Made by a program: the position numbers and the translations under genes. The notes under the pieces were generated by a model. The model searched no databases and was not told the DNA's origin. It saw only the letters and a program-made list of their open reading frames with translations. From Limnomonas spitsbergensis (lineage: Eukaryota; Chlorophyta; Chlorophyceae; Chlamydomonadales): a DNA stretch of 64,000 nucleotides. The stretch covers positions 434,001 to 498,000 of the forward strand of contig JAYJMM010000061.1 of assembly GCA_037349105.1 (NCBI GenBank), in the 5' to 3' direction. Positions 1-64,000 of this stretch are shown in pieces (positions within the stretch are counted from its first letter, which is position 1; every line of letters starts with the position of its first letter).

Positions 1-2
1 CG

Positions 3-3000
3 CAGCACTACCTGCCAAAGCCGCACCTCATAAATGGCTTCAAGTACGACATGCGCATATACACACTGGTGAGCCATTGAGCCATACCCGGTGGAGGGTT
101 GCCAGGGAGGAGGGGACTGGAGGGGTGGGGGGAAGGAGGGAAGGGAAGGAGGGGGGGAGGAGGGAAGGGAAGGAGGAGGGGAGGAGGGAAGGGAAGGAGG
201 GGGGAAGGAGGGTAGGGAAGGAGGGGGGGAGGAGGGAAGGGAAGGAGGGGGGGAGGAGGGAAGGGAAGGAGGGGGGGAGGAGGGAAGGGAGGGAGGGGGG
301 GAGGAGGGAAGGGAAGGAGGGGGGGAGGAGGGAAGGGAAGGAGGGGGGGAGGAGGGAAGGGAAGGAGGGGGGGAGGAGGGATGGGAAGGAGGGGGGGAGG
401 AGGGAAGGGAAGGAGGGGGGGAGGAGGGGGGGGAGCCATTGAGCCATACATGGGGGAGGGTTGCCCGGGAGGAGAAGACTGGAGGGGAGGGGGAAGGAGG
501 GAGGGGGAAGGAGGGAGGGGGAAGGAGCGGCTTTCCCGATTGACCCCTCTTTCAGGTCCTCTCTGTGAATGTGGCATTGACAGAAAGCAAAAATTATTTC
601 CCCCTGGAGACATTGCATCTCCCAATCCAGTCTTACTTACAGGGCACCGTGTGCTGACACTGTCCTGATTGGCCCCTCCTTCAGGTCCTCTCTGTGGACC
701 CTCTGAGGGTCTTTGTCTTCAGAGAGGGGCTGGCCCGAATCTGCACTGAGAAGTACGTCACACCCAAGGTGAGAGTGAGAGGCACACAGCCGCACGTGTT
801 TGCGTTGTTTATTTTCATTTACGGAGCTACAATTCAGCTACATCTTAGCACTTATTGTATGTTAGCTACATATCAGCTACAGTTCAGCTTCATCATCTAA
901 GCACTTTTGTATGTTAGTTCTGAGGCTGCAGTTCAGCTACATCACGTCCTCACACAAAAAGTGTCTGCTCCCCGATCTCTTATGCGAGCCCAATAATCTT
1001 GTACCTGAACGGTCTACGCGACCCTCTATATTTGACGTCCCATGATCTGGTCCTCAACTGGTCTGTGCACCCCACTCTGATGTAAGAGCCGCAACATCTT
1101 GTACCTAAACGCTCTAAGCGCCCATCTGTATTTAACTCCCATGATCAGATCTCCCACGAGTCTCTGGACCCCCCCCCCTGATGTTTGAATGCCACGTTGT
1201 CTGATTTAAAGCTGGTCTGTGGTGTCTGCTCACCTCTCCATGTTTGACCCCATGATCAAATCTTTTGGTGGTGTCCCCTTGCAGGCATCGAACCTTGACA
1301 TCCCGTACATGCACACCTTGAGTTTTTTTAAGCCACCAGTTTGGCTGTTATTTTGTTCCCTCACCTCGGGCATGAATCAAACCTTGAAATCTCGTACAGG
1401 CGCCTTAATTTGTATCAGTCATTGGTAACGCTGAACCATACATGTTGTTTTGTTCCCTCTCCCGCAGCAGCCTTGAACCTTGACATCTCTTTTACGGACC
1501 TCACATGTTTTGGCCAAGCCTCGGCTTTGGTAACGTGTGTTCTCTCTATCCTCTGTCACTCGACCCGAAACCCTTAACCCTCAGGCCTCCAACCTCGACA
1601 TCTCCTACATGCACCTGACCAACTACGCTGTCAACAAGCACAACGAGACCTTTGTGGCGAACAATGGCGGCTCTGCTGATGATGCGGAAGAGGCCAGCAA
1701 GCTCGGGCTGCAGCAGCTGGCAGACCACATGACTGGTGAAGGTATGAACGCAATATACACCAGCTTCAAATTACATACAGGCGGCCACCAGCTTCAAATT
1801 ACATACAGGCGGCCACCAGCTTCAAATTACATACAGGCGGCCGGCCTCCCACTTTGCTAAGTCCCAGCAAAAGGGAAAGTTCCCCTCTATTCATACATTC
1901 ACCGGGAGCACAACTTCATCATTGTGATATGATTGATCACCGTAATTGAAGAAAAGGGCGCATCTGCTGTTAACTTGGCGAGCAACGTTGGCCACGCAGT
2001 GCCATGGCTCTTGTGCCGGTATCGAATGATAGAAGCACTGCCGTTTGAGTGGCACCACCTTTTGCAAGGTACTGGGGACCCTCCTGGCTACGGCATTGTA
2101 ATGCTCACGCCTTCGTTCCTTCAGAGTGCTTCAGCTACAGTTCGGCTACATCATGGTCTATGGCAGGATGGGGCTAGTGAAAGAAGCCCTGCCTGCTTTG
2201 GTCCTAAGCTGGGCCTAAGCTGGTGCCCTGCCTAAGCTGGGCCTTAGCTGGGCCTAGGCTGGGGTACCTGCCTGCTTTGGCCCTAAGCTGGGGTTCGTGG
2301 GCACAGTGGTGGCTGCCCAGCAGCTCGCCAAAACAGTGGTCTGGTGCATAGTTCACCGGGCACTGCTGTTAATGTTGCCGCCTGTACCCCCAGGTCACAA
2401 CTGGGAGGAGGTGTGGGAGTCGATCCAGCAGGTCATTGTCAAGTCCCTCATCAGCGTACAGCCCTTGCTCAAGAATAATTATCGGAGGTGAGGGGGATGA
2501 TAGGAGGAACTGTGGGAGGGGTTGCGAACAATGGCTTTGGGTGAGATAAATCACCAGAGGTGAAGATGTTAGGAAGTGGGGACTGCAGGAGGGATGCGAA
2601 GCAATGGCCAGATGTGTGAACCGTTGTCGCCGTGACCTGCTCTGTCTCAAGTGCTCTGTCTGAACTGCTATGTTTGACGTGCTATCTGCATTGATTTGTC
2701 TGGCTTGCTATCTGAATTACTTTGTCTCAATTGCCATCTGTATTGCTTTGCCTGAATTGCTTTATCTCAATCGCTCCCTCTGAATTCCTCCTTCAGCGTG
2801 ATGCCAATCGACAACGATGGGTTCAGCTGCTTTGAGATTCTGGGGTGAGTGGGAGGGCGGGTGAGATGAGGTTGGGTGGAGTGGGTGGCAGCAGTGGGGG
2901 GGAGGGAGGGTGAGTGGAGAGGGGGGAGAATGAAGAGTGAGGGACTGAGGGGATGGTGAAGGGAGGGTGAGTGGAGTGCATGGAGATTGAAGGATGAGAG

Positions 3001-6000
3001 GAGGGTGAAGGGAGGGTGGGTGAATGGTAGGGTGAGTGGAGTGGTGGGGTGAGGGTGTGCAGATATGAGGGTAGGAGAAATGGAGGGCAGGGATGGGGGG
3101 AAGGGAGGGTGCGGGGAGGAGAGGAGAGGGGGTGTAAGGGAAGGGTGCTGGTGTGGGGTGTTCTGTGGAGGGGAGGGTGGAGATGTGAGGGAAGGTGAGT
3201 GGAGTGGTGTTGAGTGGAGGCGAGTTGAAGCTGGACACCTGGCACCCTGACACTGGCTGGGCAGGCGTGCAGACTGATAGGACATTACGTCGATACCACT
3301 CGGCAACCTGCTTTCGCGGGGGCCTCCATTGGGAACGGCTTGAAGGATATTGCACCTGCCAAATTGCACACCGGGGGGTACCCCCCTTGTGCACACCGGG
3401 GGGGGGGAGGGGGCGGTGCAAGCGTGCAATGAGGTTCCTGCACTTGATTTATTTCTTCTCACTGCAAGGCGCTTTCTGGATGTTATGCAGAGTGCAGTCT
3501 CAGGCTGCGCCCTGATACTGCACTCTGACCTGGGTGACGTGCAGGCTTGTACGGCAGCATACAGCTTGCCGCTCAGCAACCTGTTTATGTTGGTATGGTA
3601 ACGTTGCGCACCTAGTCCCTGCACCCTGATTCTACAACCTGAGTGGCATTTAGACTGGTACTACACCATACTGGTACTACACCATACTGGTACTACACCA
3701 TACTGGTATTACACCATACTGGTACTACACCACACTGGTACTACACCATACTGGTACTACACCATACTGGTACTACACCATACTGGTACTACATCATACT
3801 GGTGCTACACCATACTGGTACTACATCATACTGGTACTACACCATACTGGTACTACACCATACTGGTACTACACCACACTGGTGCTACACCATACTGGTA
3901 CTACACCACACTGGTGCTACACCATACTGGTACTACACCATACTGGTACTACACCACACTGGTACTACACCATACTGGTACTACACCATACTGGTACTAC
4001 ACCATACTGGTACTACACCACACTGGTACTACACCACGCTGGTACTACACCATACTGGTACTACACCATACTGGTACTACACCATACTGGTACTACACCA
4101 CACTGGTACTGCACCATACTGGTACTACACCATACTGGTTGCCACTCAGCAGCCTGTTTTTGTTCTCATGTGAACTCTGCAAACTGGCACTACACCGTGC
4201 ACACTGGCACTGGCTAGGTGCGCATGTGTGGACAGGTATGACATTACACAGGCCGCCGGTCAGCACCATTTTTTTGCTCTCATGTCAAAGCTGCACCCAG
4301 ACAGGGCATCCTGACACTGACTTGGTGCGCGTGTGGACAGGTATGACATTATGCTGGATGCCGAGCTGCGGCCATGGCTCCTGGAGGTCAACCACTCGCC
4401 CTCGTTCAACATAGACTCCCCGCTGGATCTGGCTATCAAGGAGGAGCTGATCCAGGTGTGTGGGGATTTGTGTGGGGGGGGCAGGTGTTTTATTCATGTG
4501 GCAGGGGAAGTCCATGCCGGGAGGACCTGGCCATCCAGGTGGAAGGACGTGGGGGGTAGGTGTTTTCTAGTCAGGCAGTAGTACCTGGCCATCCAGGTGG
4601 AAGGAGGGGGAGGTAGGTGTTTTCTAGTCAGGCAGTAGTACCTGGCCATCCAGGTGGAAGGAGGGGGAGGTAGGTGTTTTCTAGTCAGGCAGTAGTACCT
4701 GGCCATCCAGGTGGAAGGAGGGGGAGGTAGGTGTTTTCTAGTCAGGCAGGAGGACCTGGCCATCCAGGTGGAAGGAGGGGGAGGTAGGTGTTTTCTAGTC
4801 AGGCAGGAGGACCTGGCCATCCAGGTGGAAGGAGGGGGAGGTAGGTGTTTTCTAGTCAGGCAGGAGTACCTCGTTATCCAGGAGGAGCTGATTGTACCAA
4901 TGTACCCCATGTGCGGGGGTTAAGGGGCAGGTAGTTTATTGTTTGGTGGGATGATCAGAGGGTTTCAGGTGAAGGGTCGGAGGCTAGGGTTTGATGTCAG
5001 TATTAACTTGTTGTTGTTTGCGACCACCGTCACTGCGTCACATGTATATTCTTGAGGTCTCAAACCAGCAGGTCAGGGCAAGAGGGAGGGGTTCCCACGT
5101 ATTTTGTGCATGTTTATGTGTGTGCAAGTGCAGGATACTATCCAGCTCTCTTGTCCAGCCCTGTCACGACGTATTGTGTGTGTGTTAGTGTGTGTGCAAG
5201 TGCAGGATACTATCCAGCTCTCTTGTCTAGCCCTGCCACAACGTATTTTGTGTGTGTTAGTGTGTGTGTAAGCGCAGGATACCGCCCAGTTCTCTTGTCT
5301 AGCCCTGTCATGACATTCTACGTGTGTCAGGATATTATCCAGCTCTGTTGTTTACCCCTGTCGTGACGTATTGTGTGTGTGTTTGTGTGTGTGCATGCAG
5401 GATACTATCCAGCTCGCTCGCATCGATCCGGCGATCATCCGTAAGATCAAGAAGGCGGAGAAGCGTGCGGCTAATGGGCGGCTCATGGACCCCGTGCTCA
5501 AAAAGAAGAACGAGGAGCAGGACGCGGCGGCAGCAGCAGGGGGTGCGGTGCCGCCCTCAGCGGGTGAGTGGGAGGGTTGAGGGGGGCCTTTTGCGGCAGG
5601 GGAGGCCTGGAGGGCTGATTCTGAGGTGGTGTATCAATAGCTGCATCACCAGCAGGGTGTGTGTGCAGGATTCATGGACGGCTTTCCCTGATGATGATCC
5701 CAAGAGCTAATATGGCGCTTGAGGCTAGAATCAGTGCTGTGCCCTGACTTTGCTTGAAACCAGAAGGGGCTCTAAACCCTAGTGCTGTGCCCTCACCTCT
5801 AGAAGCTCATATAGGAATGATATCCCTCACTCAAGCCGTCGCTCCCGGAATGGACCTTCAACACATGAGTGTAACCTCTCGGCCCCTGAGTGCGGCCTCT
5901 TTCCCCATTAGAGTAACAACTCTCCCCTTCAGTGTTACCTCTCTCCCCTTCAGTGTAACCTCTCTCCCCGTTCGAGTAACCTCTCTCCCGGTAAGGATGA

Positions 6001-9000
6001 CCTATCCACCCATGAGTGTAACCTTTCAACTGTGTAGTGTAACGTCGCATCCCATAAGTGTAACATTTCAATCCGGGAGTGTAATATTGCAAACCATGTG
6101 TGTACCATTTCAACACATTGGTGTCACCTCTCAGCCCATAAGTGTCATGTTTTGACCCGAGAGTGCAAACTTTTAGCCCGGAGGGTGTCCACTCAACATG
6201 TGAACGTGACATTTCAACTCATTTGTGTCACAGTCACCGTTTGACTCGTGGGTGTGACCTCACAACCCATAAGTGTAATAATTCGACCCATTAGTGTTTC
6301 CTCTCCTTCCATGAGTGTAACCTTTTAGCTCATGAAGCACTGTAGCTCCACTCCAGTCATCCTCTGCTGGATATGTCCCGCCCACCTGTCAGCGCTGCTT
6401 CGTTCCCGCAGGTTTGGCTACTGGGCCACAGCCACTGGCCGCCCTAGGCCCGGCCCTTGGAGGCGCCTCGTGGGCCTCCAGTCTGCCTGCCTCCGCTGCA
6501 GCAGCCGGGGCGCCCAAGCAGAGCACCACCCGCATGCTGGAAGATATGGAGGCACACAAGTGAGAACAGATTTTGTGTTTGACTCAGCTACATGTCAGAA
6601 TCACTCCGGCCTCTGGCAGGAGGCCCCATTTGTGGTCAGCCATGCTGCTTTATCCACCAGTTGTAGGCCGATCCAGGTTTGGCCCAGTCGGGCCTTCAAA
6701 GGTGGGCCCGTACCCGGAAAATGAAGCACTGCGTGAGCGCAGCAGGCCAGGGGGGGGGGGTCTGGGGGATCGGACAGAGGGGCCAGGCTGGAGGATGGCC
6801 AGAGCTGCCAGTCCCCTGGTAAAGGAATCTAGTGGGGGATGTCTGAGGGTCCTCGTCATGTTCAGTTGCAGGTTGGCATTGGGCCATTCCCTGGTGCAAT
6901 GCCGCTGGTGTTTCTATCTGGGGTTGGATGGCACTGCACAGATCCGCCAAATGAGTGATTGGATCCAGATAAGAGGCACGGAGCTGCGGGAGTTACAAAA
7001 AACAGGATTTTGTAGTCACTGATGTAGAAAGATAATGTACATAAGGGAGGGAGGGGGGGAGGGAGAAGCTTGGGAGGGGGGAGCATTTGAGCGGGGGTGA
7101 AGGTGTGGAGGCTGAGTGGGGTGGGGACTGTTTGTAAAAATTAGGATGCTTACATATGTCCTTACGTATGGTTTGAGGAAGACACCCATTTTGGCCCAAG
7201 CATGGGACATGGGCTAAACAACATTTAATTCTTATTCGTTTTTAGGGTTATGTACAGAACCTTCAAGGTTCTGGTTAAGAGTGCTGGCTGGAGGTTGAGG
7301 GTCCTGGTTGATATAGCCGCCCACTTGGCCAAAGCATAGGACATGGCTACGATAAGGAATGTTTAATTGCTTGGTATTTTTAGGGTTCAGACCCTTCAGG
7401 GTGCTGGCTGAGGGGTTAAGGGTCTGGGTTGACACAGGATCCCTGTCCTGGCTGGAGGTTGAGGGTCCTGATGGATACAAGATCCCCGCACTGGGTTCAT
7501 GAAATGCAATGCACGTGGGTCACGGGAAGATACAAACAACACGGCTGTCACAGGGAGGCCACACCTGGATTGCAAGGTGCTGTACTGATGTACTGATTTA
7601 TTGCTGTACTGCTGTGCTGAGTACCATGCTTTATCGCTCCCCCGTAACTTGTGCCTGCAGAGCTGAGGTGGTGCGGCAGCGAGAGAGGTATGAGGCAAAA
7701 AACATGGGGGGCTTCACGCGGATCTTCCCATCGGACGATCCGACGCTGCAGGTGTGGAGGGGGAGAGGCGACGGGCAGGGTGCTCTAATCAGTGCTGTGC
7801 TGCTTACGGTGGCTGAGTTACTAGCCGAGTCTCAGTCACTGGAATTTCAAGGAAAATTCAGCTACTTTCACCCGCAAGGGACCGTAATTACTGGCATGAT
7901 TCTGAATTGCGGCGCAATTGCACAGCACTGGCTCTGATGCATGAAGCTGTTTGCTTCGCATTGCTCCATCAAGACCGGCGCTCAGATGCATCAGGCAATC
8001 TGATGACCCGCAACATACGTACCCCCCCCTGTTATCTGTGGCAGGCCCATTACGAGGAGCTGCTGCGCGGATCTGTTGAGATCTATAGCAGTGCCTTTGC
8101 CAGCAAAGCCAAGAAGGCCATTGAGAGCATCAGTGAAGAGCGGCGGAAGAAGGTGAGGCCCTAAACCCTGCTAATTTTAGTGCAACTCAGCTACAACTGC
8201 CGGGTACAATTCAGGTACAACTCAGTGAAGAGCGACAGAATAAGGTGAGGCCCCAATTGAAGTCAGGAATCCTAAATCCTATTTAGTTTAGCACAATTCA
8301 GCTACAACTGTCAGGTACAATCCAGCTGTAACTGCCAGGTACAATCCAGCTGTAACTGCCAGGTACAATTCAGCTACAACTGTCAGGTACAATCCAGCTG
8401 TAAGTGCCAGATACAATCCAGCTGTAACTGCCAGGTACAATCCAGCTGTAAGTGCCAGGTACAATCCAGCTGTAAGTGCCAGGTACAATCCAGCTGTAAG
8501 TGCCAGGTACAATCCAGCTGTAACTGCCAGGTACAATCCAGCTGTAACTGCCAGGTACAATCCAGCTGTAAGTGTCAGGTACAATCCAGCTGTAACTGCC
8601 AGGTACAATCCAGCTGTAACTGCCAGGTACAATCCAGCTGTAACTGCCAGGTAAAATCCAGCTGTAAGTGCCAGATACAATCCAGCTGTAACTGCCAGGT
8701 AAAATCCAGCTGTAACTGCCAGGTACAATCCAGCTGTAACTGCCAGGTACAATCCAGCTGTAACTGCCCGGTACAATCCAGCTGTAACTGCCAGGTACAA
8801 TCCAGCTGTAACTGCCAGGTACAATCCAGCTGTAAGTGCCAGGTAAAATCCAGCTGTAAGTGCCAGGTACAATCCAGCTGTAACTGCCAGGTACAATCCA
8901 GCTGTAACTGCCAGGTACAATCCAGCTGTAACTGCCAGGTAAAATCCAGCTGTAAGTGCCAGGTACAATCCAGCTGTAACTGCCAGGTACAATCCAGCTG

Positions 9001-11084
9001 TAACTGCCAGGTACAATCCAGCTGTAACTGCCAGGTACAATCCAGCTGTAACTGCCAGGTACAATCCAGCTGTAACTGCCAGGTACAATCCAGCTACGAC
9101 TAGGGTACGTCACGGTTTATGGCCGAGGGAGCCTGTTGTTGTTGTTTGGCCCTGTTGCCTATTTGAAGCCGAGTTGAGGAGCTGCTGTATGGACGTCCAT
9201 CTTCATGACTTCATGCCTCCTCTAGTTGATGCATCTGGGAACTTGTGTGTGTGTATGTGTCTGTGTGTTGCACCGGTATATGTGTGTGTGGGGGGGTAGG
9301 TGTGGGTGTGATTTTGCTGCTTGTCCATTGCACACACACACCCTCATTAGGAATGTGCCTCTCGTCATCCTCATGTTGGGCTCTCTGAGCTGCCTAGAGC
9401 TGTAGCCTCCTCCCAAACTGCCAACCACCAACTGCCAACTGCCAACTCTGCATAGGAGGAGTCTGAAACGGAGGCCATCAAGACCGAGCGCGCCAGGTTC
9501 AAGGCAAACCGAGACCGTCTCGCTCTTCTGGCGGCAGAGCGGCGCCGCGTCAAGGTGCTGCTCGGCGACGGGCAACCGACACCGCTGGGTGCATCACAGC
9601 TGCGGTCAGTGCTGCTGAGCGGGGAAAGCGTGGCGTGTCCTGACAGCTCTGCTACCTGCAGCCGCCCCGACTCGGGGAATGCTGCAGGCTTGAACTATCT
9701 GGCGACGCCCTCGCTGGAGTTAGTGGACTGCTATGCCCGGTGCGGCATCCCACAGATGCACAATAGCGCCCGTTCGACGTCGGTGCCCTCCACAGTCCCG
9801 CTGCCGACGCTGAACCTTGGTGCAGGATGCCGCGGCGGCGCAGACAGGCGCGGCGCTGGCGCGGCGCCGCTGGCGCCGGCCCCAGTCTTTGCGTCTGCGC
9901 TGCACGGCGGCAGCAGCAACAGCAGTAGCAGCTGCTCCGCCGTCTCAGGCAACCATTGCAACAACAACATCGACAGCATGGGCCCTTCGGGGCCTGTGCC
10001 CTTTCTTGCCTGCCGGCCACCCTCCACCAACGGCGGCGGCGGTCGCACCGAGGGAACCTTCCCGAGCGCCGCCACCGCCCCGCCTGGTGCCGAGGAGTGG
10101 GGAGCTTCCGGTCCCTACCAGGCGCAACACCTCATGGCTCAGCAACTCCGCATCTTCGGGGTCTGCAACAGCGCCGTCGTCTCCGTCAACCCAGCGGCCG
10201 CGGCGGGCGATTCTCCCCGGGATGGCGCCGGCGGCTGCGGCAGCACCGACCGCGGCAACAATGGGTGCCCAGTCCCCAGCACAGGGGTGGCCGTCGTCGC
10301 CTCTCATTCCGCCTCTGGCCCCGTCCCCGTCCGAAGCGGACCCCTCCCCTCTGTCGCCTCAAGTTCAGCAGCAGCTCCGGCTGCTGGCTTCCTTCACGCA
10401 CCCCTTCCAGACCCTCTCGGAGACACTCACCGCGATGCCCGTAAGGGCGCAGCGGTGCCCTTCGCTCCGGCGGGAGCCGACAGCCGCCCAAACCGCCCGG
10501 AGCAGCAGCAGCACCGCCCGTCGGTTACCGGGAGTGATGCAACGGACGGACACAACAGTCACCTGTCCCGCCCAGGGTGGCGGTGTGGGGGACTTCCAAT
10601 ACTTTCAGTTTGTGCTACCCCCGGTGCAGCTGTCCCGGCGCAATGCCGCGAGGGAGGCACCTGCGGCAGCGATACCGCCGCCGCCGCCGCCGCCGCCACC
10701 GGGCCGCTCGCAGCAGCAACTGCAGGCGCAGCTGCAAGCTCTGGCGCAGCTGCAGCAGGCGCCGTTTCCGAAGTCGAGGTGATGGCGCTGCTGCAGTTGG
10801 GGCTGTTGCAGCAGCAGCAGCAGCCGGGCTCGTTACCTCCGACAACGCCACGACGAGTGAGCCGCGGTGGCATGTCGCCGTCGTCATCGCTGCGTTGCGT
10901 CAGCCGCAGCAGCATGTCGATGTCGTCAACACCGCGCGGCGTCAGCCGGAACGGAATGACACCATCGGTGACACTGTGCGGCGTCGCGGCGTGGTCCCCG
11001 TGGCATGACCCTCGCGCGTCACTGCCGCCCTCGTCCTTCTCCGACCCGCTCCCTAGGGCTCAGCGGGTGGGACATGAATCATGA
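3..11084 (+). CDS. Tubulin polyglutamylase, TTLL6/11-like (5' partial, 11 exons in view)
   Basis: Adds glutamate side chains to tubulin tails, as in cilia and basal bodies. Exons: 3-68, 685-768, 1585-1741, 2394-2487, 2797-2844, 4341-4455, 5401-5563, 6412-6559, 7661-7751, 8045-8152, 9456-11084; all phases join without a stop. Seen: LINGFKYDMRIYTL, then SVDPLRVFVFREGLARICTE, MHLTNYAVNKHN, FEILGYDIMLD and WLLEVNHSPSF, which are the ATP-grasp motifs of TTL enzymes with the metal-binding E and N of LEVN. After the core come a basic stretch (IRKIKKAEKRAANGR), NMGGFTRIFPSDDP and SSAFASKAKKAIESISEERR, the tail of the TTLL4/5/6/7/11/13 glutamylases that holds the microtubule-binding region. The last exon is low-complexity, and only its first ~370 b look securely coding. 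The N-terminus lies left of the window. The exact TTLL subfamily and the C-terminus are uncertain. Confidence 0.9.
120..435. repeat. 24-bp purine-only minisatellite in TTLL intron 1
   Basis: About a dozen copies of a G/A-only 24-bp unit (gaggagggaagggaaggagg plus four G) fill the intron. Almost no pyrimidines occur on the plus strand. The array is bracketed by a direct repeat of the donor-proximal intron sequence (71-121 and 434-485, both starting gagccattgagccata). All frames through it are open and give artefactual proline- or glycine-rich ORFs. Confidence 0.9.
538..714 (+). repeat. Two copies of the TTLL exon 2 acceptor and exon start
   Basis: The real acceptor and exon start (ttcaggtcctctctgtg, AG at 683-684) is matched by an upstream copy with AG at 554-555. 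The flanking intron (gattgacccctctttcag against gattggcccctccttcag) is copied too. The copy departs from the exon after gtg. Confidence 0.8.
1270..1640 (+). repeat. Four diverged copies of the TTLL exon 3 acceptor and exon start
   Basis: The real junction lies at 1584/1585. Upstream copies lie near 1285, 1369 and 1468. The first still has an AG acceptor and reads ASNLDIPYMHTL in frame, against the real ASNLDISYMHLT. The others retain aaccttgaaatctc or aaccttgacatctc. Spacing is about 100 b. Older, weaker relatives may extend upstream to about 970. Confidence 0.75.
1764..1845 (+). repeat. 28-bp tandem repeat, three copies, TTLL intron 3
   Basis: A 28-bp unit beginning cagcttcaaattacataca is repeated three times just inside the donor of exon 3. 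Confidence 0.85.
2860..3210. repeat. G/A-rich degenerate repeat tract in TTLL intron 5
   Basis: A degenerate series of gagggtgagtggagtgg-like words fills the start of the intron after exon 5 (donor at 2845). Many gtgagt words, each a potential 5' splice site, occur here. The ORFs on the minus strand are shadows of this composition. Confidence 0.7.
3650..4140 (+). repeat. 16-bp minisatellite (tactacaccatactgg), about 30 copies
   Basis: Near-perfect 16-bp units with sporadic substitutions (acc to atc, ata to aca, tac to tgc) fill the middle of TTLL intron 5. The repetitive TPYWYYTI ORFs are artefacts. Confidence 0.95.
4190..4350 (+). repeat. Duplicated acceptor and start of TTLL exon 6
   Basis: The real junction is gtgtggacag followed by gtatgacatt at 4340/4341. 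An upstream copy, including the preceding ggtgcgcatgt, has its AG at 4234-4235 and the same exon start gtatgacatta, 105 b away. Weaker relatives occur near 3265 and 3545. Confidence 0.8.
4456..4885 (+). repeat. 57-bp minisatellite next to the TTLL exon 6 donor
   Basis: Five to six 57-bp units carry ctggccatccaggtgg and taggtgttttctagtcaggc. The word atccaggtg in each unit matches the exon 6 end and donor (gatccag, then gtgtgt at 4456). The last unit runs into ccaggaggagctgatt, which resembles the coding ggaggagctgatc. The array therefore looks derived from the exon/donor region. Confidence 0.75.
5095..5425 (+). repeat. Five copies of the TTLL exon 7 acceptor and exon start
   Basis: The real junction (gtgcatgcag, then gatactatccagctcgc, 5400/5401) is preceded by four copies with AG dinucleotides ending at 5133, 5204, 5277 and 5330. 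Three of the four carry gatac(t/c)(a/g)(t/c)ccag in the exon-like part, and all sit about 53-73 b apart. Each has a TG-rich tract and a usable AG. Confidence 0.88.
5860..6335 (+). repeat. Degenerate 15-30 b repeat (gtgtaacctct words) in TTLL intron 7
   Basis: Irregular repeats built on gagtgtaacctctc and variants occupy most of the intron between exons 7 and 8. No coding signal is seen. Confidence 0.7.
6580..6705 (+). mobile_element. SINE-like family 2 copy in TTLL intron 8
   Basis: Starts with the cagctacat word and ends in a box-B-like gatccaggtttggccc segment, with the internal ggtcagccatgctgct block seen in other copies of the family (for example 19130, 27716, 43100, 50385). Diverged. 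Confidence 0.5.
7790..7930. mobile_element. hAT-like MITE, copy 1 (TTLL intron 9)
   Basis: A 141-bp element bounded by the inverted repeat cagtgctgtgc / gcacagcactg. Flanking octamers gctctaat and gctctgat look like an 8-bp target-site duplication with one mismatch. It has no coding capacity. An 8-bp duplication and CAG-starting ends are typical of hAT-derived MITEs. A second copy lies at 58664-58813. Confidence 0.8.
8119..8262 (+). repeat. Duplicated end and donor of TTLL exon 10
   Basis: The real exon end and donor (cagtgaagagcggcggaag, then gtgaggccc at 8153) are repeated 92 b downstream as cagtgaagagcgacagaata with gtgaggcccc at 8245. The copy carries an intact GTGAGG 5' splice site. Confidence 0.88.
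8300..9100 (+). repeat. 24-bp minisatellite, about 33 copies, TTLL intron 10
   Basis: The unit gtacaatccagctgtaactg plus ccag recurs with a limited set of variants (taagtg, aaaatc, agatac). The long minus-strand ORFs in this interval (266 and 247 codons of YLAVTAGL or WIVPGSYS repeats) are artefacts of a unit length divisible by three. Confidence 0.95.
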
Positions 11085-11425
11085 TGCACATAGTACCTGA
11101 TGCTTCCTACAAATACCGTTCCGGCTTATTGTATTGCAATGTTTCTCGCCATTGTGCCTTGGCTACCTTTTGCCTCGTGCCAGTCGGGGACACCCGTGCG
11201 CTCCCTACCCTGCCGAGTCGGCTCTACCGTGGGCTGTCTTCAGCCCCTATCGTTCTCTTCACCCGCAACACAACCTACCCTCCCTCACTCCCTCAACGCA
11301 CTATTGCAAAATCGCAGGTCCTCAAGCAGTACCACAACTCAAAGTCCAACAGCCTCAGCGAGCAGCACCGGTCGGTGAAGACGTCGGTGAAGACGCTCAT
11401 GTCCTCGTTCAGCCAGGACTGCTAG
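9820..11425 (+). other. Uncertain 3' end of the TTLL gene: competing reading frames
   Basis: The frame carried in from the upstream exons stays open to a TGA at 11082-11084, but beyond about 9820 it reads as Ser/Ala/Gly-rich filler. Another frame of the same stretch gives more protein-like sequence (LLASFTHPFQTLSETL near 10380-10435, GDFQYFQFVLPPVQL near 10590-10630) and ends at 10782. A further candidate terminal exon at 11318-11425 follows a good acceptor (aaatcgcag) and reads VLKQYHNSKSNSLSEQ to a TAG. An unrecognised intron or two in this GC-rich block is likely. cDNA would decide. Confidence 0.4.
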
Positions 11426-12081
11426 TACGAGCGCGCGGTGTCGCCCGCCAGCCGGCTTGCACCACCCGGCTCGCTCCAGTGCCCGATGTCGCCTGCGGCA
11501 CACCTGCCCTGCCCGCATTCCGCCGCCTTTTCCTGGTCCTCCATGACGGTGACGGCATGCGTACCGGGCGTGCAGCAGCACACTGGGGCCAAGTCGACAC
11601 TAGTGTTTGGGGCACCAACGAATCCGCCGCAGTTGGTCTCGCCAAGGCATAGCTCCACGGCCGTTTATGGCAACGCGCTAGCAGCAGCGGCGGCCGCCTC
11701 GTCGGCCCCAGCTGGCTCGTCTGGGCGGAGGGCTGTGAGGAGGCCCGTGCCTGGCTCGAAGTCTTTCTTGGTCCTTGACATTGGCCCTTTTGAGCGGGAC
11801 CACGAGGTGCAATGTGATTGACCTATGTCTGTGCCTGCAACACTGGACCTGGTTGTCGAACTAGCCGAATACAGGGTTTGGGGTTTAAACCAAAATCTAG
11901 ATTATGTTAACCCTAAAACCTCAACCTGACGCACTGCACATACGTGACGTGTGCACTGGAGCTGGTTGTCCAATTAGCCAACCAAGCACAAGGCTTGCGG
12001 CACAGCATGGAAGACCTAGAGATTGAGAGTGCTAGCTGAGAGCGCGATACCGTATAATGTTCATCATAACGCTTCACAGTG
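11426..12081. other. Intergenic, including a fragment of a dispersed element
   Basis: No convincing gene. GC-rich open frames to about 11821 include a stretch (about 11780-11825) resembling the end of the dispersed element at 12140-12390 (cctttttgagcaggg and gtgtaatgtcattgacc), so the ORF ending at 11821 is probably not protein coding. 11870-12060 is AT-richer with nothing recognised. Confidence 0.5.
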
Positions 12082-12590
12082 CGGGGGAAATGGTCCAGTG
12101 GTAAAACACTGGTGGCATCCAGACTCAGTGATGGAGGCCTAGTTTGTTTCTTTTCTTTGCCTTCTTGGGGAATAGGCTTGAAAGGGGCAGGGATACTTCA
12201 GGCTGCATTTTCCTTTCTTGGGGGGGGGTTCAATGACGTTATCCATGGGGGGTGGTCTTTCTTTCTCCTTTGTGTTATTCTCCCTTTTTCATCTTACCTT
12301 CAGTTCCTTTTCTTTTCTCCCAACGGAACAGTTGGGCGCCCGTGCAGCTGAGCCTTTTTGAGCAGGGCACAGAGGTGTAATGTCATTGACCCAGAGGTTG
12401 AGGGATCGAACACGCCACACGATCTTCTCCCCCCCCGCCAAGAACGCCGGGTTCCATGTTCGTGCTCCCTCACGTAGGAGGAGGCATGGCTGCGCTATGG
12501 CCCAGGCTGTGCATGGTAGCTGGAATTGAGCCTAATCATTCCCTACCAGCCCCACGTGGCTGTGCGTTCAGCAAGGCCCAGTGGTTTTGC
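12082..12590 (+). mobile_element. tRNA-derived SINE (family 1) split by a nested insertion
   Basis: Begins with a tRNA-like head holding a box A (tggtccagtgg, 12091-12101). A box-B-like ggatcgaacac follows at 12403-12413, then a tail (cacgatcttct to cagccccacgtgg) shared with the copies at 19731-19975 and 20583-20825. Compared with the 19731 copy, roughly 12122-12392 is extra. That extra segment also occurs alone at 13585-13815, so a second element has inserted into the SINE head. Confidence 0.7.
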
Positions 12591-14668
12591 ACCGTTCTAA
12601 ACGGGTGAAATTCAGCCTCTGTTTCGTTACGCACCCTAATGCGCTGGGTTTGCCACAGCGGTTGACGCCCGTACTAGTCCCATCACGCACCGCGTTGATT
12701 TGAGCTGGCTGGGGTATAGGGTTAAGGCCCAACAACACGCAAGCATCTGGCAATAGAAAGGGCGTGATTTGATGAATTTGAAGTGGAAAATCGAATCGCA
12801 AAGGCTTGTCGAGGCAAACTTGTGCGCGTAGGCAGGAACGCAGTGGCCGCAGAGGTAAGGAACGTCGGAGTAAGACCTGCGGTACAGGTCGCAGAACGCG
12901 GCTGGGCGGAGGAAGACGCACGAGCGCGCGCATAGTGTATATATGGTGGACGCCAAAGCCAGACTGTAGTGGATTTATGTGTTTTTTACGGAGAAGAAAC
13001 GGAGAGACATAGAACACATAAGGGTGCGCTGTATAGTTCCATCAACCAGGAAAACTGATCATGGTATTTCATGGTAGCATGGTCTTTGTCTTAGAATGAA
13101 TTGTGTCCAGACTGAGACCCTGCCAACTTCCACACGCACAATGCCGTACTGCACTTGTGTGGTATACAGCTGGCAGCGGGGAACCCAGAGATCCAGCCAC
13201 TTATCACAGGTCTACGGCCGCCTACCGCACCTGCTTTCAGTCTACGGCGGCGCAGGCTAGGGACCGCACCAGTCGAAGAGAGTGTGCTTGCGTGCGCACA
13301 AACTTAAGGCTGCGGCTTGGCGCCGTCAGCACGGCTGACACTCGAGGACGGCGCAGCGGTCAGCAGCGTGACGGACGTTGCTGCCAACGGTGATGGGCAA
13401 GGGGAGATGGCGAGCATATGAAGGATGCACTGCATGTCTGCTTCCAGTGCCCAAAAGCGTGAAGGAGAGGCTTAGGGAGAGAGAGGTTGGGCAGGCCACC
13501 CAGAGGGCGCCACAGACTTTCAACAGTTGTGCCGGGGCAGGCTTGGATGGGAGGCTCTGACTTTTGCACGTCGTACGCATTGCTGAGGCCTAGTTTTCTT
13601 GTTTTTCTTTGCCTTCTTGGGAAAAAGGCTTTAAAGGGGCAAGGATACTTCGGGCTCCTTTTTCCTCTTGAGGGGGGTGGTTCTTTCCTTTGCGTCCTTC
13701 TTCTTCTTTCCCTCTAACCTTGAGTTTATTTTCTTCCAATGGGACAGTCGGGCGCCCACGCAGCCAAGCCTTTTTGAGCAGGGCCCAGAGCTGTAACGTC
13801 TGACTTGTGTGGGATACTGGGATTGACTATGGAAGCTTAATATTTTTTGTATAACACAACCATACACCTGGTAACGCTTGTTTATTTGTTCTATGTTTAT
13901 TTCGGTCCTTTTCTAGTTAGTCAATCTTTAACTGAAGATACGAAGCCTCTGGAGCCTTCCCTCAGTGGCCAGTGGTATCCGGCCATTGCCTAGATTCTGC
14001 GGCAACAGATTTTCCGCGTGCTCTCTGGTACAGCTATTGCAGCCTACCATAAATCAGGCTAGATAACACTGGTAACAACTCATATAGGGAGATCAGGTTA
14101 ATGACATTACACCTCTGGGCCATGCTGAAAAAGGCTCGGCCGCAAGGGCGCAGGGAGCTCAGGTGCTCAACGTTGATTCACGTGAGAGACCTAACGTATT
14201 ATGTACGTCAAACAGGGCAAGGAAAAAATGATGTCTAGAGGGAATTTTGAAAGATATCGGTATGCTATTAAAAAGCACTGTATACATGAGATATCGATAT
14301 TATATAAAAAAGCACTTCATGTACCGTATGAGAGAGAAGTGTTATGCCTTCCCTGGCCTCACAGCTGCTAATAAAAATCACTGCAAGCAGGAATGCATGC
14401 ACGAGATATCAATATGCAATTAAAACACACTGCATGCATGAGAGAGAAGTGTCAAGTCTGACATGAGGAAAAACAGGGCCCAGACGTGTAACGTCATGGA
14501 CATGATGGAAAACAGGGCAGCGTAAGACGGCTGTGGACGACTATAAACAAGATGTTATGTTTACGACCTCCATTGGGCAATTTGTACAGGCGATATCTAA
14601 CACCTAGTGACATAAGTCATACAAGTCATGTCTCAGGTGAGTCTTGGCCACGGCCACCATCTCGCCAA
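12591..14668. other. Intergenic, apart from the dispersed element copies
   Basis: Outside 13585-13815 no gene is recognised. Short open frames (12568-13017 minus, 13103-13393 plus) lack motifs or supporting exons. The 14200-14550 part is AT-rich with repeated atgagatatc and gcatgcatgaga words. Confidence 0.5.
13585..13815 (+). mobile_element. Solo copy of the element nested in the 12082 SINE
   Basis: Shares gaggcctagttt, ctttgccttcttgg, aaaggggcaaggatactt, gggcgcc and cctttttgagcaggg, in the same order, with 12135-12390. Ends near gagctgtaacgtc. Shorter relatives lie at about 14095-14165 (reverse orientation) and 14465-14505. No coding potential. Confidence 0.7.
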
Positions 14669-16745
14669 CTAGGCTGCAAAGCTCCAGAGGCTGCTGTTGC
14701 GGCCAGGAACCATGAAAGTTGCACTGGTGTCCCAGGGCGCGTCAAAAGACCCCCAGCTGCTGTCAGCCGCACCGTACATCGCCATGATGCGCCGCATTGA
14801 ATCAGCGCTGCTGCTGGCAGCAGACTGAGCAGGCAGGGCAGGCGGCACTTTTGAGCTTGCGACCCGCAGACGGACCAGCACGTGGCAATCGTCAAAGCTG
14901 TTGTTGCAGCCGTCTTCAAAGCTGCTGATGGCGTAGTCAGCGGCGGCCGTCAGCTCGTCAGGTACGCATGCCTGGTCGGCCTTAGTCTCGGCCTGCTCAG
15001 GGCCTCCGTCCTGCGGAAAGGAAGGACGCAGGAGGTGGGTCATCGGTCAAAAATGGATATAAAACATGCTGGGTTACTTGGGTGGATTGGTCAAGGAAAT
15101 AGGCAAAACAGGCCACTAGATAGGCAGCCACCGTTGAACCAATGGGTTGATGGGGAGCAAGCCGGCATCAGCATATGGCTGGTGGCCCCTTGTCTCTCCG
15201 GCCGCAGGTTAGGCTATGCTGTAGCTGAATTGTAGCTGACACAGCCCTCATTTACAGATAATAACTCCTCGGTGCCTACCAAAATTGACAGAGGCGGAGG
15301 GCAACATCGGCGACATGCAATCTAAAATTTATGGGCACTAGAGCAGGCTGAGCCGAATCGGCTGTTGACTAGGCATCTGCTGATTCGGTTCGGCAGCGCC
15401 TAACAACAGCTGCATGGGACAATTAAATGACAGCACTCGTATCCTCGCATGCAACGAAACTCACATCGTCACAGCTTGCACCATCGTTGTCGTCAGGCTT
15501 TGACCATGCGCACGTTTCGCCCATGTTGCGTTTGTAGAACACTGGGTTGACCATGCCTTCGACGAAGATATCCCTGGTTTCCCAGAAGGCGCAGTCAGCG
15601 GCAGCCGTCAGCGCGTCAGGTGCGCATGTCGGGTTGGCCTTGGTGTTGGCCAGCTCATCGCAGAGAAGCCAGGCGTACGCGTCGCTGGACCACGTGCAGG
15701 GCGTCAGATCAATTGACACAGCTGGAACTGGGTGCTGGTCTGCTGCCAGGTCCCCATCTGTGGGGAGCGGTGCAAGGGGTGGCAACATGGCCGAGAAGAT
15801 GTCGAATGGGACCAGCTGTTGCTGTGGTTGCTGCTGGTGCTGGTGAGGCGTCGGCCCGATGTGCTGCAAGTTTGGGGGCGGCATCCAGTCCTCCATGACT
15901 TTGTCCCGCAAAGGAAGAAAGCAGGATGGAGGAGGGTCATGAGTAAAAATACATGGAAATAAAATATGTTCGGTTGCTTGGGTGGATTGATGATAAGGAA
16001 AATAGAAAGAACAGGCTTCTAGGCAGCAACCACTGAAAGCTTGTTGATGGGGAGGAAGCATGCATCAGTAATTCAGCACATGGCTGGTGGCCCCTTAGTT
16101 GCCCCTCTGGCCGGCTGTAGGCTAAGCTCTGTTGTAGCTGACTTGTAGCTGGCATGCCCTCAAGTACAGATAATAATTCATCGATGGCTAACAAAATTGG
16201 ACAGAGACGGAGGGCGACATCGGCGACATACAGTCTGACTTAAAGAGCACTAGAGCAGACTGATGATAAGCAGAATCAACTGCTGACTAGGCAGCTGCTG
16301 ATTCGATTCGGAAGCGCCTAACAGCTGCTGCAGGGAACACAAAATGAAGTTTGAAACTCACATCGCCATTGCTTGCACCGTCGTTGTCATCAGGCTTGGA
16401 CCATGCGCCCATGTCGAGTCCGTTGGACACTGGGTCGAACATGTCCTCGACGAAGGCAGCCCTGGTGGCATGCATGTTGCTGTTGCGGATGCTGGTAGGG
16501 GGAGAGGGGGCCGGCGGGGCAGGTCCAGCAGCTCTGAGCGATGCACTGAGCCATTTGCATGTTGTTGCAAAGCGGTGGGGGACAAAGGAAGGGGGGAAAG
16601 GCGTGTGCGTGAAGGCGCTGTCAAGACGAACGGCGGGCGTTCGTTGATGAGGCGGGGCCGAACGACGAGGGATCGCTGAATAGCCAGGTGCCTGGGGCGG
16701 GGGCAATTCCGTCCAGTGGTCAAGGTGTGATGATCCGACCTCCAT
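14669..16745 (-). CDS. Unrecognised protein made of three related exon modules
   Basis: I do not recognise this gene. Candidate exons on the minus strand are C (about 16736 or 16745 down to 16362), B (15890-15465) and A (15010-14669, ending in TAG). B and C both end in GAT followed by a GTGAGT donor, and B joins A in phase 0. The modules are paralogous. B and C share FVEGM/FVEDM, then WSKPDDNDGAS. B and A share TKAN/TKAD, then C.PDxLTAAAD. B also has a Q/H-rich stretch (HQHQQQPQQQ) and paired cysteines (TPCTWSSDAYAWLLCDE). The modular cysteine-containing layout suggests an extracellular or cell-wall protein, but that is a guess. The N-terminus is undefined; an ATG at 16745 is only the first in frame. 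The surrounding introns are part of the same duplication. Confidence 0.5.
15030..16500 (-). repeat. About 900-bp tandem segmental duplication carrying an exon and its introns
   Basis: 15060-15540 aligns with 15965-16450 over intron and exon. Shared words include gcttgggtggattg, catatggctggtggcccctt against cacatggctggtggcccctt, acagataataa, gactaggca and ctgctgattcg, followed by the exon end with its donor. Divergence is substantial, so the event is old. Confidence 0.8.
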
Positions 16746-19730
16746 GATGAAATCTGATATTGAGAAAACTGGACATACAGTGAAAACGGAGACGGCACCG
16801 ATATATGGCTCGTGATAGGAAATCAGCTCAAGTAGAGCAAGAAATCCTTAAGCAATGTCACTGTATATAAATATAATGGGAGTAGAGCCAGAGACTCAGA
16901 GAGGTCGCGTCTTTCATGCCATGCCGGCGCCCTTCTTCCTTGCCCGCCCCAGCCAGCCACGTTTAGCTCCTTACATCTTGCATGTGTTCCCTGTCAGTTG
17001 CAGGCTTAGGCTATGTTTCCATTGGCTGTTTTGCGCAGGCAGGCTTACGAACATGCGCATACGCGGGGTGGGGATGCGAGGCGGGTACCGAAATGTCAGT
17101 CGCCCCAAATGTTGATGTTGTAACAGAAACGTGCGCTAGCTGCCCATCATTCTGATGAATTTGACGGAATATCTCAGGTCATTCGCACAGTTGGACAGTT
17201 GGGAAGGACGGCCTTGTCAGAGACCGACTCCGTGGGGCTAGTGCCGAGAGGTTGGGTGGAGTCGATTTAGATATATAATGTCGGTTCAGTCGCAGGCCAC
17301 GTCAGTCCTCGGTGGGCAGGTGAAGCGGATGGGGGTGGTTTTTGGATTTCTAGGTTGGGATCGATTTAAAGGATATGCATCATGCATGGGTCGAGTGCCA
17401 TGCATGTCCGTGCTCCGCCGTGTGTGCCCCGTGGCCTCTGACCTTCCTGACTTGGAAGCTGGGACTGTACATTCATTCTCTCACAGCCTGAGTGGGAGTC
17501 GATTTCAGTCCATGTAGTCCTTGTTTATCAAAAGGCCTGACAGCTCTTCTAGGATGCTCTGAGGCGCATGAGGACAGGTGCAGCGGCACCATGCGGCCAT
17601 TTATCACAACCTCATGCACCAGCCACGAGGAGGAGTTTGCGGCCCTGCCAGCAGCAGCAAGGGAAGGCATGTCCCAGTACACCCCGGCCCGCCACTACCT
17701 TTTATGCCGCTGCTATGATGCTAAGGCAGCCAGCCACGCTGAAGCCCCCATCCAAGAGGCCCATGCAGCCTACTACGGTAGGATGCTCCCGCTGAACCGT
17801 GAGAACAAAATAAATAACACAGTACCGTAGACTTGTTTTGCCTCCACGAACGAGAAATAAATATAGTTTTAAGCTAAAGCGCGCTTCACTGGAGAACTGT
17901 TTTTGACATCCCCATAGTGGCGATTTCCGAAGTTGGGGTTTTCTGAAGGCGCGACGACAAAAAAACATGAATCTCTTGCGGAGGCAAAGAGTGTCTACGG
18001 TAGCAAACCAACAGTAAACTGTCAATGGGGCATGGGCGTGCCATGCTCTGTGCCAAGGTCCCTCCCATCAGGCTCTGCAAATAAAAGGAAAGCTGACGCA
18101 CTGGGACAGGCTCCATGTGACGAGAGGCATAGAAGGATCTTCGTCCACCATGCTGAAGGATGCATGGGAAGCCACGTGCTGTGATAAGAATAGTGGATTG
18201 GGATCTGCCCCTACTCGTTAACGGTATTCGCTCCTCACATAGTCACATGCCTGCACTCACCCTGAGTCCCTCCTTTTCTGAGATTGGCTTCAAAGATGCA
18301 GAGCCATATCACAGCCGAATAGTGACCATACTATTACCAGAGCTTACGTCATCTGCATCACCTCTGTCATCACATCCCCCGCCATTCTTAAAATCTGGTC
18401 CTCATGGTGCCGATGAAATCTGGCAAGCGTATTTCAATTTCTAACTTGATAACATAGAGGGCCCATATGATTCACCGCATGATAATCCCATTCGAAACTG
18501 ATTAATGATGATAAACATTTTATTAAGCGACGTAGCTGTTCTTGCCGCACACGCTGCCGGTATGATTGCCCGCTCAGGTCTTACCAGGGGGTCTTGCCGC
18601 CCCAGCAGAGAGCGCCCTAAGGATTACCGACCTAGGGCTCGGCCACTTGAGCAGGCTCATTCTCAAACATGGGGATGAAGATGTCCTGATGGCAGCAATA
18701 TCTAATCAATTTTCCTGGGAAGTCGCAAAACCCTTTTCATACCTCATCGGCGAGGTCTGGGCAGAGTTTGAGCCGAAGGACCTCTTTTTCACTCCTAACA
18801 TTCAATATGATAGCAGGCAAGATAAAAAGAGCTAGATGATGCTTTCCTCTGCATTCGCCACCGATGCTGCTGTGCATGGCACAGGGCCAGGCTGCTCCAG
18901 CATGTGCAGCCGGCCTCACAATGAGTGCCGCTACATGGCCACAGCTGCTGGGTGTGTCATTCTCAGCAGATTTCATGATGACACATGGCAGGCCAATGAT
19001 CTCATGAGGCGATGCTCTGCTCGCAGCCTCGCCTTAAGCCTCCTCCAACACAACACAGGCAAGAATGGGCCAGACGCTGGATTCAGCCGCTACATTAGTC
19101 GCACTCTTTATCTCAGGAAATCTAGCCTTAAATCAGCTGCATCACAGCCAGCAGCTGTGGCAGCCTGGTGCGGCAAGCCTTACTGCTTGGCCCCCAGCCG
19201 ATTCAGGTTTGATCCCCATCCCCCCAGAGATTGCCGCCCAGCGACATGCGTAAGGTAGTCTGGTATGTAGTAGAAAAAATACTGGTGAGCTGAATCTGCT
19301 CTGCATGGCAGCTGCTTACCTTGATACTTGAAATGCAAAGGGGGCTTGCACAATCTAGCATGCAATCTGCCTCCCTACCTGGGCGTTATGACGCAAGCCG
19401 GGACGACGCGCCGGAATGCCACAAGCAAACCAGTACCACTTGTCCCCAACGGTGCTCCCTGTCCAGGCAAACTGCTGGCGCAGCTATAATTTATATGCCT
19501 CTCCCCAGTGTTACCCCTACCCTCGTTTATACCTCTAGCAACAGACACGTGCGCTCCATAGTCCGGTTCACAGTCCAAGCAGACGCTTCCTAGTTTCTAG
19601 GCTTAACCTGAAAATGTATACTTCTTTCTAGCGAAAAACTCACCCTCAGTCTTAGCGTCAACAGACACCTACACTGCTTGTCGGCACCCATACAGCTGCC
19701 ACCTGAACTGTTTCCTGGGTTTAGAACAGT
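16746..19730. other. Region with no recognised gene
   Basis: A TATA-like tatataaatata at about 16863 lies roughly 120 b upstream of the minus-strand ATG at 16745. Open frames at 17492-17830, 18566-18835 and 18836-19258 (plus) have uneven codon use and no motif I recognise. 19130-19220 is a SINE-like family 2 copy (cagctgcatcacag, then caggtttgatccccat). The rest shows nothing. Confidence 0.4.
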
Positions 19731-19975
19731 GCATACCCACTAGGCCCTGCTTGGCCACGTGGGGCTGGTGGGGAATGATTAAGCTCAAGTTCAGCTACAT
19801 GCACAGCCTGGGATGGTGCAGCCATTCCATCCTCCCATGTGAGGGGGCAGGACATGAAACCCGACGCTCTAGTTGGGGGGAGAGAGAAGATCGTGTCGTG
19901 GGCACGATCCCTCAACCCCTAGGTATGGATGCCACCAGCGTTATACCACTGGACCATATCCCCCCTGTTTTCTGG
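19731..19975 (-). mobile_element. tRNA-derived SINE family 1, uninterrupted copy
   Basis: Read on the minus strand it starts gggggatatggtccagtgg (box A at 19946-19956), continues through a degenerate box B (about 19901-19910), and ends in the shared tail with accagccccacgtggcc. This copy lacks the insertion found at 12122-12392 and therefore defines the empty site. Confidence 0.7.
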
Positions 19976-20582
19976 GCAGCAATGAGTGCTGATTTTCATG
20001 CGCTTCAGACCTTTGTGGGCTGCTGAGCACCCACCACCAGGCCGACTGGAACCAGACCATAACCAGGCAACAGACACGGCCTTTTCGGTTCCGAACCCTT
20101 CAGGGCTTGGCATTGTCTGGAGGCGGATATCTGGAGGCTGCAGCCGCAGTGTGGGCAACAGGGTAATTGGAGCCGGGCGAGCAGGGTATTTGGAGCTGGC
20201 GAGCAGGGCACAGGGTGGGCAGCAGGGTATTCGGAGCTGGATTCAAAACCCGACATAACTCATGTGTGAGAAAACATGACACAACTAATACTTTACCTGG
20301 CTTATAATACTGCTGTCTTTCGCCCAGACAAACAGCTTTTGCAGGGCCTGATGGCCTGCCAATTCTGTTAACCTAATGATGACAGGCAGACGCAAGTCAA
20401 TTTCATTTTTAACACGGCGTGATCTTTGGAGCCTGATCCAACCGTGTATACCGTTCGTCTGTGACCGTTATCTGGCATTATTTTGATAACGACATGAAGG
20501 AAACACTTTGCCTCATAGGGCTACATTCAAACAGCTGGACTGATGTACAGGCAGCGCCGTATTTCCCAGAGAGTTTATAACC

Positions 20583-20825
20583 ATGCATACCCGCTGGGCC
20601 CTGCTGAACGCTCGGCCACATGGGGCTGGTAAGGGATGACTAGGCTCAATTCCAGCTACCATGCACAGCATGGGCCATGGTGCAGCTATGCCATCCTCCT
20701 ATGTGATGGGGCAGGAACATAGAACCCGGCGCCCTAAAAGGAGTAAGAGAGAACTAGAGAAGATCGTGTGGGGACTAAGGATGCAACCATACCCAGGGTT
20801 GAGGGATCGAACCCCTAGAGAGTAC
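20583..20825 (-). mobile_element. tRNA-derived SINE family 1, partial copy
   Basis: Same tail as 19731-19975 (ggccctgctgaac, cacatggggctggt, tgcacagcatgggcc) with a clean box-B-like ggttcgatccctcaaccc at its minus-strand start. The box A end is missing or diverged. It lies about 135 b past the end of the PES coding region. Confidence 0.65.
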
Positions 20826-20957
20826 TGACTGATACTCCCCGAAGATTTTGCAGACAAGATCATCCCCTTCTTCCCCTTCCTCATCCCCTTGTTCCTCCCC
20901 ATCCATATGTTCATCACTTTCTGTCACCAGAACTCCAGGCCCCCCCCATTGACTTCT

Positions 20958-23900
20958 TCAAGGCTCGAAAGTGGGTGCCTGCCGCTTCCCCGAGCCGCCT
21001 GCCTCGTACAGCAACCTCTTGCCCAGGTCCGCATATGGGTCTGACAAGCGCTTGCGTAGCAGGTAGCCCAGCCCCTCCTCCACCTCATCACGAATATGGG
21101 CGTACAGCTGCAGCATTCACAGGGGGCCAACGAGGTGCGTGTGAGCACACAGCTGGAAACATAAATGAGGGTTCAAGGTTGCTATGGTACAGAATGCCAA
21201 TCAGGGGTTAAGGTTGCGGAGGTATAAAATATAAATAAGGTTGCTGTGGGGTGGGTAAGTGGAGGATCAAATATAAAAGATGGACACCAGCATCCGCCTG
21301 CTTGAAAGACAAGCATGAGGGTCGTGTGTCAGCTAGCACTACCATCAATAGACAAGCCATGCAGCAAGCACGCCTGCCACAAAGTCATGCAGCAAGCAGG
21401 CCAGAAACTACAGCCAGTGCAACACAACCGCCTGCTCCACCAGGATGTGTGTGGTTGCAGGCATGTCCATGTGACCTGAGCGCCCTGATCAGCATCAGGT
21501 GCCCCTGCTGCCAAATGGCTACACCGGCTTGCTCACCTCGTCGCACTCGTCGCGGGACGCTGCCATCTCCGGCCTCGTTTCCACCGGACGACGAAACACA
21601 AAGTAGAAGCGCGCCGGTACCTTGGGTGCCAAGAGGCCAGGCAGGAAATCCGCCATCCCTTCCGATATGTCTTCCGCAGGGTCAAGCATCTTGACACCAC
21701 GGCGCGCCTGGGCGGGCAGGAAAAACAGGGTGCCAGACAGTACGAATGGGTGACAGGCAGTACATAAGGGTAATGAGTCCTGGCAAGAACTCACCCACAC
21801 CACCTGCAATGTCCGCAACAGGGTCAAGCATCTTGACACCACGGCGCGCCTGAATGGGCAAAACAACAGACTGAAAGACTGACAGGCTGAACGTATGAAT
21901 TACAGGCCATACAATAGGGAGATGAGTCCCGGCAAGTACTCCTCCATCCGGTCTGCAGGGTCCGCTGCAGAGTCCAGCATCATGACCCCGAAGCACGGAC
22001 ACTGACAGGCAGTACCAGAGGGTGACAGGCAGGACCATTGGGTTCATTACAATAAGTTTTTTCACGAGGTCTGCAGTGTCCTCCGCGGGGTCTAGCATCT
22101 TGACGGAACGTCATGCCTGGGCAAGGTAGGGTACAGGCAGTACAGCAGGATTGCAGACACAATCTGTACAGGAAGTACAGTGAATATTGCTTCATTGTTT
22201 TCCGTTTTAATCACATATGACTAGATTACTACATCATTACTACGTCAAGGGATTCACAGATTCAGGGTTTGAGGTTCAGGGCTCCTCCGCTCAGGGAGAA
22301 AAGGGCTCAGCGATGTGGGGTTCCAATGGTTTATGGTTTATATGTTCGCCAATACAGCTTGTCTTGCTTTTGAACCCCTTCCGCCCTCCTTGTCAGCCCA
22401 TGTATCTGGTCCTAGCACTGAACGCGTGCATGTCTGAGTGCATGAATGATTTGCAGCATCTTCTGGTGCCCAGTCCATATTTCAGTGCGTGCAAGACCAC
22501 CTTCGGCAGGCTGCTGGGAAACCACCACTTGGTCAACCGGCGCCACGCCTGGACTGGCCATAGGCCACGTGCCCAAAGCAGCGGCTGCACCAGCACCTGG
22601 CCGTAGACCACCGTTCGACTACAGCAGAATCACCGCAAAAATAAAATTTGCTGGATTTAGCCACTCCTTATCCTGTTAACCCTCCCTCCAAGGGAACATC
22701 CCCTTCCCCCCTTCAACCCAATCAACCCAATTCCGCTTGTATAGGCAAAGGCAGTTGCACAGCCAGGATCGCCCACCTTGGGTCTTGTGGCGGCATCTGC
22801 CTCCAGCCTCCTCCTCAGCATTGGGCCCACCACAGGGGCAGACATGAGGTCCTGGGCATCAGCGAGGATGTCCAAACTATCTTCGGCGCCAATCGCCGCA
22901 AAGGGAATGATGGTGGCACCGAAACGGGCCGCCATCCTCACAAACTCCTGCCTGCGGGGGTCATGAATTTAGGATCCAGAGCTCAAATGGACGCCCTAAA
23001 TCCTTCAAGTAACACTATCCTCACTAACTCCAGTGGGGTTCAGGATTGATGGTTTTGGCTGCCCGGTATTGGGTTTAAATTAAGACCTGGCCCCAAATCC
23101 TGCACACGGCTAACCTTGAACCCATTTAACATGCCGCCGTCCTCAAGAACTCCTGCCTGCCAGGTTCAGGGCTCAGAGTGGATTGATTTAATGCAAGTGC
23201 ACAATCGACCCCGAACGTGCACACGGTGAATCTGAGCCAGCGTGCTACAATCCTCTCAACATCCTGCCTGTGAGCTCAGGCGGAAAGGATTTATAGCAAA
23301 CAGCCTGGCATAATCAAAAGGGTACAAACAGAGGTTCAGACTTTTGAGACTGTTGTCCAGAGTGCTTGATGTGGAGAGGTTGAACTCAAAGATTATATTC
23401 ACAGTGTGGGAGGCAGGTATCCATGAATGCGGGTTCATGGATTCTCTCATTGGTCCAGCGGGTCATCTGTGTCAAGGCACACTTCACTGGCATACAACCA
23501 ACAGGAGGCGCCATGGTTCATCCCCGCCATTTCGCTGAGGGCTCTCACACCTGCCTAGCTCTTACATCCCCAGCAATCCCAGGACACCTTGGGATCTCCT
23601 GCAAGGTCCCTTACAAATTCAGATTCCCTTCGAATCTCCCACATCCTTTGGGCTCCGAAGCTCCGAAACCTGAGATGCTGATGCATCTGCCAGGCTTTGT
23701 CAGCACTAAAATGGTAGCTCCGAAGCATCGTGGCCCCAGGCCCCTTCCCTAGCCCTAAACCCTAAACCCTGGACCTGCCTCTCTGGCCACATGATCTTGT
23801 ACTTCTCGCCCTTGCGCTTGCTCACACCCTCACGCGCGCCACCAGGGTACAACAGGGCCGCCTCACCCTGAGCCAACAGCCTGTGGGGAGAGAGCAGTGG

Positions 23901-26900
23901 AGGGAGCGTGTTCAGCAGTGGGGAGGGCGCAGTGGGGGGGGGGGGGGGGGAGTGGGGGGGAGGGCGCAGTGGGGGCGTAGAGAAGCTGGCTCCTTCCCTT
24001 CCAACGTCCTCTCTCTTGGCAGGGAGAGGGCATTGGAAGGGAAGGAGCAGGGTCAGTGGGGAGGAGGGAGCTTTGGGGGGTCAGTGCCCAGGGTCAGTGG
24101 TGGGGAGGGAGCAGGGTCAGTGAGGAGGGAGCAGTGGGGGGTCAGTGATGGGCAGGGAGCAGTGGGGGGTAGTAGAGTGGGAGAAAGCAGGGCCAGCGGT
24201 TCGAGAGGTGGAGCATGGGCTATTGATAAGTTACAAAACGGCAATGTGTGCATCTAGAAAGGACATCACTGGTTCGCATGCACAACTTTAACACAGCCCT
24301 CACTTGTACAGGTTTGCACCGCTGACTGGTACCCCTCCGAATGTCTTGAGGAAGGCTCCTGAGGCCATGTCGCCTGCCTGCTCCGGGGAGGTGCCCATAC
24401 CCTGCGATGGCCGAGGTATAGGGATTTGCATCAGCAGAGGTTTACATAGGTGCTGGTGGTGGGATCGTAGCATAGCTTAAGTGTTTAAGTACTGGCAGCA
24501 GGATCCCAACATAGCACAAGTACAGGAATTGAACATAAAGAGGGATTTTATAAAAACTGGTATCGGGATGCAACAAAGCACATGGCAGGGCTCAAATAAG
24601 TATAGAGATCACATAAGTGCTGGTAGCTTGGATCTGAACAACGCACCAGTGCAGGGATTTAACAAGCAGAAGTGTTCTCAGTGGTAAGGCATCAGAGGCC
24701 ATGAAAGTGTGTCACATCGCTTTGTGTTGCGCTGTATTGGCCCGTGTGAGGTAATCGTGGTGGGCCTGACACCAGCCTGTTCATCCACTCTGTTGCGCTT
24801 CAGTTGTTCCTCTATTGGGATCAGCAGCAGAGGCAGGAGGGCAAGCCCCACAGCCTTCCATGCCTCTTGACTGGCTGGAAGAGTAGGAGGTAGCCTGGGA
24901 TCATGTCCCAGAAGCAAAGGCTACCTCCTGAAATCCACCACAGCCTGGTTCAATCACATGCCTCTCCACCCTGCCCTGAACTCACGCCCATTGCGAATGG
25001 GTGCGCCAGCCCCCTCAGCAGCATCTGCCGCTCCTCCAAGAACTCGGAAATCATCAACGGCATGTCCGGGGCTAACATCTGCGGCAAGGGCGCATTCGAC
25101 AGGTGTCAAAACCTGGGTGACACAATCCAGCTTAGCCTGTATTGTATCGGGGTACCTTGGGACAACAATCCAGCTTAGCCTGTATTGTATCGGGGTACCT
25201 TGGGACAACAATCCAGCTTAGCCTGTATTGTATCGGGGTACCTTGGGACAACAATCCAGCTTAGCCTGTATTGTATCGGGGTACCTTGGGACAACAATCC
25301 AGCTTAGCCTGTATTGTATCGGGGTACCTTGGGACAACAATCCAGCTTAGCCTGTATTGTATCGGGGTACCTTGGGACAACAATCCAGCTTAGCCTGTAT
25401 TGTATCGGGGTACCTTGGGACAACAATCCAGCTTAGCCTGTATTGTATCGGGGTACCTTGGGACAACAATCCAGCTTAAGTTGTGCCGTATCTTGCACAT
25501 GACGTATTCTGCTACCATGGTACAAACAAGCTGAAAGACTGCGTAGGGCCCCCTAGCGGGCGTGGACACATTCTTGTGACTCAAGCTGGAGTGGACACAT
25601 TCTTGTGACTCAAGCTGGAGTGGACACATTCTTGTGACTCAAGCTGGAGTGGAAACATTCTTGTGACTCAAGCTGGAGTGGACACATTCTTGTGACTCAA
25701 GCTGGAGTGGACACATTCTTGTGACTCAAGCTGGAGTGGACACATTCTTGTGACTCAAGCTGGAGTGGACACATTCTTGTGACTCAAGCTGGAGTGGACA
25801 CATTCTTGTGACTCAAGCTGGAGTGGACACATTCTTGTGACTCAAGCTGGAGTGGACACATTCTTGTGACTCAAGCTGGAGTGGACACATTCTTGTGACT
25901 CAAGCTGGAGTGGACACATTCTTGTGACTCAAGCTGGAGTGGACACATTCTTGTGACTCAAGCTGGAGTGGACACATTCTTGTGACTCAAGCTGGAGTGG
26001 ACACATTCTTGTGACTCAAGCTGGAGTGGACACATTCTTGTGACTCAAGCTGGAGTGGACACATTCTTGTGACACAAGCTGGAGTGGACACATTCTTGTG
26101 ACTCAAGCTGGAGTGGACACATTCTTGTGACTCAAGCTGGAGTGGACATATTCTTGAGACTCAAGCTGGAGTGGACACATTCTTGTGACTCAAGCAGCCT
26201 GTACTTGGCGCTTGTAGATTCCCCTGGACTGCATGTACTGCCCCCAACTGTTCTGCTGTACCTGCTGGTTACCCACAAATAGCATGTAGTTGGTGCTGGT
26301 GCATTCCACGCTCCCCTGTACTGCATGTATAGCTCCCCACTGTACTTCTGTACCTGATAGTTGCCCACGAGCAGCACTTAGTTAGCACTCGTTCATTCTG
26401 TATTTCAAGCCCCACTGAACTGCATGTACTGCTCCCTGCTGTACTGCTGTACCTGATGGTTGCCCACAAACAGCAGTGGTCGGCACTCCGGTATGCCCTC
26501 CAGTCCTTGGTGCACAGAACCTGTCTCGGCATCAGTGGAGAAGAACACTGGGCTCACCTGCAGGCAAGACAAGCAGGGTTTTGGGGTTAAGGGTTCAGAA
26601 AAACTAAAAATTCTTAGCCCTTAACCCACTGTGCTCACCTGCAGGCAAGACAAGCAGGCAGGCAGGCGGTGCAAATAGGCAATCCAGTGTCTCCTTTCTA
26701 GCACTTGATGAGACAGCCTGTGAGACGGGGCAGTGTCAAGAGCCATGCACTGTTCGTGACCCCACATACCTTTTCTACCCAGACACAGATAGTCCTTTTT
26801 CCTCCTCCTCCAGGACTCCAGTTCTCCACCCACCTCAGCACTGATAGCCCCTTTGACCACCACTATGTTTCCCCCCACCCTCCTGCTCCATCTATCCCCC

Positions 26901-29900
26901 CAGCCCCCCCCCCCCACACACGTCATCTTCCCCCCCCCTTCTGCTCCAACTACCATTTCCACCCCCCCCCCCACTTCATCTCCCCCCCCCCCCCCTCCTC
27001 CTCCCCATTCTACAGCACTACAAATGAGTTTCCTCCTCCTGATACCCTTCACCCCAACTTTTCCTTTAACTCCCCTACCTCCACTGCCCCCCTACCCCAC
27101 TCCCTACCTCCTCCTCCTCCCCCCATACTTGTCACCCCTATACTTCCACCACCTCCCCTTGCTCCTCTGTCCCACTGCTGTACCCTCACTGCCCCCCCCC
27201 CCCCCCTCACACTCCCCTACCTCCTTCTTCCCCACCTCCATTTCCTCCTCCCCCCATAGTCTTCACCCCTCTCTTACCTACACCTCCCCATCCTTCGCTT
27301 CCCCCCTGCTGTACCCACACTGTCCCCCAACCCCCCTCCCCTACCTCCTCCCCCCACCTCCATTTTCTCCTCACCAAGCGGCGAAGTGATGATAGCCCCG
27401 TGGAGTTCATGACATCCTCCACCTCTTGCGCGGTGGGCATTTCAATCGGCGCCGGCGTCCCGAATGCAGCACCCCCCTGGGCCACACCGCTGGCCAGCTG
27501 CGAGCAGTACAAGAGATGGCCAGTGCACTCAATTGGGCAGTACAACAAAGCATGGAGTTTTCTTTGGGGCAGGCCGTGTGACTAATTCAAAAGGACTTCA
27601 TGTTCAGGCCACCAGTATACGGAAAAGGACAACCACGACAGACAAATAGCTCCAAAGTTTCAGGGATTCCTTTCAGTGCTGTATTATCCTGAATATTTTA
27701 GAGTGTCTCTGCTACACTTAAGCTACATCACAGTCTGCAGCTGTGGGGCATGGTGCAGTAAGACCTGCTGCTCAAGCCACCGGCTGTGAGACACTTACCA
27801 GTAAGCTTTGATCATTTCCCCCCTTTTCCTAACTGGGCTGGCCAGCAGCCTGTGCAAGGTGGTCAGACGCGCACTCATCTAAACACAGTCCTGATGTGTT
27901 TTAAGCCAATATGGCGGCTGGGCTTGCAAGGGGTTCACTTGCACGCCAACAAAGGCCCGGCAAGGACGAGTCCCATCCAGCCCTCGCACCCTGCTGGAAG
28001 AGGCCCGTGCTGGTTGCTGCCTCCCTGATTCCCCAACAGCAGCAGCTGAAGGCGCCTCGCTGACGCCCTTTGCCGTGCCATTTGCCGCCCCTGACGACGA
28101 CGTAGCAGATGCAGCCGATGCCCCACTGTTCTCCTTATGCCCCCTGCCGTTGATGTCATCATTCTTTCCATTATCGGCCTCATGTAGGAGAGAGGATCTG
28201 TTAGATCCAGTTGCCGGATCCGACCTTGCGCGGCTAGATCCGGTGGGTGACGTGCCGTCCATGGCAATCCAGCCGGGTTTTGGGCCTAGCTGGCCGCTGG
28301 TGAGTTTGCGAGTGGGCACATAGAAGCCCTCGGCCTCGATGATCTTGGTTAGATTGATGCCAACTTCCTGAGGCAGAGGGAGGGCAAGGGCAGAGATTCA
28401 AACATCCTCTAATTTTAAATTCAAAATCGATGATCTTGGCTAGGTTGATGCCAACTTCCTGAGGCAGAGGGAGGACAGGGGCGGAAGTTCAAACATCCTC
28501 TAATTTTAAATTCAAATTCTAAATCCTGTTAAATTGCGTCAGCCACTAAGTTTTGACTCTGCTCAGACTTTCTGTCCAAACCAAAAGGAAATTGTGAGTT
28601 ACATAGATCCAAGATTTAAGATCCATGATCTGTGGTTACGAGATCCATGTTCTCACTAGAAGATCTCCTCACAGTCACTTTGTATGATATACGTATATAA
28701 GGAGAGTCCCAAAACGAATTGCAGGCATGCAAGCACCATCAGAGAGTGAGCCACCCTCCCTTTTAATTGACCAGATGTCCCACCACGGCTTATCCCTTAT
28801 CTGCAGCGTCGCCTGCAAGCGCAGAGGCATCAAGAAGTGCAGGCCCCCCTTAAACAGGCATTGTCAGAGTAAATCGCCCTCCCCCTGATCTAGCAATTGC
28901 CACCCCCCCCTCAAAATCCATCCCCTCATCCAATACCTGCAGCATTGCATGTGAGCGCAGATGCATCACTTTAAGACGACACCTAGGCAGCGCCTTCTGG
29001 AGTCGCGGCCCCTCGCTGCTGCTGGGGATGACCAGATCCAAACTCCCAGTCAGAAGCAGGATCTTCTGCGGGACCTGTGTCAGGGGGGAGGAAAAGGAAG
29101 GGAGGGAATATCATTTTGACAGGCAAGGAAGAAGAAAGCATGAACCAAGAAGCTGGTCTGGTGCGCACTAAAATCCCTGGTCCAGGCTGCAAGTCAGCGG
29201 CAGAATCTTATGCAACACATGGTGAAGGGGTGAAGGACAACTTGTCAGTGGTACTGAACAGCACACAAAACGGTGCCGAGTCGCAAAGGGGCTATTTTAA
29301 CCTGGCGCTGCGACTCAATGACGGGAAGTCCCGAGGTGGAGATCCGCCAAAAATGAAGGGGAAGATGCATTTGGAAAGGCAAAAGAGGAGAGGCGGCACG
29401 AACCAAGAGGGCTAGGGCCTGATATGCAGATATGGGGATGAGGTAGATGCAATAACAGACGTGAAGGCTCCCTTAGCAATTGTAGAGGGCTGCTAGCGTC
29501 CAGCATCATCCCGTGATTTTTTATTTTTTATTTTACTTTTAACCCAAATAGGTATGTTCAGCCCGGTAATTGCGAGTATTCCACTGCAGATGCTTGAAAG
29601 GGCAAGTGGCCCACTGCAGATACTTAAAAGATATGCAATTTCAAAAAAAGGCCCCACAGCAATTCCCACAGCTGCATGCTGCTCACCTTGCCGAGGATGG
29701 CGTTGACGTACTTGGAGCCTTGGTACAACAGCTGCATCCTCCAAGCCAAGGTTGCAGGAGGCAGCACCAGCCTGGGGAGAGAAGGGAGAGGGGGACAGGC
29801 GGTGTATCAAATTCAAATCCTCACAAGGGGGGAGGGGGCAGAAACAAGATTGTGATACCCAATCCCAGGAACGAATGGCGCTTGAGGAGATTTTCCAATA

Positions 29901-32900
29901 CAAACGGGCCCCTGCTGACAAGGATACCAGACTGATCAAAAAATTGAAAACATGAAGCCTGAACCTCAGAGGCTCAATCAATGATTCAAAGACATAGAGG
30001 AGAGTGAGATATGAGGGTGGGGCTTAAAGGCAGAGTACGCGTCTAGGGTATTAATTCTTTAGGAAGGAAGGGTTTCATACTCCGAAGGGACACAATTCAG
30101 AGCAGGGTGTGCATAAAAGGCGGGGGATCAAAGCGCTTTGGACTGGATTTTCTTGAACAGCAGGGAGTAAATACATGTCCAAGTACGAAATCGGGAATTT
30201 GAATTCTCTTAGACCTCTCAGATCAAGGAATACTGTACGCAAAGCGATTTGAATTCCATTTCACGGTATTTAAAAGCAGGGAGTTTATCTAAGGATTGGA
30301 ATTCCTTTTTAACCCAAGCAATTTACCCTCTCAATAAGTTGATGACAATGCCAATCCCCATTATCCCGCAGTTTCAGTTACAACTTAAAACACCGTCTCA
30401 CTTAAGCGCCTGAAGCTCCGCAAGCAGATCCAGAAATCCATATGCAGCATCGCTGATCTAGGGTAGGCAAACAAGAAGAATCGATTAGGATATTGGGGTT
30501 GATTGGAATGGTTCCTGCCTCCAACAGAGCACAGATTGACTGAACCAATGCAGGCAGTATGTCTCATTCGGATTTATTTCAGTCATTCTACGAGTTTAAT
30601 TTGGAAACTGCCATGTGCACAGTGACGCTGATTTGTATCAGGAGGAAGAGGTGAGGCTCTCTGCAAAACTGGCAGTCAAAACTGCACCTCCCAGAACAGC
30701 TCACTGAAGCTATTTCCTTCCTCTTAATACCCATTGGTTTCTGTGTCCTACATTTGCACAAAACTGCACATACCTGTACAGCTCAATAAAGATATTATCT
30801 TCTGCTTTCCCCCCACACATGTCCACGATCTTTCCGGAACAAAAACCTTGATTCAAGTCCGATATCGAATCAGATCATAGACATAACAAACTCGTTAGCG
30901 CTATATTGTTTCCTTTCCTCAAGCTCTCACCTGCCGCTGGATCGAGTCTCCTCGCCTGACACTGTTCAAAGCAACCGCAATCGGGTTGGTCAGGATAGGG
31001 CTCAGCGCTATGGGCAGCGCGTTGTACAGCGGCGGCGGCAGGCCCGCCAAGGCAGGCCCCAGCTGCGGCCAAGGCGAGTTGGTGTAGCTGGTGGCGGGAT
31101 TCACCTGTGGGTAGACCAAAGTGGATTTTAGCACGCGTAAGATCAAATTCAGCTTAACCACCGTTGGCATCAGGGGGCATCAGAGGGGGGGGGTATACAT
31201 GCATATTTTACAGAATCTAGGGCAGCAGGGTTTCACCAGAGCAGCAGGCAGCTTTGCCGCACATCACCACAGCACACAAATTCAAATTCAAAGCTCAACC
31301 CACCAGAATGACCCTGTCCACTGCCCGGCACTCGCAGGCCAGGGCCAGGGCCAGCAAACCGCCAAACGACTCCCCCAGCAGGTACACCGGGCGGGACGGA
31401 GACATGCCCTCCAGCTCAGCCTCCAGCAGACCCTAAACAAGGGAGCCACAGGCGATCAGAAGGCAGATTTTGTTTCACAATCGAGCTCAGGAGGCAGTTA
31501 ACAACCGAGCAGACCCTGAATAAAGGAGCCACTGACGGACATAAAATCTTCAGCCCAGGCTCCAGTAGACTTATGGGGGGCCTACAGAGCGGTTCACAAG
31601 CAAGCAGACCTTCAAAAACGGAACCACGGACGTTCATCCTGCGGCTCACAAGCCAACCCTGGACACCTGAGCCGCGGACGATACTTCGTTGACATTGAGC
31701 TCAGCCTCTAGCAGACGACCAACCAAGGGAGCTAGAGAGCAGTTCACTAGCGGGCAGACCTTGTGAAAAGGATGGAGCCTCGGACGATCATAAAGCGGTT
31801 CACAAGCGAGATCAGAAAGCGGTAGACCAGAGAGAACGTGCGGATGGGGAGGTTACAACAATGAAGGATCTTCATGCGTATCTTGTGTGTGGATGCAATC
31901 TGTGAGAATGCTACACCTGGTGTTGTGAGTCTGCCTCATGCCCATCAGGATCCAGGAAGATGATAAGGAACTGAGCTAACAAAGTGTGAAAGGCAGTGCT
32001 TGTTTCAGCGTCACCCAAGCATCCCCTCAGAAAGGGCCGGTTTGAAAAAGCCAAAGGCTTTACACACAGTAGGACCGCGATTTCGCATTTGCTGTCTCAT
32101 GCAGAAAAACAGCAACAAATCGAAGCTTTTTCTGTTTGAACACCGATAGTTTGCTTTGGAAGTTCCAATCCTGGTTCCAATCAGTGTTCGATGAAAAACA
32201 TGCCAGGCTAGCTTCAACCTCAAAATTAATTTGTGTGTTGTAGTTGCGGGTGCAGTCATGCCAGCCTGTCTTCCCGCTAATTCCAAGGGATCATGCTATA
32301 AGGGCGAAAAGGAGGAGCATTTGCCCCCTCAAGCATGATATGCCCTACACACCTGACAAACCCCGGGCAACCCAGCACCCCTGAATCCCTCACCCAGTCA
32401 CCCCATCCTGACCACTTGCATCAGCTCTGCGACCCTTACCCCACAGGCCCCAGGATGTACCATACCACTTCAGAAAGGGGGGTGCTATGAGGTCACCACT
32501 GGGCGGATGAGGCCCGGGTGACTCAACCGTCAAGGCTTGCTGCACCAAACATTTTCAGCTGCAGACCTTGATGTCGCTGGATTGCACCTGGTGGCCCCAG
32601 CACCTAGGCTTCTTCATCAGGCCTGCTGCACCAAGCCCTATCCGCCGCAGATCACCGTGATGTCCCTGGCATGCACCTGAGGCGCACTTCAATAAATAAC
32701 AAAGCCCCCCACCTTGACCACTGGGCCAATGGGGACCTATTAGCCCCAGCAGCAAGACTTGCTTCATCAGGCCTGCTGCACCAGGCCCTATCAGCCGCAG
32801 ATCACCGTGATGTCCCTGGATTCCGCTGGACGCGTTCCCAAATAAACAACACAGCCCCCCGCCCCCCCACCTTGATCACTTGTATCAGCTCTGGAAACGG

Positions 32901-35900
32901 CGTCACGTCATCCTGGGGTAGGTACATGGACCTGAGGTCAAAGCGCTGGACTAGGGATGGGAACTGGCGGTACGCCGCTAGGCCGGTGCCGTCGATCCCT
33001 GGGAGGTACAGCATGACCGGAAGTGTGGAGGGGTCTGCTGATCCAGCGGGTCGATCCACACCCGGGGAGTAGATGAAGGGCGGAGCGCCTGCGACAAGTG
33101 TGAAAAAGAAAGGGTCATCAGTGATTAGGGTTAAGGGTTTAGGTTTATAACTTCCAGTTAATTAAGGGAATGTACGGAGCTGCAAACAAAACGTGTTTTG
33201 TGAGGAGGGAGTGTTGAGGTAGGAGCAGTTGGCCTGCCACCCCCTACAGAGGGTTTGTGGCTGCCAGTGTTTGATGCGCACTAGACCACCTTTACCAGGC
33301 GGCCACCACTTGGCTGACAGGGATCAAACCTTGACCGGCCTTCGATCGGTGGTCCAAACAACAGGGCCTGCTGAACAAAACCATCATTATGGTAACGGCG
33401 CGGATGTGGCTTCGGCCCAGGCGCGCTGTTTCCTTAACTCTCATGCCTCCCACGGGGCCTAGCTTTCTTTCTTTCCTGGACAAAACCCTGCTGGCCACAA
33501 GTCGGGTTGTAGCCAAAGTGTACCTGGAGCACCCTCGAATGAAAAGTGAGGGCCTAGGTGCACAGGGCAGGAAGTAGTGGATGAGTGTGCGTTGCGAAGC
33601 CCTGTCACCTTTGCTTGTGCCAGCCATCTGGAACAGAGCCTCCATTCGAGGTCTTGCTTTGGTCTCCCCGAAGAGGCTTTCTGCCAGGCACACAAAAGAA
33701 AGGGAAAGGGGGCATTAAAGGACACATGTAGGAATAAAAGGCAATGGACAGGGAGGGGGGACACGTGAGAGGCAGGGCCTAGGGCATGCCTTCAGAGATC
33801 ATTACACTTGCCCTACATCCACTGCCGCAGTTGTGCTAGGTGAAAGTCACACTTGTGCTCCATCAGGGTCACACCTCAGGTCCGGACAGAAAACTAACAG
33901 TATTCAGATAGGCACGACCAACGCTGCATTATTGAAGAAGTATCAAATAATTAATAGTGTATTCCTAGAAGCAAAGGTGCACATTTATTTATAATCCATA
34001 AAGCACTGGGAGGGGCATTGGAGGGACACATGCGTCTATGACTGTGCTCATATGACATTGTTTTTAATCCATAAAATGCAGGGAGGGGCACATGCGTCCA
34101 TGACTGGGCTCATATGACATTGTTTTCAATCCATAAAATACAGGGAGGGGCACATGCGTCCATGACTGGGCGCACATGACATACTTTTGAAACCATGGAA
34201 AGCAGGGAGGGGCACCTGAACAGTCACATGACTGTGCCCACACATCGGGTTTATCCTGGCCAGGGCTCCAGCCTCACCTGATAGTGCGGGAAGGTCAATG
34301 ACAGGCACCAGCGGGCGGGTGGTGCGCTCCCGCTCATCATCCGAGGAATAGCCAAGGCCGAGCTCAACCACACGCGTGAGCCGGACTAGCCTTGCAGCAT
34401 CTAGCTCTGCCTGCCATCATGCGGAGCGGGGCACATGATGTTTAGCTGAGGGTGTATGATGTTTAACTGAGGGTGCATGATTTCAGCTGAGGGCGCATAT
34501 TGTTCAGTAGAGGTGGCGTATTGTTTGGCAAAGGGTGCATGATATTCTCCTGAGGCTACGGCACTGGGCGGACTGGGCACATTCCGTTTTCTGTTCAGGG
34601 CACATTGCTGCCTCCCGGATAAGTAAACTGGGCCCACTTCCTGATTTGTGTGGCTGCCCTTGATGCACGTGCTGAACCTCCTTAAGGGTGTTTCCAGGTA
34701 GGAGGTATTAGGCAGCCGATGGATGCTGCTGCATGCAGGTGAAGGCATTTTTAAGGCATTTCTCACTCTTTCAACCCGCATGAGCTGCCTTCCTTTCACT
34801 CAGGTCGTGCTAGTGGGTAGCTCTAACCAGCGAGTAAGTTGTGTGTATTTTTGTGTGTTTGCATGAGGGTTGGCAGGTAGATTTGACCCGTGAGTGTTTG
34901 TCACTTAGTCACTTGAGTGCGTTTGCTCAAGGGTTGGCGGGTAGATTTGACCAATGGGTATATGTGTTTGGTGTGTGTTGAATGTGGGGCAGGAGACCTT
35001 GACCTGCTCCATGCATCTATTTGCTGTTCTCATAATACGGCCCCAAGCTGCAACACTTGTTTCCGTAACCTCCACACCCTAACAGGGCGTAGCTTTCTTT
35101 CTTTCTTCCTTTCTTTCTTTCTGTCCTTTTAAGTCAGACGGGGCACGCCCAGTTGCAGCCAGCAGGGTGTTCATGCAGAGGGCTTTTGTTCAAAGAACAG
35201 TGTTCACCCTCTGCATTCTTCTAGCGCTCATGCATCCTGAACGTAAAGACGGATGTAATTTACCAGTACTACAGAAGGAGCTAGGGAAGAACCTTCATAT
35301 TCGTCAGTCTTGCATCTGGGTCTCAAGGCACAGTCCCAACCCTAGGGGACTGTGCCTTGAGACCCAGATGTGTCGCTTGTGTAAACATGTTGCTGATCGA
35401 TTTCGGCTTGTTTTCATATTTAAAAACGTTTGGTATTCGCTGTGGGATATGTTCGCGGAAGTCGCTTGACTGACCCCCCCATAGAATTGGGACTGTGGTC
35501 TCAATGAGCCGTCTTCACCAGGCTAGGGCTGCTAGGCCATGCATGCAGTGGCTGGTGGTTACAGTAGTTAGCCCAGTGATCTGGTTTGATTACCCCACAG
35601 CAGCAGAATTCATGCACATGCCTCATAAACACTTTGTGTGCAGCCAGTGCTGCTGGATGTACCTGAGGACGAGCCAGCGGTTCATTTAGGACTGTCTCGC
35701 TGGGGGAGCGGTTATCTGCACTGGCCGCTGATCCCGGGATCCGATCCGCAGTTATAGTGGCGCCAGCGGGAGGGGCAGCAGCAGCAGCAGGTGAGGAGGA
35801 GAAGTCCACTTGCGCCTCTTTCCGTCCCACACTGCTGTCTGATGCTGCGCTGCGGGCTACAGTGGGGCGCCTCAGAGGAATGTGTGGACAGCGTGGACTT

Positions 35901-35962
35901 CCCGAGTAGCTAGGAGGCACGGGGCGGAGGCCTGAGGCTTGCGGCGTGTGAATGCGCATCAT
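20958..35962 (-). CDS. PES: Phytyl ester synthase / diacylglycerol acyltransferase, plastid (PES1/2 family)
   Basis: Esterifies phytol and diacylglycerol with acyl groups in plastoglobules of stressed plastids. 18 exons: 35663-35962, 34278-34404, 33609-33680, 32871-33088, 31304-31432, 30931-31104, 30402-30457, 29687-29771, 28937-29074, 27990-28367, 27375-27497, 26453-26557, 24986-25078, 24304-24401, 23775-23880, 22777-22947, 21537-21707, 20958-21107. All phases agree, giving about 897 residues. The start MMRIHTPQASGLRP opens an S/A/R-rich transit-peptide-like exon. The hydrolase half has YLPGIDGTG, nucleophile GESFGG, acid GSLDLVIPS and histidine RSHAMLQ. The acyltransferase half has LLFVGNHQ with a downstream D, LLRGLAHPF, LLYPGGARE, RFGATIIPF and KVPARFYFVF, and ends APTFEP like plant PES. 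A linker of ~110 low-complexity residues (exon 10) makes it longer than Arabidopsis PES (~700). The donor of exon 10 (27990) is the least certain junction. Confidence 0.93.
21537..22120 (-). repeat. Four copies of the PES exon 17 acceptor and exon start
   Basis: Reading the minus strand, the real exon 17 starts at 21707 (ARRGVKMLDPAEDISEGM). Upstream copies begin near 21849 (ARRGVKMLDPVADIAGG), 21985 (MMLDSAADPADRMEEYLPG) and 22100 (VKMLDPAEDTADLVKK). The nearest one keeps its acceptor AG and about 30 codons. Confidence 0.88.
22925..23290 (-). repeat. Diverged copies of the PES exon 16 acceptor and exon start
   Basis: The real junction (plus-strand view ccatcctcacaaactcctgcctg, exon edge at 22947) recurs as tatcctcactaactcc (about 23016), gtcctcaagaactcctgcctg (about 23138) and atcctctcaacatcctgcctg (about 23250). 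Spacing is about 100-120 b. Confidence 0.72.
24415..24665. repeat. About 62-bp degenerate tandem repeat, four copies, PES intron 13
   Basis: Units share aagtgctggtag(c), ggatc(t/c)(g/c)aaca, agcac and cagggatt. They lie immediately upstream of exon 14 on the minus strand. Confidence 0.65.
25115..25490. repeat. 40-bp minisatellite, nine copies, PES intron 12
   Basis: Essentially identical units containing acaatccagcttagcctgta and ttgtatcggggtaccttggg. The final unit continues into cttaagttgtgccgtatc, which resembles the hairpin element at 42692-42815, a likely source. Confidence 0.95.
25560..26200. repeat. 29-bp minisatellite, about 22 copies, PES intron 12
   Basis: Near-identical 29-bp units containing ggacacattcttgtgactca followed by agctggagt. 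Only a handful of substitutions occur near the ends, so the array is recent or actively homogenised. Confidence 0.95.
26235..26500 (-). repeat. Three copies of the PES exon 12 end and donor
   Basis: The real exon end and donor (plus view gtacctgatggttgcccac, junction 26453/26452) recurs as gtacctgatagttgcccac (about 26350) and gtacctgctggttacccac (about 26258). Each retains the complement of a CAG/GTAC 5' splice site. Confidence 0.82.
26550..26670 (-). repeat. Duplicated PES exon 12 acceptor
   Basis: Plus-strand gctcacctgcaggcaagaca at 26552 (real acceptor, exon edge 26557) is repeated exactly at 26633. The copied block also includes the first exon bases GTGAGC, which themselves look like a donor. 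Confidence 0.85.
26805..27372. repeat. Pyrimidine-only C-rich tract in PES intron 11
   Basis: About 550 b of ccccacctcc-type sequence with C runs of 8-14, ending at the donor of exon 11 (27375). The Pro/Ser ORFs on the plus strand are compositional. On the transcribed strand of PES the pre-mRNA would be purine-rich here. Confidence 0.85.
28335..28520 (-). repeat. Tandem duplication across the PES exon 10 acceptor
   Basis: About 90 b are duplicated: gatgccaacttcctgaggca and the flanking atgatcttgg(t/c)tag(a/g)ttg (exon start) and catcctctaattttaaattc (intron) occur at 28338-28428 and again at 28429-28514. The copies differ at few positions, so the duplication is fairly young. Both have an intact acceptor. 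Confidence 0.92.
31415..31780 (-). repeat. Copies of the PES exon 5 acceptor region
   Basis: The real plus-strand view is ctcagcctccagcagaccct followed by aaacaagggagcc (exon edge 31432). Relatives: gagcagaccctgaataaagg (31503), caagcagaccttcaaaaacg (31602), gagctcagcctctagcagac (31698) and gggcagaccttgtgaaaagg (31752). Spacing is about 50-100 b. Confidence 0.72.
32390..32900 (-). repeat. Duplications around the PES exon 4 donor
   Basis: The junction region (plus view caccttgatcacttgtatcag, donor 32871/32870) has a copy at about 32400 (catcctgaccacttgcatcag) and one at about 32710 (caccttgaccactgggcc). The adjoining 125-145 b block with catcaggcctgctgcacca and cagatcaccgtgatgtccct is present two to three times. 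Confidence 0.72.
33290..33480. mobile_element. SINE-like family 2 fragment plus (CTTT)-tailed element
   Basis: 33290-33375 carries the box-B-like gctgacagggatcaaacctt and gggcctgctgaac of family 2 (minus orientation). It abuts a family 3 element (33385-33475, plus) running from ggtaacggcgcggatgtggc to ctttctttctttcc, with cctcccacggggc near its end. It lies in PES intron 3, between exons 3 and 4. Confidence 0.6.
33985..34220. repeat. 62-bp tandem repeat, three to four copies, PES intron 2
   Basis: Units share ggaggggcacatgcgtccat, gactgggctcatatgacatt and aatccataaaat. Confidence 0.85.
34430..34545. repeat. About 30-bp degenerate repeat near the PES exon 2 acceptor
   Basis: Four to five variants of gctgagggtgtatgatgttt (gctgagggcgcatattgttc, actgagggtgcatgattt) lie just upstream of exon 2 on the minus strand. 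Confidence 0.65.
35035..35132 (+). mobile_element. (CTTT)-tailed element family 3, degenerate copy
   Basis: Contains ggccccaagctgc, cctaacagggcgtagctttc and a tail of ctttctttcttcctttct. Lies in PES intron 1. Confidence 0.5.
35313..35370. repeat. Perfect 25-bp inverted repeat with 8-b loop
   Basis: Arm catctgggtctcaaggcaca plus gtccc at 35313-35337 is matched exactly by its complement at 35346-35370, with loop aaccctag. It lies in PES intron 1. It could be a foldback element end or a small-RNA-type hairpin; nothing else in view is a copy. Confidence 0.9.
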
Positions 35963-37397
35963 GGCGAATAGTTTGCCAAGCTTGAAATTAATACGACTGA
36001 GACGAGAATCCGGTTAGTGGTATTGCACGCGCTGAGATAACCGCGCTGAAACAAACCACCAGTTGCGTGGCCTCAGGATCAGTGCTTTCAAAGAAAGAAG
36101 TACGGACAAAAATACGGAGTGGGGGTCAGAGATCCTGCCCACCCGCTTGGCTCCACCCCCCCGCCTGCTGGCACACTCGCTACCAACAGGGCCACCTCGT
36201 GCCACTATCATTTATAAGCGGGATTAACCCCCTACATCTGTTGTCTCCCCTCCCAACTACTTGCAGCAGGACTTGCAGCACCACCTTCTTGTTATATTTC
36301 CACTCCCATCACTCAGATCAGGAGTGGCACAGTCACCCGTGCAGCCCCTCTCCAATTTGTTTCCCGCATGGCCCACCAGCTTGCATCACACCTCTTTGCT
36401 ATGCAGCATGCAGTAGTCATTCCCCACCCCAGGTAACACACCCCTGTCCCACACTCCCATGCAGCAGACTGCTGTCCCGTGCATGCAACACACTCATACC
36501 ATGCTACACACCCGTGTCCCATTTTGTCCCCACATGCCCACATGACTCTGCCATGAGCGCTAAGGGGCAGAAGTTCAGCTACAACCTCCTGCCACACTCC
36601 CTAAAACATGCATGTGTGTTCATTTGGGGGGTCGCCCATATCTACCAGCCATCAACATTAGGAATATTACGAGTCAGGTGAATCTCCTCTTAGGCCCAAG
36701 CCTCCTGTCCTCTACACCCCAGCTCTCTGGACTCTTGGAGGCTGGCAGCCTTCTCAGGGCTACTCAAGTCAAGTGGGCCCATGCGCCCATCATCCTAAGA
36801 TGATAGCTTAGGGTTCATCCCTAACAACTCGTTATGCTACTTTCCTACTTGTTTGCCAAGGTTCAGCCAGAGGAGTGGTGCACCACAACTCTGATTCCGC
36901 CAACAGCTTGATTGCATCCCCAGGAAAGCAAGGATAGATACTGGTAATTGCTTCTGACAGTGCGGAAACTGGAAATCTGGCATATGTTGCCCTACTTGAG
37001 AACATGTATCGAATCTTTAACTGTTTACTACTGCCACAGGTGCTGCAGTGAAGTTTGTGAAGTTTGGCAGTCCAGCGGTGCGTCACATTTGATGCATGGG
37101 GCAGTGAGAGCCAGATATCTGCTTGCTTACATTTTTATGACCCCGTGTATCCATTGAGTGACCTTGAGCATGCATAAAACCACCTTAAAAAGCCGTGTCT
37201 AGGGGGCAGGCACTGGATCTTAAAAACATGACCGCCCTACCGCTGGATGCCATTTCAGAAAGGCTTGCCGCACCAAGCTGGTCCCCTGGTACTGCAGACG
37301 ACTGTCAGGCCATGGCTGCTGGGGTCTGCGATATTTTATAACTCTCCGAATTGTTTGTGAAGTGGAGACGTTTGCCCGATCTGGTGCCTCATGCATC
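35963..37397. other. Intergenic: PES upstream region and 3' flank of the CS-domain gene
   Basis: Presumed PES promoter and 5' UTR immediately right of 35962; no TATA box is obvious. 36160-36560 is C/A/T-rich with cacacccctgtccca-type words. 37040-37100 carries a short copy of the LINE 3' end (gaagtttgtgaagtttg). No gene recognised. Confidence 0.5.
37127..37131 (-). terminator. Candidate TGTAA polyadenylation signal, CS-domain gene
   Basis: TGTAA on the minus strand about 270 b after the stop at 37398. This is the signal used by chlorophycean nuclear genes. One occurrence of a pentamer is weak evidence alone. Confidence 0.35.
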
Positions 37398-40300
37398 CTA
37401 ATTTTGGTCCAGATCCGCATCCTGGTCGTTCAAGAACCTCCCTTCTTCCTCCTCCACCTTCTTCTGTCGCACTGTGTCAGACCTGCAGGATTGATGGTGG
37501 TGGTTTCTCAATTACCAGATTTGAAGCTTTAGCCATAGGTTACTGGCAGGTGGGCATGGGGTTCGTAAGTTTGCTGTGCGCCTCGTTGCGTACTATGGAA
37601 GGTTTGTTTTTCAAACACAGGCCACTTTCATTGGGCCGACCCTTGGTCACGTGAAGCCCGATTGGGAAACAAACCTGGACAGGCCTACAGACAACAGCTC
37701 AAGCATCAGAGAAGGCCATAAATGCCTGAGGCCTCCGGCTGGAGGCCGTTTGAGGGGGGAAATTGCAGCTCAGTAATTGCTGAGCCAAGCAAACACATTA
37801 AATACTTGTACCCCCTATTCCTGTAGTTAAAAGCCACCTCTGCATCAGCACACTCACATACACCGCTCAAGGATGCTGCCCACTGGTAATGCTCGATGCA
37901 TGGGGCATGTGCCTTTAAACCGGTACAGGCACTAAATGCGCTAGGACAGCAAGTGAAAACCAGCGACACCCCTGGGCTAGCAACTAACACACAACCACGA
38001 CAGTTAAGTGGGAATGAACCCCATGGTGCAGAAGATAATCCCCAGCCATAAGACATGACTTGGGTGCAAAAGAATCCTGGTGAACACTACTTAGAAAACT
38101 TGAGAGTGTATATGAGTGTTTGAGTGATGCTGCTGACTTGCCTGTACTGCTCAACACTAATGCTGACTCACCTGTACTGCTCAAGGATGCTGCTGGGCAG
38201 ATCGCTGTAGTCCTTCTCATAGTCGTCCCATTGCGTATCAGGGTGCTGCTCCAGCAGGCGTGGCCACCACATCTCTGCATGCCTCCAACTCCTGCATGCA
38301 CCCCGATGAATGTGTGAATTTGTGATTTATAATTTGAGTGAAGCATAACCGGTACGGTACAATTGAATAATTTATGCTTGTGAAGTTTGTGAAGTTTGTG
38401 AAGTTCTTACAGTCCAACAGAGCATCACACTTGATGCATGGGACATGTGCCCGTAAACCGGTACAGGCCCTTGATACACTAGGACAGAAAGCGAAAACCA
38501 GTGACCCACTGACCCCCCTGGGCAAGCAACTAGCACACAACCACGACAGTGGCGTGGGAATGAACCCCATAGTTCAGAAGATAAGCCCCAGCCATAAAAC
38601 ATGACGTGGGTGCAAAAGAGTTCGATTGAGCACCGCCTAGAGAGTTAGGGGGGAGACAGGAATTTTGGCAAAATTTTGAGATGATTCTCTCTTTTCATCA
38701 TACACTGAGAGATAAAACAACCAAATTTCTTCCAGAACACATATGCAGAATCCGCTGCATTTAGTTGGCCCCACACTCCATTTGCGCACCGTTTCATGGC
38801 CTCATCCTCGTCCTCTAGGAAATTATGGAAAGGAAGGTTAAACTGAAAACGAAGGTCTGTATAGAACGGGCAGTAAATCATGTGAAGCTCATCCTCCCGA
38901 CATTCAAGATTGCAGCATCTACAAATCCTCTCGCTACGAGGCACACAGGGTTTCTCAAAGCGCCCCGTCTCATCATTCAGCCAATGCGACCCCATCCGAT
39001 ATCGGGCTACAGCGAAAATAATATTAGGCTTACTTAAATTGTACCAGAAAGTCTCCTTCACATCACGCTTAATTTTTAACCACTTAGAGAACGTAAACAA
39101 TTTGAACCCTGTGCGTTCTGAGTCAGGAGTAGCACGTTCTGACAGGGCCGTATGTGGCATGTCCCTGGAAATTTTGGAAAGCCACTGATCCCCAGCTGAA
39201 TTCACAATGACCTCAATATCCAAAGAGGTATTGGCTGAAGAAGTCAATAAATCAATACCCAGAGTCATCAATATCGCAGACAGAAAACCAGCCCAACAAA
39301 GTGAAGTGCCAGCCTTCGCCAAATCACAACTTTCCTGCATAGCCATTTTCACAAGGACATTGTCAGGCCTCAGATCGATTATATTCCAAAAACTCAGGGT
39401 CTGCTGAAAAAGACTTAAGATAAGGGGTTCACGGAGGAGTTCACTCATGAGAACATACTCGGCCACAGACTTGCGAAGACCCAGACACTGCCTTAGGAAA
39501 CCCTTGTGGATTACCTCCAAATCTCTAGAGAAACCAGTATCTGTCAAGCCGACTCCTTTCGCAAGGAGACCTGGTCCCCAAATTTCACACCCATAAAAGA
39601 GAATAGGCTTCACCAAAGAGTCAGAAAGATGACATTTAATGTGAACATTGTGTATGTCAAGCTCATGACATCTCCGGACCATGGCATACAAAGCTGCCCT
39701 CCCCTTGTTGACACAACGTCTATCTGCTCCCTTCATACCCTCTGCCTCATCAAATAACATACCCAAGTAGATGAAAAAGGGCTTAATATCAAGAACACTT
39801 CCGTCATAAGACAGAGATGCCAAATGACGGCAATATTTCTGGTTAAAAACAACTGCTTCAGATTTTTTTTTATTGTCTGTCAAGGCATTGTGGCGACAAA
39901 AAATATGGAGAGCATCAAGAAGTGAGACAATTGCCAGCAAACCCATTCCGGCAATTATTAAACTGGGACAGCTAGCGGTACGGTGCCCCTGGACTAACAA
40001 GCAATCTTTACAATAATCAGCTGCAGGATGTGTAAAGAGTTGGGTTCAAGGAAAAGAGGGTGAGTAGCTGAGCAAAATGATGATGGACCAGAGGGGGAAC
40101 AGCTGTACACAAACCCGAAACCAATATGAATTGCACAAAATGGATGGCTCTTTGAGACAGGTTCCATGCACCCCATGATCTAAGGCTGTGGACTATTGGA
40201 GAGGTCAGCTGCGCATGCGGCAGGCCAAGTGAGTCAGCATGCGGCAGGCCAAGTGAGACAGCATGCGGCAGGCCAAGTGAGACAGCATGCGGCAGGCCAA

Positions 40301-43300
40301 GTGAGACAGCATGCGGCAGGCCAAGTGAGACAGCATGCGGCAGGCCAAGTGAGACAGCATGCGGCAGGCCAAGTGAGACAGCATGCGGCAGGCCAAGTGA
40401 GACAGCATGCGGCAGGCCATACTGCCACGACCATTCAGTCCCACACACCTTGGACTCCTGCATCTCTGCACCCGCTTCAACCTTGTGCCTATTAGGCTGT
40501 ATGGGCACTGGATATAAGCAACTGATTAGAATACGAAACAAAGCCCTTCCACTCGTATTTAGTGCCTGTACCGGTTTACGGGCACAAGTCCCATGCATCA
40601 AATGTGCTGCTCCGCTGGACTGTAAGAACTTTATAAAAACTTCACACCACTTCACTAGTCACCTCCTAACCCTGTACATCCTGCCCCCTGTACATCCTGC
40701 CCCCTGTACCAAGCCCCCTGTACATCCTGCCCCCTGTACATCCTGTCCCCTGTACATCCTGCCCCTTGTACATCCTGACATCCTGTCCCCTGTACATCCT
40801 GCCCCCTGCACCCTGCCCCCTGTACATCCTGCACCCTGTACATTGCCCTGTACCCTGCCCCTGTACAGCCTGCACCCTGTACATCGCCCTGTACCCTGCC
40901 CCCTGTACATCCTGCACCCTGTATATCGCCCTGTACCCTGCCCCTTGTACATCCTGCACCCTGTACATCGCCCTGTACCCTGCCCCCTGTACATCCTGTA
41001 CCCTGTACATCCTGCACCCTACACACCCTGTACCCTGTTCATCTCCCTGTACCCTGTACATCTCCCTGTACCCTGCACTCCTGGGGTACCCCCTGTAACC
41101 TCTGCACCCCCTTGGGATACATCCTGGACCCTACACCCTGCACCCTAATTGCCAACTATTGACACTTTGAGTACCATGATTTACCCCCCGCCCCCCAACT
41201 CACAATTCCAGGTTTAAGTCCCTTGACTTAACGCACCTCGCAATCAGCTCGAGATTCATCTTAGTCAACGTGATGTAACAGCCACCGCTGCTGCTGCTCA
41301 TGACCCTGCAACGGCTCCCGCCACTCCCTGGCCACAGGCCCCCGCCGCGCCCGGCATCGATACCGAGGGAGCCAACAAGGGTGGCCAAGTCAATTCTTCG
41401 GGATGAAACACCCAAATTCAAATGTGGCATGTCGTTGGCCTCAACCGTCCAGAAGCTTCCGTCGGGCAGCACGCTGCGGTACAGCTGACCTCCAAGGTAC
41501 ACCTGTCCTGACAGCCTGTCTTTCACCTGCAGGAGACCAGCGGGTTGGTGGAGAAGGCATTCAAGTGGTCTGAATGAAACAGTCATTTGGAAAACTTGTT
41601 TCTGGTCTGGAACACTAGCCTGAGTTCCTATAAGTTTGCTGAGTTACATCTACGACTACCAGGCAGCCAGGACAAGGAGAGGCTTCAAGGCATAGGCAAC
41701 AACAGTATTGTTGCTGTTACAAAATTGATGCGACCACCCAAAGCCTTTTTCCACCCTGAGTTTCGGCCTGTTTATTGTTATGTGCACCAAAACAGCCTGC
41801 TTTCCAGCCTGCTCTGTCGTCAGCACTGTTTATCGTTGTTAGCACCAGATCAATATTGAGCTGACAGGGATCAAACCCTATATCCGGCATACGGGCAGTT
41901 GCCCAAGCTACAGAGCCTACTGCATCTTTATGGCTCCCCCGAACTTTGGCTGTGATGTAGCTAAATTGTAGCTGAAGCAACCTTACGTAAACAGTGCAGG
42001 ACAACAGTGACTGAGATCGTCGATTTCCCCTGGCACAAGGGGTCCCCATTGAGCTGGGCAGTCTGCAGGGTTCAGTCGGCTGTCGCTCTTATAAGGCCCT
42101 TGTTGCTGTCAGCAAAAGTGTGACCCACCTCCAGCCTCCTGGGCCCCAGTGTGACATGCAGCTGCTTTGCTGGAAAGCCTTTTGGCACCTGAGCACCAGC
42201 CAGGCAGAGCAGCAAGCACATGCTGTGATCAATCACCTCATTATCACATACACACGGCAACCATGCATTGTATTGCAATATATGCTCTGCACGTTAACTT
42301 CAAAAAATGCAAACAAGCCCAGCATGATGCAACATATAGCAGCTGCAGCATGAGCAAGATTTGCTTGAGAGACATAAGGGGGAAACCTCATATCCAGCAG
42401 CCTTCATCAACCACCCCATTAGTTATGTGTGCAAGTGTGTGAACTGAAAAAAAAAGGAAATCCAGCGAGGCAGCAGATTTGATGCTAGGAACAGGTGCCC
42501 TGAAAGCAGTGTGCATGTCAAGCAGCAAAGGGACGTCTGCCTCACGAGCCGACCACAACGCTCTTCAGAGCACCTCATGCTTGTCCGAGCATGGAGTCCA
42601 CGCGCTATCATCGTTGAGTGTTCGTGCAATGGTGTGATAGCATGTGAGGTACTGTGTGAGAAAGGGGCATATCAAAGATACGGCTCAATATGGCACAGGT
42701 TCAGCCGGATTATGCTATCATGGTGGATCCACACAGACCCACCCGGATCCACCATGGTAGCACAATCCGGCTGAATTTGTGCCGTATCAAGCCGTATTGT
42801 GCCGTATCGTGGCACCTTGGTTGTAAAATACTGAGCCTGTGCCGTATTGCGCCATATCGTGCCACCATGAGAACCACCGAGCCCATGCTGCCCACTTGCC
42901 CACCTGAAGCACCATGATCTGGATCTCCGATGCGCTCTGTCTCCACCGACAGCTGCCGTCGCTGAGCTGGCACCATGCCTGGCGCTGGCTTTCCGGCAGT
43001 TCCTTGGCATCATAGTACACGCGACACAGCCCAAACGGGTGCCTGGTGGGGAGGAGGAAGGGAATATAAGCCAGCCAGGTCATGGTGCCGTTCATCATGC
43101 GTAGTCTCAGCTGCAATCGTGGCCTATGGCTCGGGTAGCCTGGTGCAGCAAGCCCTGCTGCTTGAGCTACCGGCTCTAAGTCCATCAAGGTCTTTTCCCA
43201 TCAGGCTGTAGGAAGTGGTGTGGGGCCGCTGAAACAAACACTGGATCGTAATTTATGTTGGGATTTAGCTTAGACTCGCTCAGGGGGTCGCGGCCTGCCC

Positions 43301-46300
43301 ACCGTATATTTCCCCATTCAGTACAGGGTGGGGATTGGGGGTAAAAAGAAGGCGCTGCAAGCAAGGGATGTGCAGCACAACATGTCAAGCTCGGGCTCAG
43401 AGGCCGGGGTCACAGTTTAATGGACGGGCTTGCATGCTAAGCCTTTATAAAACAGCATTATCAGCTGTGCTTTTTTGCTCGTTCCTTGTCCAGGGGTGTC
43501 ACTGGTCTTTCCCTCGCTGTCCTGAGTGCCCAGCTACATTTACGTGGAAAATGGACAAGGTCACACCTCACCAAACTGATTCATTCGCACGGGTGCACGT
43601 ATCGGCACCACCAATTACACTCCCTTGGGCATGCTCACCAGCCCACCCCTCTTACTTGGGCATGCCAGCCTGTGGCCCCTCATAGGGCCTGCCATCCGCT
43701 GTCACCAGGCTATACGAAAGCAGCTGTTTCTGGCTGGACACTTGCGGTACAACCGGCGGTACAGGAGTGGCAGAAGGGTGCGGTACGCTGCTGCTACTGC
43801 CGCTGCCTGTTTCTGCCTCCTCAGCATCAGGCTGGACTCCAGAGCCGCCAAGGGGCACCATCCCCTGCTTCTGCACGTGGCCATCTGCCCCAGGCCCCTG
43901 TACTGCAGCAAGCCCTTGTACTGCCCCAGGCCCCTGTACTGTCGCATGCCCTTGTACTGCCTCAGGTTCCAGTACTATCGCAGGCCCTTGCACTGCCCCA
44001 GGCTCTTCACTTGGTGCTGCTTGTTCCAGCGGCGGCCGCACGCGCAGGGCAGCAGCCGCTACCATCCTACTGGACGTTGCAGCTGGGACGAGATGCATGT
44101 GACAATGGGATGCCATGAGGGGGCCGAGGGTCATCTGTGTAAGGACAGAGATATGTTGAGAGTTAGGCAGGGTTAAGGTGTGGTTAAGTATGAGGCTCAT
44201 GCCTCTAGGGACATCTTGCGCAAGATGGCTGTAATGGCTTGCACCTCTTCCCTCATACCTGTACTCACTGGTAAGAGGGTTAGGGTCAACAGATCTGGGT
44301 AAGTGTCAACAGATGCGGGTTAGGGTCAACAGATCCGGGTTAGGGTCAACAGATCCAGGCTAGGGTCAACAGAGCTGGGTCGGTTCCGCCTCAGAGGTCA
44401 GAACTCCAGGTGAGGAACAGAGGATCAGTGTTTATTTTATAGCACCACCGTACACTTCGGCAAGCTCCTGGGTAGCCACCACTAGTTTTAAAGCAAGTAT
44501 TGCACAGGCTCCAGCCGGTGGCCCAAGCGACGAGGCATCATGTAACAGGCCCTCCCGCCGTAGGTGATGTAGCTGAATTGTAGCTGAACTATAGCTGAAT
44601 TGTAGCTGAATTGTAGCTGAACTGTAACTGAAGCACCCTTCCGCTACCAGTTGCAGGCGTGTGGCATCCTGGTGGGGCCTGACCGGCTGCACGGCGCTGA
44701 CAAAGATGAGTAGCTGAAGTGTAGCTGAAGCGCCCTAAATTAAGCACTGGGGAAAAGACAGGACTGGGTGGAGATCGGGTGACATACAGAGCCGCCTTAA
44801 ATAAAGTAGAGGCCAAATGAACACCGAGATCAAAATAAACAAATGACAGCTATAAAACCATGGATTGAAAAAAAGTGGATCCCTCACAACAGATTACCTC
44901 CCCAGTGGGAGTAGATCTGGGTGTAACTGCCCCTAGGTTATGGGCTTGGGGTTTAATGTTGAGGGTTGAGTGTTCAGGCTTCTACAAAACCTGAATCCTG
45001 AATTATACCTAGAAGCATCTACCTCTAGATCGGTGAAGGCGGTGACAGCAACAGCACAAGCTGCTTCTTTTGTCGACATATCAATGCTGTCCTGCCGCTG
45101 CTGCTGCTCAGCCTCAGTCGCCCACTGTGACATTGGTGGCTGCTGCTGCTGCTGTTGCCCAGACTCAGTCTCCCACAGAGGCACTGGTGGCTGCTGCTGC
45201 TGCTGCTCAGGCTTGGGCTCCCACAGAGGCACTGGTGGCTGCTGCTTCTGCTGCTCAGGCTTGGGCTCCCACAGTGCCACTGGTGGTTTCTGTTGCAGCT
45301 CATGTTGAGATCCCGGACTGCTGTGCACCTCCAGCTCGGTCGAGCGTTGCATAGCTATGGCCTGATAGATCGACAGGCTCAGCTGCCTCAGGCAGCTATG
45401 TGCATCGCCCCCCTCAGTTTGAACCTGGTCATATGTCAAACACACAAGCACAAGCAGAGGGCAGTGAGCTACAAACACATCTTGACATATGGGAGTAGGG
45501 ATCTGGGTAGGGATCAAGGTGTAAGAGGGGGCCTGTCTGCCGATCAGGAGGCAGACATCACAGCAGTGCCACCTAGTTGCAGGTTTAAGTGTTGGGCGGT
45601 CCTCATAGCGGTGCAGGGCCTGTCCTGTGAGTATCCTGACCGTGCTGCCACTTAGTTCATAGTTCAGGGCAGGGTGGCCCTCCTAGCAATTAGGGTTTTC
45701 CCAAGCGACAATGCCTCATAACGTACCAGGCCCCTCCCCTGTGAGTGTCCGGTTCTTGTGGCCTCCAGCCTACCTTAAAATGGACAAGCAGGCCCCGCAC
45801 AGTCCCCGGCGAAATGACAGCAGACCTCCCAGCATCTGCAGGAGCTGATATCCCCTTCGGGCTGCCTCCAATCGCTGCTGCAACACAGCCCCCGGTTGAA
45901 GCAGGGCGCCCTCCTACCGGGCCTGCCAGCCCTGCATCAGGGAGCTTCACCATCTGCACTCGCTGAATGCTGGCAGCCGCCTGAGGTGGCAAAGCTGCTG
46001 CTGTGGCGGGTGTGGGTGCGGTTGCTAGTGCTGGTGGTGCTGGTATTGCCGAACTTGGTTCAAGACCAAGCCGAGGAACTTCCAGGCATGCCCCACCCAA
46101 AGTCACCTCTGTTGCTGTTGTCGTGGTGCTTGTTGCAGTTGATGCCGAATGAGTTGCTGCAACCGCAACCACTATTGCGAAGCCTGTTCCTGCCCCTGCC
46201 GCCTTGCCACATGAACCGCCGAGCGGGAGCCCAGGCAGCGCTTGCATCGCCTCAGAGCTCTTCTGAGATGCATCCAGCATTGCTGCTTGGCCTGACGCAG

Positions 46301-49300
46301 GAGCTCCAGGAGGCAGCAGTGGCATCTGCTGCTGCTCTTGCTGCTTCTCCTGCTGCTGCTGCTGCTGCTGCTGCTCTTGCTGCTCCTGCTGTTGCTGCAG
46401 CTCAGCTGCAATCATGCTTCTGTCCCTCTCCCTTTGCAAGTCCAGCTGTGATAGCATCTGTGTCGACGGAGATGGAAGCACTGAGCAGGCTATTGACAGC
46501 GGAGGAGGTGTGGAGCATGCTACCAGCAGCGGCGGCGGAGTGGGGCACACTTCTGGCGGCGGAATGGAGCACGCAGTAAGCTGTGGTGGTGGGATATCCG
46601 GCGGCAGCGGTAGCGGTGGTGGCAGCGGGGAGCATGCTTTCACAATTGCTTCCAACAGCTTGGCTCTCACTGGCCCTGTCAGCTTTGCGGGTGTGGGGCA
46701 CTGGAAAGCGATGCAGCCCTCAATGCTGCATGATGCGAGAGGCGTAGTCGAGTGAGAGCCTAAAGCCGCATCGCCACCAACGTCCACCGTTGTCTCTGTG
46801 TTGACTGCAGTAGGAGGAGCAGCAGCTGACTGAGAAGTAGATTCAGCAAGTTCCGGCGCATCATCATCCTCAGCTGTCATGGCAGTGGTGAGAGAAGTGG
46901 GACAGAGAGCGGGTGTTGGCATCGGAGTAGCAGGAACAGCAGCAGCAGCTGCTTGCTGCTGGCACAGGTGCACTACAGGGCCAGTTCCCCCACCCAGTTG
47001 CACAACATGCTGGGAAGGCTCCGACCATCTGCCGCCACTGCCAGCAACAGATCCACAGCCGGGTTGAACGCCTTCATTGACAGCGAGTGTGTGGGTGAGT
47101 GCGGGCGCGGACGGGTCGAGAACACCATCCTGTGCAACCTCCGCCGGCTTCGCCCAAAGAGCGTTGCATTGGCGGGCCGCGGTAGGCGGAGGCGGCAGGC
47201 GTTCCACTACCATTGGACCCTCCCTGCGGGCCTGCCTCACTGCGCTGCTGGCCGCCTCGCCGTCATCTAACGCATCCTCGGCACGCAGCAGCAGCGATGC
47301 GTAGGCACCGCCGCGGTCGCCACCGCCGCCGCCGCCACCGGGCGTCGCTGCTGCTGCTGGGCGCAGCTCCGAGGCCTTGGTCAGGGCTCTTACGGCCGCA
47401 AGCTGCAGCAGGCGGTGGTAGCTGCTTACTTCTTCCTCCTCCACCTCGCTTGTGCCTGAGCCACCTACCCCTGCTGCACCTGCTGCTGCTGGTGCTGATG
47501 TGGCAGTGGAGACTCCGACCAACTCCAGGCAAGCCCAGCCAAACAGGTAGTGTGCCTCTGCCAGCTGGTCCACCAGCACCTCTCCCGGATCAGCAGAACC
47601 CTCCTCTCCACACTCTTCCATCTCAGAGGAAGAGAATGAGGAGGAGGGGGGACGGAGGCTACCACCCCCGCTGCTGCTGTGCTGGCCGTCGGCCTCCCCG
47701 GTCTCGATTAGCTGCAGGGCCGCTATCCGTGCGGCTTCTGCGGCAGCTCCGGCGGCGACTGTACGCGGCAGGCCCTCTTTTTTGGTCCTCAGCCATGCGG
47801 ATGCAAGAAGCAGCAGGGCCTCTGCGTGCATCGCTCGGGGGAAGCTAACAGGTGCGTCCAAGACCACGGTGAGATCCTCCCGGGATCCGGATCCAGGCAG
47901 GAATCTAGATCCAGATCCGGATCCAGGCTGATACCGGGCGCTGCTTACATTTCCAGCACCGTACCGGCGCATCCAGGACAGTAAGAGGCGGTACATATCG
48001 GATCCAATGATGCCGAGGTGGCCGCTGGTCCTCAGGTGCCCCTCCCTGACGATGGTTCCCACCGCATCCAGGAGCGCCCGGTACTGCTGATGCTGATGCT
48101 GCAAGTCAGAGCTGTTATTAAAATTTGAATATGCTGCGGCTGACTTCTGATCCTGTGTGCCTGCTCCTGTCGGCTGACCGGCAGTTGCGGTGCAATCTGA
48201 AGAGGTTAGCGGCTGCCACATCAAGCCAAGGCCGTCCTGCACAGGCCATCCTAGCTCCAGCAACGCTCGACTTGCCAGGCACACCAGCTCCTCAGCTACC
48301 TAGAGGGGAGCAGATGAAAGAGACGAAAATGACAAAAGAGGATAAAAGGATTAAGGCAGACGGGCTCAAACCATGATAATGGTTATAGAAGCGAGCAGAG
48401 AAGCATTCCTTTGGAAAGCGAGCGGCGGTGCCCTCATTTGCATGGCAGCGCGCCCAGTTGCAGCATGGCAGTATGCTAAGTTGCATGGCAGTGCGCTCAG
48501 CTGATTGGCAACTCCTCACCTCCTGTCGGGTGAGGCGATACAATGCCGTGGTGGCACGCTCTAGACACTGACGCCGCTCGGAGACGCCTGTGGTTCAATT
48601 GAGGCAAAGGATACCTGGGTTCAGGGCTGGGCATTGTGGCTTGATAATGTAGCACTGCGCTTTGAAAATGGTTAGTTTGAAACTGCTTGTTTTCACTCCC
48701 TTCCTGCTTACAATACTGACCACACGTGTGATATCACACCTTTCTCTAGCTTGTAGGCCGCCATGAACTGCCATGCCGCTTCGGTGTATCTGTTCAGACA
48801 GACAGCAACAGCAGCAGAAGTCATTTAGACAGGCTCAGGTTCAGGTTCAGGGACTGGGATTGGGATAGGAATCACGAGCAGAAGAGGACGACAGCACAAG
48901 TTGTGGGGGGTGGAGGGAAGGGGGGTAACCGCAAATGTTAAGACCTAATAGGCATGAGTTTTAGGAGTGGACACAGGTGTGTGTATGCTTACTGGAATCT
49001 CCAGAGATTTTAGCTTTAAGTCATGACCACACGTCCTAGCTCCATTCCGAGTTTTGACTGAATCACTGGAAGCCATTAATATATGCCCTGCCTCCAAATG
49101 TAATCTGTGGAATGCGCTCAAAGGTTCGGTACAGCAAAAATATTAAATAGATGATACTATCACAACTACATCATATCCTTTGCAAGGCATTTGGTTCGCC
49201 TTGTCCAGCAAAACGATATACGAGATACCCATATAAACCCTGAACCTTAGAGCGGGGTGGTTGCTAAACCCTTAACCCTAGAGCAGGGTGGTTACCCATA

Positions 49301-52300
49301 TCAAATCAGTGTCAGCTAGGTGATTTTCCCTCCCTGAGTTTTGGTCACGCCGTGAAAGGGATCTAAGTTGGAGGCTGACTGGTGTAGACACAGAGAGCCA
49401 GAATCAGAGGACTTTCAAGAACCGGAGAGTGGCAGCGTAGGTTTACAAGGATATGCCAATTAACTGGGGGAAGCAGCCAGTATTTATAAGGAAACACGCT
49501 CAGGTTCATCTTCTAAGAGAATATTAATGTTCATTTTACTGAGTCAATATTAATCGCTAAGTGTCAAGCGTCGGGCGTAGCAGAAAATCTACGATACGAG
49601 TGAACTACCGTAGGGCAGTCTAGCAAGCAGGATAGTGTAGCAAGCAGGCTAACTACCTGACGACCTGTAGGGGTGAAACCCTTACACGCCGAGCATCAAT
49701 AAATCACACTTGCAAGGCCATTTCTACGGATACTGCAGGGACAGATACCGCAAATGACCAGTTTCCATCTGAGGTGAACCCAAGGGGCCGCTGCCACTGC
49801 ACCACACCTTTGCATTCCCTCCAGAGCATTGCCTGCACGGTAATAGGTCTTGGGCCAGCCTGGACGCAACAGTCGCAGAACCAGGGCATCCTCCAAGGCC
49901 TCGGCATGACGCCCGGCACAACAGCGGGCCTGGCTGCGGATGCATATTCGAAAATCGGAATTGGAGATGCCATAAGTTTTGATGATAACTCAGGCCAGGG
50001 AACTCAGGCCAAGGCTCAAAACTCATAAGTCAATTAAATCATTACTCAACTTTACTTCAGCTAATGAGTTATGAGCCTTCGTTATGAGTTATGAGCCTTC
50101 AACTTCACTTCAACTCAAGCAGTACAATTTCTGTTCACCAGTTACACAATCAGCCTCTGTGGTCCATTAGCCACATACAAGCCATGGTTGAAGGCGTATC
50201 TGCAGCTGCTGACTCCCAATAGGATCCCTCAATATTTCATCAGGAATATTTCAACGGGGATATTTCATTAGGACCCCTCAATATTTCATCAGGAACATTT
50301 CATCAGTGCCCCTTAATATTTCATCAAGGGCAGCTAGACATCAAAAAGGCCACCAAAGGATATTATATTATTTCAGGATGCTTCAGCTACCATTTCACTG
50401 CATCACAGCCTACATCCTGGGTCTACTGAAACAGCAAGCCCTGCTGCTTGGGCCACTGGCTGTCAGTAGGCTGGTCAAGGTTTGGTCCCCATCAGCCCAG
50501 CGGTGGCTTTCCGCCTAAACATGCTTCCGCTCTGCTGTCAATCATGTTTCGATTTTCAGAGCTGCCCAGCAGCCTGCCTGAGATGATTGAGTGTGGACTA
50601 AAATAAACATTGCAGGCCACAGGATCCGGTTCTGCTTTGCACAAGCGATATAGAAGCTACGGTATGCAAATGTATAATTTACTGGTACACTGGTTCATCC
50701 ACACATTTTTCATGCATGCTGCTGAAGCTTGCCGCTTTGAGCATCTGCCTCACTTAAACATAACAGCCTGGCCTCCAGTACGAGTGGCTCACAATTAAGT
50801 TCTTGTACTGCTCAAATAAAAAAAAACGGTTTTTCTGTCCATAAAATGTCTTTGTAAGACTTACCCAAGGCAGCAAAAACAAATCTTTGGAGATTGGCAT
50901 CCTGAACATGGAAGATGGGTGTGCTTTGTATGCACAGGCTGTCCATGCGTATACCCAGGACTTAAAGCCCATTCAGTTACCTGCGGTTGGCCAGCAGGGC
51001 GGGGACTGTTTCCCGCCGTATCTCAAGTGTGGCGGCTGAGCTACCTGCCTCCGAGCGCGTCGGACGGGCTGCGGGCAGCAGGCACTCGGCCCCGGCGCTG
51101 AGGGGGACAAGGTCTCTGCTGCCGCTTGGCCTCCCGCCGCTGCTGATACTGCTCCTGCTGCTCCTAGGTGCGATCAGGTTGTTCTCCGCCTGCGCCGCCT
51201 GCAGCTGCGTCAGCTCGGGCACCGCGGCCTCAGGCACCCAAGCCAGTGCCTCCGAGTACCTGCCTCGACAGGTAGTCAATCACACGTAATACTCAGTGGA
51301 AACGCTGAGAGGGAGTGGGGAAACGCTGAGAGGGAGTGGGGACACGCTGAGAGAGAGTGGGGACACGCTGAGAGGGAGTGGGGACACGCTGAGAGAGAGT
51401 GGGGAAATGCTGAGAGGGAGTGGGGAAACGCTGAGAGGGAGTGGGGACACGCTGAGAGGGAGTGGGGACACGCTGAGAGAGAGTGGGGAAATGCTGAGAG
51501 GGAGTGGGGACACGCTGAGAGAGAGTGGGGAAATGCTGAGAGGGAGTGGGGAAACGCTGAGAGGGAGTGAGGACACTCTGAGAGGGAGTGGGGAAATGCT
51601 GAGAGGGAGTGGGGACACGCTGAGAGAGAGTGGGGAAATGCTGAGAGGGAGTGGGGACACGCTGAGAGGGAGTGGGGACACGCTGAGAGGGAGTGGGGAA
51701 ATGCTGAGAGGGAGGGAGTGAGTGAGTGGGAAATGCTGAGAGTGAGTGGAAAAACGCTGAGAGGGAGTGGGGAAAATGCTGAGAGGGAGTGGGGAAACGC
51801 TGAGAGGGAGTGGGGAAATGCTGAGAGGGAGTGAATGAGTGAGTTGGGAATGCTGAGAGTGAGTGAAAAAACGCTGAGAGGGAGTGGGGAAATGCTGAGA
51901 GTTAGTGAGTGAGTGGAGAAATGCTGAGAGTGAGTGAGTGAGTGAGTGAGGGGGGGGATGCTGAGAGGGAGTGAGTGAGTGAGTGGGGAATGCTGAGAGT
52001 GATTGGAATATTGGATACGAGGTGTTGATTTTAAGCTAAGTATCTTTAATGGTATCGGCGCAGCAAGGCAACGTGGAGCAACCCTTTATTTCCTCCAGTG
52101 TGTACTGCCTGGCACATTCGAATAATGCTATGCACGCATGCAGCTGGTATTCGATAGGTGCGAAAACGCGGTAGAAAGAAAGAAAGAAAGCTACGCCCCG
52201 TGGGGGGCGTGAGGGTTAAGGAAACAGCGCAGTCTGGGCCAAAGCCACATCCGCGCCATTACTGTGCAAAAACGCGGTAACAGCAAATAACTGAACAAAC

Positions 52301-53059
52301 AGACAGGTGTCAAGGGCACTAGGGAGGGGCAGCAGGCTGACTGGTAGCCCTGCCATGCATGCATGCAGACAGCCGCTGCGGTGTGTGCCAAAGCGTTCGG
52401 TACCTAACGAGGGCAAGCTCGCTGGAGAAATATGTAAAGAGCCCCTGACCCGGGGGCCCTTGATTAGTGCGTGGAATGGGAGGACGGGGATGGTTATAGC
52501 TACCTCAGAGCACGGTTGCTTGAGGCTCATTTCTTGCTTAAGTGCGTGCACAACAAAACAATTTTGGCTGGCCCCTGGGTAGCCATGACAGCACTGCTGG
52601 GCTGCTGCTGGGGAAGAAACCGGCCAGCAGCCACAAGCCCAAGCAGTAGGACTTGCTGCATCAGACCCTCCTGGCCATGGACTGTGATGCAGCTGCATGG
52701 TAGCTGCAGCACCCTAACAAAGACGGAAAGACTGTAATGGTCCATCCAGTCATGGAGTGCCCGGTTTGGTGCGGGTACTTATATACGCCGCAAGACTCCC
52801 CATTATCATATATAGAACCTCTTGTCCACTTTAAAGACAGTGTTGCAGCCGGATGGCGGATACCAGCAGTGATAACTAAGTGATAAGTTGATGGGAATGC
52901 AGCTACCAGCCAGCTGCCCCGTGCTCACCTGTCTATAGCGTCTCGATAGTTGCGTTGCTTCTGGCTTTCGTCGCCGCGTTGCTTGAGCGACTGGAGGCGC
53001 AGTAGTGCGAGCTTGTCAGAGTAGCGGTCGCCAGCAGCAGTTAGGGGCGGAGGGGGCAT
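37398..53059 (-). CDS. TPR-like and NudC/CS-domain protein (12 exons)
   Basis: Probably an HSP90-type co-chaperone or assembly factor; the client is unknown. Exons: 52929-53059, 50981-51259, 48740-48789, 48520-48587, 45774-48299, 45023-45424, 43656-44134, 42904-43042, 42129-42188, 41237-41526, 38172-38291, 37398-37482; all phases agree, about 1542 residues. N-terminus MPPPPLTAAGDRYSDKLALL, then a TPR helix pair (LKQRGDESQKQRNYRDAIDR, YSEALAWVPE) split by intron 1, and a second pair around LLANRRYTEAAWQFMAAYKL. The 842-codon exon 5 begins helical (EELVCLASRALLELGWPV, AEALLLLASAWLRT, AEAHYLFGWACLELV) and becomes Q/A/P-rich. Near the C-terminus is a NudC-type CS fold: CRWRQSASEIQIMVLQVPKG, FPAKQLHVTLGPRRLEV, LGGQLYRSVLPDGSFWTVE, CYITLTKMN, AEMWWPRLLEQHP. 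The end is acidic (EEEEGRFLNDQDADLDQN). About 50 extra residues interrupt the CS fold after WTVE. The order TPR then CS recalls SGT1, but the CS type is NudC-like. Confidence 0.87.
37835..38185 (-). repeat. Copies of the exon 11 end and donor of the CS-domain gene, interrupted by a LINE 3' fragment
   Basis: Plus view of the real junction is gctgactcacctgtactgct followed by caaggatgctgctggg (donor 38172/38171). Upstream relatives are gctgacttgcctgtactgct (38138) and cactcacatacaccgctcaa then ggatgctgccc (37850). Between them, 37880-38095 carries a LINE 3' UTR copy (ggcatgtgcc, aaccggtacaggc, aaccccatggtgcag). Confidence 0.7.
38365..40010 (-). mobile_element. 5'-truncated L1-type LINE in intron 10 of the CS-domain gene
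   Basis: Contains the 3' half of a reverse-transcriptase ORF and its 3' UTR, in sense orientation relative to the host gene. The 3' end is a run of ttcacaaac-type repeats (38375-38410). Shorter 3' copies lie at 37040-37100, 37880-38095 and, inverted, 40540-40655, all sharing gtaccggtttacgggcac. Confidence 0.85.
38645..40000 (-). pseudogene. LINE reverse transcriptase, C-terminal part
   Basis: An open frame of 451 codons. Seen: LLDALHIFCRHNALTDN and KKSEAVVFN just after where the YADD catalytic block should be, then YLGMLFDEAEG, KGRAALYAMVRRC, LVKPILFYGCEIWG (the post-catalytic RT and thumb layout of L1/Dualen-type LINEs) and a C-terminal zinc knuckle CRCCN, EDELHMIYC. The YADD motif and everything upstream (endonuclease, fingers) are absent or scrambled, so the copy is dead on arrival. 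The C-terminal part keeps a full open frame and is not old. The host gene's splicing must skip it. Confidence 0.85.
40196..40425. repeat. 24-bp minisatellite, nine copies
   Basis: The unit gtgagacagcatgcggcagg plus ccaa is near-perfect. It lies in intron 10 of the CS-domain gene, upstream of the LINE. The ACRMLSHL ORFs are artefacts. Confidence 0.95.
40540..40655 (+). mobile_element. Inverted copy of the LINE 3' end
   Basis: tgcctgtaccggtttacggg, catgcatcaaatgtg and ctggactgtaagaac match the 3' UTR of the LINE at 38375-38480, in opposite orientation. The tail is ttcacaccacttcac. Confidence 0.75.
40668..41140. repeat. CCCTGTACATCCTG minisatellite with higher-order units
   Basis: About 30 units of roughly 15 b (cctgccccctgtacat) are arranged in places as larger 60-b composites (catcgccctgtaccctgccc). 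Lies in intron 10 of the CS-domain gene; no coding capacity. Confidence 0.9.
41850..41990 (-). mobile_element. SINE-like family 2 copy
   Basis: Carries gctgacagggatcaaaccct (box-B-like on the minus strand) and gatgtagctaaattgtagct. Other copies or fragments: 27716-27790, 43100-43190 and 50385-50515 (plus); 44430-44720, 52590-52720 and 61410-61530 (minus). Confidence 0.55.
42676..42815. repeat. Hairpin (foldback) element with 39-bp arms
   Basis: Arms 42692-42730 and 42745-42783 are complementary with a few mismatches around a 14-b loop (outer word ggcacaggttcagccgg, inner word catggtggatcc). Further partial copies of its end (gccgtattgtgccgtatcgt) continue to about 42870, immediately beside exon 8 of the CS-domain gene. 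The sequence resembles the last unit of the 40-bp array at 25115-25490. Confidence 0.8.
44265..44385. repeat. About 20-bp repeat with gggttagggtcaacagatc units
   Basis: Five units with minor changes, between exons 6 and 7 of the CS-domain gene. It contains gggttaggg words but is not a telomeric array. Confidence 0.7.
51285..52012. repeat. 21-bp minisatellite, about 30 copies, grading into gagtgagt repeats
   Basis: The unit ctgagagggagtggggaaac plus g (variants gacac, aaatg) lies just outside exon 2 of the CS-domain gene on its acceptor side, in intron 1. Both long ORFs across it are artefacts. Confidence 0.95.
52160..52290 (-). mobile_element. (CTTT)-tailed element family 3
   Basis: Plus view: gaaagaaagaaagaaagcta, cgccccgtggggggcg (a small hairpin), ttaaggaaacagcgcag, gccaaagccacatccgcgcc. 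The flanking gcaaaaacgcggta and gcgaaaacgcggta words sit on both sides. Related copies: 33385-33475, 35035-35132, 59296-59340, 59398-59485. Confidence 0.65.
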
Positions 53060-55193
53060 GGTGCACTTCCTCGAGCACGTGCGTTAGCTGCTGGGCCGAG
53101 GGCAATGGCGAGATTCGAAATGGAGCGAGAGACCTGAATATTTCTTGCAGGTCAGAAATGTCGCTTGCTGCGGGCCAGTGTATTTCTTTCTGGTTAGCAC
53201 GAGTGACTGCCGCTGTATCAGATATGACTGTTCGCTATTCGCGAACCCACACGGCCGACGGCCAGAAACAAGATTGCCGACACGCCGCTCACAGACAGAC
53301 TGGCACGGGAGGAAAATACATTACAAACGAAAGTGCTAAGAGATGATTCATGAATCCAAGGGGAACAGGGGTACATCTAAATGGGGACCTACGCATGCTC
53401 CTAGTAGCCACCTGCCTGCGGGAAATCATGGTGGACTCGGAGGTTCCGAGAAACTCGGAGAATCCGATAAATAGGCCAGCGCGGACGGGCATGATCTACA
53501 TCTGAGCTTGGCTGGTCCGATCCGTCACTTTCAGGCCTATCCAATACGTCCATGCGGTATCGACTCCTAGACAGCTCCCAAGTGTGCAGGAGTGCTGGGG
53601 AGCAAGGTGAAGTCAACCTCATTGGCTCACGGCTAAGGTAGAGTTGGCTGACATTTGCTCACGAGATTTGATTGAATTGTGCCCTTAGTGCCCTAAGTGC
53701 ACCTTGAATGGAAGATCCCTGCATTTCCCCAAGCTTCACTGCTGCCTCAGCCCAATCTCACACCTAGTGATGGACTTGCTTGACTCTACCACAGTTTTTT
53801 GTTTTGCATGTTTGGCTATTTAGCTGCCGAGCAACATGTTTATATATTGCTGTGATTCCTCTGCTATGCTGTTGTGGATACTGCTAAGGCAAGCATATCC
53901 TTCAGTGCATAGTCCGGCCAGTAAGATGTCCTTGTTCATGACACCCCAGATGCTTTCACAATTAACATATTTTTGCCGTGGTCCCCCCTCCGTCATCAAG
54001 TGGTTGGTCAAGAAGGAGTTGCTCACATCAGATACCCAACTTGCGATTGAATATCAGTGCATACGTTCATTAACAGAAGAGCCCTACTGGCAATCAACGT
54101 CATCACTTCTTTGCAGTTGCGCTGCTGACGGTGGAGCAGGACGAAATAATGTTCCAATATCATGTCTCAACCTGCTAATAAAACACGATGTGCTCACATG
54201 TTCGTTTTAAATCCTGTGTATATCGCACGAGAAGTCTGGAGGAATCCTGCTCACCACAGATCGCATCAGCCTTCACGCCAAATTATTAGTTAAATGGGCT
54301 GCGCAACCCTGCTGCAGCTGGGTTCATGGGGCTGGGTTCATGAAGCTGGGGGCATGGGGCTTATGCCATTTTCCATTGTACTTCAGGTTTTACAGGGAAG
54401 GACATCAAGCAGGATGACAGCCTCGCATCGCTGAAGCCCCTGTCTTTGAAGACATAGGAGGAGGAGGCCATTAGCCTTAGAGGAGGAGGTAAAGGAGGAG
54501 GATCTGAATGACTGTTCAACCATTTATAATTTTATAACAGGATTGCCAAGAGGTAGAGTATATCATATTTTTTCTATGAGGTGCTTTTCCTGTACTTTGC
54601 TGCATTGCTTTGGTTGCTGGAATGCCTGATGATAGAGAGCTTCCCATGCCTCAAAGGATGGCTTTTGACGGTGACGCTTGCATTTGTAGTGCTGCACGCT
54701 TGATTGCAATTTTAGCCCTGCGCGCTAATTTTGACTGCTGTGATAGGTGATTTCGTTAGTTTTTGCCTGCGCGAATGAATAAAAGGTGCGCGATAAATTT
54801 AAATAATTCATTTTGGGGGGGTGCATGGAGGCTAACAATGCCTACGGTACAGTATGCATAATTTGTAGTCTAAGATCCCATGGATGCACGTTGGCGCAAA
54901 TTACACGCACAAACTGGAAATAAATAAAAGGCCCAGCATCCCTCATCTACATGCCGATGACAAAGAGCAGCCATTGACACAACAAGGCACACTTCACCAG
55001 CCCCTGGCATTTTTAACCCCCGCGTCAGCATTCAGGGGTCATCGAAGTGAGCCTCTCCATTCAAGACCTCTAAACACAAGTCGGTTGCATGACACCATTG
55101 CGGTCTGAAGCCTCTCCGCTCCTCCATCACAGGGGCTCCTGGGTGGCCGGAAGGCGTCACATGGAAGAAGGCTCGCTAAAAGGTGGCAGGCAG
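53060..55193. other. Intergenic between the CS-domain gene and MUS81
   Basis: Holds the presumed promoter of the CS-domain gene (just right of 53059) and the MUS81 3' flank. The 53836-54210 open frame (124 codons) has ordinary amino-acid composition but no motif I recognise; a transposase remnant is possible. Nothing else seen. Confidence 0.5.
54901..54905 (-). terminator. Candidate TGTAA polyadenylation signal, MUS81
   Basis: TGTAA on the minus strand, about 290 b after the MUS81 stop at 55194-55196. Confidence 0.35.
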
Positions 55194-58100
55194 CTACCCC
55201 GTGGCTGCCACTTTGGGGCCTGCCTTGAACAGGTGGACATACACATTCCGGCTGATCTCTGTGCGCAACTTCGAAGCTGCCGTGCCGTGGGCCAGGCCGG
55301 AGGGGCCCACTGGCAGGCCCGCCAGCAGTGCCTCTGCAGCCTTGTTGGGGTCCTCACCCCGCTCCCGCGCCCGGGCTTTTACGGTCTTGTACGCGTCCCC
55401 GAGCGCATGCCAAGTCGGGTAGCTGTCAAGGGGGAATAGGCGAGGTGTGGAGGGGTCAGAAGGTCAGCATGGATGCAGCATGGAAAAGTGTGGGAGTTGA
55501 GTATTTAGGAGCGCTCCGAGAATCGGGACAGGCTGCATATGAAACACATCATCGTCCCAGCGCAGGATGCCACTCTGAAAATGAAGTGTGGACATCCCAA
55601 ATTGGAGGCCATGCCGTTCGGTTTACACTCAGAGGAGCAAGCTTGAGTGGCAGCTTGAGTGACATGTATATTAAATAAAGTGTGCTGTAAAGAAAACCAG
55701 CACCGACATACAATGCATTTCAGTCAGAGAGTGGCCCCTCACCTGGCCAGGATGGCCTCCACGTTTGTCTCGCCGGCACCTGATCAGGAGTCAGAGAATG
55801 GAGGCAGCTTGATCGGCAAACAGGAGGTGGCATGCTGGGATAAGGACTGCTCGGCCAACCTCCAGCTTGAGATGCATGCACACAGTAGTGTGCATGGCGA
55901 GTACACCACGTGTGTGCATGGTGCATGATTATGAGTTTATGCCTCGTGTAATGACATAGACAAATTCCCAGTGGTCTAGTTCGACGGAACTTCCCCCACC
56001 CCTTTGTATGATGGAAGCGCGTAGTCTATACAGAAATCATGGATCATGTATTCATGCGCATGATGCATTATGCGCACATGGGGTGTCTAAGGCACACTAT
56101 GGGCAGTACACTTGGGCTGCATGGGGCATGCAGTGCACATGGGCAGTACACATCGGCTGCATAGGGCAGGCAGTGCACATGGGCTGCATGGGGAAGGCAG
56201 TGCACATAGGCGGTACACATGGGCTGCATGGGGCAGGCAGTGCAAATGGGCGGTACACTTAGGCTGCATGGGGCATGCAGTGCACATGGGCAGTGCACAT
56301 GGGCTGCATGGGGCAGGCAGTGCACATGGGCAGTACACATGGGCTGCATGGGGCAGGCAGTACACATGGGCAGTGCACATGGGCTGCATGGGGCAGGCAG
56401 TGCACATGGGCAGTACACATGGGCTGCATGGGGCAGGCAGTACACATGGGCAGTGCACATGGGCTGCATGGGGAAGGCAGTGCACATGGGCGGTGCACAT
56501 GGGCTGCATGGGGCAGGCAGTGCACGTGGGCAGTACACATGGGCTGCATGGGGCAGGCAGTGCACATGGGCAGTACACATGGGCTGCATGGGGCAGGCAG
56601 TGCACATGGGCAGTACACATGGGCTGCATGGGGCAGGCAGTGCACATGGGCAGTACACATGGGCTGCAGGGGGCAGGCAGTACACATGGGCAGTGTATGT
56701 CTCACCTGGTACAGCGCACAGCATGAGGCCAAACACGTCCCTGACAGTGAGGGACGAGCGTAGCTTCTTGATGTCATCCGACCACTGCGCCAGTGTGGGA
56801 AGCGAAGACGGGGTGTCGCAAGAAGCTGGGCTGCCTGCAAGTAGGGAGGTTAGGCGGGCGGGGCTCAGGTAGGATCAGTCAGGGGAGACAGGCTGAGCGT
56901 CACATTGCGCTTCAAAAAGTGCCGCATTCCGATTGCATGGCTCCTGGCTAATCATTGCCTCATTCTGTCTCACCTAGTACCTGCCCACTCAAACGCAGTA
57001 TTGCATAGTTCGCATACAAAACACACTCATGCACTGCCATGCCCCCACCTTCACTACCATGCTCCCACCTGTACTGCCATGCCCCCACCTTCACTACCAT
57101 GCTCCCACCTGTACTGCCATGCCCCCACCTTCACTACCATGCTCCCACCTGTACTGCCATGCCCCCACCTTCACTACCATGCTCCCACCTGTACTGCCAT
57201 GCCCCCACCTTCACTACCATGCTCCCACCTGTACTGCCATGCCCCCACCTTCACTACCATGCTCCCACCTGTACTGCCATGCCCCCACCTTCACTACCAT
57301 GCTCCCACCTGTACTGCCATGCCCCCACCTTCACTACCATGCTCCCACCTGTACTGCCATGCCCCCACCTTCACTACCATGCTCCCACCTGTACTGCCAT
57401 GCCCCCACCTTCACTACCATGCTCCCACCTGTACTGTCATGCCCCCACCTTCACTACCATGCTCCCACCTGTACTGCCATGCCCCCACCTTCACTACCAT
57501 GCTCCCACCTGTACTGCCATGCCCCCACCTTCACTACCATGCTCCCACCTGTACTGCCATGCCCCCACCTTCACTACCATGCTCCCACCTGTACTGCCAT
57601 GCCCCCACCTTCACTACCATGCTCCCACCTGTACTGCCATGGTATGCCCTTTCAACAGCCTTGGTGAGGTTAGCCAGCAGCATGAGCGTCACGTTGGGCC
57701 CCGAGGAGTACAGCATGTGGAAGCCACTGAGAGCCGTCTGTAGTGAGGCCGTCTTAACAGCTTTCCGCTCGATCTCTGTGAAATGTGACAGTTAGGGGTG
57801 TGAAAGTGTGACCGCCAAGGGCGGTGTGCAGTATGGTGGTCTTGACGGCCCTCCTCTTGATCCCTGTGAAATGTGATAAGGAGGGGTGAGGTAGTGTGAC
57901 AGCAGAGATTGAGAACAGTCTGAAGGGCGGCGGTCTGGACGACCTTTCTCTCAATCTCTGTATATGATATCAGTGAGGGGTGGAATTGTGTGACAACAAA
58001 ACTTGAGGAAGAGACAGAGAGTGCCAGTATGGCCTGTGTGCCAGTGTGTGTGTCGGGGGGGGGGGATGCGTCGACTCGGGAGACGCGATGGCATGTAGCA

Positions 58101-61100
58101 TGGGAGCACGTGCGGCATGCGATGCCCCATGCACTCGAGCAGGCCTTGGGCCCCCCTTCCGTAATTCCTGCTGCGTCCCTACCCATCGACTGATGGAATG
58201 ATATACTTTGTTCCTGCTGCCTGTCATTAGCTGATTCTATTGCAAGCCATTTGCCTCATTGGCTGTTGGACCAAATATCTCACCAATCTTACTTCTGTTC
58301 ATACCAGTTAAATCAGGAATAAAACGCACAGCACCAGCCTGACCCTCAATCCTCTTACCCATGCTGCTGCTGTCCATGTATAGTATAAGGATCAGGGTTA
58401 AGGTAACGGGTTTTAAGCCTGTTCTGTACAGCCTGGCCCTCAACACGCCCACCAGTGATGCTGTTGTCCATATCAGGGTCTCCCTCCAGGAGATAAAAGG
58501 TGCGGGACAAGCCGCACAGACGCATGATGTACTTCTGCTGGCTGTACCTGAAAGTGCAACGCCAGTGTAAACAGTGTGAGATGATGTGTAAGGTGATCAT
58601 ATTCTGGACTGCAGGGGCAGGGTAGAGCGGTAGCCATATTTCTCCAGATGCAAGCCTTGTAATCAGTGCTATGCAATTGCGCCGTAATACTAAATTTGTG
58701 CTAGTATTACGGCCCCTCACTGGTAAATGTAGCTGAATTTGTCTTGAAATTGCGGCGACTGAAACTCAGCTACGTAATTCGCCACTGTAAGGACCGTAAT
58801 TAGCACAGCACTGCTTGTTATGCAACTCCTGCTACTGACCGGCCCATGAGGCGCTGTCTCCTGAACCTTCACATTCCCGTAGAGCTAAGCTTTCCGTCTC
58901 TCTGTTTGTTGCCATGAGTTGTGATGTGTTACGAGGAAAGCTTCAGGAACTTGTTTGGGCGGCCAACCCTAGGCAGGTGAGGACCAAACCTTGGCCAGGG
59001 GACCAAGCAGCAGGGGACCTTGCAGAGCCAAGCCCAACGGACATGGGACCAAATATACCTGGACAACTGAACCCTGGCCACAAACAAACTAAAACCTAGC
59101 CATGAAACAACTGAAAACAAACTGCCCATCAAACAACTGAACCCTAGCCCTCCCGCTCCCCTTACCGGTGGTCCTTGATGCTGCTGGCCAAATCTGACAC
59201 CGACTTTCGCTCCACAATGTAATCCAGCATGTACATGAGCGAGGGCCGGGTGCGGCACCTGAGAAAGCGACGGTGGATGAAGGCGAGGCAGGGGGGGTGA
59301 TCGAAAGAAAGCTACGCCCCGTGGGGGGCGATGCAGGGCGGGGGGTGATGGATGGAAACCAACAATGAATGGCGGCGAGGCAGGAAAGATTGATGGAAAG
59401 AAAGAGAGCTACGCCCCGTGAGGGGCGTGAGAGTTAAGCAAACAGCGCAGCTTGGGCCGAAGCCACATCCGCACCGTTACCGTGACTAGGGTGAAGGCGA
59501 GGCAGGGGGGGATGATCGGGGATGTACTGGAAGGGAAACCGTGTGGCCGAGCAGCGCCAGCAGGAGGATAAGAGAGAACAATAGCATGGCCATTGTCAGG
59601 TCAGAGCCCGGGAGCACCCTGGCATCATATATCTGCCCTATGCCTGTCGTTTATCACTCACCACTGCCCTGGCTCATACTGCCCCATGCCCACCCAAATT
59701 ATCCCGGGTTTATAAACCCCTTGCCTCGACCCATTGATCCCACTACCCGTCCCACCAATGTCCCACTCATCGTTTCAGGGTTTTTTAACCCCTAAAACCT
59801 TGCTCCTAATGCCTCATACCCCCTTCCCACCACCTTGCCACCTGCAGCGTATCCCCCACCAGCAGCGTCAGGTCCGCCACCACCGCTACTCTAATAGGGT
59901 TTATACAAACATTACCCTTCCCCCTTCCCCCACCCACCTCGCCACCAACAGCGTATCCCCCACCGTCAGCACCAGGTCCGCCACCATCACTACTCTCTCA
60001 GGGTTAATAAATATATTGCCCTTCCCCCTTCCCCCACCCACCTCGCCACCCATAGCGCATTTCCCACCGTCAGCATCAAGTCCGGCACTGCCACTACTCT
60101 CCAGGTTTTATAAAGACCATTCACCTAAACCGTCCCCCACCCACCTCGCCACCCATAGCGCATCTCCCACCGGCAGCGTCAGGTCCGCCACCACGGCCAC
60201 GCCCTTGCTGCGTATGCGCTGGGCATGTTCCGCCAGGGTCTCGGTGCGTCCCTTGCCGTGGGTGCGCTCAATCTGCTCACGCTGGTCAAGCACCAGCACT
60301 ACCTGATAGGGCATGGGGGCAAAGGGGGGGACTTGGAGGGATCATGGGTGGGTTATGGGCGGGCCTTGGATGGGTAATGGGTGGGCAAAGAGTGGGTCTT
60401 GGATGGGCAAAGGGTGGGTCATGTGCGGGTCCTGGGTGGATTAAGGGTGGGTCATGGGTGGGTCGTAGATAGGCAAAGGGTGGGTCATGAGTGGGTCATG
60501 ACTCATGAGTAGGTCTTGGATGCGGTGAGAGTGAATAATGTGCGGGTTGTGCATGGGTATTGGGTGGGCCATGTAGGGCATGTGTGGGTGTTGGGTGGGT
60601 CATGGGTGGGCCACATGTGGGTCATGTATAGGCCTTGGATGGGCAAAGGGTGCACATTGGGTGGGTCGAGAATTCATGTATGAGTCATTTGCGGGTTATA
60701 GGCGGGTCATGTGTGGGTCATGGCCTCATGTGTGGGCCATATTCAATGATGCAGGAGGGGAGGTGCGGGGATGAGGAGGAAACATTGTCGGTGTGGGGTT
60801 TCAGATGCGGTCCTGAGCTGCGAGCTGGATCCAATCGTTTTTGAGGCAGCAGCCTCTTTGGAGGCAATATGTGATGTCCAGCATGCCCAGATTGCCTCCC
60901 CACCAACATTGACCGCCCAGGGAGACCTCACCCCCCCCTCCCCCATTGCCCCCCCAGGGAGACCTCACCCACCCACCCACCCACCCACTTCGTACACATC
61001 CTCAAAGCGCTCTCCTGGCTGTAGCGGGGGTAGCTGCATCGCCTTGGACCGCGTTCCCTGGTCCCCCAGCCTCTCCAGCAGCCATTGGTAGGTTGTGGAC

Positions 61101-62273
61101 GCACCGGAGTGTGACCTGGGCAGAGGAATTTCTTTGAATTTAAAACATTATACCCTTGATAATAAAGGAACCCACGGGAACTTTCAGCCATCCTTTGATA
61201 CAATAAACACCTCCAGAAAAGGGGGCACTACCCCCCTCCCTTGCCTCATCATTTGCTGCCTTCCTTAGCCACCTGCCCCCTTCCCTGCTCACGTTATCCT
61301 GCATCCCCTTACCTTGTCTGGTCCTTTGCAGTCATCCTTTGCCCCTGCCCACTCCCGCCCCTGGCTTAATCCCCACCATCAGTATATATTTTAGTACCTA
61401 CCAGACCCGAAAGTGGGGACCAAACCTTGACCGGTCTGAAGCCGATGGCCCAGGCATCAGTCATGGCCGGCTGCGCCAGGCCCCCATGACCCTACGCCGT
61501 CATGCAGCTGAATGGCAACCGGAGTATGCTGCAATCAACACTGCCGTACGCCCCGACCCCTTCCTCCACCCTTCCTCCGCCCCCTTCCTCCGCCCATCCC
61601 GGTTCCCCACCCATCTCTATTCCCCCCGCTGCTGGCAGCCGTGTCGCTCCCTGCCCTTCCGCGACTCCCCATCGAAGCGAAGCTGGACGACGGCCTGGCC
61701 ACAGCTGCAGCAGCAGCCGGGGGCAGCGGCGGCCTGCCGGACCCCGAACTCCGCTGAGGCACCACAAACAGTGGGAAGGGTGCTAGCGGTGCCGTCATCC
61801 CTGCTGCTGCTGCCTCAGGCTTTCGTGTTGCCTGCACCTGCTGACCTCCTGCTGATCCGCCGCTCGCTGCGCCAGCCCCGCTCCCCCGACCACCACCGCC
61901 AGCGCATGGGTCATCGTCCTCGTCGCTGTCACTGATCTCGATTGCCGTGACGGGCGCCCTGTACCCCCCCGCTCCCCCTCTGGCACCAGAGGAGAGCAGC
62001 GGAGGTGGCATATGCGAAACACCTTGCAGCATTTGGGAGCTGAATAGCTGGCCACCCCCAACAACAACGGGCGCCGGAGTCGGCAGCGTTGCCCGGGCAG
62101 CTGCCGGAGCAGTCTGATGCGGCACACCCCCTGGAGGCGCTGCTCCGAATGTTGCTGCTGCTGCGGCGGCAGGAGCTGGAATGGGGCTGGCCACCGGGGT
62201 GCCCAGGATGCCCTGGCTGCATTGCATGATGTCAGCATCGGGGTCGATACCCGGCACAGCATCCACCTTACAC
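55194..62273 (-). CDS. MUS81: Crossover junction endonuclease MUS81 (N-terminus not resolved)
   Basis: Catalytic subunit of the MUS81-EME1 nuclease that cuts 3' flaps and branched recombination intermediates in the nucleus. Exons in coding order: 62273-61611, 61115-60989, 60302-60145, 59258-59166, 58547-58453, 57775-57629, 56834-56706, 55779-55743, 55422-55194; every phase fits, about 558 residues in view, ending AGPKVAATG. The first exon is disordered, with an acidic EISDSDEDDD that could bind SUMO. Then ERFEDVYEVVLVLDQREQ, GDALWVAR and IVERKSVSD (the ERKxxxD nuclease motif of the ERCC4/XPF family), KDHRYSQQKYIMRLCG, LSRTFYLLEGDPDMD, a linker, and a C-terminal helix-hairpin-helix around FGLMLCAVPGAGETNVEAIL and YPTWHALGDAYK. 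The N-terminal exons lie beyond the repeats at 62290-64000. The 61611 donor is the least certain. Confidence 0.93.
56100..56700. repeat. 40-bp minisatellite in the MUS81 intron before exon 55743-55779
   Basis: Units of tgcacatgggcagtacacat then gggctgcatggggcaggcag, with tac/tgc switches and a few 30-bp units. It ends 6 b from the donor of exon 56706-56834. The TAHVHCLPHAAHVYCPCALP ORFs are artefacts. Confidence 0.95.
57033..57660 (-). repeat. 40-bp minisatellite (15 copies) containing the MUS81 exon end and donor
   Basis: Plus view: catgcccccaccttcactac then catgctcccacctgtactgc, repeated 15 times almost without change. The last unit overlaps the real exon end (CATGGCAGTACAG, then gtgggagc; junction 57629/57628), so every unit carries the same CAG/GTGGGAG 5' splice site. 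Confidence 0.93.
57725..57990 (-). repeat. Three copies of the MUS81 acceptor and start of exon 57629-57775
   Basis: Minus-strand translations: real EIERKAVKTASLQTAL (from 57775), copies GIKRRAVKTTILHTAL (from about 57864) and EIERKVVQTAALQTVL (from about 57959). All keep the ctctgtg-type acceptor context. Spacing is about 90-95 b. Confidence 0.9.
58325..58480 (-). repeat. Duplicated MUS81 exon end and donor (exon 58453-58547)
   Basis: Plus view of the real junction: ctcaacacgcccaccagtga then tgctgttgtccatatcaggg. The copy about 95 b away: ctcaatcctcttacccatgc then tgctgctgtccatg with ggatcaggg. The copy has a strong GTAAGAG donor on the minus strand. Confidence 0.75.
58664..58813. mobile_element. 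hAT-like MITE, copy 2 (MUS81 intron)
   Basis: A 150-bp element with ends cagtgctatgc / gcacagcactg. Flanking octamers cttgtaat and cttgttat look like a target-site duplication. It shares gcaattgcg, accgtaatta and the tagctgaattt region with copy 1. An inner palindrome gccgtaatacta / tagtattacggc is present. Confidence 0.8.
59290..59490 (-). mobile_element. Two copies of the (CTTT)-tailed element family 3
   Basis: 59296-59340 and 59398-59485 both hold gaaag-rich tails followed by gctacgccccgtg(g/a)ggggcg. The second continues into ttaagcaaacagcgcagctt and gccgaagccacatccgcacc. They lie in the MUS81 intron upstream of exon 59166-59258. Confidence 0.65.
59825..60185 (-). repeat. Four copies of the MUS81 exon end and donor (exon 60145-60302)
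   Basis: Plus view: cacccacctcgccaccc and agcgcatctcccaccggcag then cgtcaggtccgccacca (real; donor 60145/60144). Copies end near 60070, 59960 and 59860 with the same order of words, spaced about 80-110 b. The two nearer copies keep the complement of GCGAG or TGGCGAG/GTGGG. Confidence 0.88.
60320..60745. repeat. Degenerate gggtgggtcatg repeat
   Basis: Loose 10-20 b repeats of tgggtgggtcatgggtgg and related words fill the MUS81 intron beyond exon 60145-60302. Beyond them, 60890-60988 has two cagggagacctcaccc blocks and cccaccca runs up to the donor of exon 60989-61115. Confidence 0.7.
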
Positions 62274-62284
62274 CTGATGCGCAG

Positions 62285-62765
62285 GGGCGAGCAGGAAGAT
62301 GCAGGTCACCTTTGGTTCAGAGGAGCCCAGGCAGGCCCAGGCCACACTTTGATTCAGAGGGGCAAGCTGACAGATCCAGGTCACACTTTGGTTCAGAGGG
62401 GCGACGAACAGGCAGATCTAGATTACACTTGCTTAAGAGGAGCGCAGACATATCAAGGTCACACTTTGGTTCAGAGGGCCAAGCAGATATATGTATATGT
62501 CGCACACTGATTCAGAAGAGCAAGTTGATAGATCCAGGTCACACTGTGGTTGATCGGGGCGAGCAGACATATCCGGGTCGCATCCGTGTTCAGAGCAGCG
62601 ACCAGGCAATTCCAGGTCACACTTTGCTTCAAAGTGGCGACCAGGCAGGCCCAGGTCACACTTTGGTTCAGAGGGGCAGACGGGCAGACAGGCAGATCCA
62701 GGCCACGCTTTTATTCAGAGGGGTGGGTAGACAGGCCGAGGTCACACATCCTGTCCTGGCAGCAG
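62285..62765. repeat. Degenerate 35-45 b repeat (gatccaggtcacactttggt)
   Basis: About eleven variants of cagatccaggtcacactttg then gttcagaggggc lie upstream of the first resolved MUS81 exon. Each carries a gtcacactttg word. Confidence 0.8.
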
Positions 62766-63024
62766 GCACGAGTCAAACAACCTCAGCATAGCGAAGGGTT
62801 CAGGGTTTAGGCTTAACGGTCTAGGCCTGTATCCAGCAGCAAAACACTTCAATTGTGAAACAGTTGCCGGCCGAAGGGAGGCACGCAGGGCAGCCGTCAG
62901 TATAGCATTGATCAGAGAGGTCCAGTGCAACAGTCTAAGGGTGTGATTAATCCAATGCTCCTCCCAGATCCGGGCCGCATGAGAGAGATCAGCAGGCTTG
63001 CGCCACGCCCAGCCCAGCTGCTTG

Positions 63025-64000
63025 CTTACCTTTCGACAGCATCCTTGTACAAGCGGGCTGCTTGCTTACCTTTCGACAGCATCCTTGTATAAGCGGGCTG
63101 CTTGCTAACCTTTCAACAGCATCCTTGTAAAGGCGGGCTGCCAGACTGCTTGCTTACCTTTCGACAGCATCCTTGTACAAGCAGGCTGTTTGCTAACCTT
63201 TCGACAGCATCCTTGTACAAGCAGGCTGCTTGCTAACCTTTCGACAGCATCCTTGTACAAGCGGGCTGCTTGCTAACCTTTCGACAGCATCCTTGTACAA
63301 GCGGGCTGCTTGCTTACCTTTCGACAGCATCCTTGTACAAGCAGACTGCTTGCTAACCTTTCGACAGCATCCTTGTAAAGGCGGGCTGCCAGACTGCTTG
63401 CTTACCTTTCGACAGCATCCTTGTACAAGCAGGCTGTTTGCTTACCTTTCGACAGCATCCTTGTACAAGCAGACTGCTTGCTAACCTTTCGACAGCATCC
63501 TTGTACAAGCAGGCTGTTTGCTAACCTTTCGACAGCATCCTTGTAAAGGAGGGCTGCCAGACTGCTTGCTAACCTTTCGACAGCATCCTTGTACAAGCAG
63601 GCTGTTTGCTAACCTTTCGACAGCATCCTTGTACAAGCAGGCTGCTTGCTAACCTTTCGACAGCATCCTTGTACAAGCGGGCTGCTTGCTAAACTTTCGA
63701 CAGCATCCTTGTACAAGCAGGCTGTTTGCTAACCTTTCGACAGCATCCTTGTAAAGGCGGGCAGCCAGACTGCTTGCTTACCTTTCGACAGCATCCTTGT
63801 ACAAGCAGACTGCTTGCTTACCTTTCGACAGCATCCTTGTACAAGCAGGCTGCTTGCTAACCTTTCGACAGCATCCTTGTAAAGGCGGGCTGCCAGACTG
63901 CTTGCTTACCTTTCGACAGCATCCTTGTACAAGCAGACTGCTTGCTAACCTTTCGACAGCATCCTTGTACAAGCAGACTGCTTGCTAAACTTTCGACAGC
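63025..64000 (-). repeat. About 24-copy, 40-52 bp array carrying a 5' splice site
   Basis: Plus view: gcttgcttacctttcgacag then catccttgtacaagc, with longer units containing gtaaaggcgggctgccagac. On the minus strand each unit reads LYKDAVER ending GAAAG followed by gtaagc (strong donor), gttagc (weak) or tttagc (destroyed). It continues past the window edge, where the true exon (possibly an N-terminal MUS81 exon) must lie. Confidence 0.9.

Follow-up and report, generated by a model that had tools for sequence, protein, structure and literature searches.

Tandem repeats that run across splice junctions are a real feature of the genome of the green alga Limnomonas spitsbergensis, and they occur in unrelated genes both within the 64,000-b stretch of DNA analysed here (the window, C61:434001-498000) and elsewhere in the genome. 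In a sample of 150 introns, the placement of repeat arrays at junctions is indistinguishable from blind placement, and the splice sites look like bystanders of a process that acts throughout the introns. We consider it reasonably probable (roughly 60%) that these repeats reflect junction-blind duplication, which would do little harm if splice sites are recognised as pairs across the exon; the duplication mechanism (slippage or unequal exchange) and the exon-definition step are both parts of this reading that we infer.

Junction-spanning repeats inside and outside the window

The assembly used comprises 260,226,709 b in 124 contigs, the longest of which (C41) has 10,736,355 b, and the published description gives 260.248 Mb, 124 contigs, 54.15% GC and a longest contig of 10.736 Mb (PMC11228838). 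The same paper reports a mean intron length of 788 b for the merged gene set, as well as RNA-seq data and full-length transcripts. Gene models for the window were built by spliced protein-to-DNA alignment to homologues, using a purpose-written aligner. The TTLL gene, on the plus strand, occupies the left end of the window and runs on past its edge (reference P0095; 62% identity, 64% of the query covered). The PES gene, on the minus strand, has homology support from approximately 33.7 to 20.96 kb and a possible start near 36.0 kb (reference P0001 from Chlamydomonas eustigma; 59% identity, 40% of the query covered). We take its product to combine an alpha/beta-hydrolase with an acyltransferase, as in phytyl ester synthases. 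For the core exons of both PES and TTLL, tblastn and the spliced aligner were in agreement. MUS81, also on the minus strand, is supported from approximately 60.3 to 55.2 kb, with an uncertain N-terminal part of the model; the homology search returned six matches, three of them named MUS81, and four references were used (P0169, P0172, P0174 and P0171). Five MUS81 introns were entered by hand, with introns 59165-58548 and 56705-55780 supported by all four references and introns 60144-59259 and 55742-55423 by three of the four.

An earlier note on this DNA had described junction repeats in four genes, at about nineteen junctions. This holds for TTLL, PES and MUS81, while the fourth, a putative "CS-domain" gene, found no support: Pfam searches of the three minus frames of 41001-46500 gave nothing above the cut-off, and a PDB search gave only phenylalanyl-tRNA synthetase at E 0.53. 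Pfam searches of 11500-20500 in six frames returned nothing at E 0.1, and those of 46000-55200 in the minus frames returned sub-cut-off matches only. The junctions tested were those with a homology-supported exon side, and a boundary copy was counted when an alignment with a score of at least 32, extending at least 10 b to each side of the junction, was found in the adjacent intron; these thresholds (alignment score 32 or 36, 10 b per side) were fixed once the first results had been seen. On this basis the adjacent intron repeats the boundary at 16 of the 64 window junctions (TTLL 4, PES 9, MUS81 3), and at 12 of these 16 the splice dinucleotide (AG or GT) is preserved in a copy. The count of nineteen was not reproduced; a stricter first pass found boundary copies at 11 of 52 window junctions. 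The description of units of 40-145 b, ranging from near-identical to diverged, was broadly right, with copy identities of 0.68-0.97 across the 16 repeated junctions. An extreme of 24 copies, also put forward, presumably refers to the array at 63014-64000, which adjoins no exon that could be modelled.

These copies exceed the chance level by a wide margin, as 26 of 245 junctions were repeated in their own adjacent intron vs 8 of 2450 when compared with introns of other genes. Similarly, when exon-edge segments alone were considered, 16 of 190 were repeated at a score of at least 34 vs 0.02 expected. In the 12 stronger window cases the distance from the junction to the nearest copy is 81-205 b.

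Within TTLL (plus strand), the acceptor of the exon starting at 685 is copied at 538..567, inside intron 69-684, with AG kept. The acceptor of the exon starting at 4341 is copied 105 b away at 4214..4269, in intron 2845-4340, together with 35 b of exon and an intact AG (TRF period 114, 2.1 copies), and a 72-b x 3 array at 5097..5314 contains three copies of the acceptor of the exon starting at 5401, each with 18 b of exon and AG. The donor of the intron starting at 8153 has a copy at 8222..8256 that retains 23 b of exon and GT.

In PES (minus strand), a 91-b x 2 array at 28336..28516 lies over the acceptor of the exon starting at 28367, duplicating 32 b of exon with AG kept, while a 99-b x 2.7 array at 26220..26475 lies over the donor of the intron starting at 26452, with 31-36 b of exon and GT in each copy; the latter is outside the 13 spanning arrays found with TRF (see below). 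Further acceptor copies with AG kept are found at 26627..26658 (exon start 26557, 12 b of exon), at 23128..23168 (exon start 22947, 25 b of exon, 205 b off) and, in two copies at 21809-21868 and 22077-22130, within 21809..22130 (exon start 21707, 40-41 b of exon). The four weaker cases, in which neither AG nor GT is preserved, are all in this gene: similarity to donors 32870 and 28936 at 32393..32429 and 28789..28832, respectively, with GT lost, and to acceptors 31432 and 29074 at 31698..31737 and 29176..29237, respectively, with AG lost.

In MUS81 (minus strand), a 104-b x 3.7 array at 59819..60194 lies over the donor of the intron starting at 60144, and each copy has 47-49 b of exon and an intact GT. 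Two acceptor copies within 57827..57977 (exon start 57775), which include 37 b of exon and an intact AG, belong to an acceptor, 57776, taken from one of the four references (P0171), and a weak donor copy with GT kept at 58339..58377 (intron start 58452) belongs to a donor taken from two of the four.

Outside the window we sampled HSP70 genes, TTLL paralogues (19 introns with both sides supported, at 14 loci) and 30 kb around a duplicate of the window TTLL gene. Copies of their own boundary were found at 15 of 208 junctions, from 11 loci outside the window, bringing the list based on one-sided support to 31 of 272 junctions, 16 of 64 of them in the window. Spanning repeats extend beyond the window to these 11 loci, which represent few gene families. 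Two of the 15 (acceptor 5195 and donor 5243 at locus L025) flank a single 48-b exon that is wholly repeated and could have been called in error. When both sides of the intron were required to be supported, spanning copies were present at 11 of 192 junctions outside vs 15 of 53 inside the window, and for introns of at least 400 b at 8 of 47 vs 15 of 43. A richer window is expected, since it was picked for its repeats. In the 30 kb around the TTLL duplicate there was no match to PES or MUS81 that would extend synteny with the window beyond TTLL. No account of tandem repeats overrunning splice junctions in algae was found in titles and abstract openings, in a search that left subscription journals mostly outside its reach, and the genome paper's sections on repeats and architecture contain no description of repeats at splice junctions (PMC11228838).

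Decoy splice sites and turnover in duplicate genes

Since many of the copies carry an intact splice dinucleotide, it may be informative to ask how these decoys fare. GT is present in 42 of 45 donor copies vs 32.3 predicted from the square of the copy identity, with 18 of the 45 in one array (that of the 48-b exon at L025), and AG is present in 16 of 19 acceptor copies vs 13.3. Averaged per array (29 arrays), conservation of the splice dinucleotides is 0.859, compared with 0.824 for the remaining bases up to 12 b away; the dinucleotide is better conserved than its neighbours in 19 arrays and less well in 8. Decoy dinucleotides are therefore not purged and may lean slightly towards retention, which would be unlike the prediction of pure neutral decay. 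Together with the finding that one decoy scores at least as high as the real site at 25 of 57 decoy-bearing junctions (a count that includes the weaker TTLL paralogue junctions), these observations could suggest that decoys are used in alternative or stepwise (recursive) splicing and that the arrays have a splicing role. However, when compared offset by offset within 12 b, the dinucleotide is not an outlier (donor 0.73, range 0.52-0.77; acceptor 0.80, range 0.52-0.90), and array periods do not favour multiples of three (44, 43 and 29 arrays).

The comparison of duplicate genes also argues against such use. In pairs of HSP70 and TTLL genes, exons are 79-92% identical and introns are mostly unalignable. 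Among 92 matched junction pairs from five duplicate-gene pairs (score of at least 36, only introns at matching positions taken), a spanning repeat was present in one copy in 9 cases and in both copies in none, and in 6 of the 9 the repeat-bearing member has the longer intron. Being private to one duplicate, these repeats must be either younger than the gene pairs or rapidly lost, and spanning repeats thus turn over fast in the sampled genes. Taken together, we regard a splicing role for the decoys as unlikely.

Under junction-blind duplication, decoys would be leftovers. Their mean site score is 4.2 bits vs 7.2 bits for real sites, as expected of unselected copies. The 57 decoy-bearing junctions come from 421 listed, some of which were passed over as too short to test, and the occurrence of equally strong decoys at 25 of them indicates that strength alone does not choose the site. 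Position could determine the choice: the modelled site is the one closest to the other end of the exon, in donor and acceptor arrays alike. The earlier note had likewise taken the true exon to be, without exception, the copy closest to the exon body; in our models this is a consequence of reading frame and homology and not independent evidence. The modelled choice resembles that in a published database of alternative sites, with accompanying tests, in which the site closest across the exon was preferred in large introns (PMC9225289), although here the preference is one drawn from gene models.

Placement of repeat arrays relative to splice junctions

The introns available for analysis came from TTLL, PES and MUS81 in the window, from nine HSP70 genes and from the TTLL relatives, that is, from few genes and few families. 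An ungapped lag scan, which gave 4 spanning arrays vs 3.0 expected (29 arrays), missed the clear array at the MUS81 donor, so TRF was used instead. After filtering out periods below 12 b and excluding 25 arrays located wholly in exon flanks, 116 TRF arrays were obtained at 150 introns, 115 of them with periods of 12-150 b. Of these arrays 13 cross a junction, vs 12.1 expected if arrays are placed blindly (simulated P(>=13) = 0.43), and the agreement is similar in the window (5 vs 4.5 expected) and outside it (8 vs 7.5 expected). Across ten further settings, 3-14 crossing arrays were observed vs 4.2-12.1 expected, three settings falling above expectation and seven below, and stricter TRF settings gave 3 vs 5.6 expected. 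With 13 crossing events this test rules out only departures of approximately twofold, and one of the 13 (at a MUS81 donor, intron 62345-62131) falls where the model has little support and the sequence is of low complexity. By intron length, 3 crossing arrays were found vs 5.0 expected below 500 b and 10 vs 7.1 expected at 500 b or more; the deficit predicted for short introns shows only as a trend.

A profile of repeated segments likewise has no peak at the junction. The fraction of 40-b segments repeated within the same intron (131 introns) is approximately 0.3 at 160-200 b inside the intron, 0.11 for the first 40 intron bases and 0.07 for the last 40 exon bases, falling to 0.01 where segments begin 60-80 b into the exon and to 0 where they begin 100-120 b into it; large offsets in this profile are weighted towards long introns. 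The comparison that the earlier note had set, of repeat frequency at junctions with that in intron interiors, came out against its expectation in this sample, as real junctions were repeated at rates of 0.10, 0.21 and 0.32 vs 0.28, 0.35 and 0.44 for pseudo-junctions of equal target length inside the same introns (targets of 150, 300 and 500 b, respectively). The lower rate at real junctions may reflect mild selection against junction-crossing copies.

These results bear directly on the idea that duplication is targeted to junctions, with the AG/GT region acting as a hotspot and as the main route of intron lengthening. In its favour, junction-spanning copies recur across unrelated genes, and among arrays with periods of at least 31 b there are 12 crossing arrays vs 8.4 expected (1 vs 3.7 expected below 31 b). 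On the other hand, neither the overall count of crossing arrays nor the higher repeat rate of interior points fits a hotspot, and the contribution of crossing arrays to intron length is small. TRF arrays make up 27.8% of sampled intron bases at lenient settings, and their share rises with intron length (Spearman 0.57), but crossing arrays account for only 15% of array bases and 4.1% of intron bases. A special role of the junction, or its being the main site of intron lengthening, is therefore not supported in this sample, and we consider targeted duplication to be distinctly improbable.

Relation to known systems and a proposed explanation

Exon-derived sequence inside introns could also be left over from the creation of introns through tandem duplication of AGGT-containing exon segments, the Rogers model (PMC3443670). 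As in that model, coding sequence and splice signals are here tandemly duplicated within a gene. The duplicate gene also lacks intron 2845-4340 of TTLL, in which there is a spanning repeat. However, in contrast to the model, old introns are enlarged and none is created. In-register identity between donor and acceptor regions is 0.279 within the same intron vs 0.281 for mismatched introns, with only 1 of 149 above the 99th percentile; this equality indicates that AGGT duplication leaves no visible trace here. Moreover, the nine private repeats all lie in introns common to both duplicates (only shared introns were compared), making this origin very unlikely. A search for introner-type copies with the first 809 b of intron 2845-4340 returned the query itself and 97 matches at 66-77% identity (40 of 109 candidates scored), which we presume to reflect the G-rich composition of the query. 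Finally, collapse or expansion of repeats during assembly, conceivable for a PacBio CLR assembly with Illumina polishing (PMC11228838), is highly improbable, as copies in the window differ by 3-32%, most arrays have few copies and are well within read length, and the same pattern occurs in many genes.

The nearest published case that we found is the potato RdRp gene, where duplication of a segment carrying the branch site, polypyrimidine tract and 3' splice site copied the intron-exon structure and gave rise to a new intron and an inserted exon (PMC4974935). The copying of intron-exon structure is common to both systems, whereas in L. spitsbergensis the extra exon edge ends up as part of the existing intron, and this across several genes. 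The arrays themselves resemble minisatellites, being made of two to many head-to-tail copies of units tens of bases long, with variable divergence. Unlike minisatellites confined to introns, they enter the edges of coding exons by way of splice sites, at approximately the rate expected of blind placement in the one assembly analysed.

For junction-blind duplication we propose the following course of events. Local tandem duplication of units of mostly 12-150 b would keep remodelling introns, probably through minisatellite-like slippage or unequal exchange. As this process would be blind to exon-intron boundaries, an occasional unit would take in 10-50 b of exon edge together with the splice site. 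The protein would stay intact as long as splicing stays with the site nearest the exon body, and exon definition across a short exon would be expected to favour the innermost pair of acceptor and donor. Copied exon edges left outside this pair would then become part of the intron and decay.

What had been suspected to be an intron-building trick is thereby recast as a measurable background process, that of duplications blind to splice sites. In genomes of this kind exon edges can be misplaced by gene finders and repeat maskers, and caution is warranted in their annotation. The natural decoy arrays also provide ready-made competition tests of how the spliceosome chooses among near-identical sites. 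More tentatively, it is possible that copying of splice sites into the adjacent intron is nearly cost-free genome-wide, with intact decoys accruing at the mutation rate and the site being chosen across the exon, with little influence from decoys located tens of bases off. If so, exon edges would leak steadily into introns in this alga, and very many intact decoys would lie beside its real splice sites.

Repeats at predicted or possible exon boundaries

At one locus fetched from elsewhere in the genome (L025, C105:52001-62000), a predicted 48-b exon at 5195-5243 in coding-strand coordinates is repeated in its entirety, with both splice sites included, in 18 copies spaced 80 b apart in which the GT is kept. 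Either the exon was called wrongly, or this is an extreme array of decoys (copied splice sites). At the right end of the window, a tandem array of approximately 24 units of 40 b (63014-64000) resembles by eye, when read on the minus strand, the end of an exon followed by a donor, and may belong to an upstream exon of the minus-strand MUS81 gene lying beyond the window.

Open frames on the minus strand

Judged by eye, the long open frame at 38648-40045 resembles a LINE-type reverse transcriptase protein, specifically the C-terminal portion of such a protein. The low-complexity frame of 869 codons at 45693-48299 gave zero Pfam matches above the curated cut-off for the two overlapping stretches searched.

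A TTLL intron and the history of duplicate genes

The 1496-b plus-strand TTLL intron at 2845-4340, which contains a satellite of 30 16-b units (3654-4139), is missing from the TTLL duplicate on contig C103, where the exon is uninterrupted. In several further TTLL paralogues, Pfam matches span the site of this intron within one exon, as judged from profile positions. The intron may be a recent gain; no source for its sequence was found.

Exon identity is 79-92% in the gene pairs L033/L034, L035/L036, L037/L038 and L040/L041, and between the window TTLL gene and L019+L020. Contigs C123 and C4 have two HSP70 pairs in common. C119 and C36 share one such pair, and a GTPase pair as well, the latter judged from match positions alone. 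The gene pairs look like the product of an old duplication, either of the whole genome or of a large segment.
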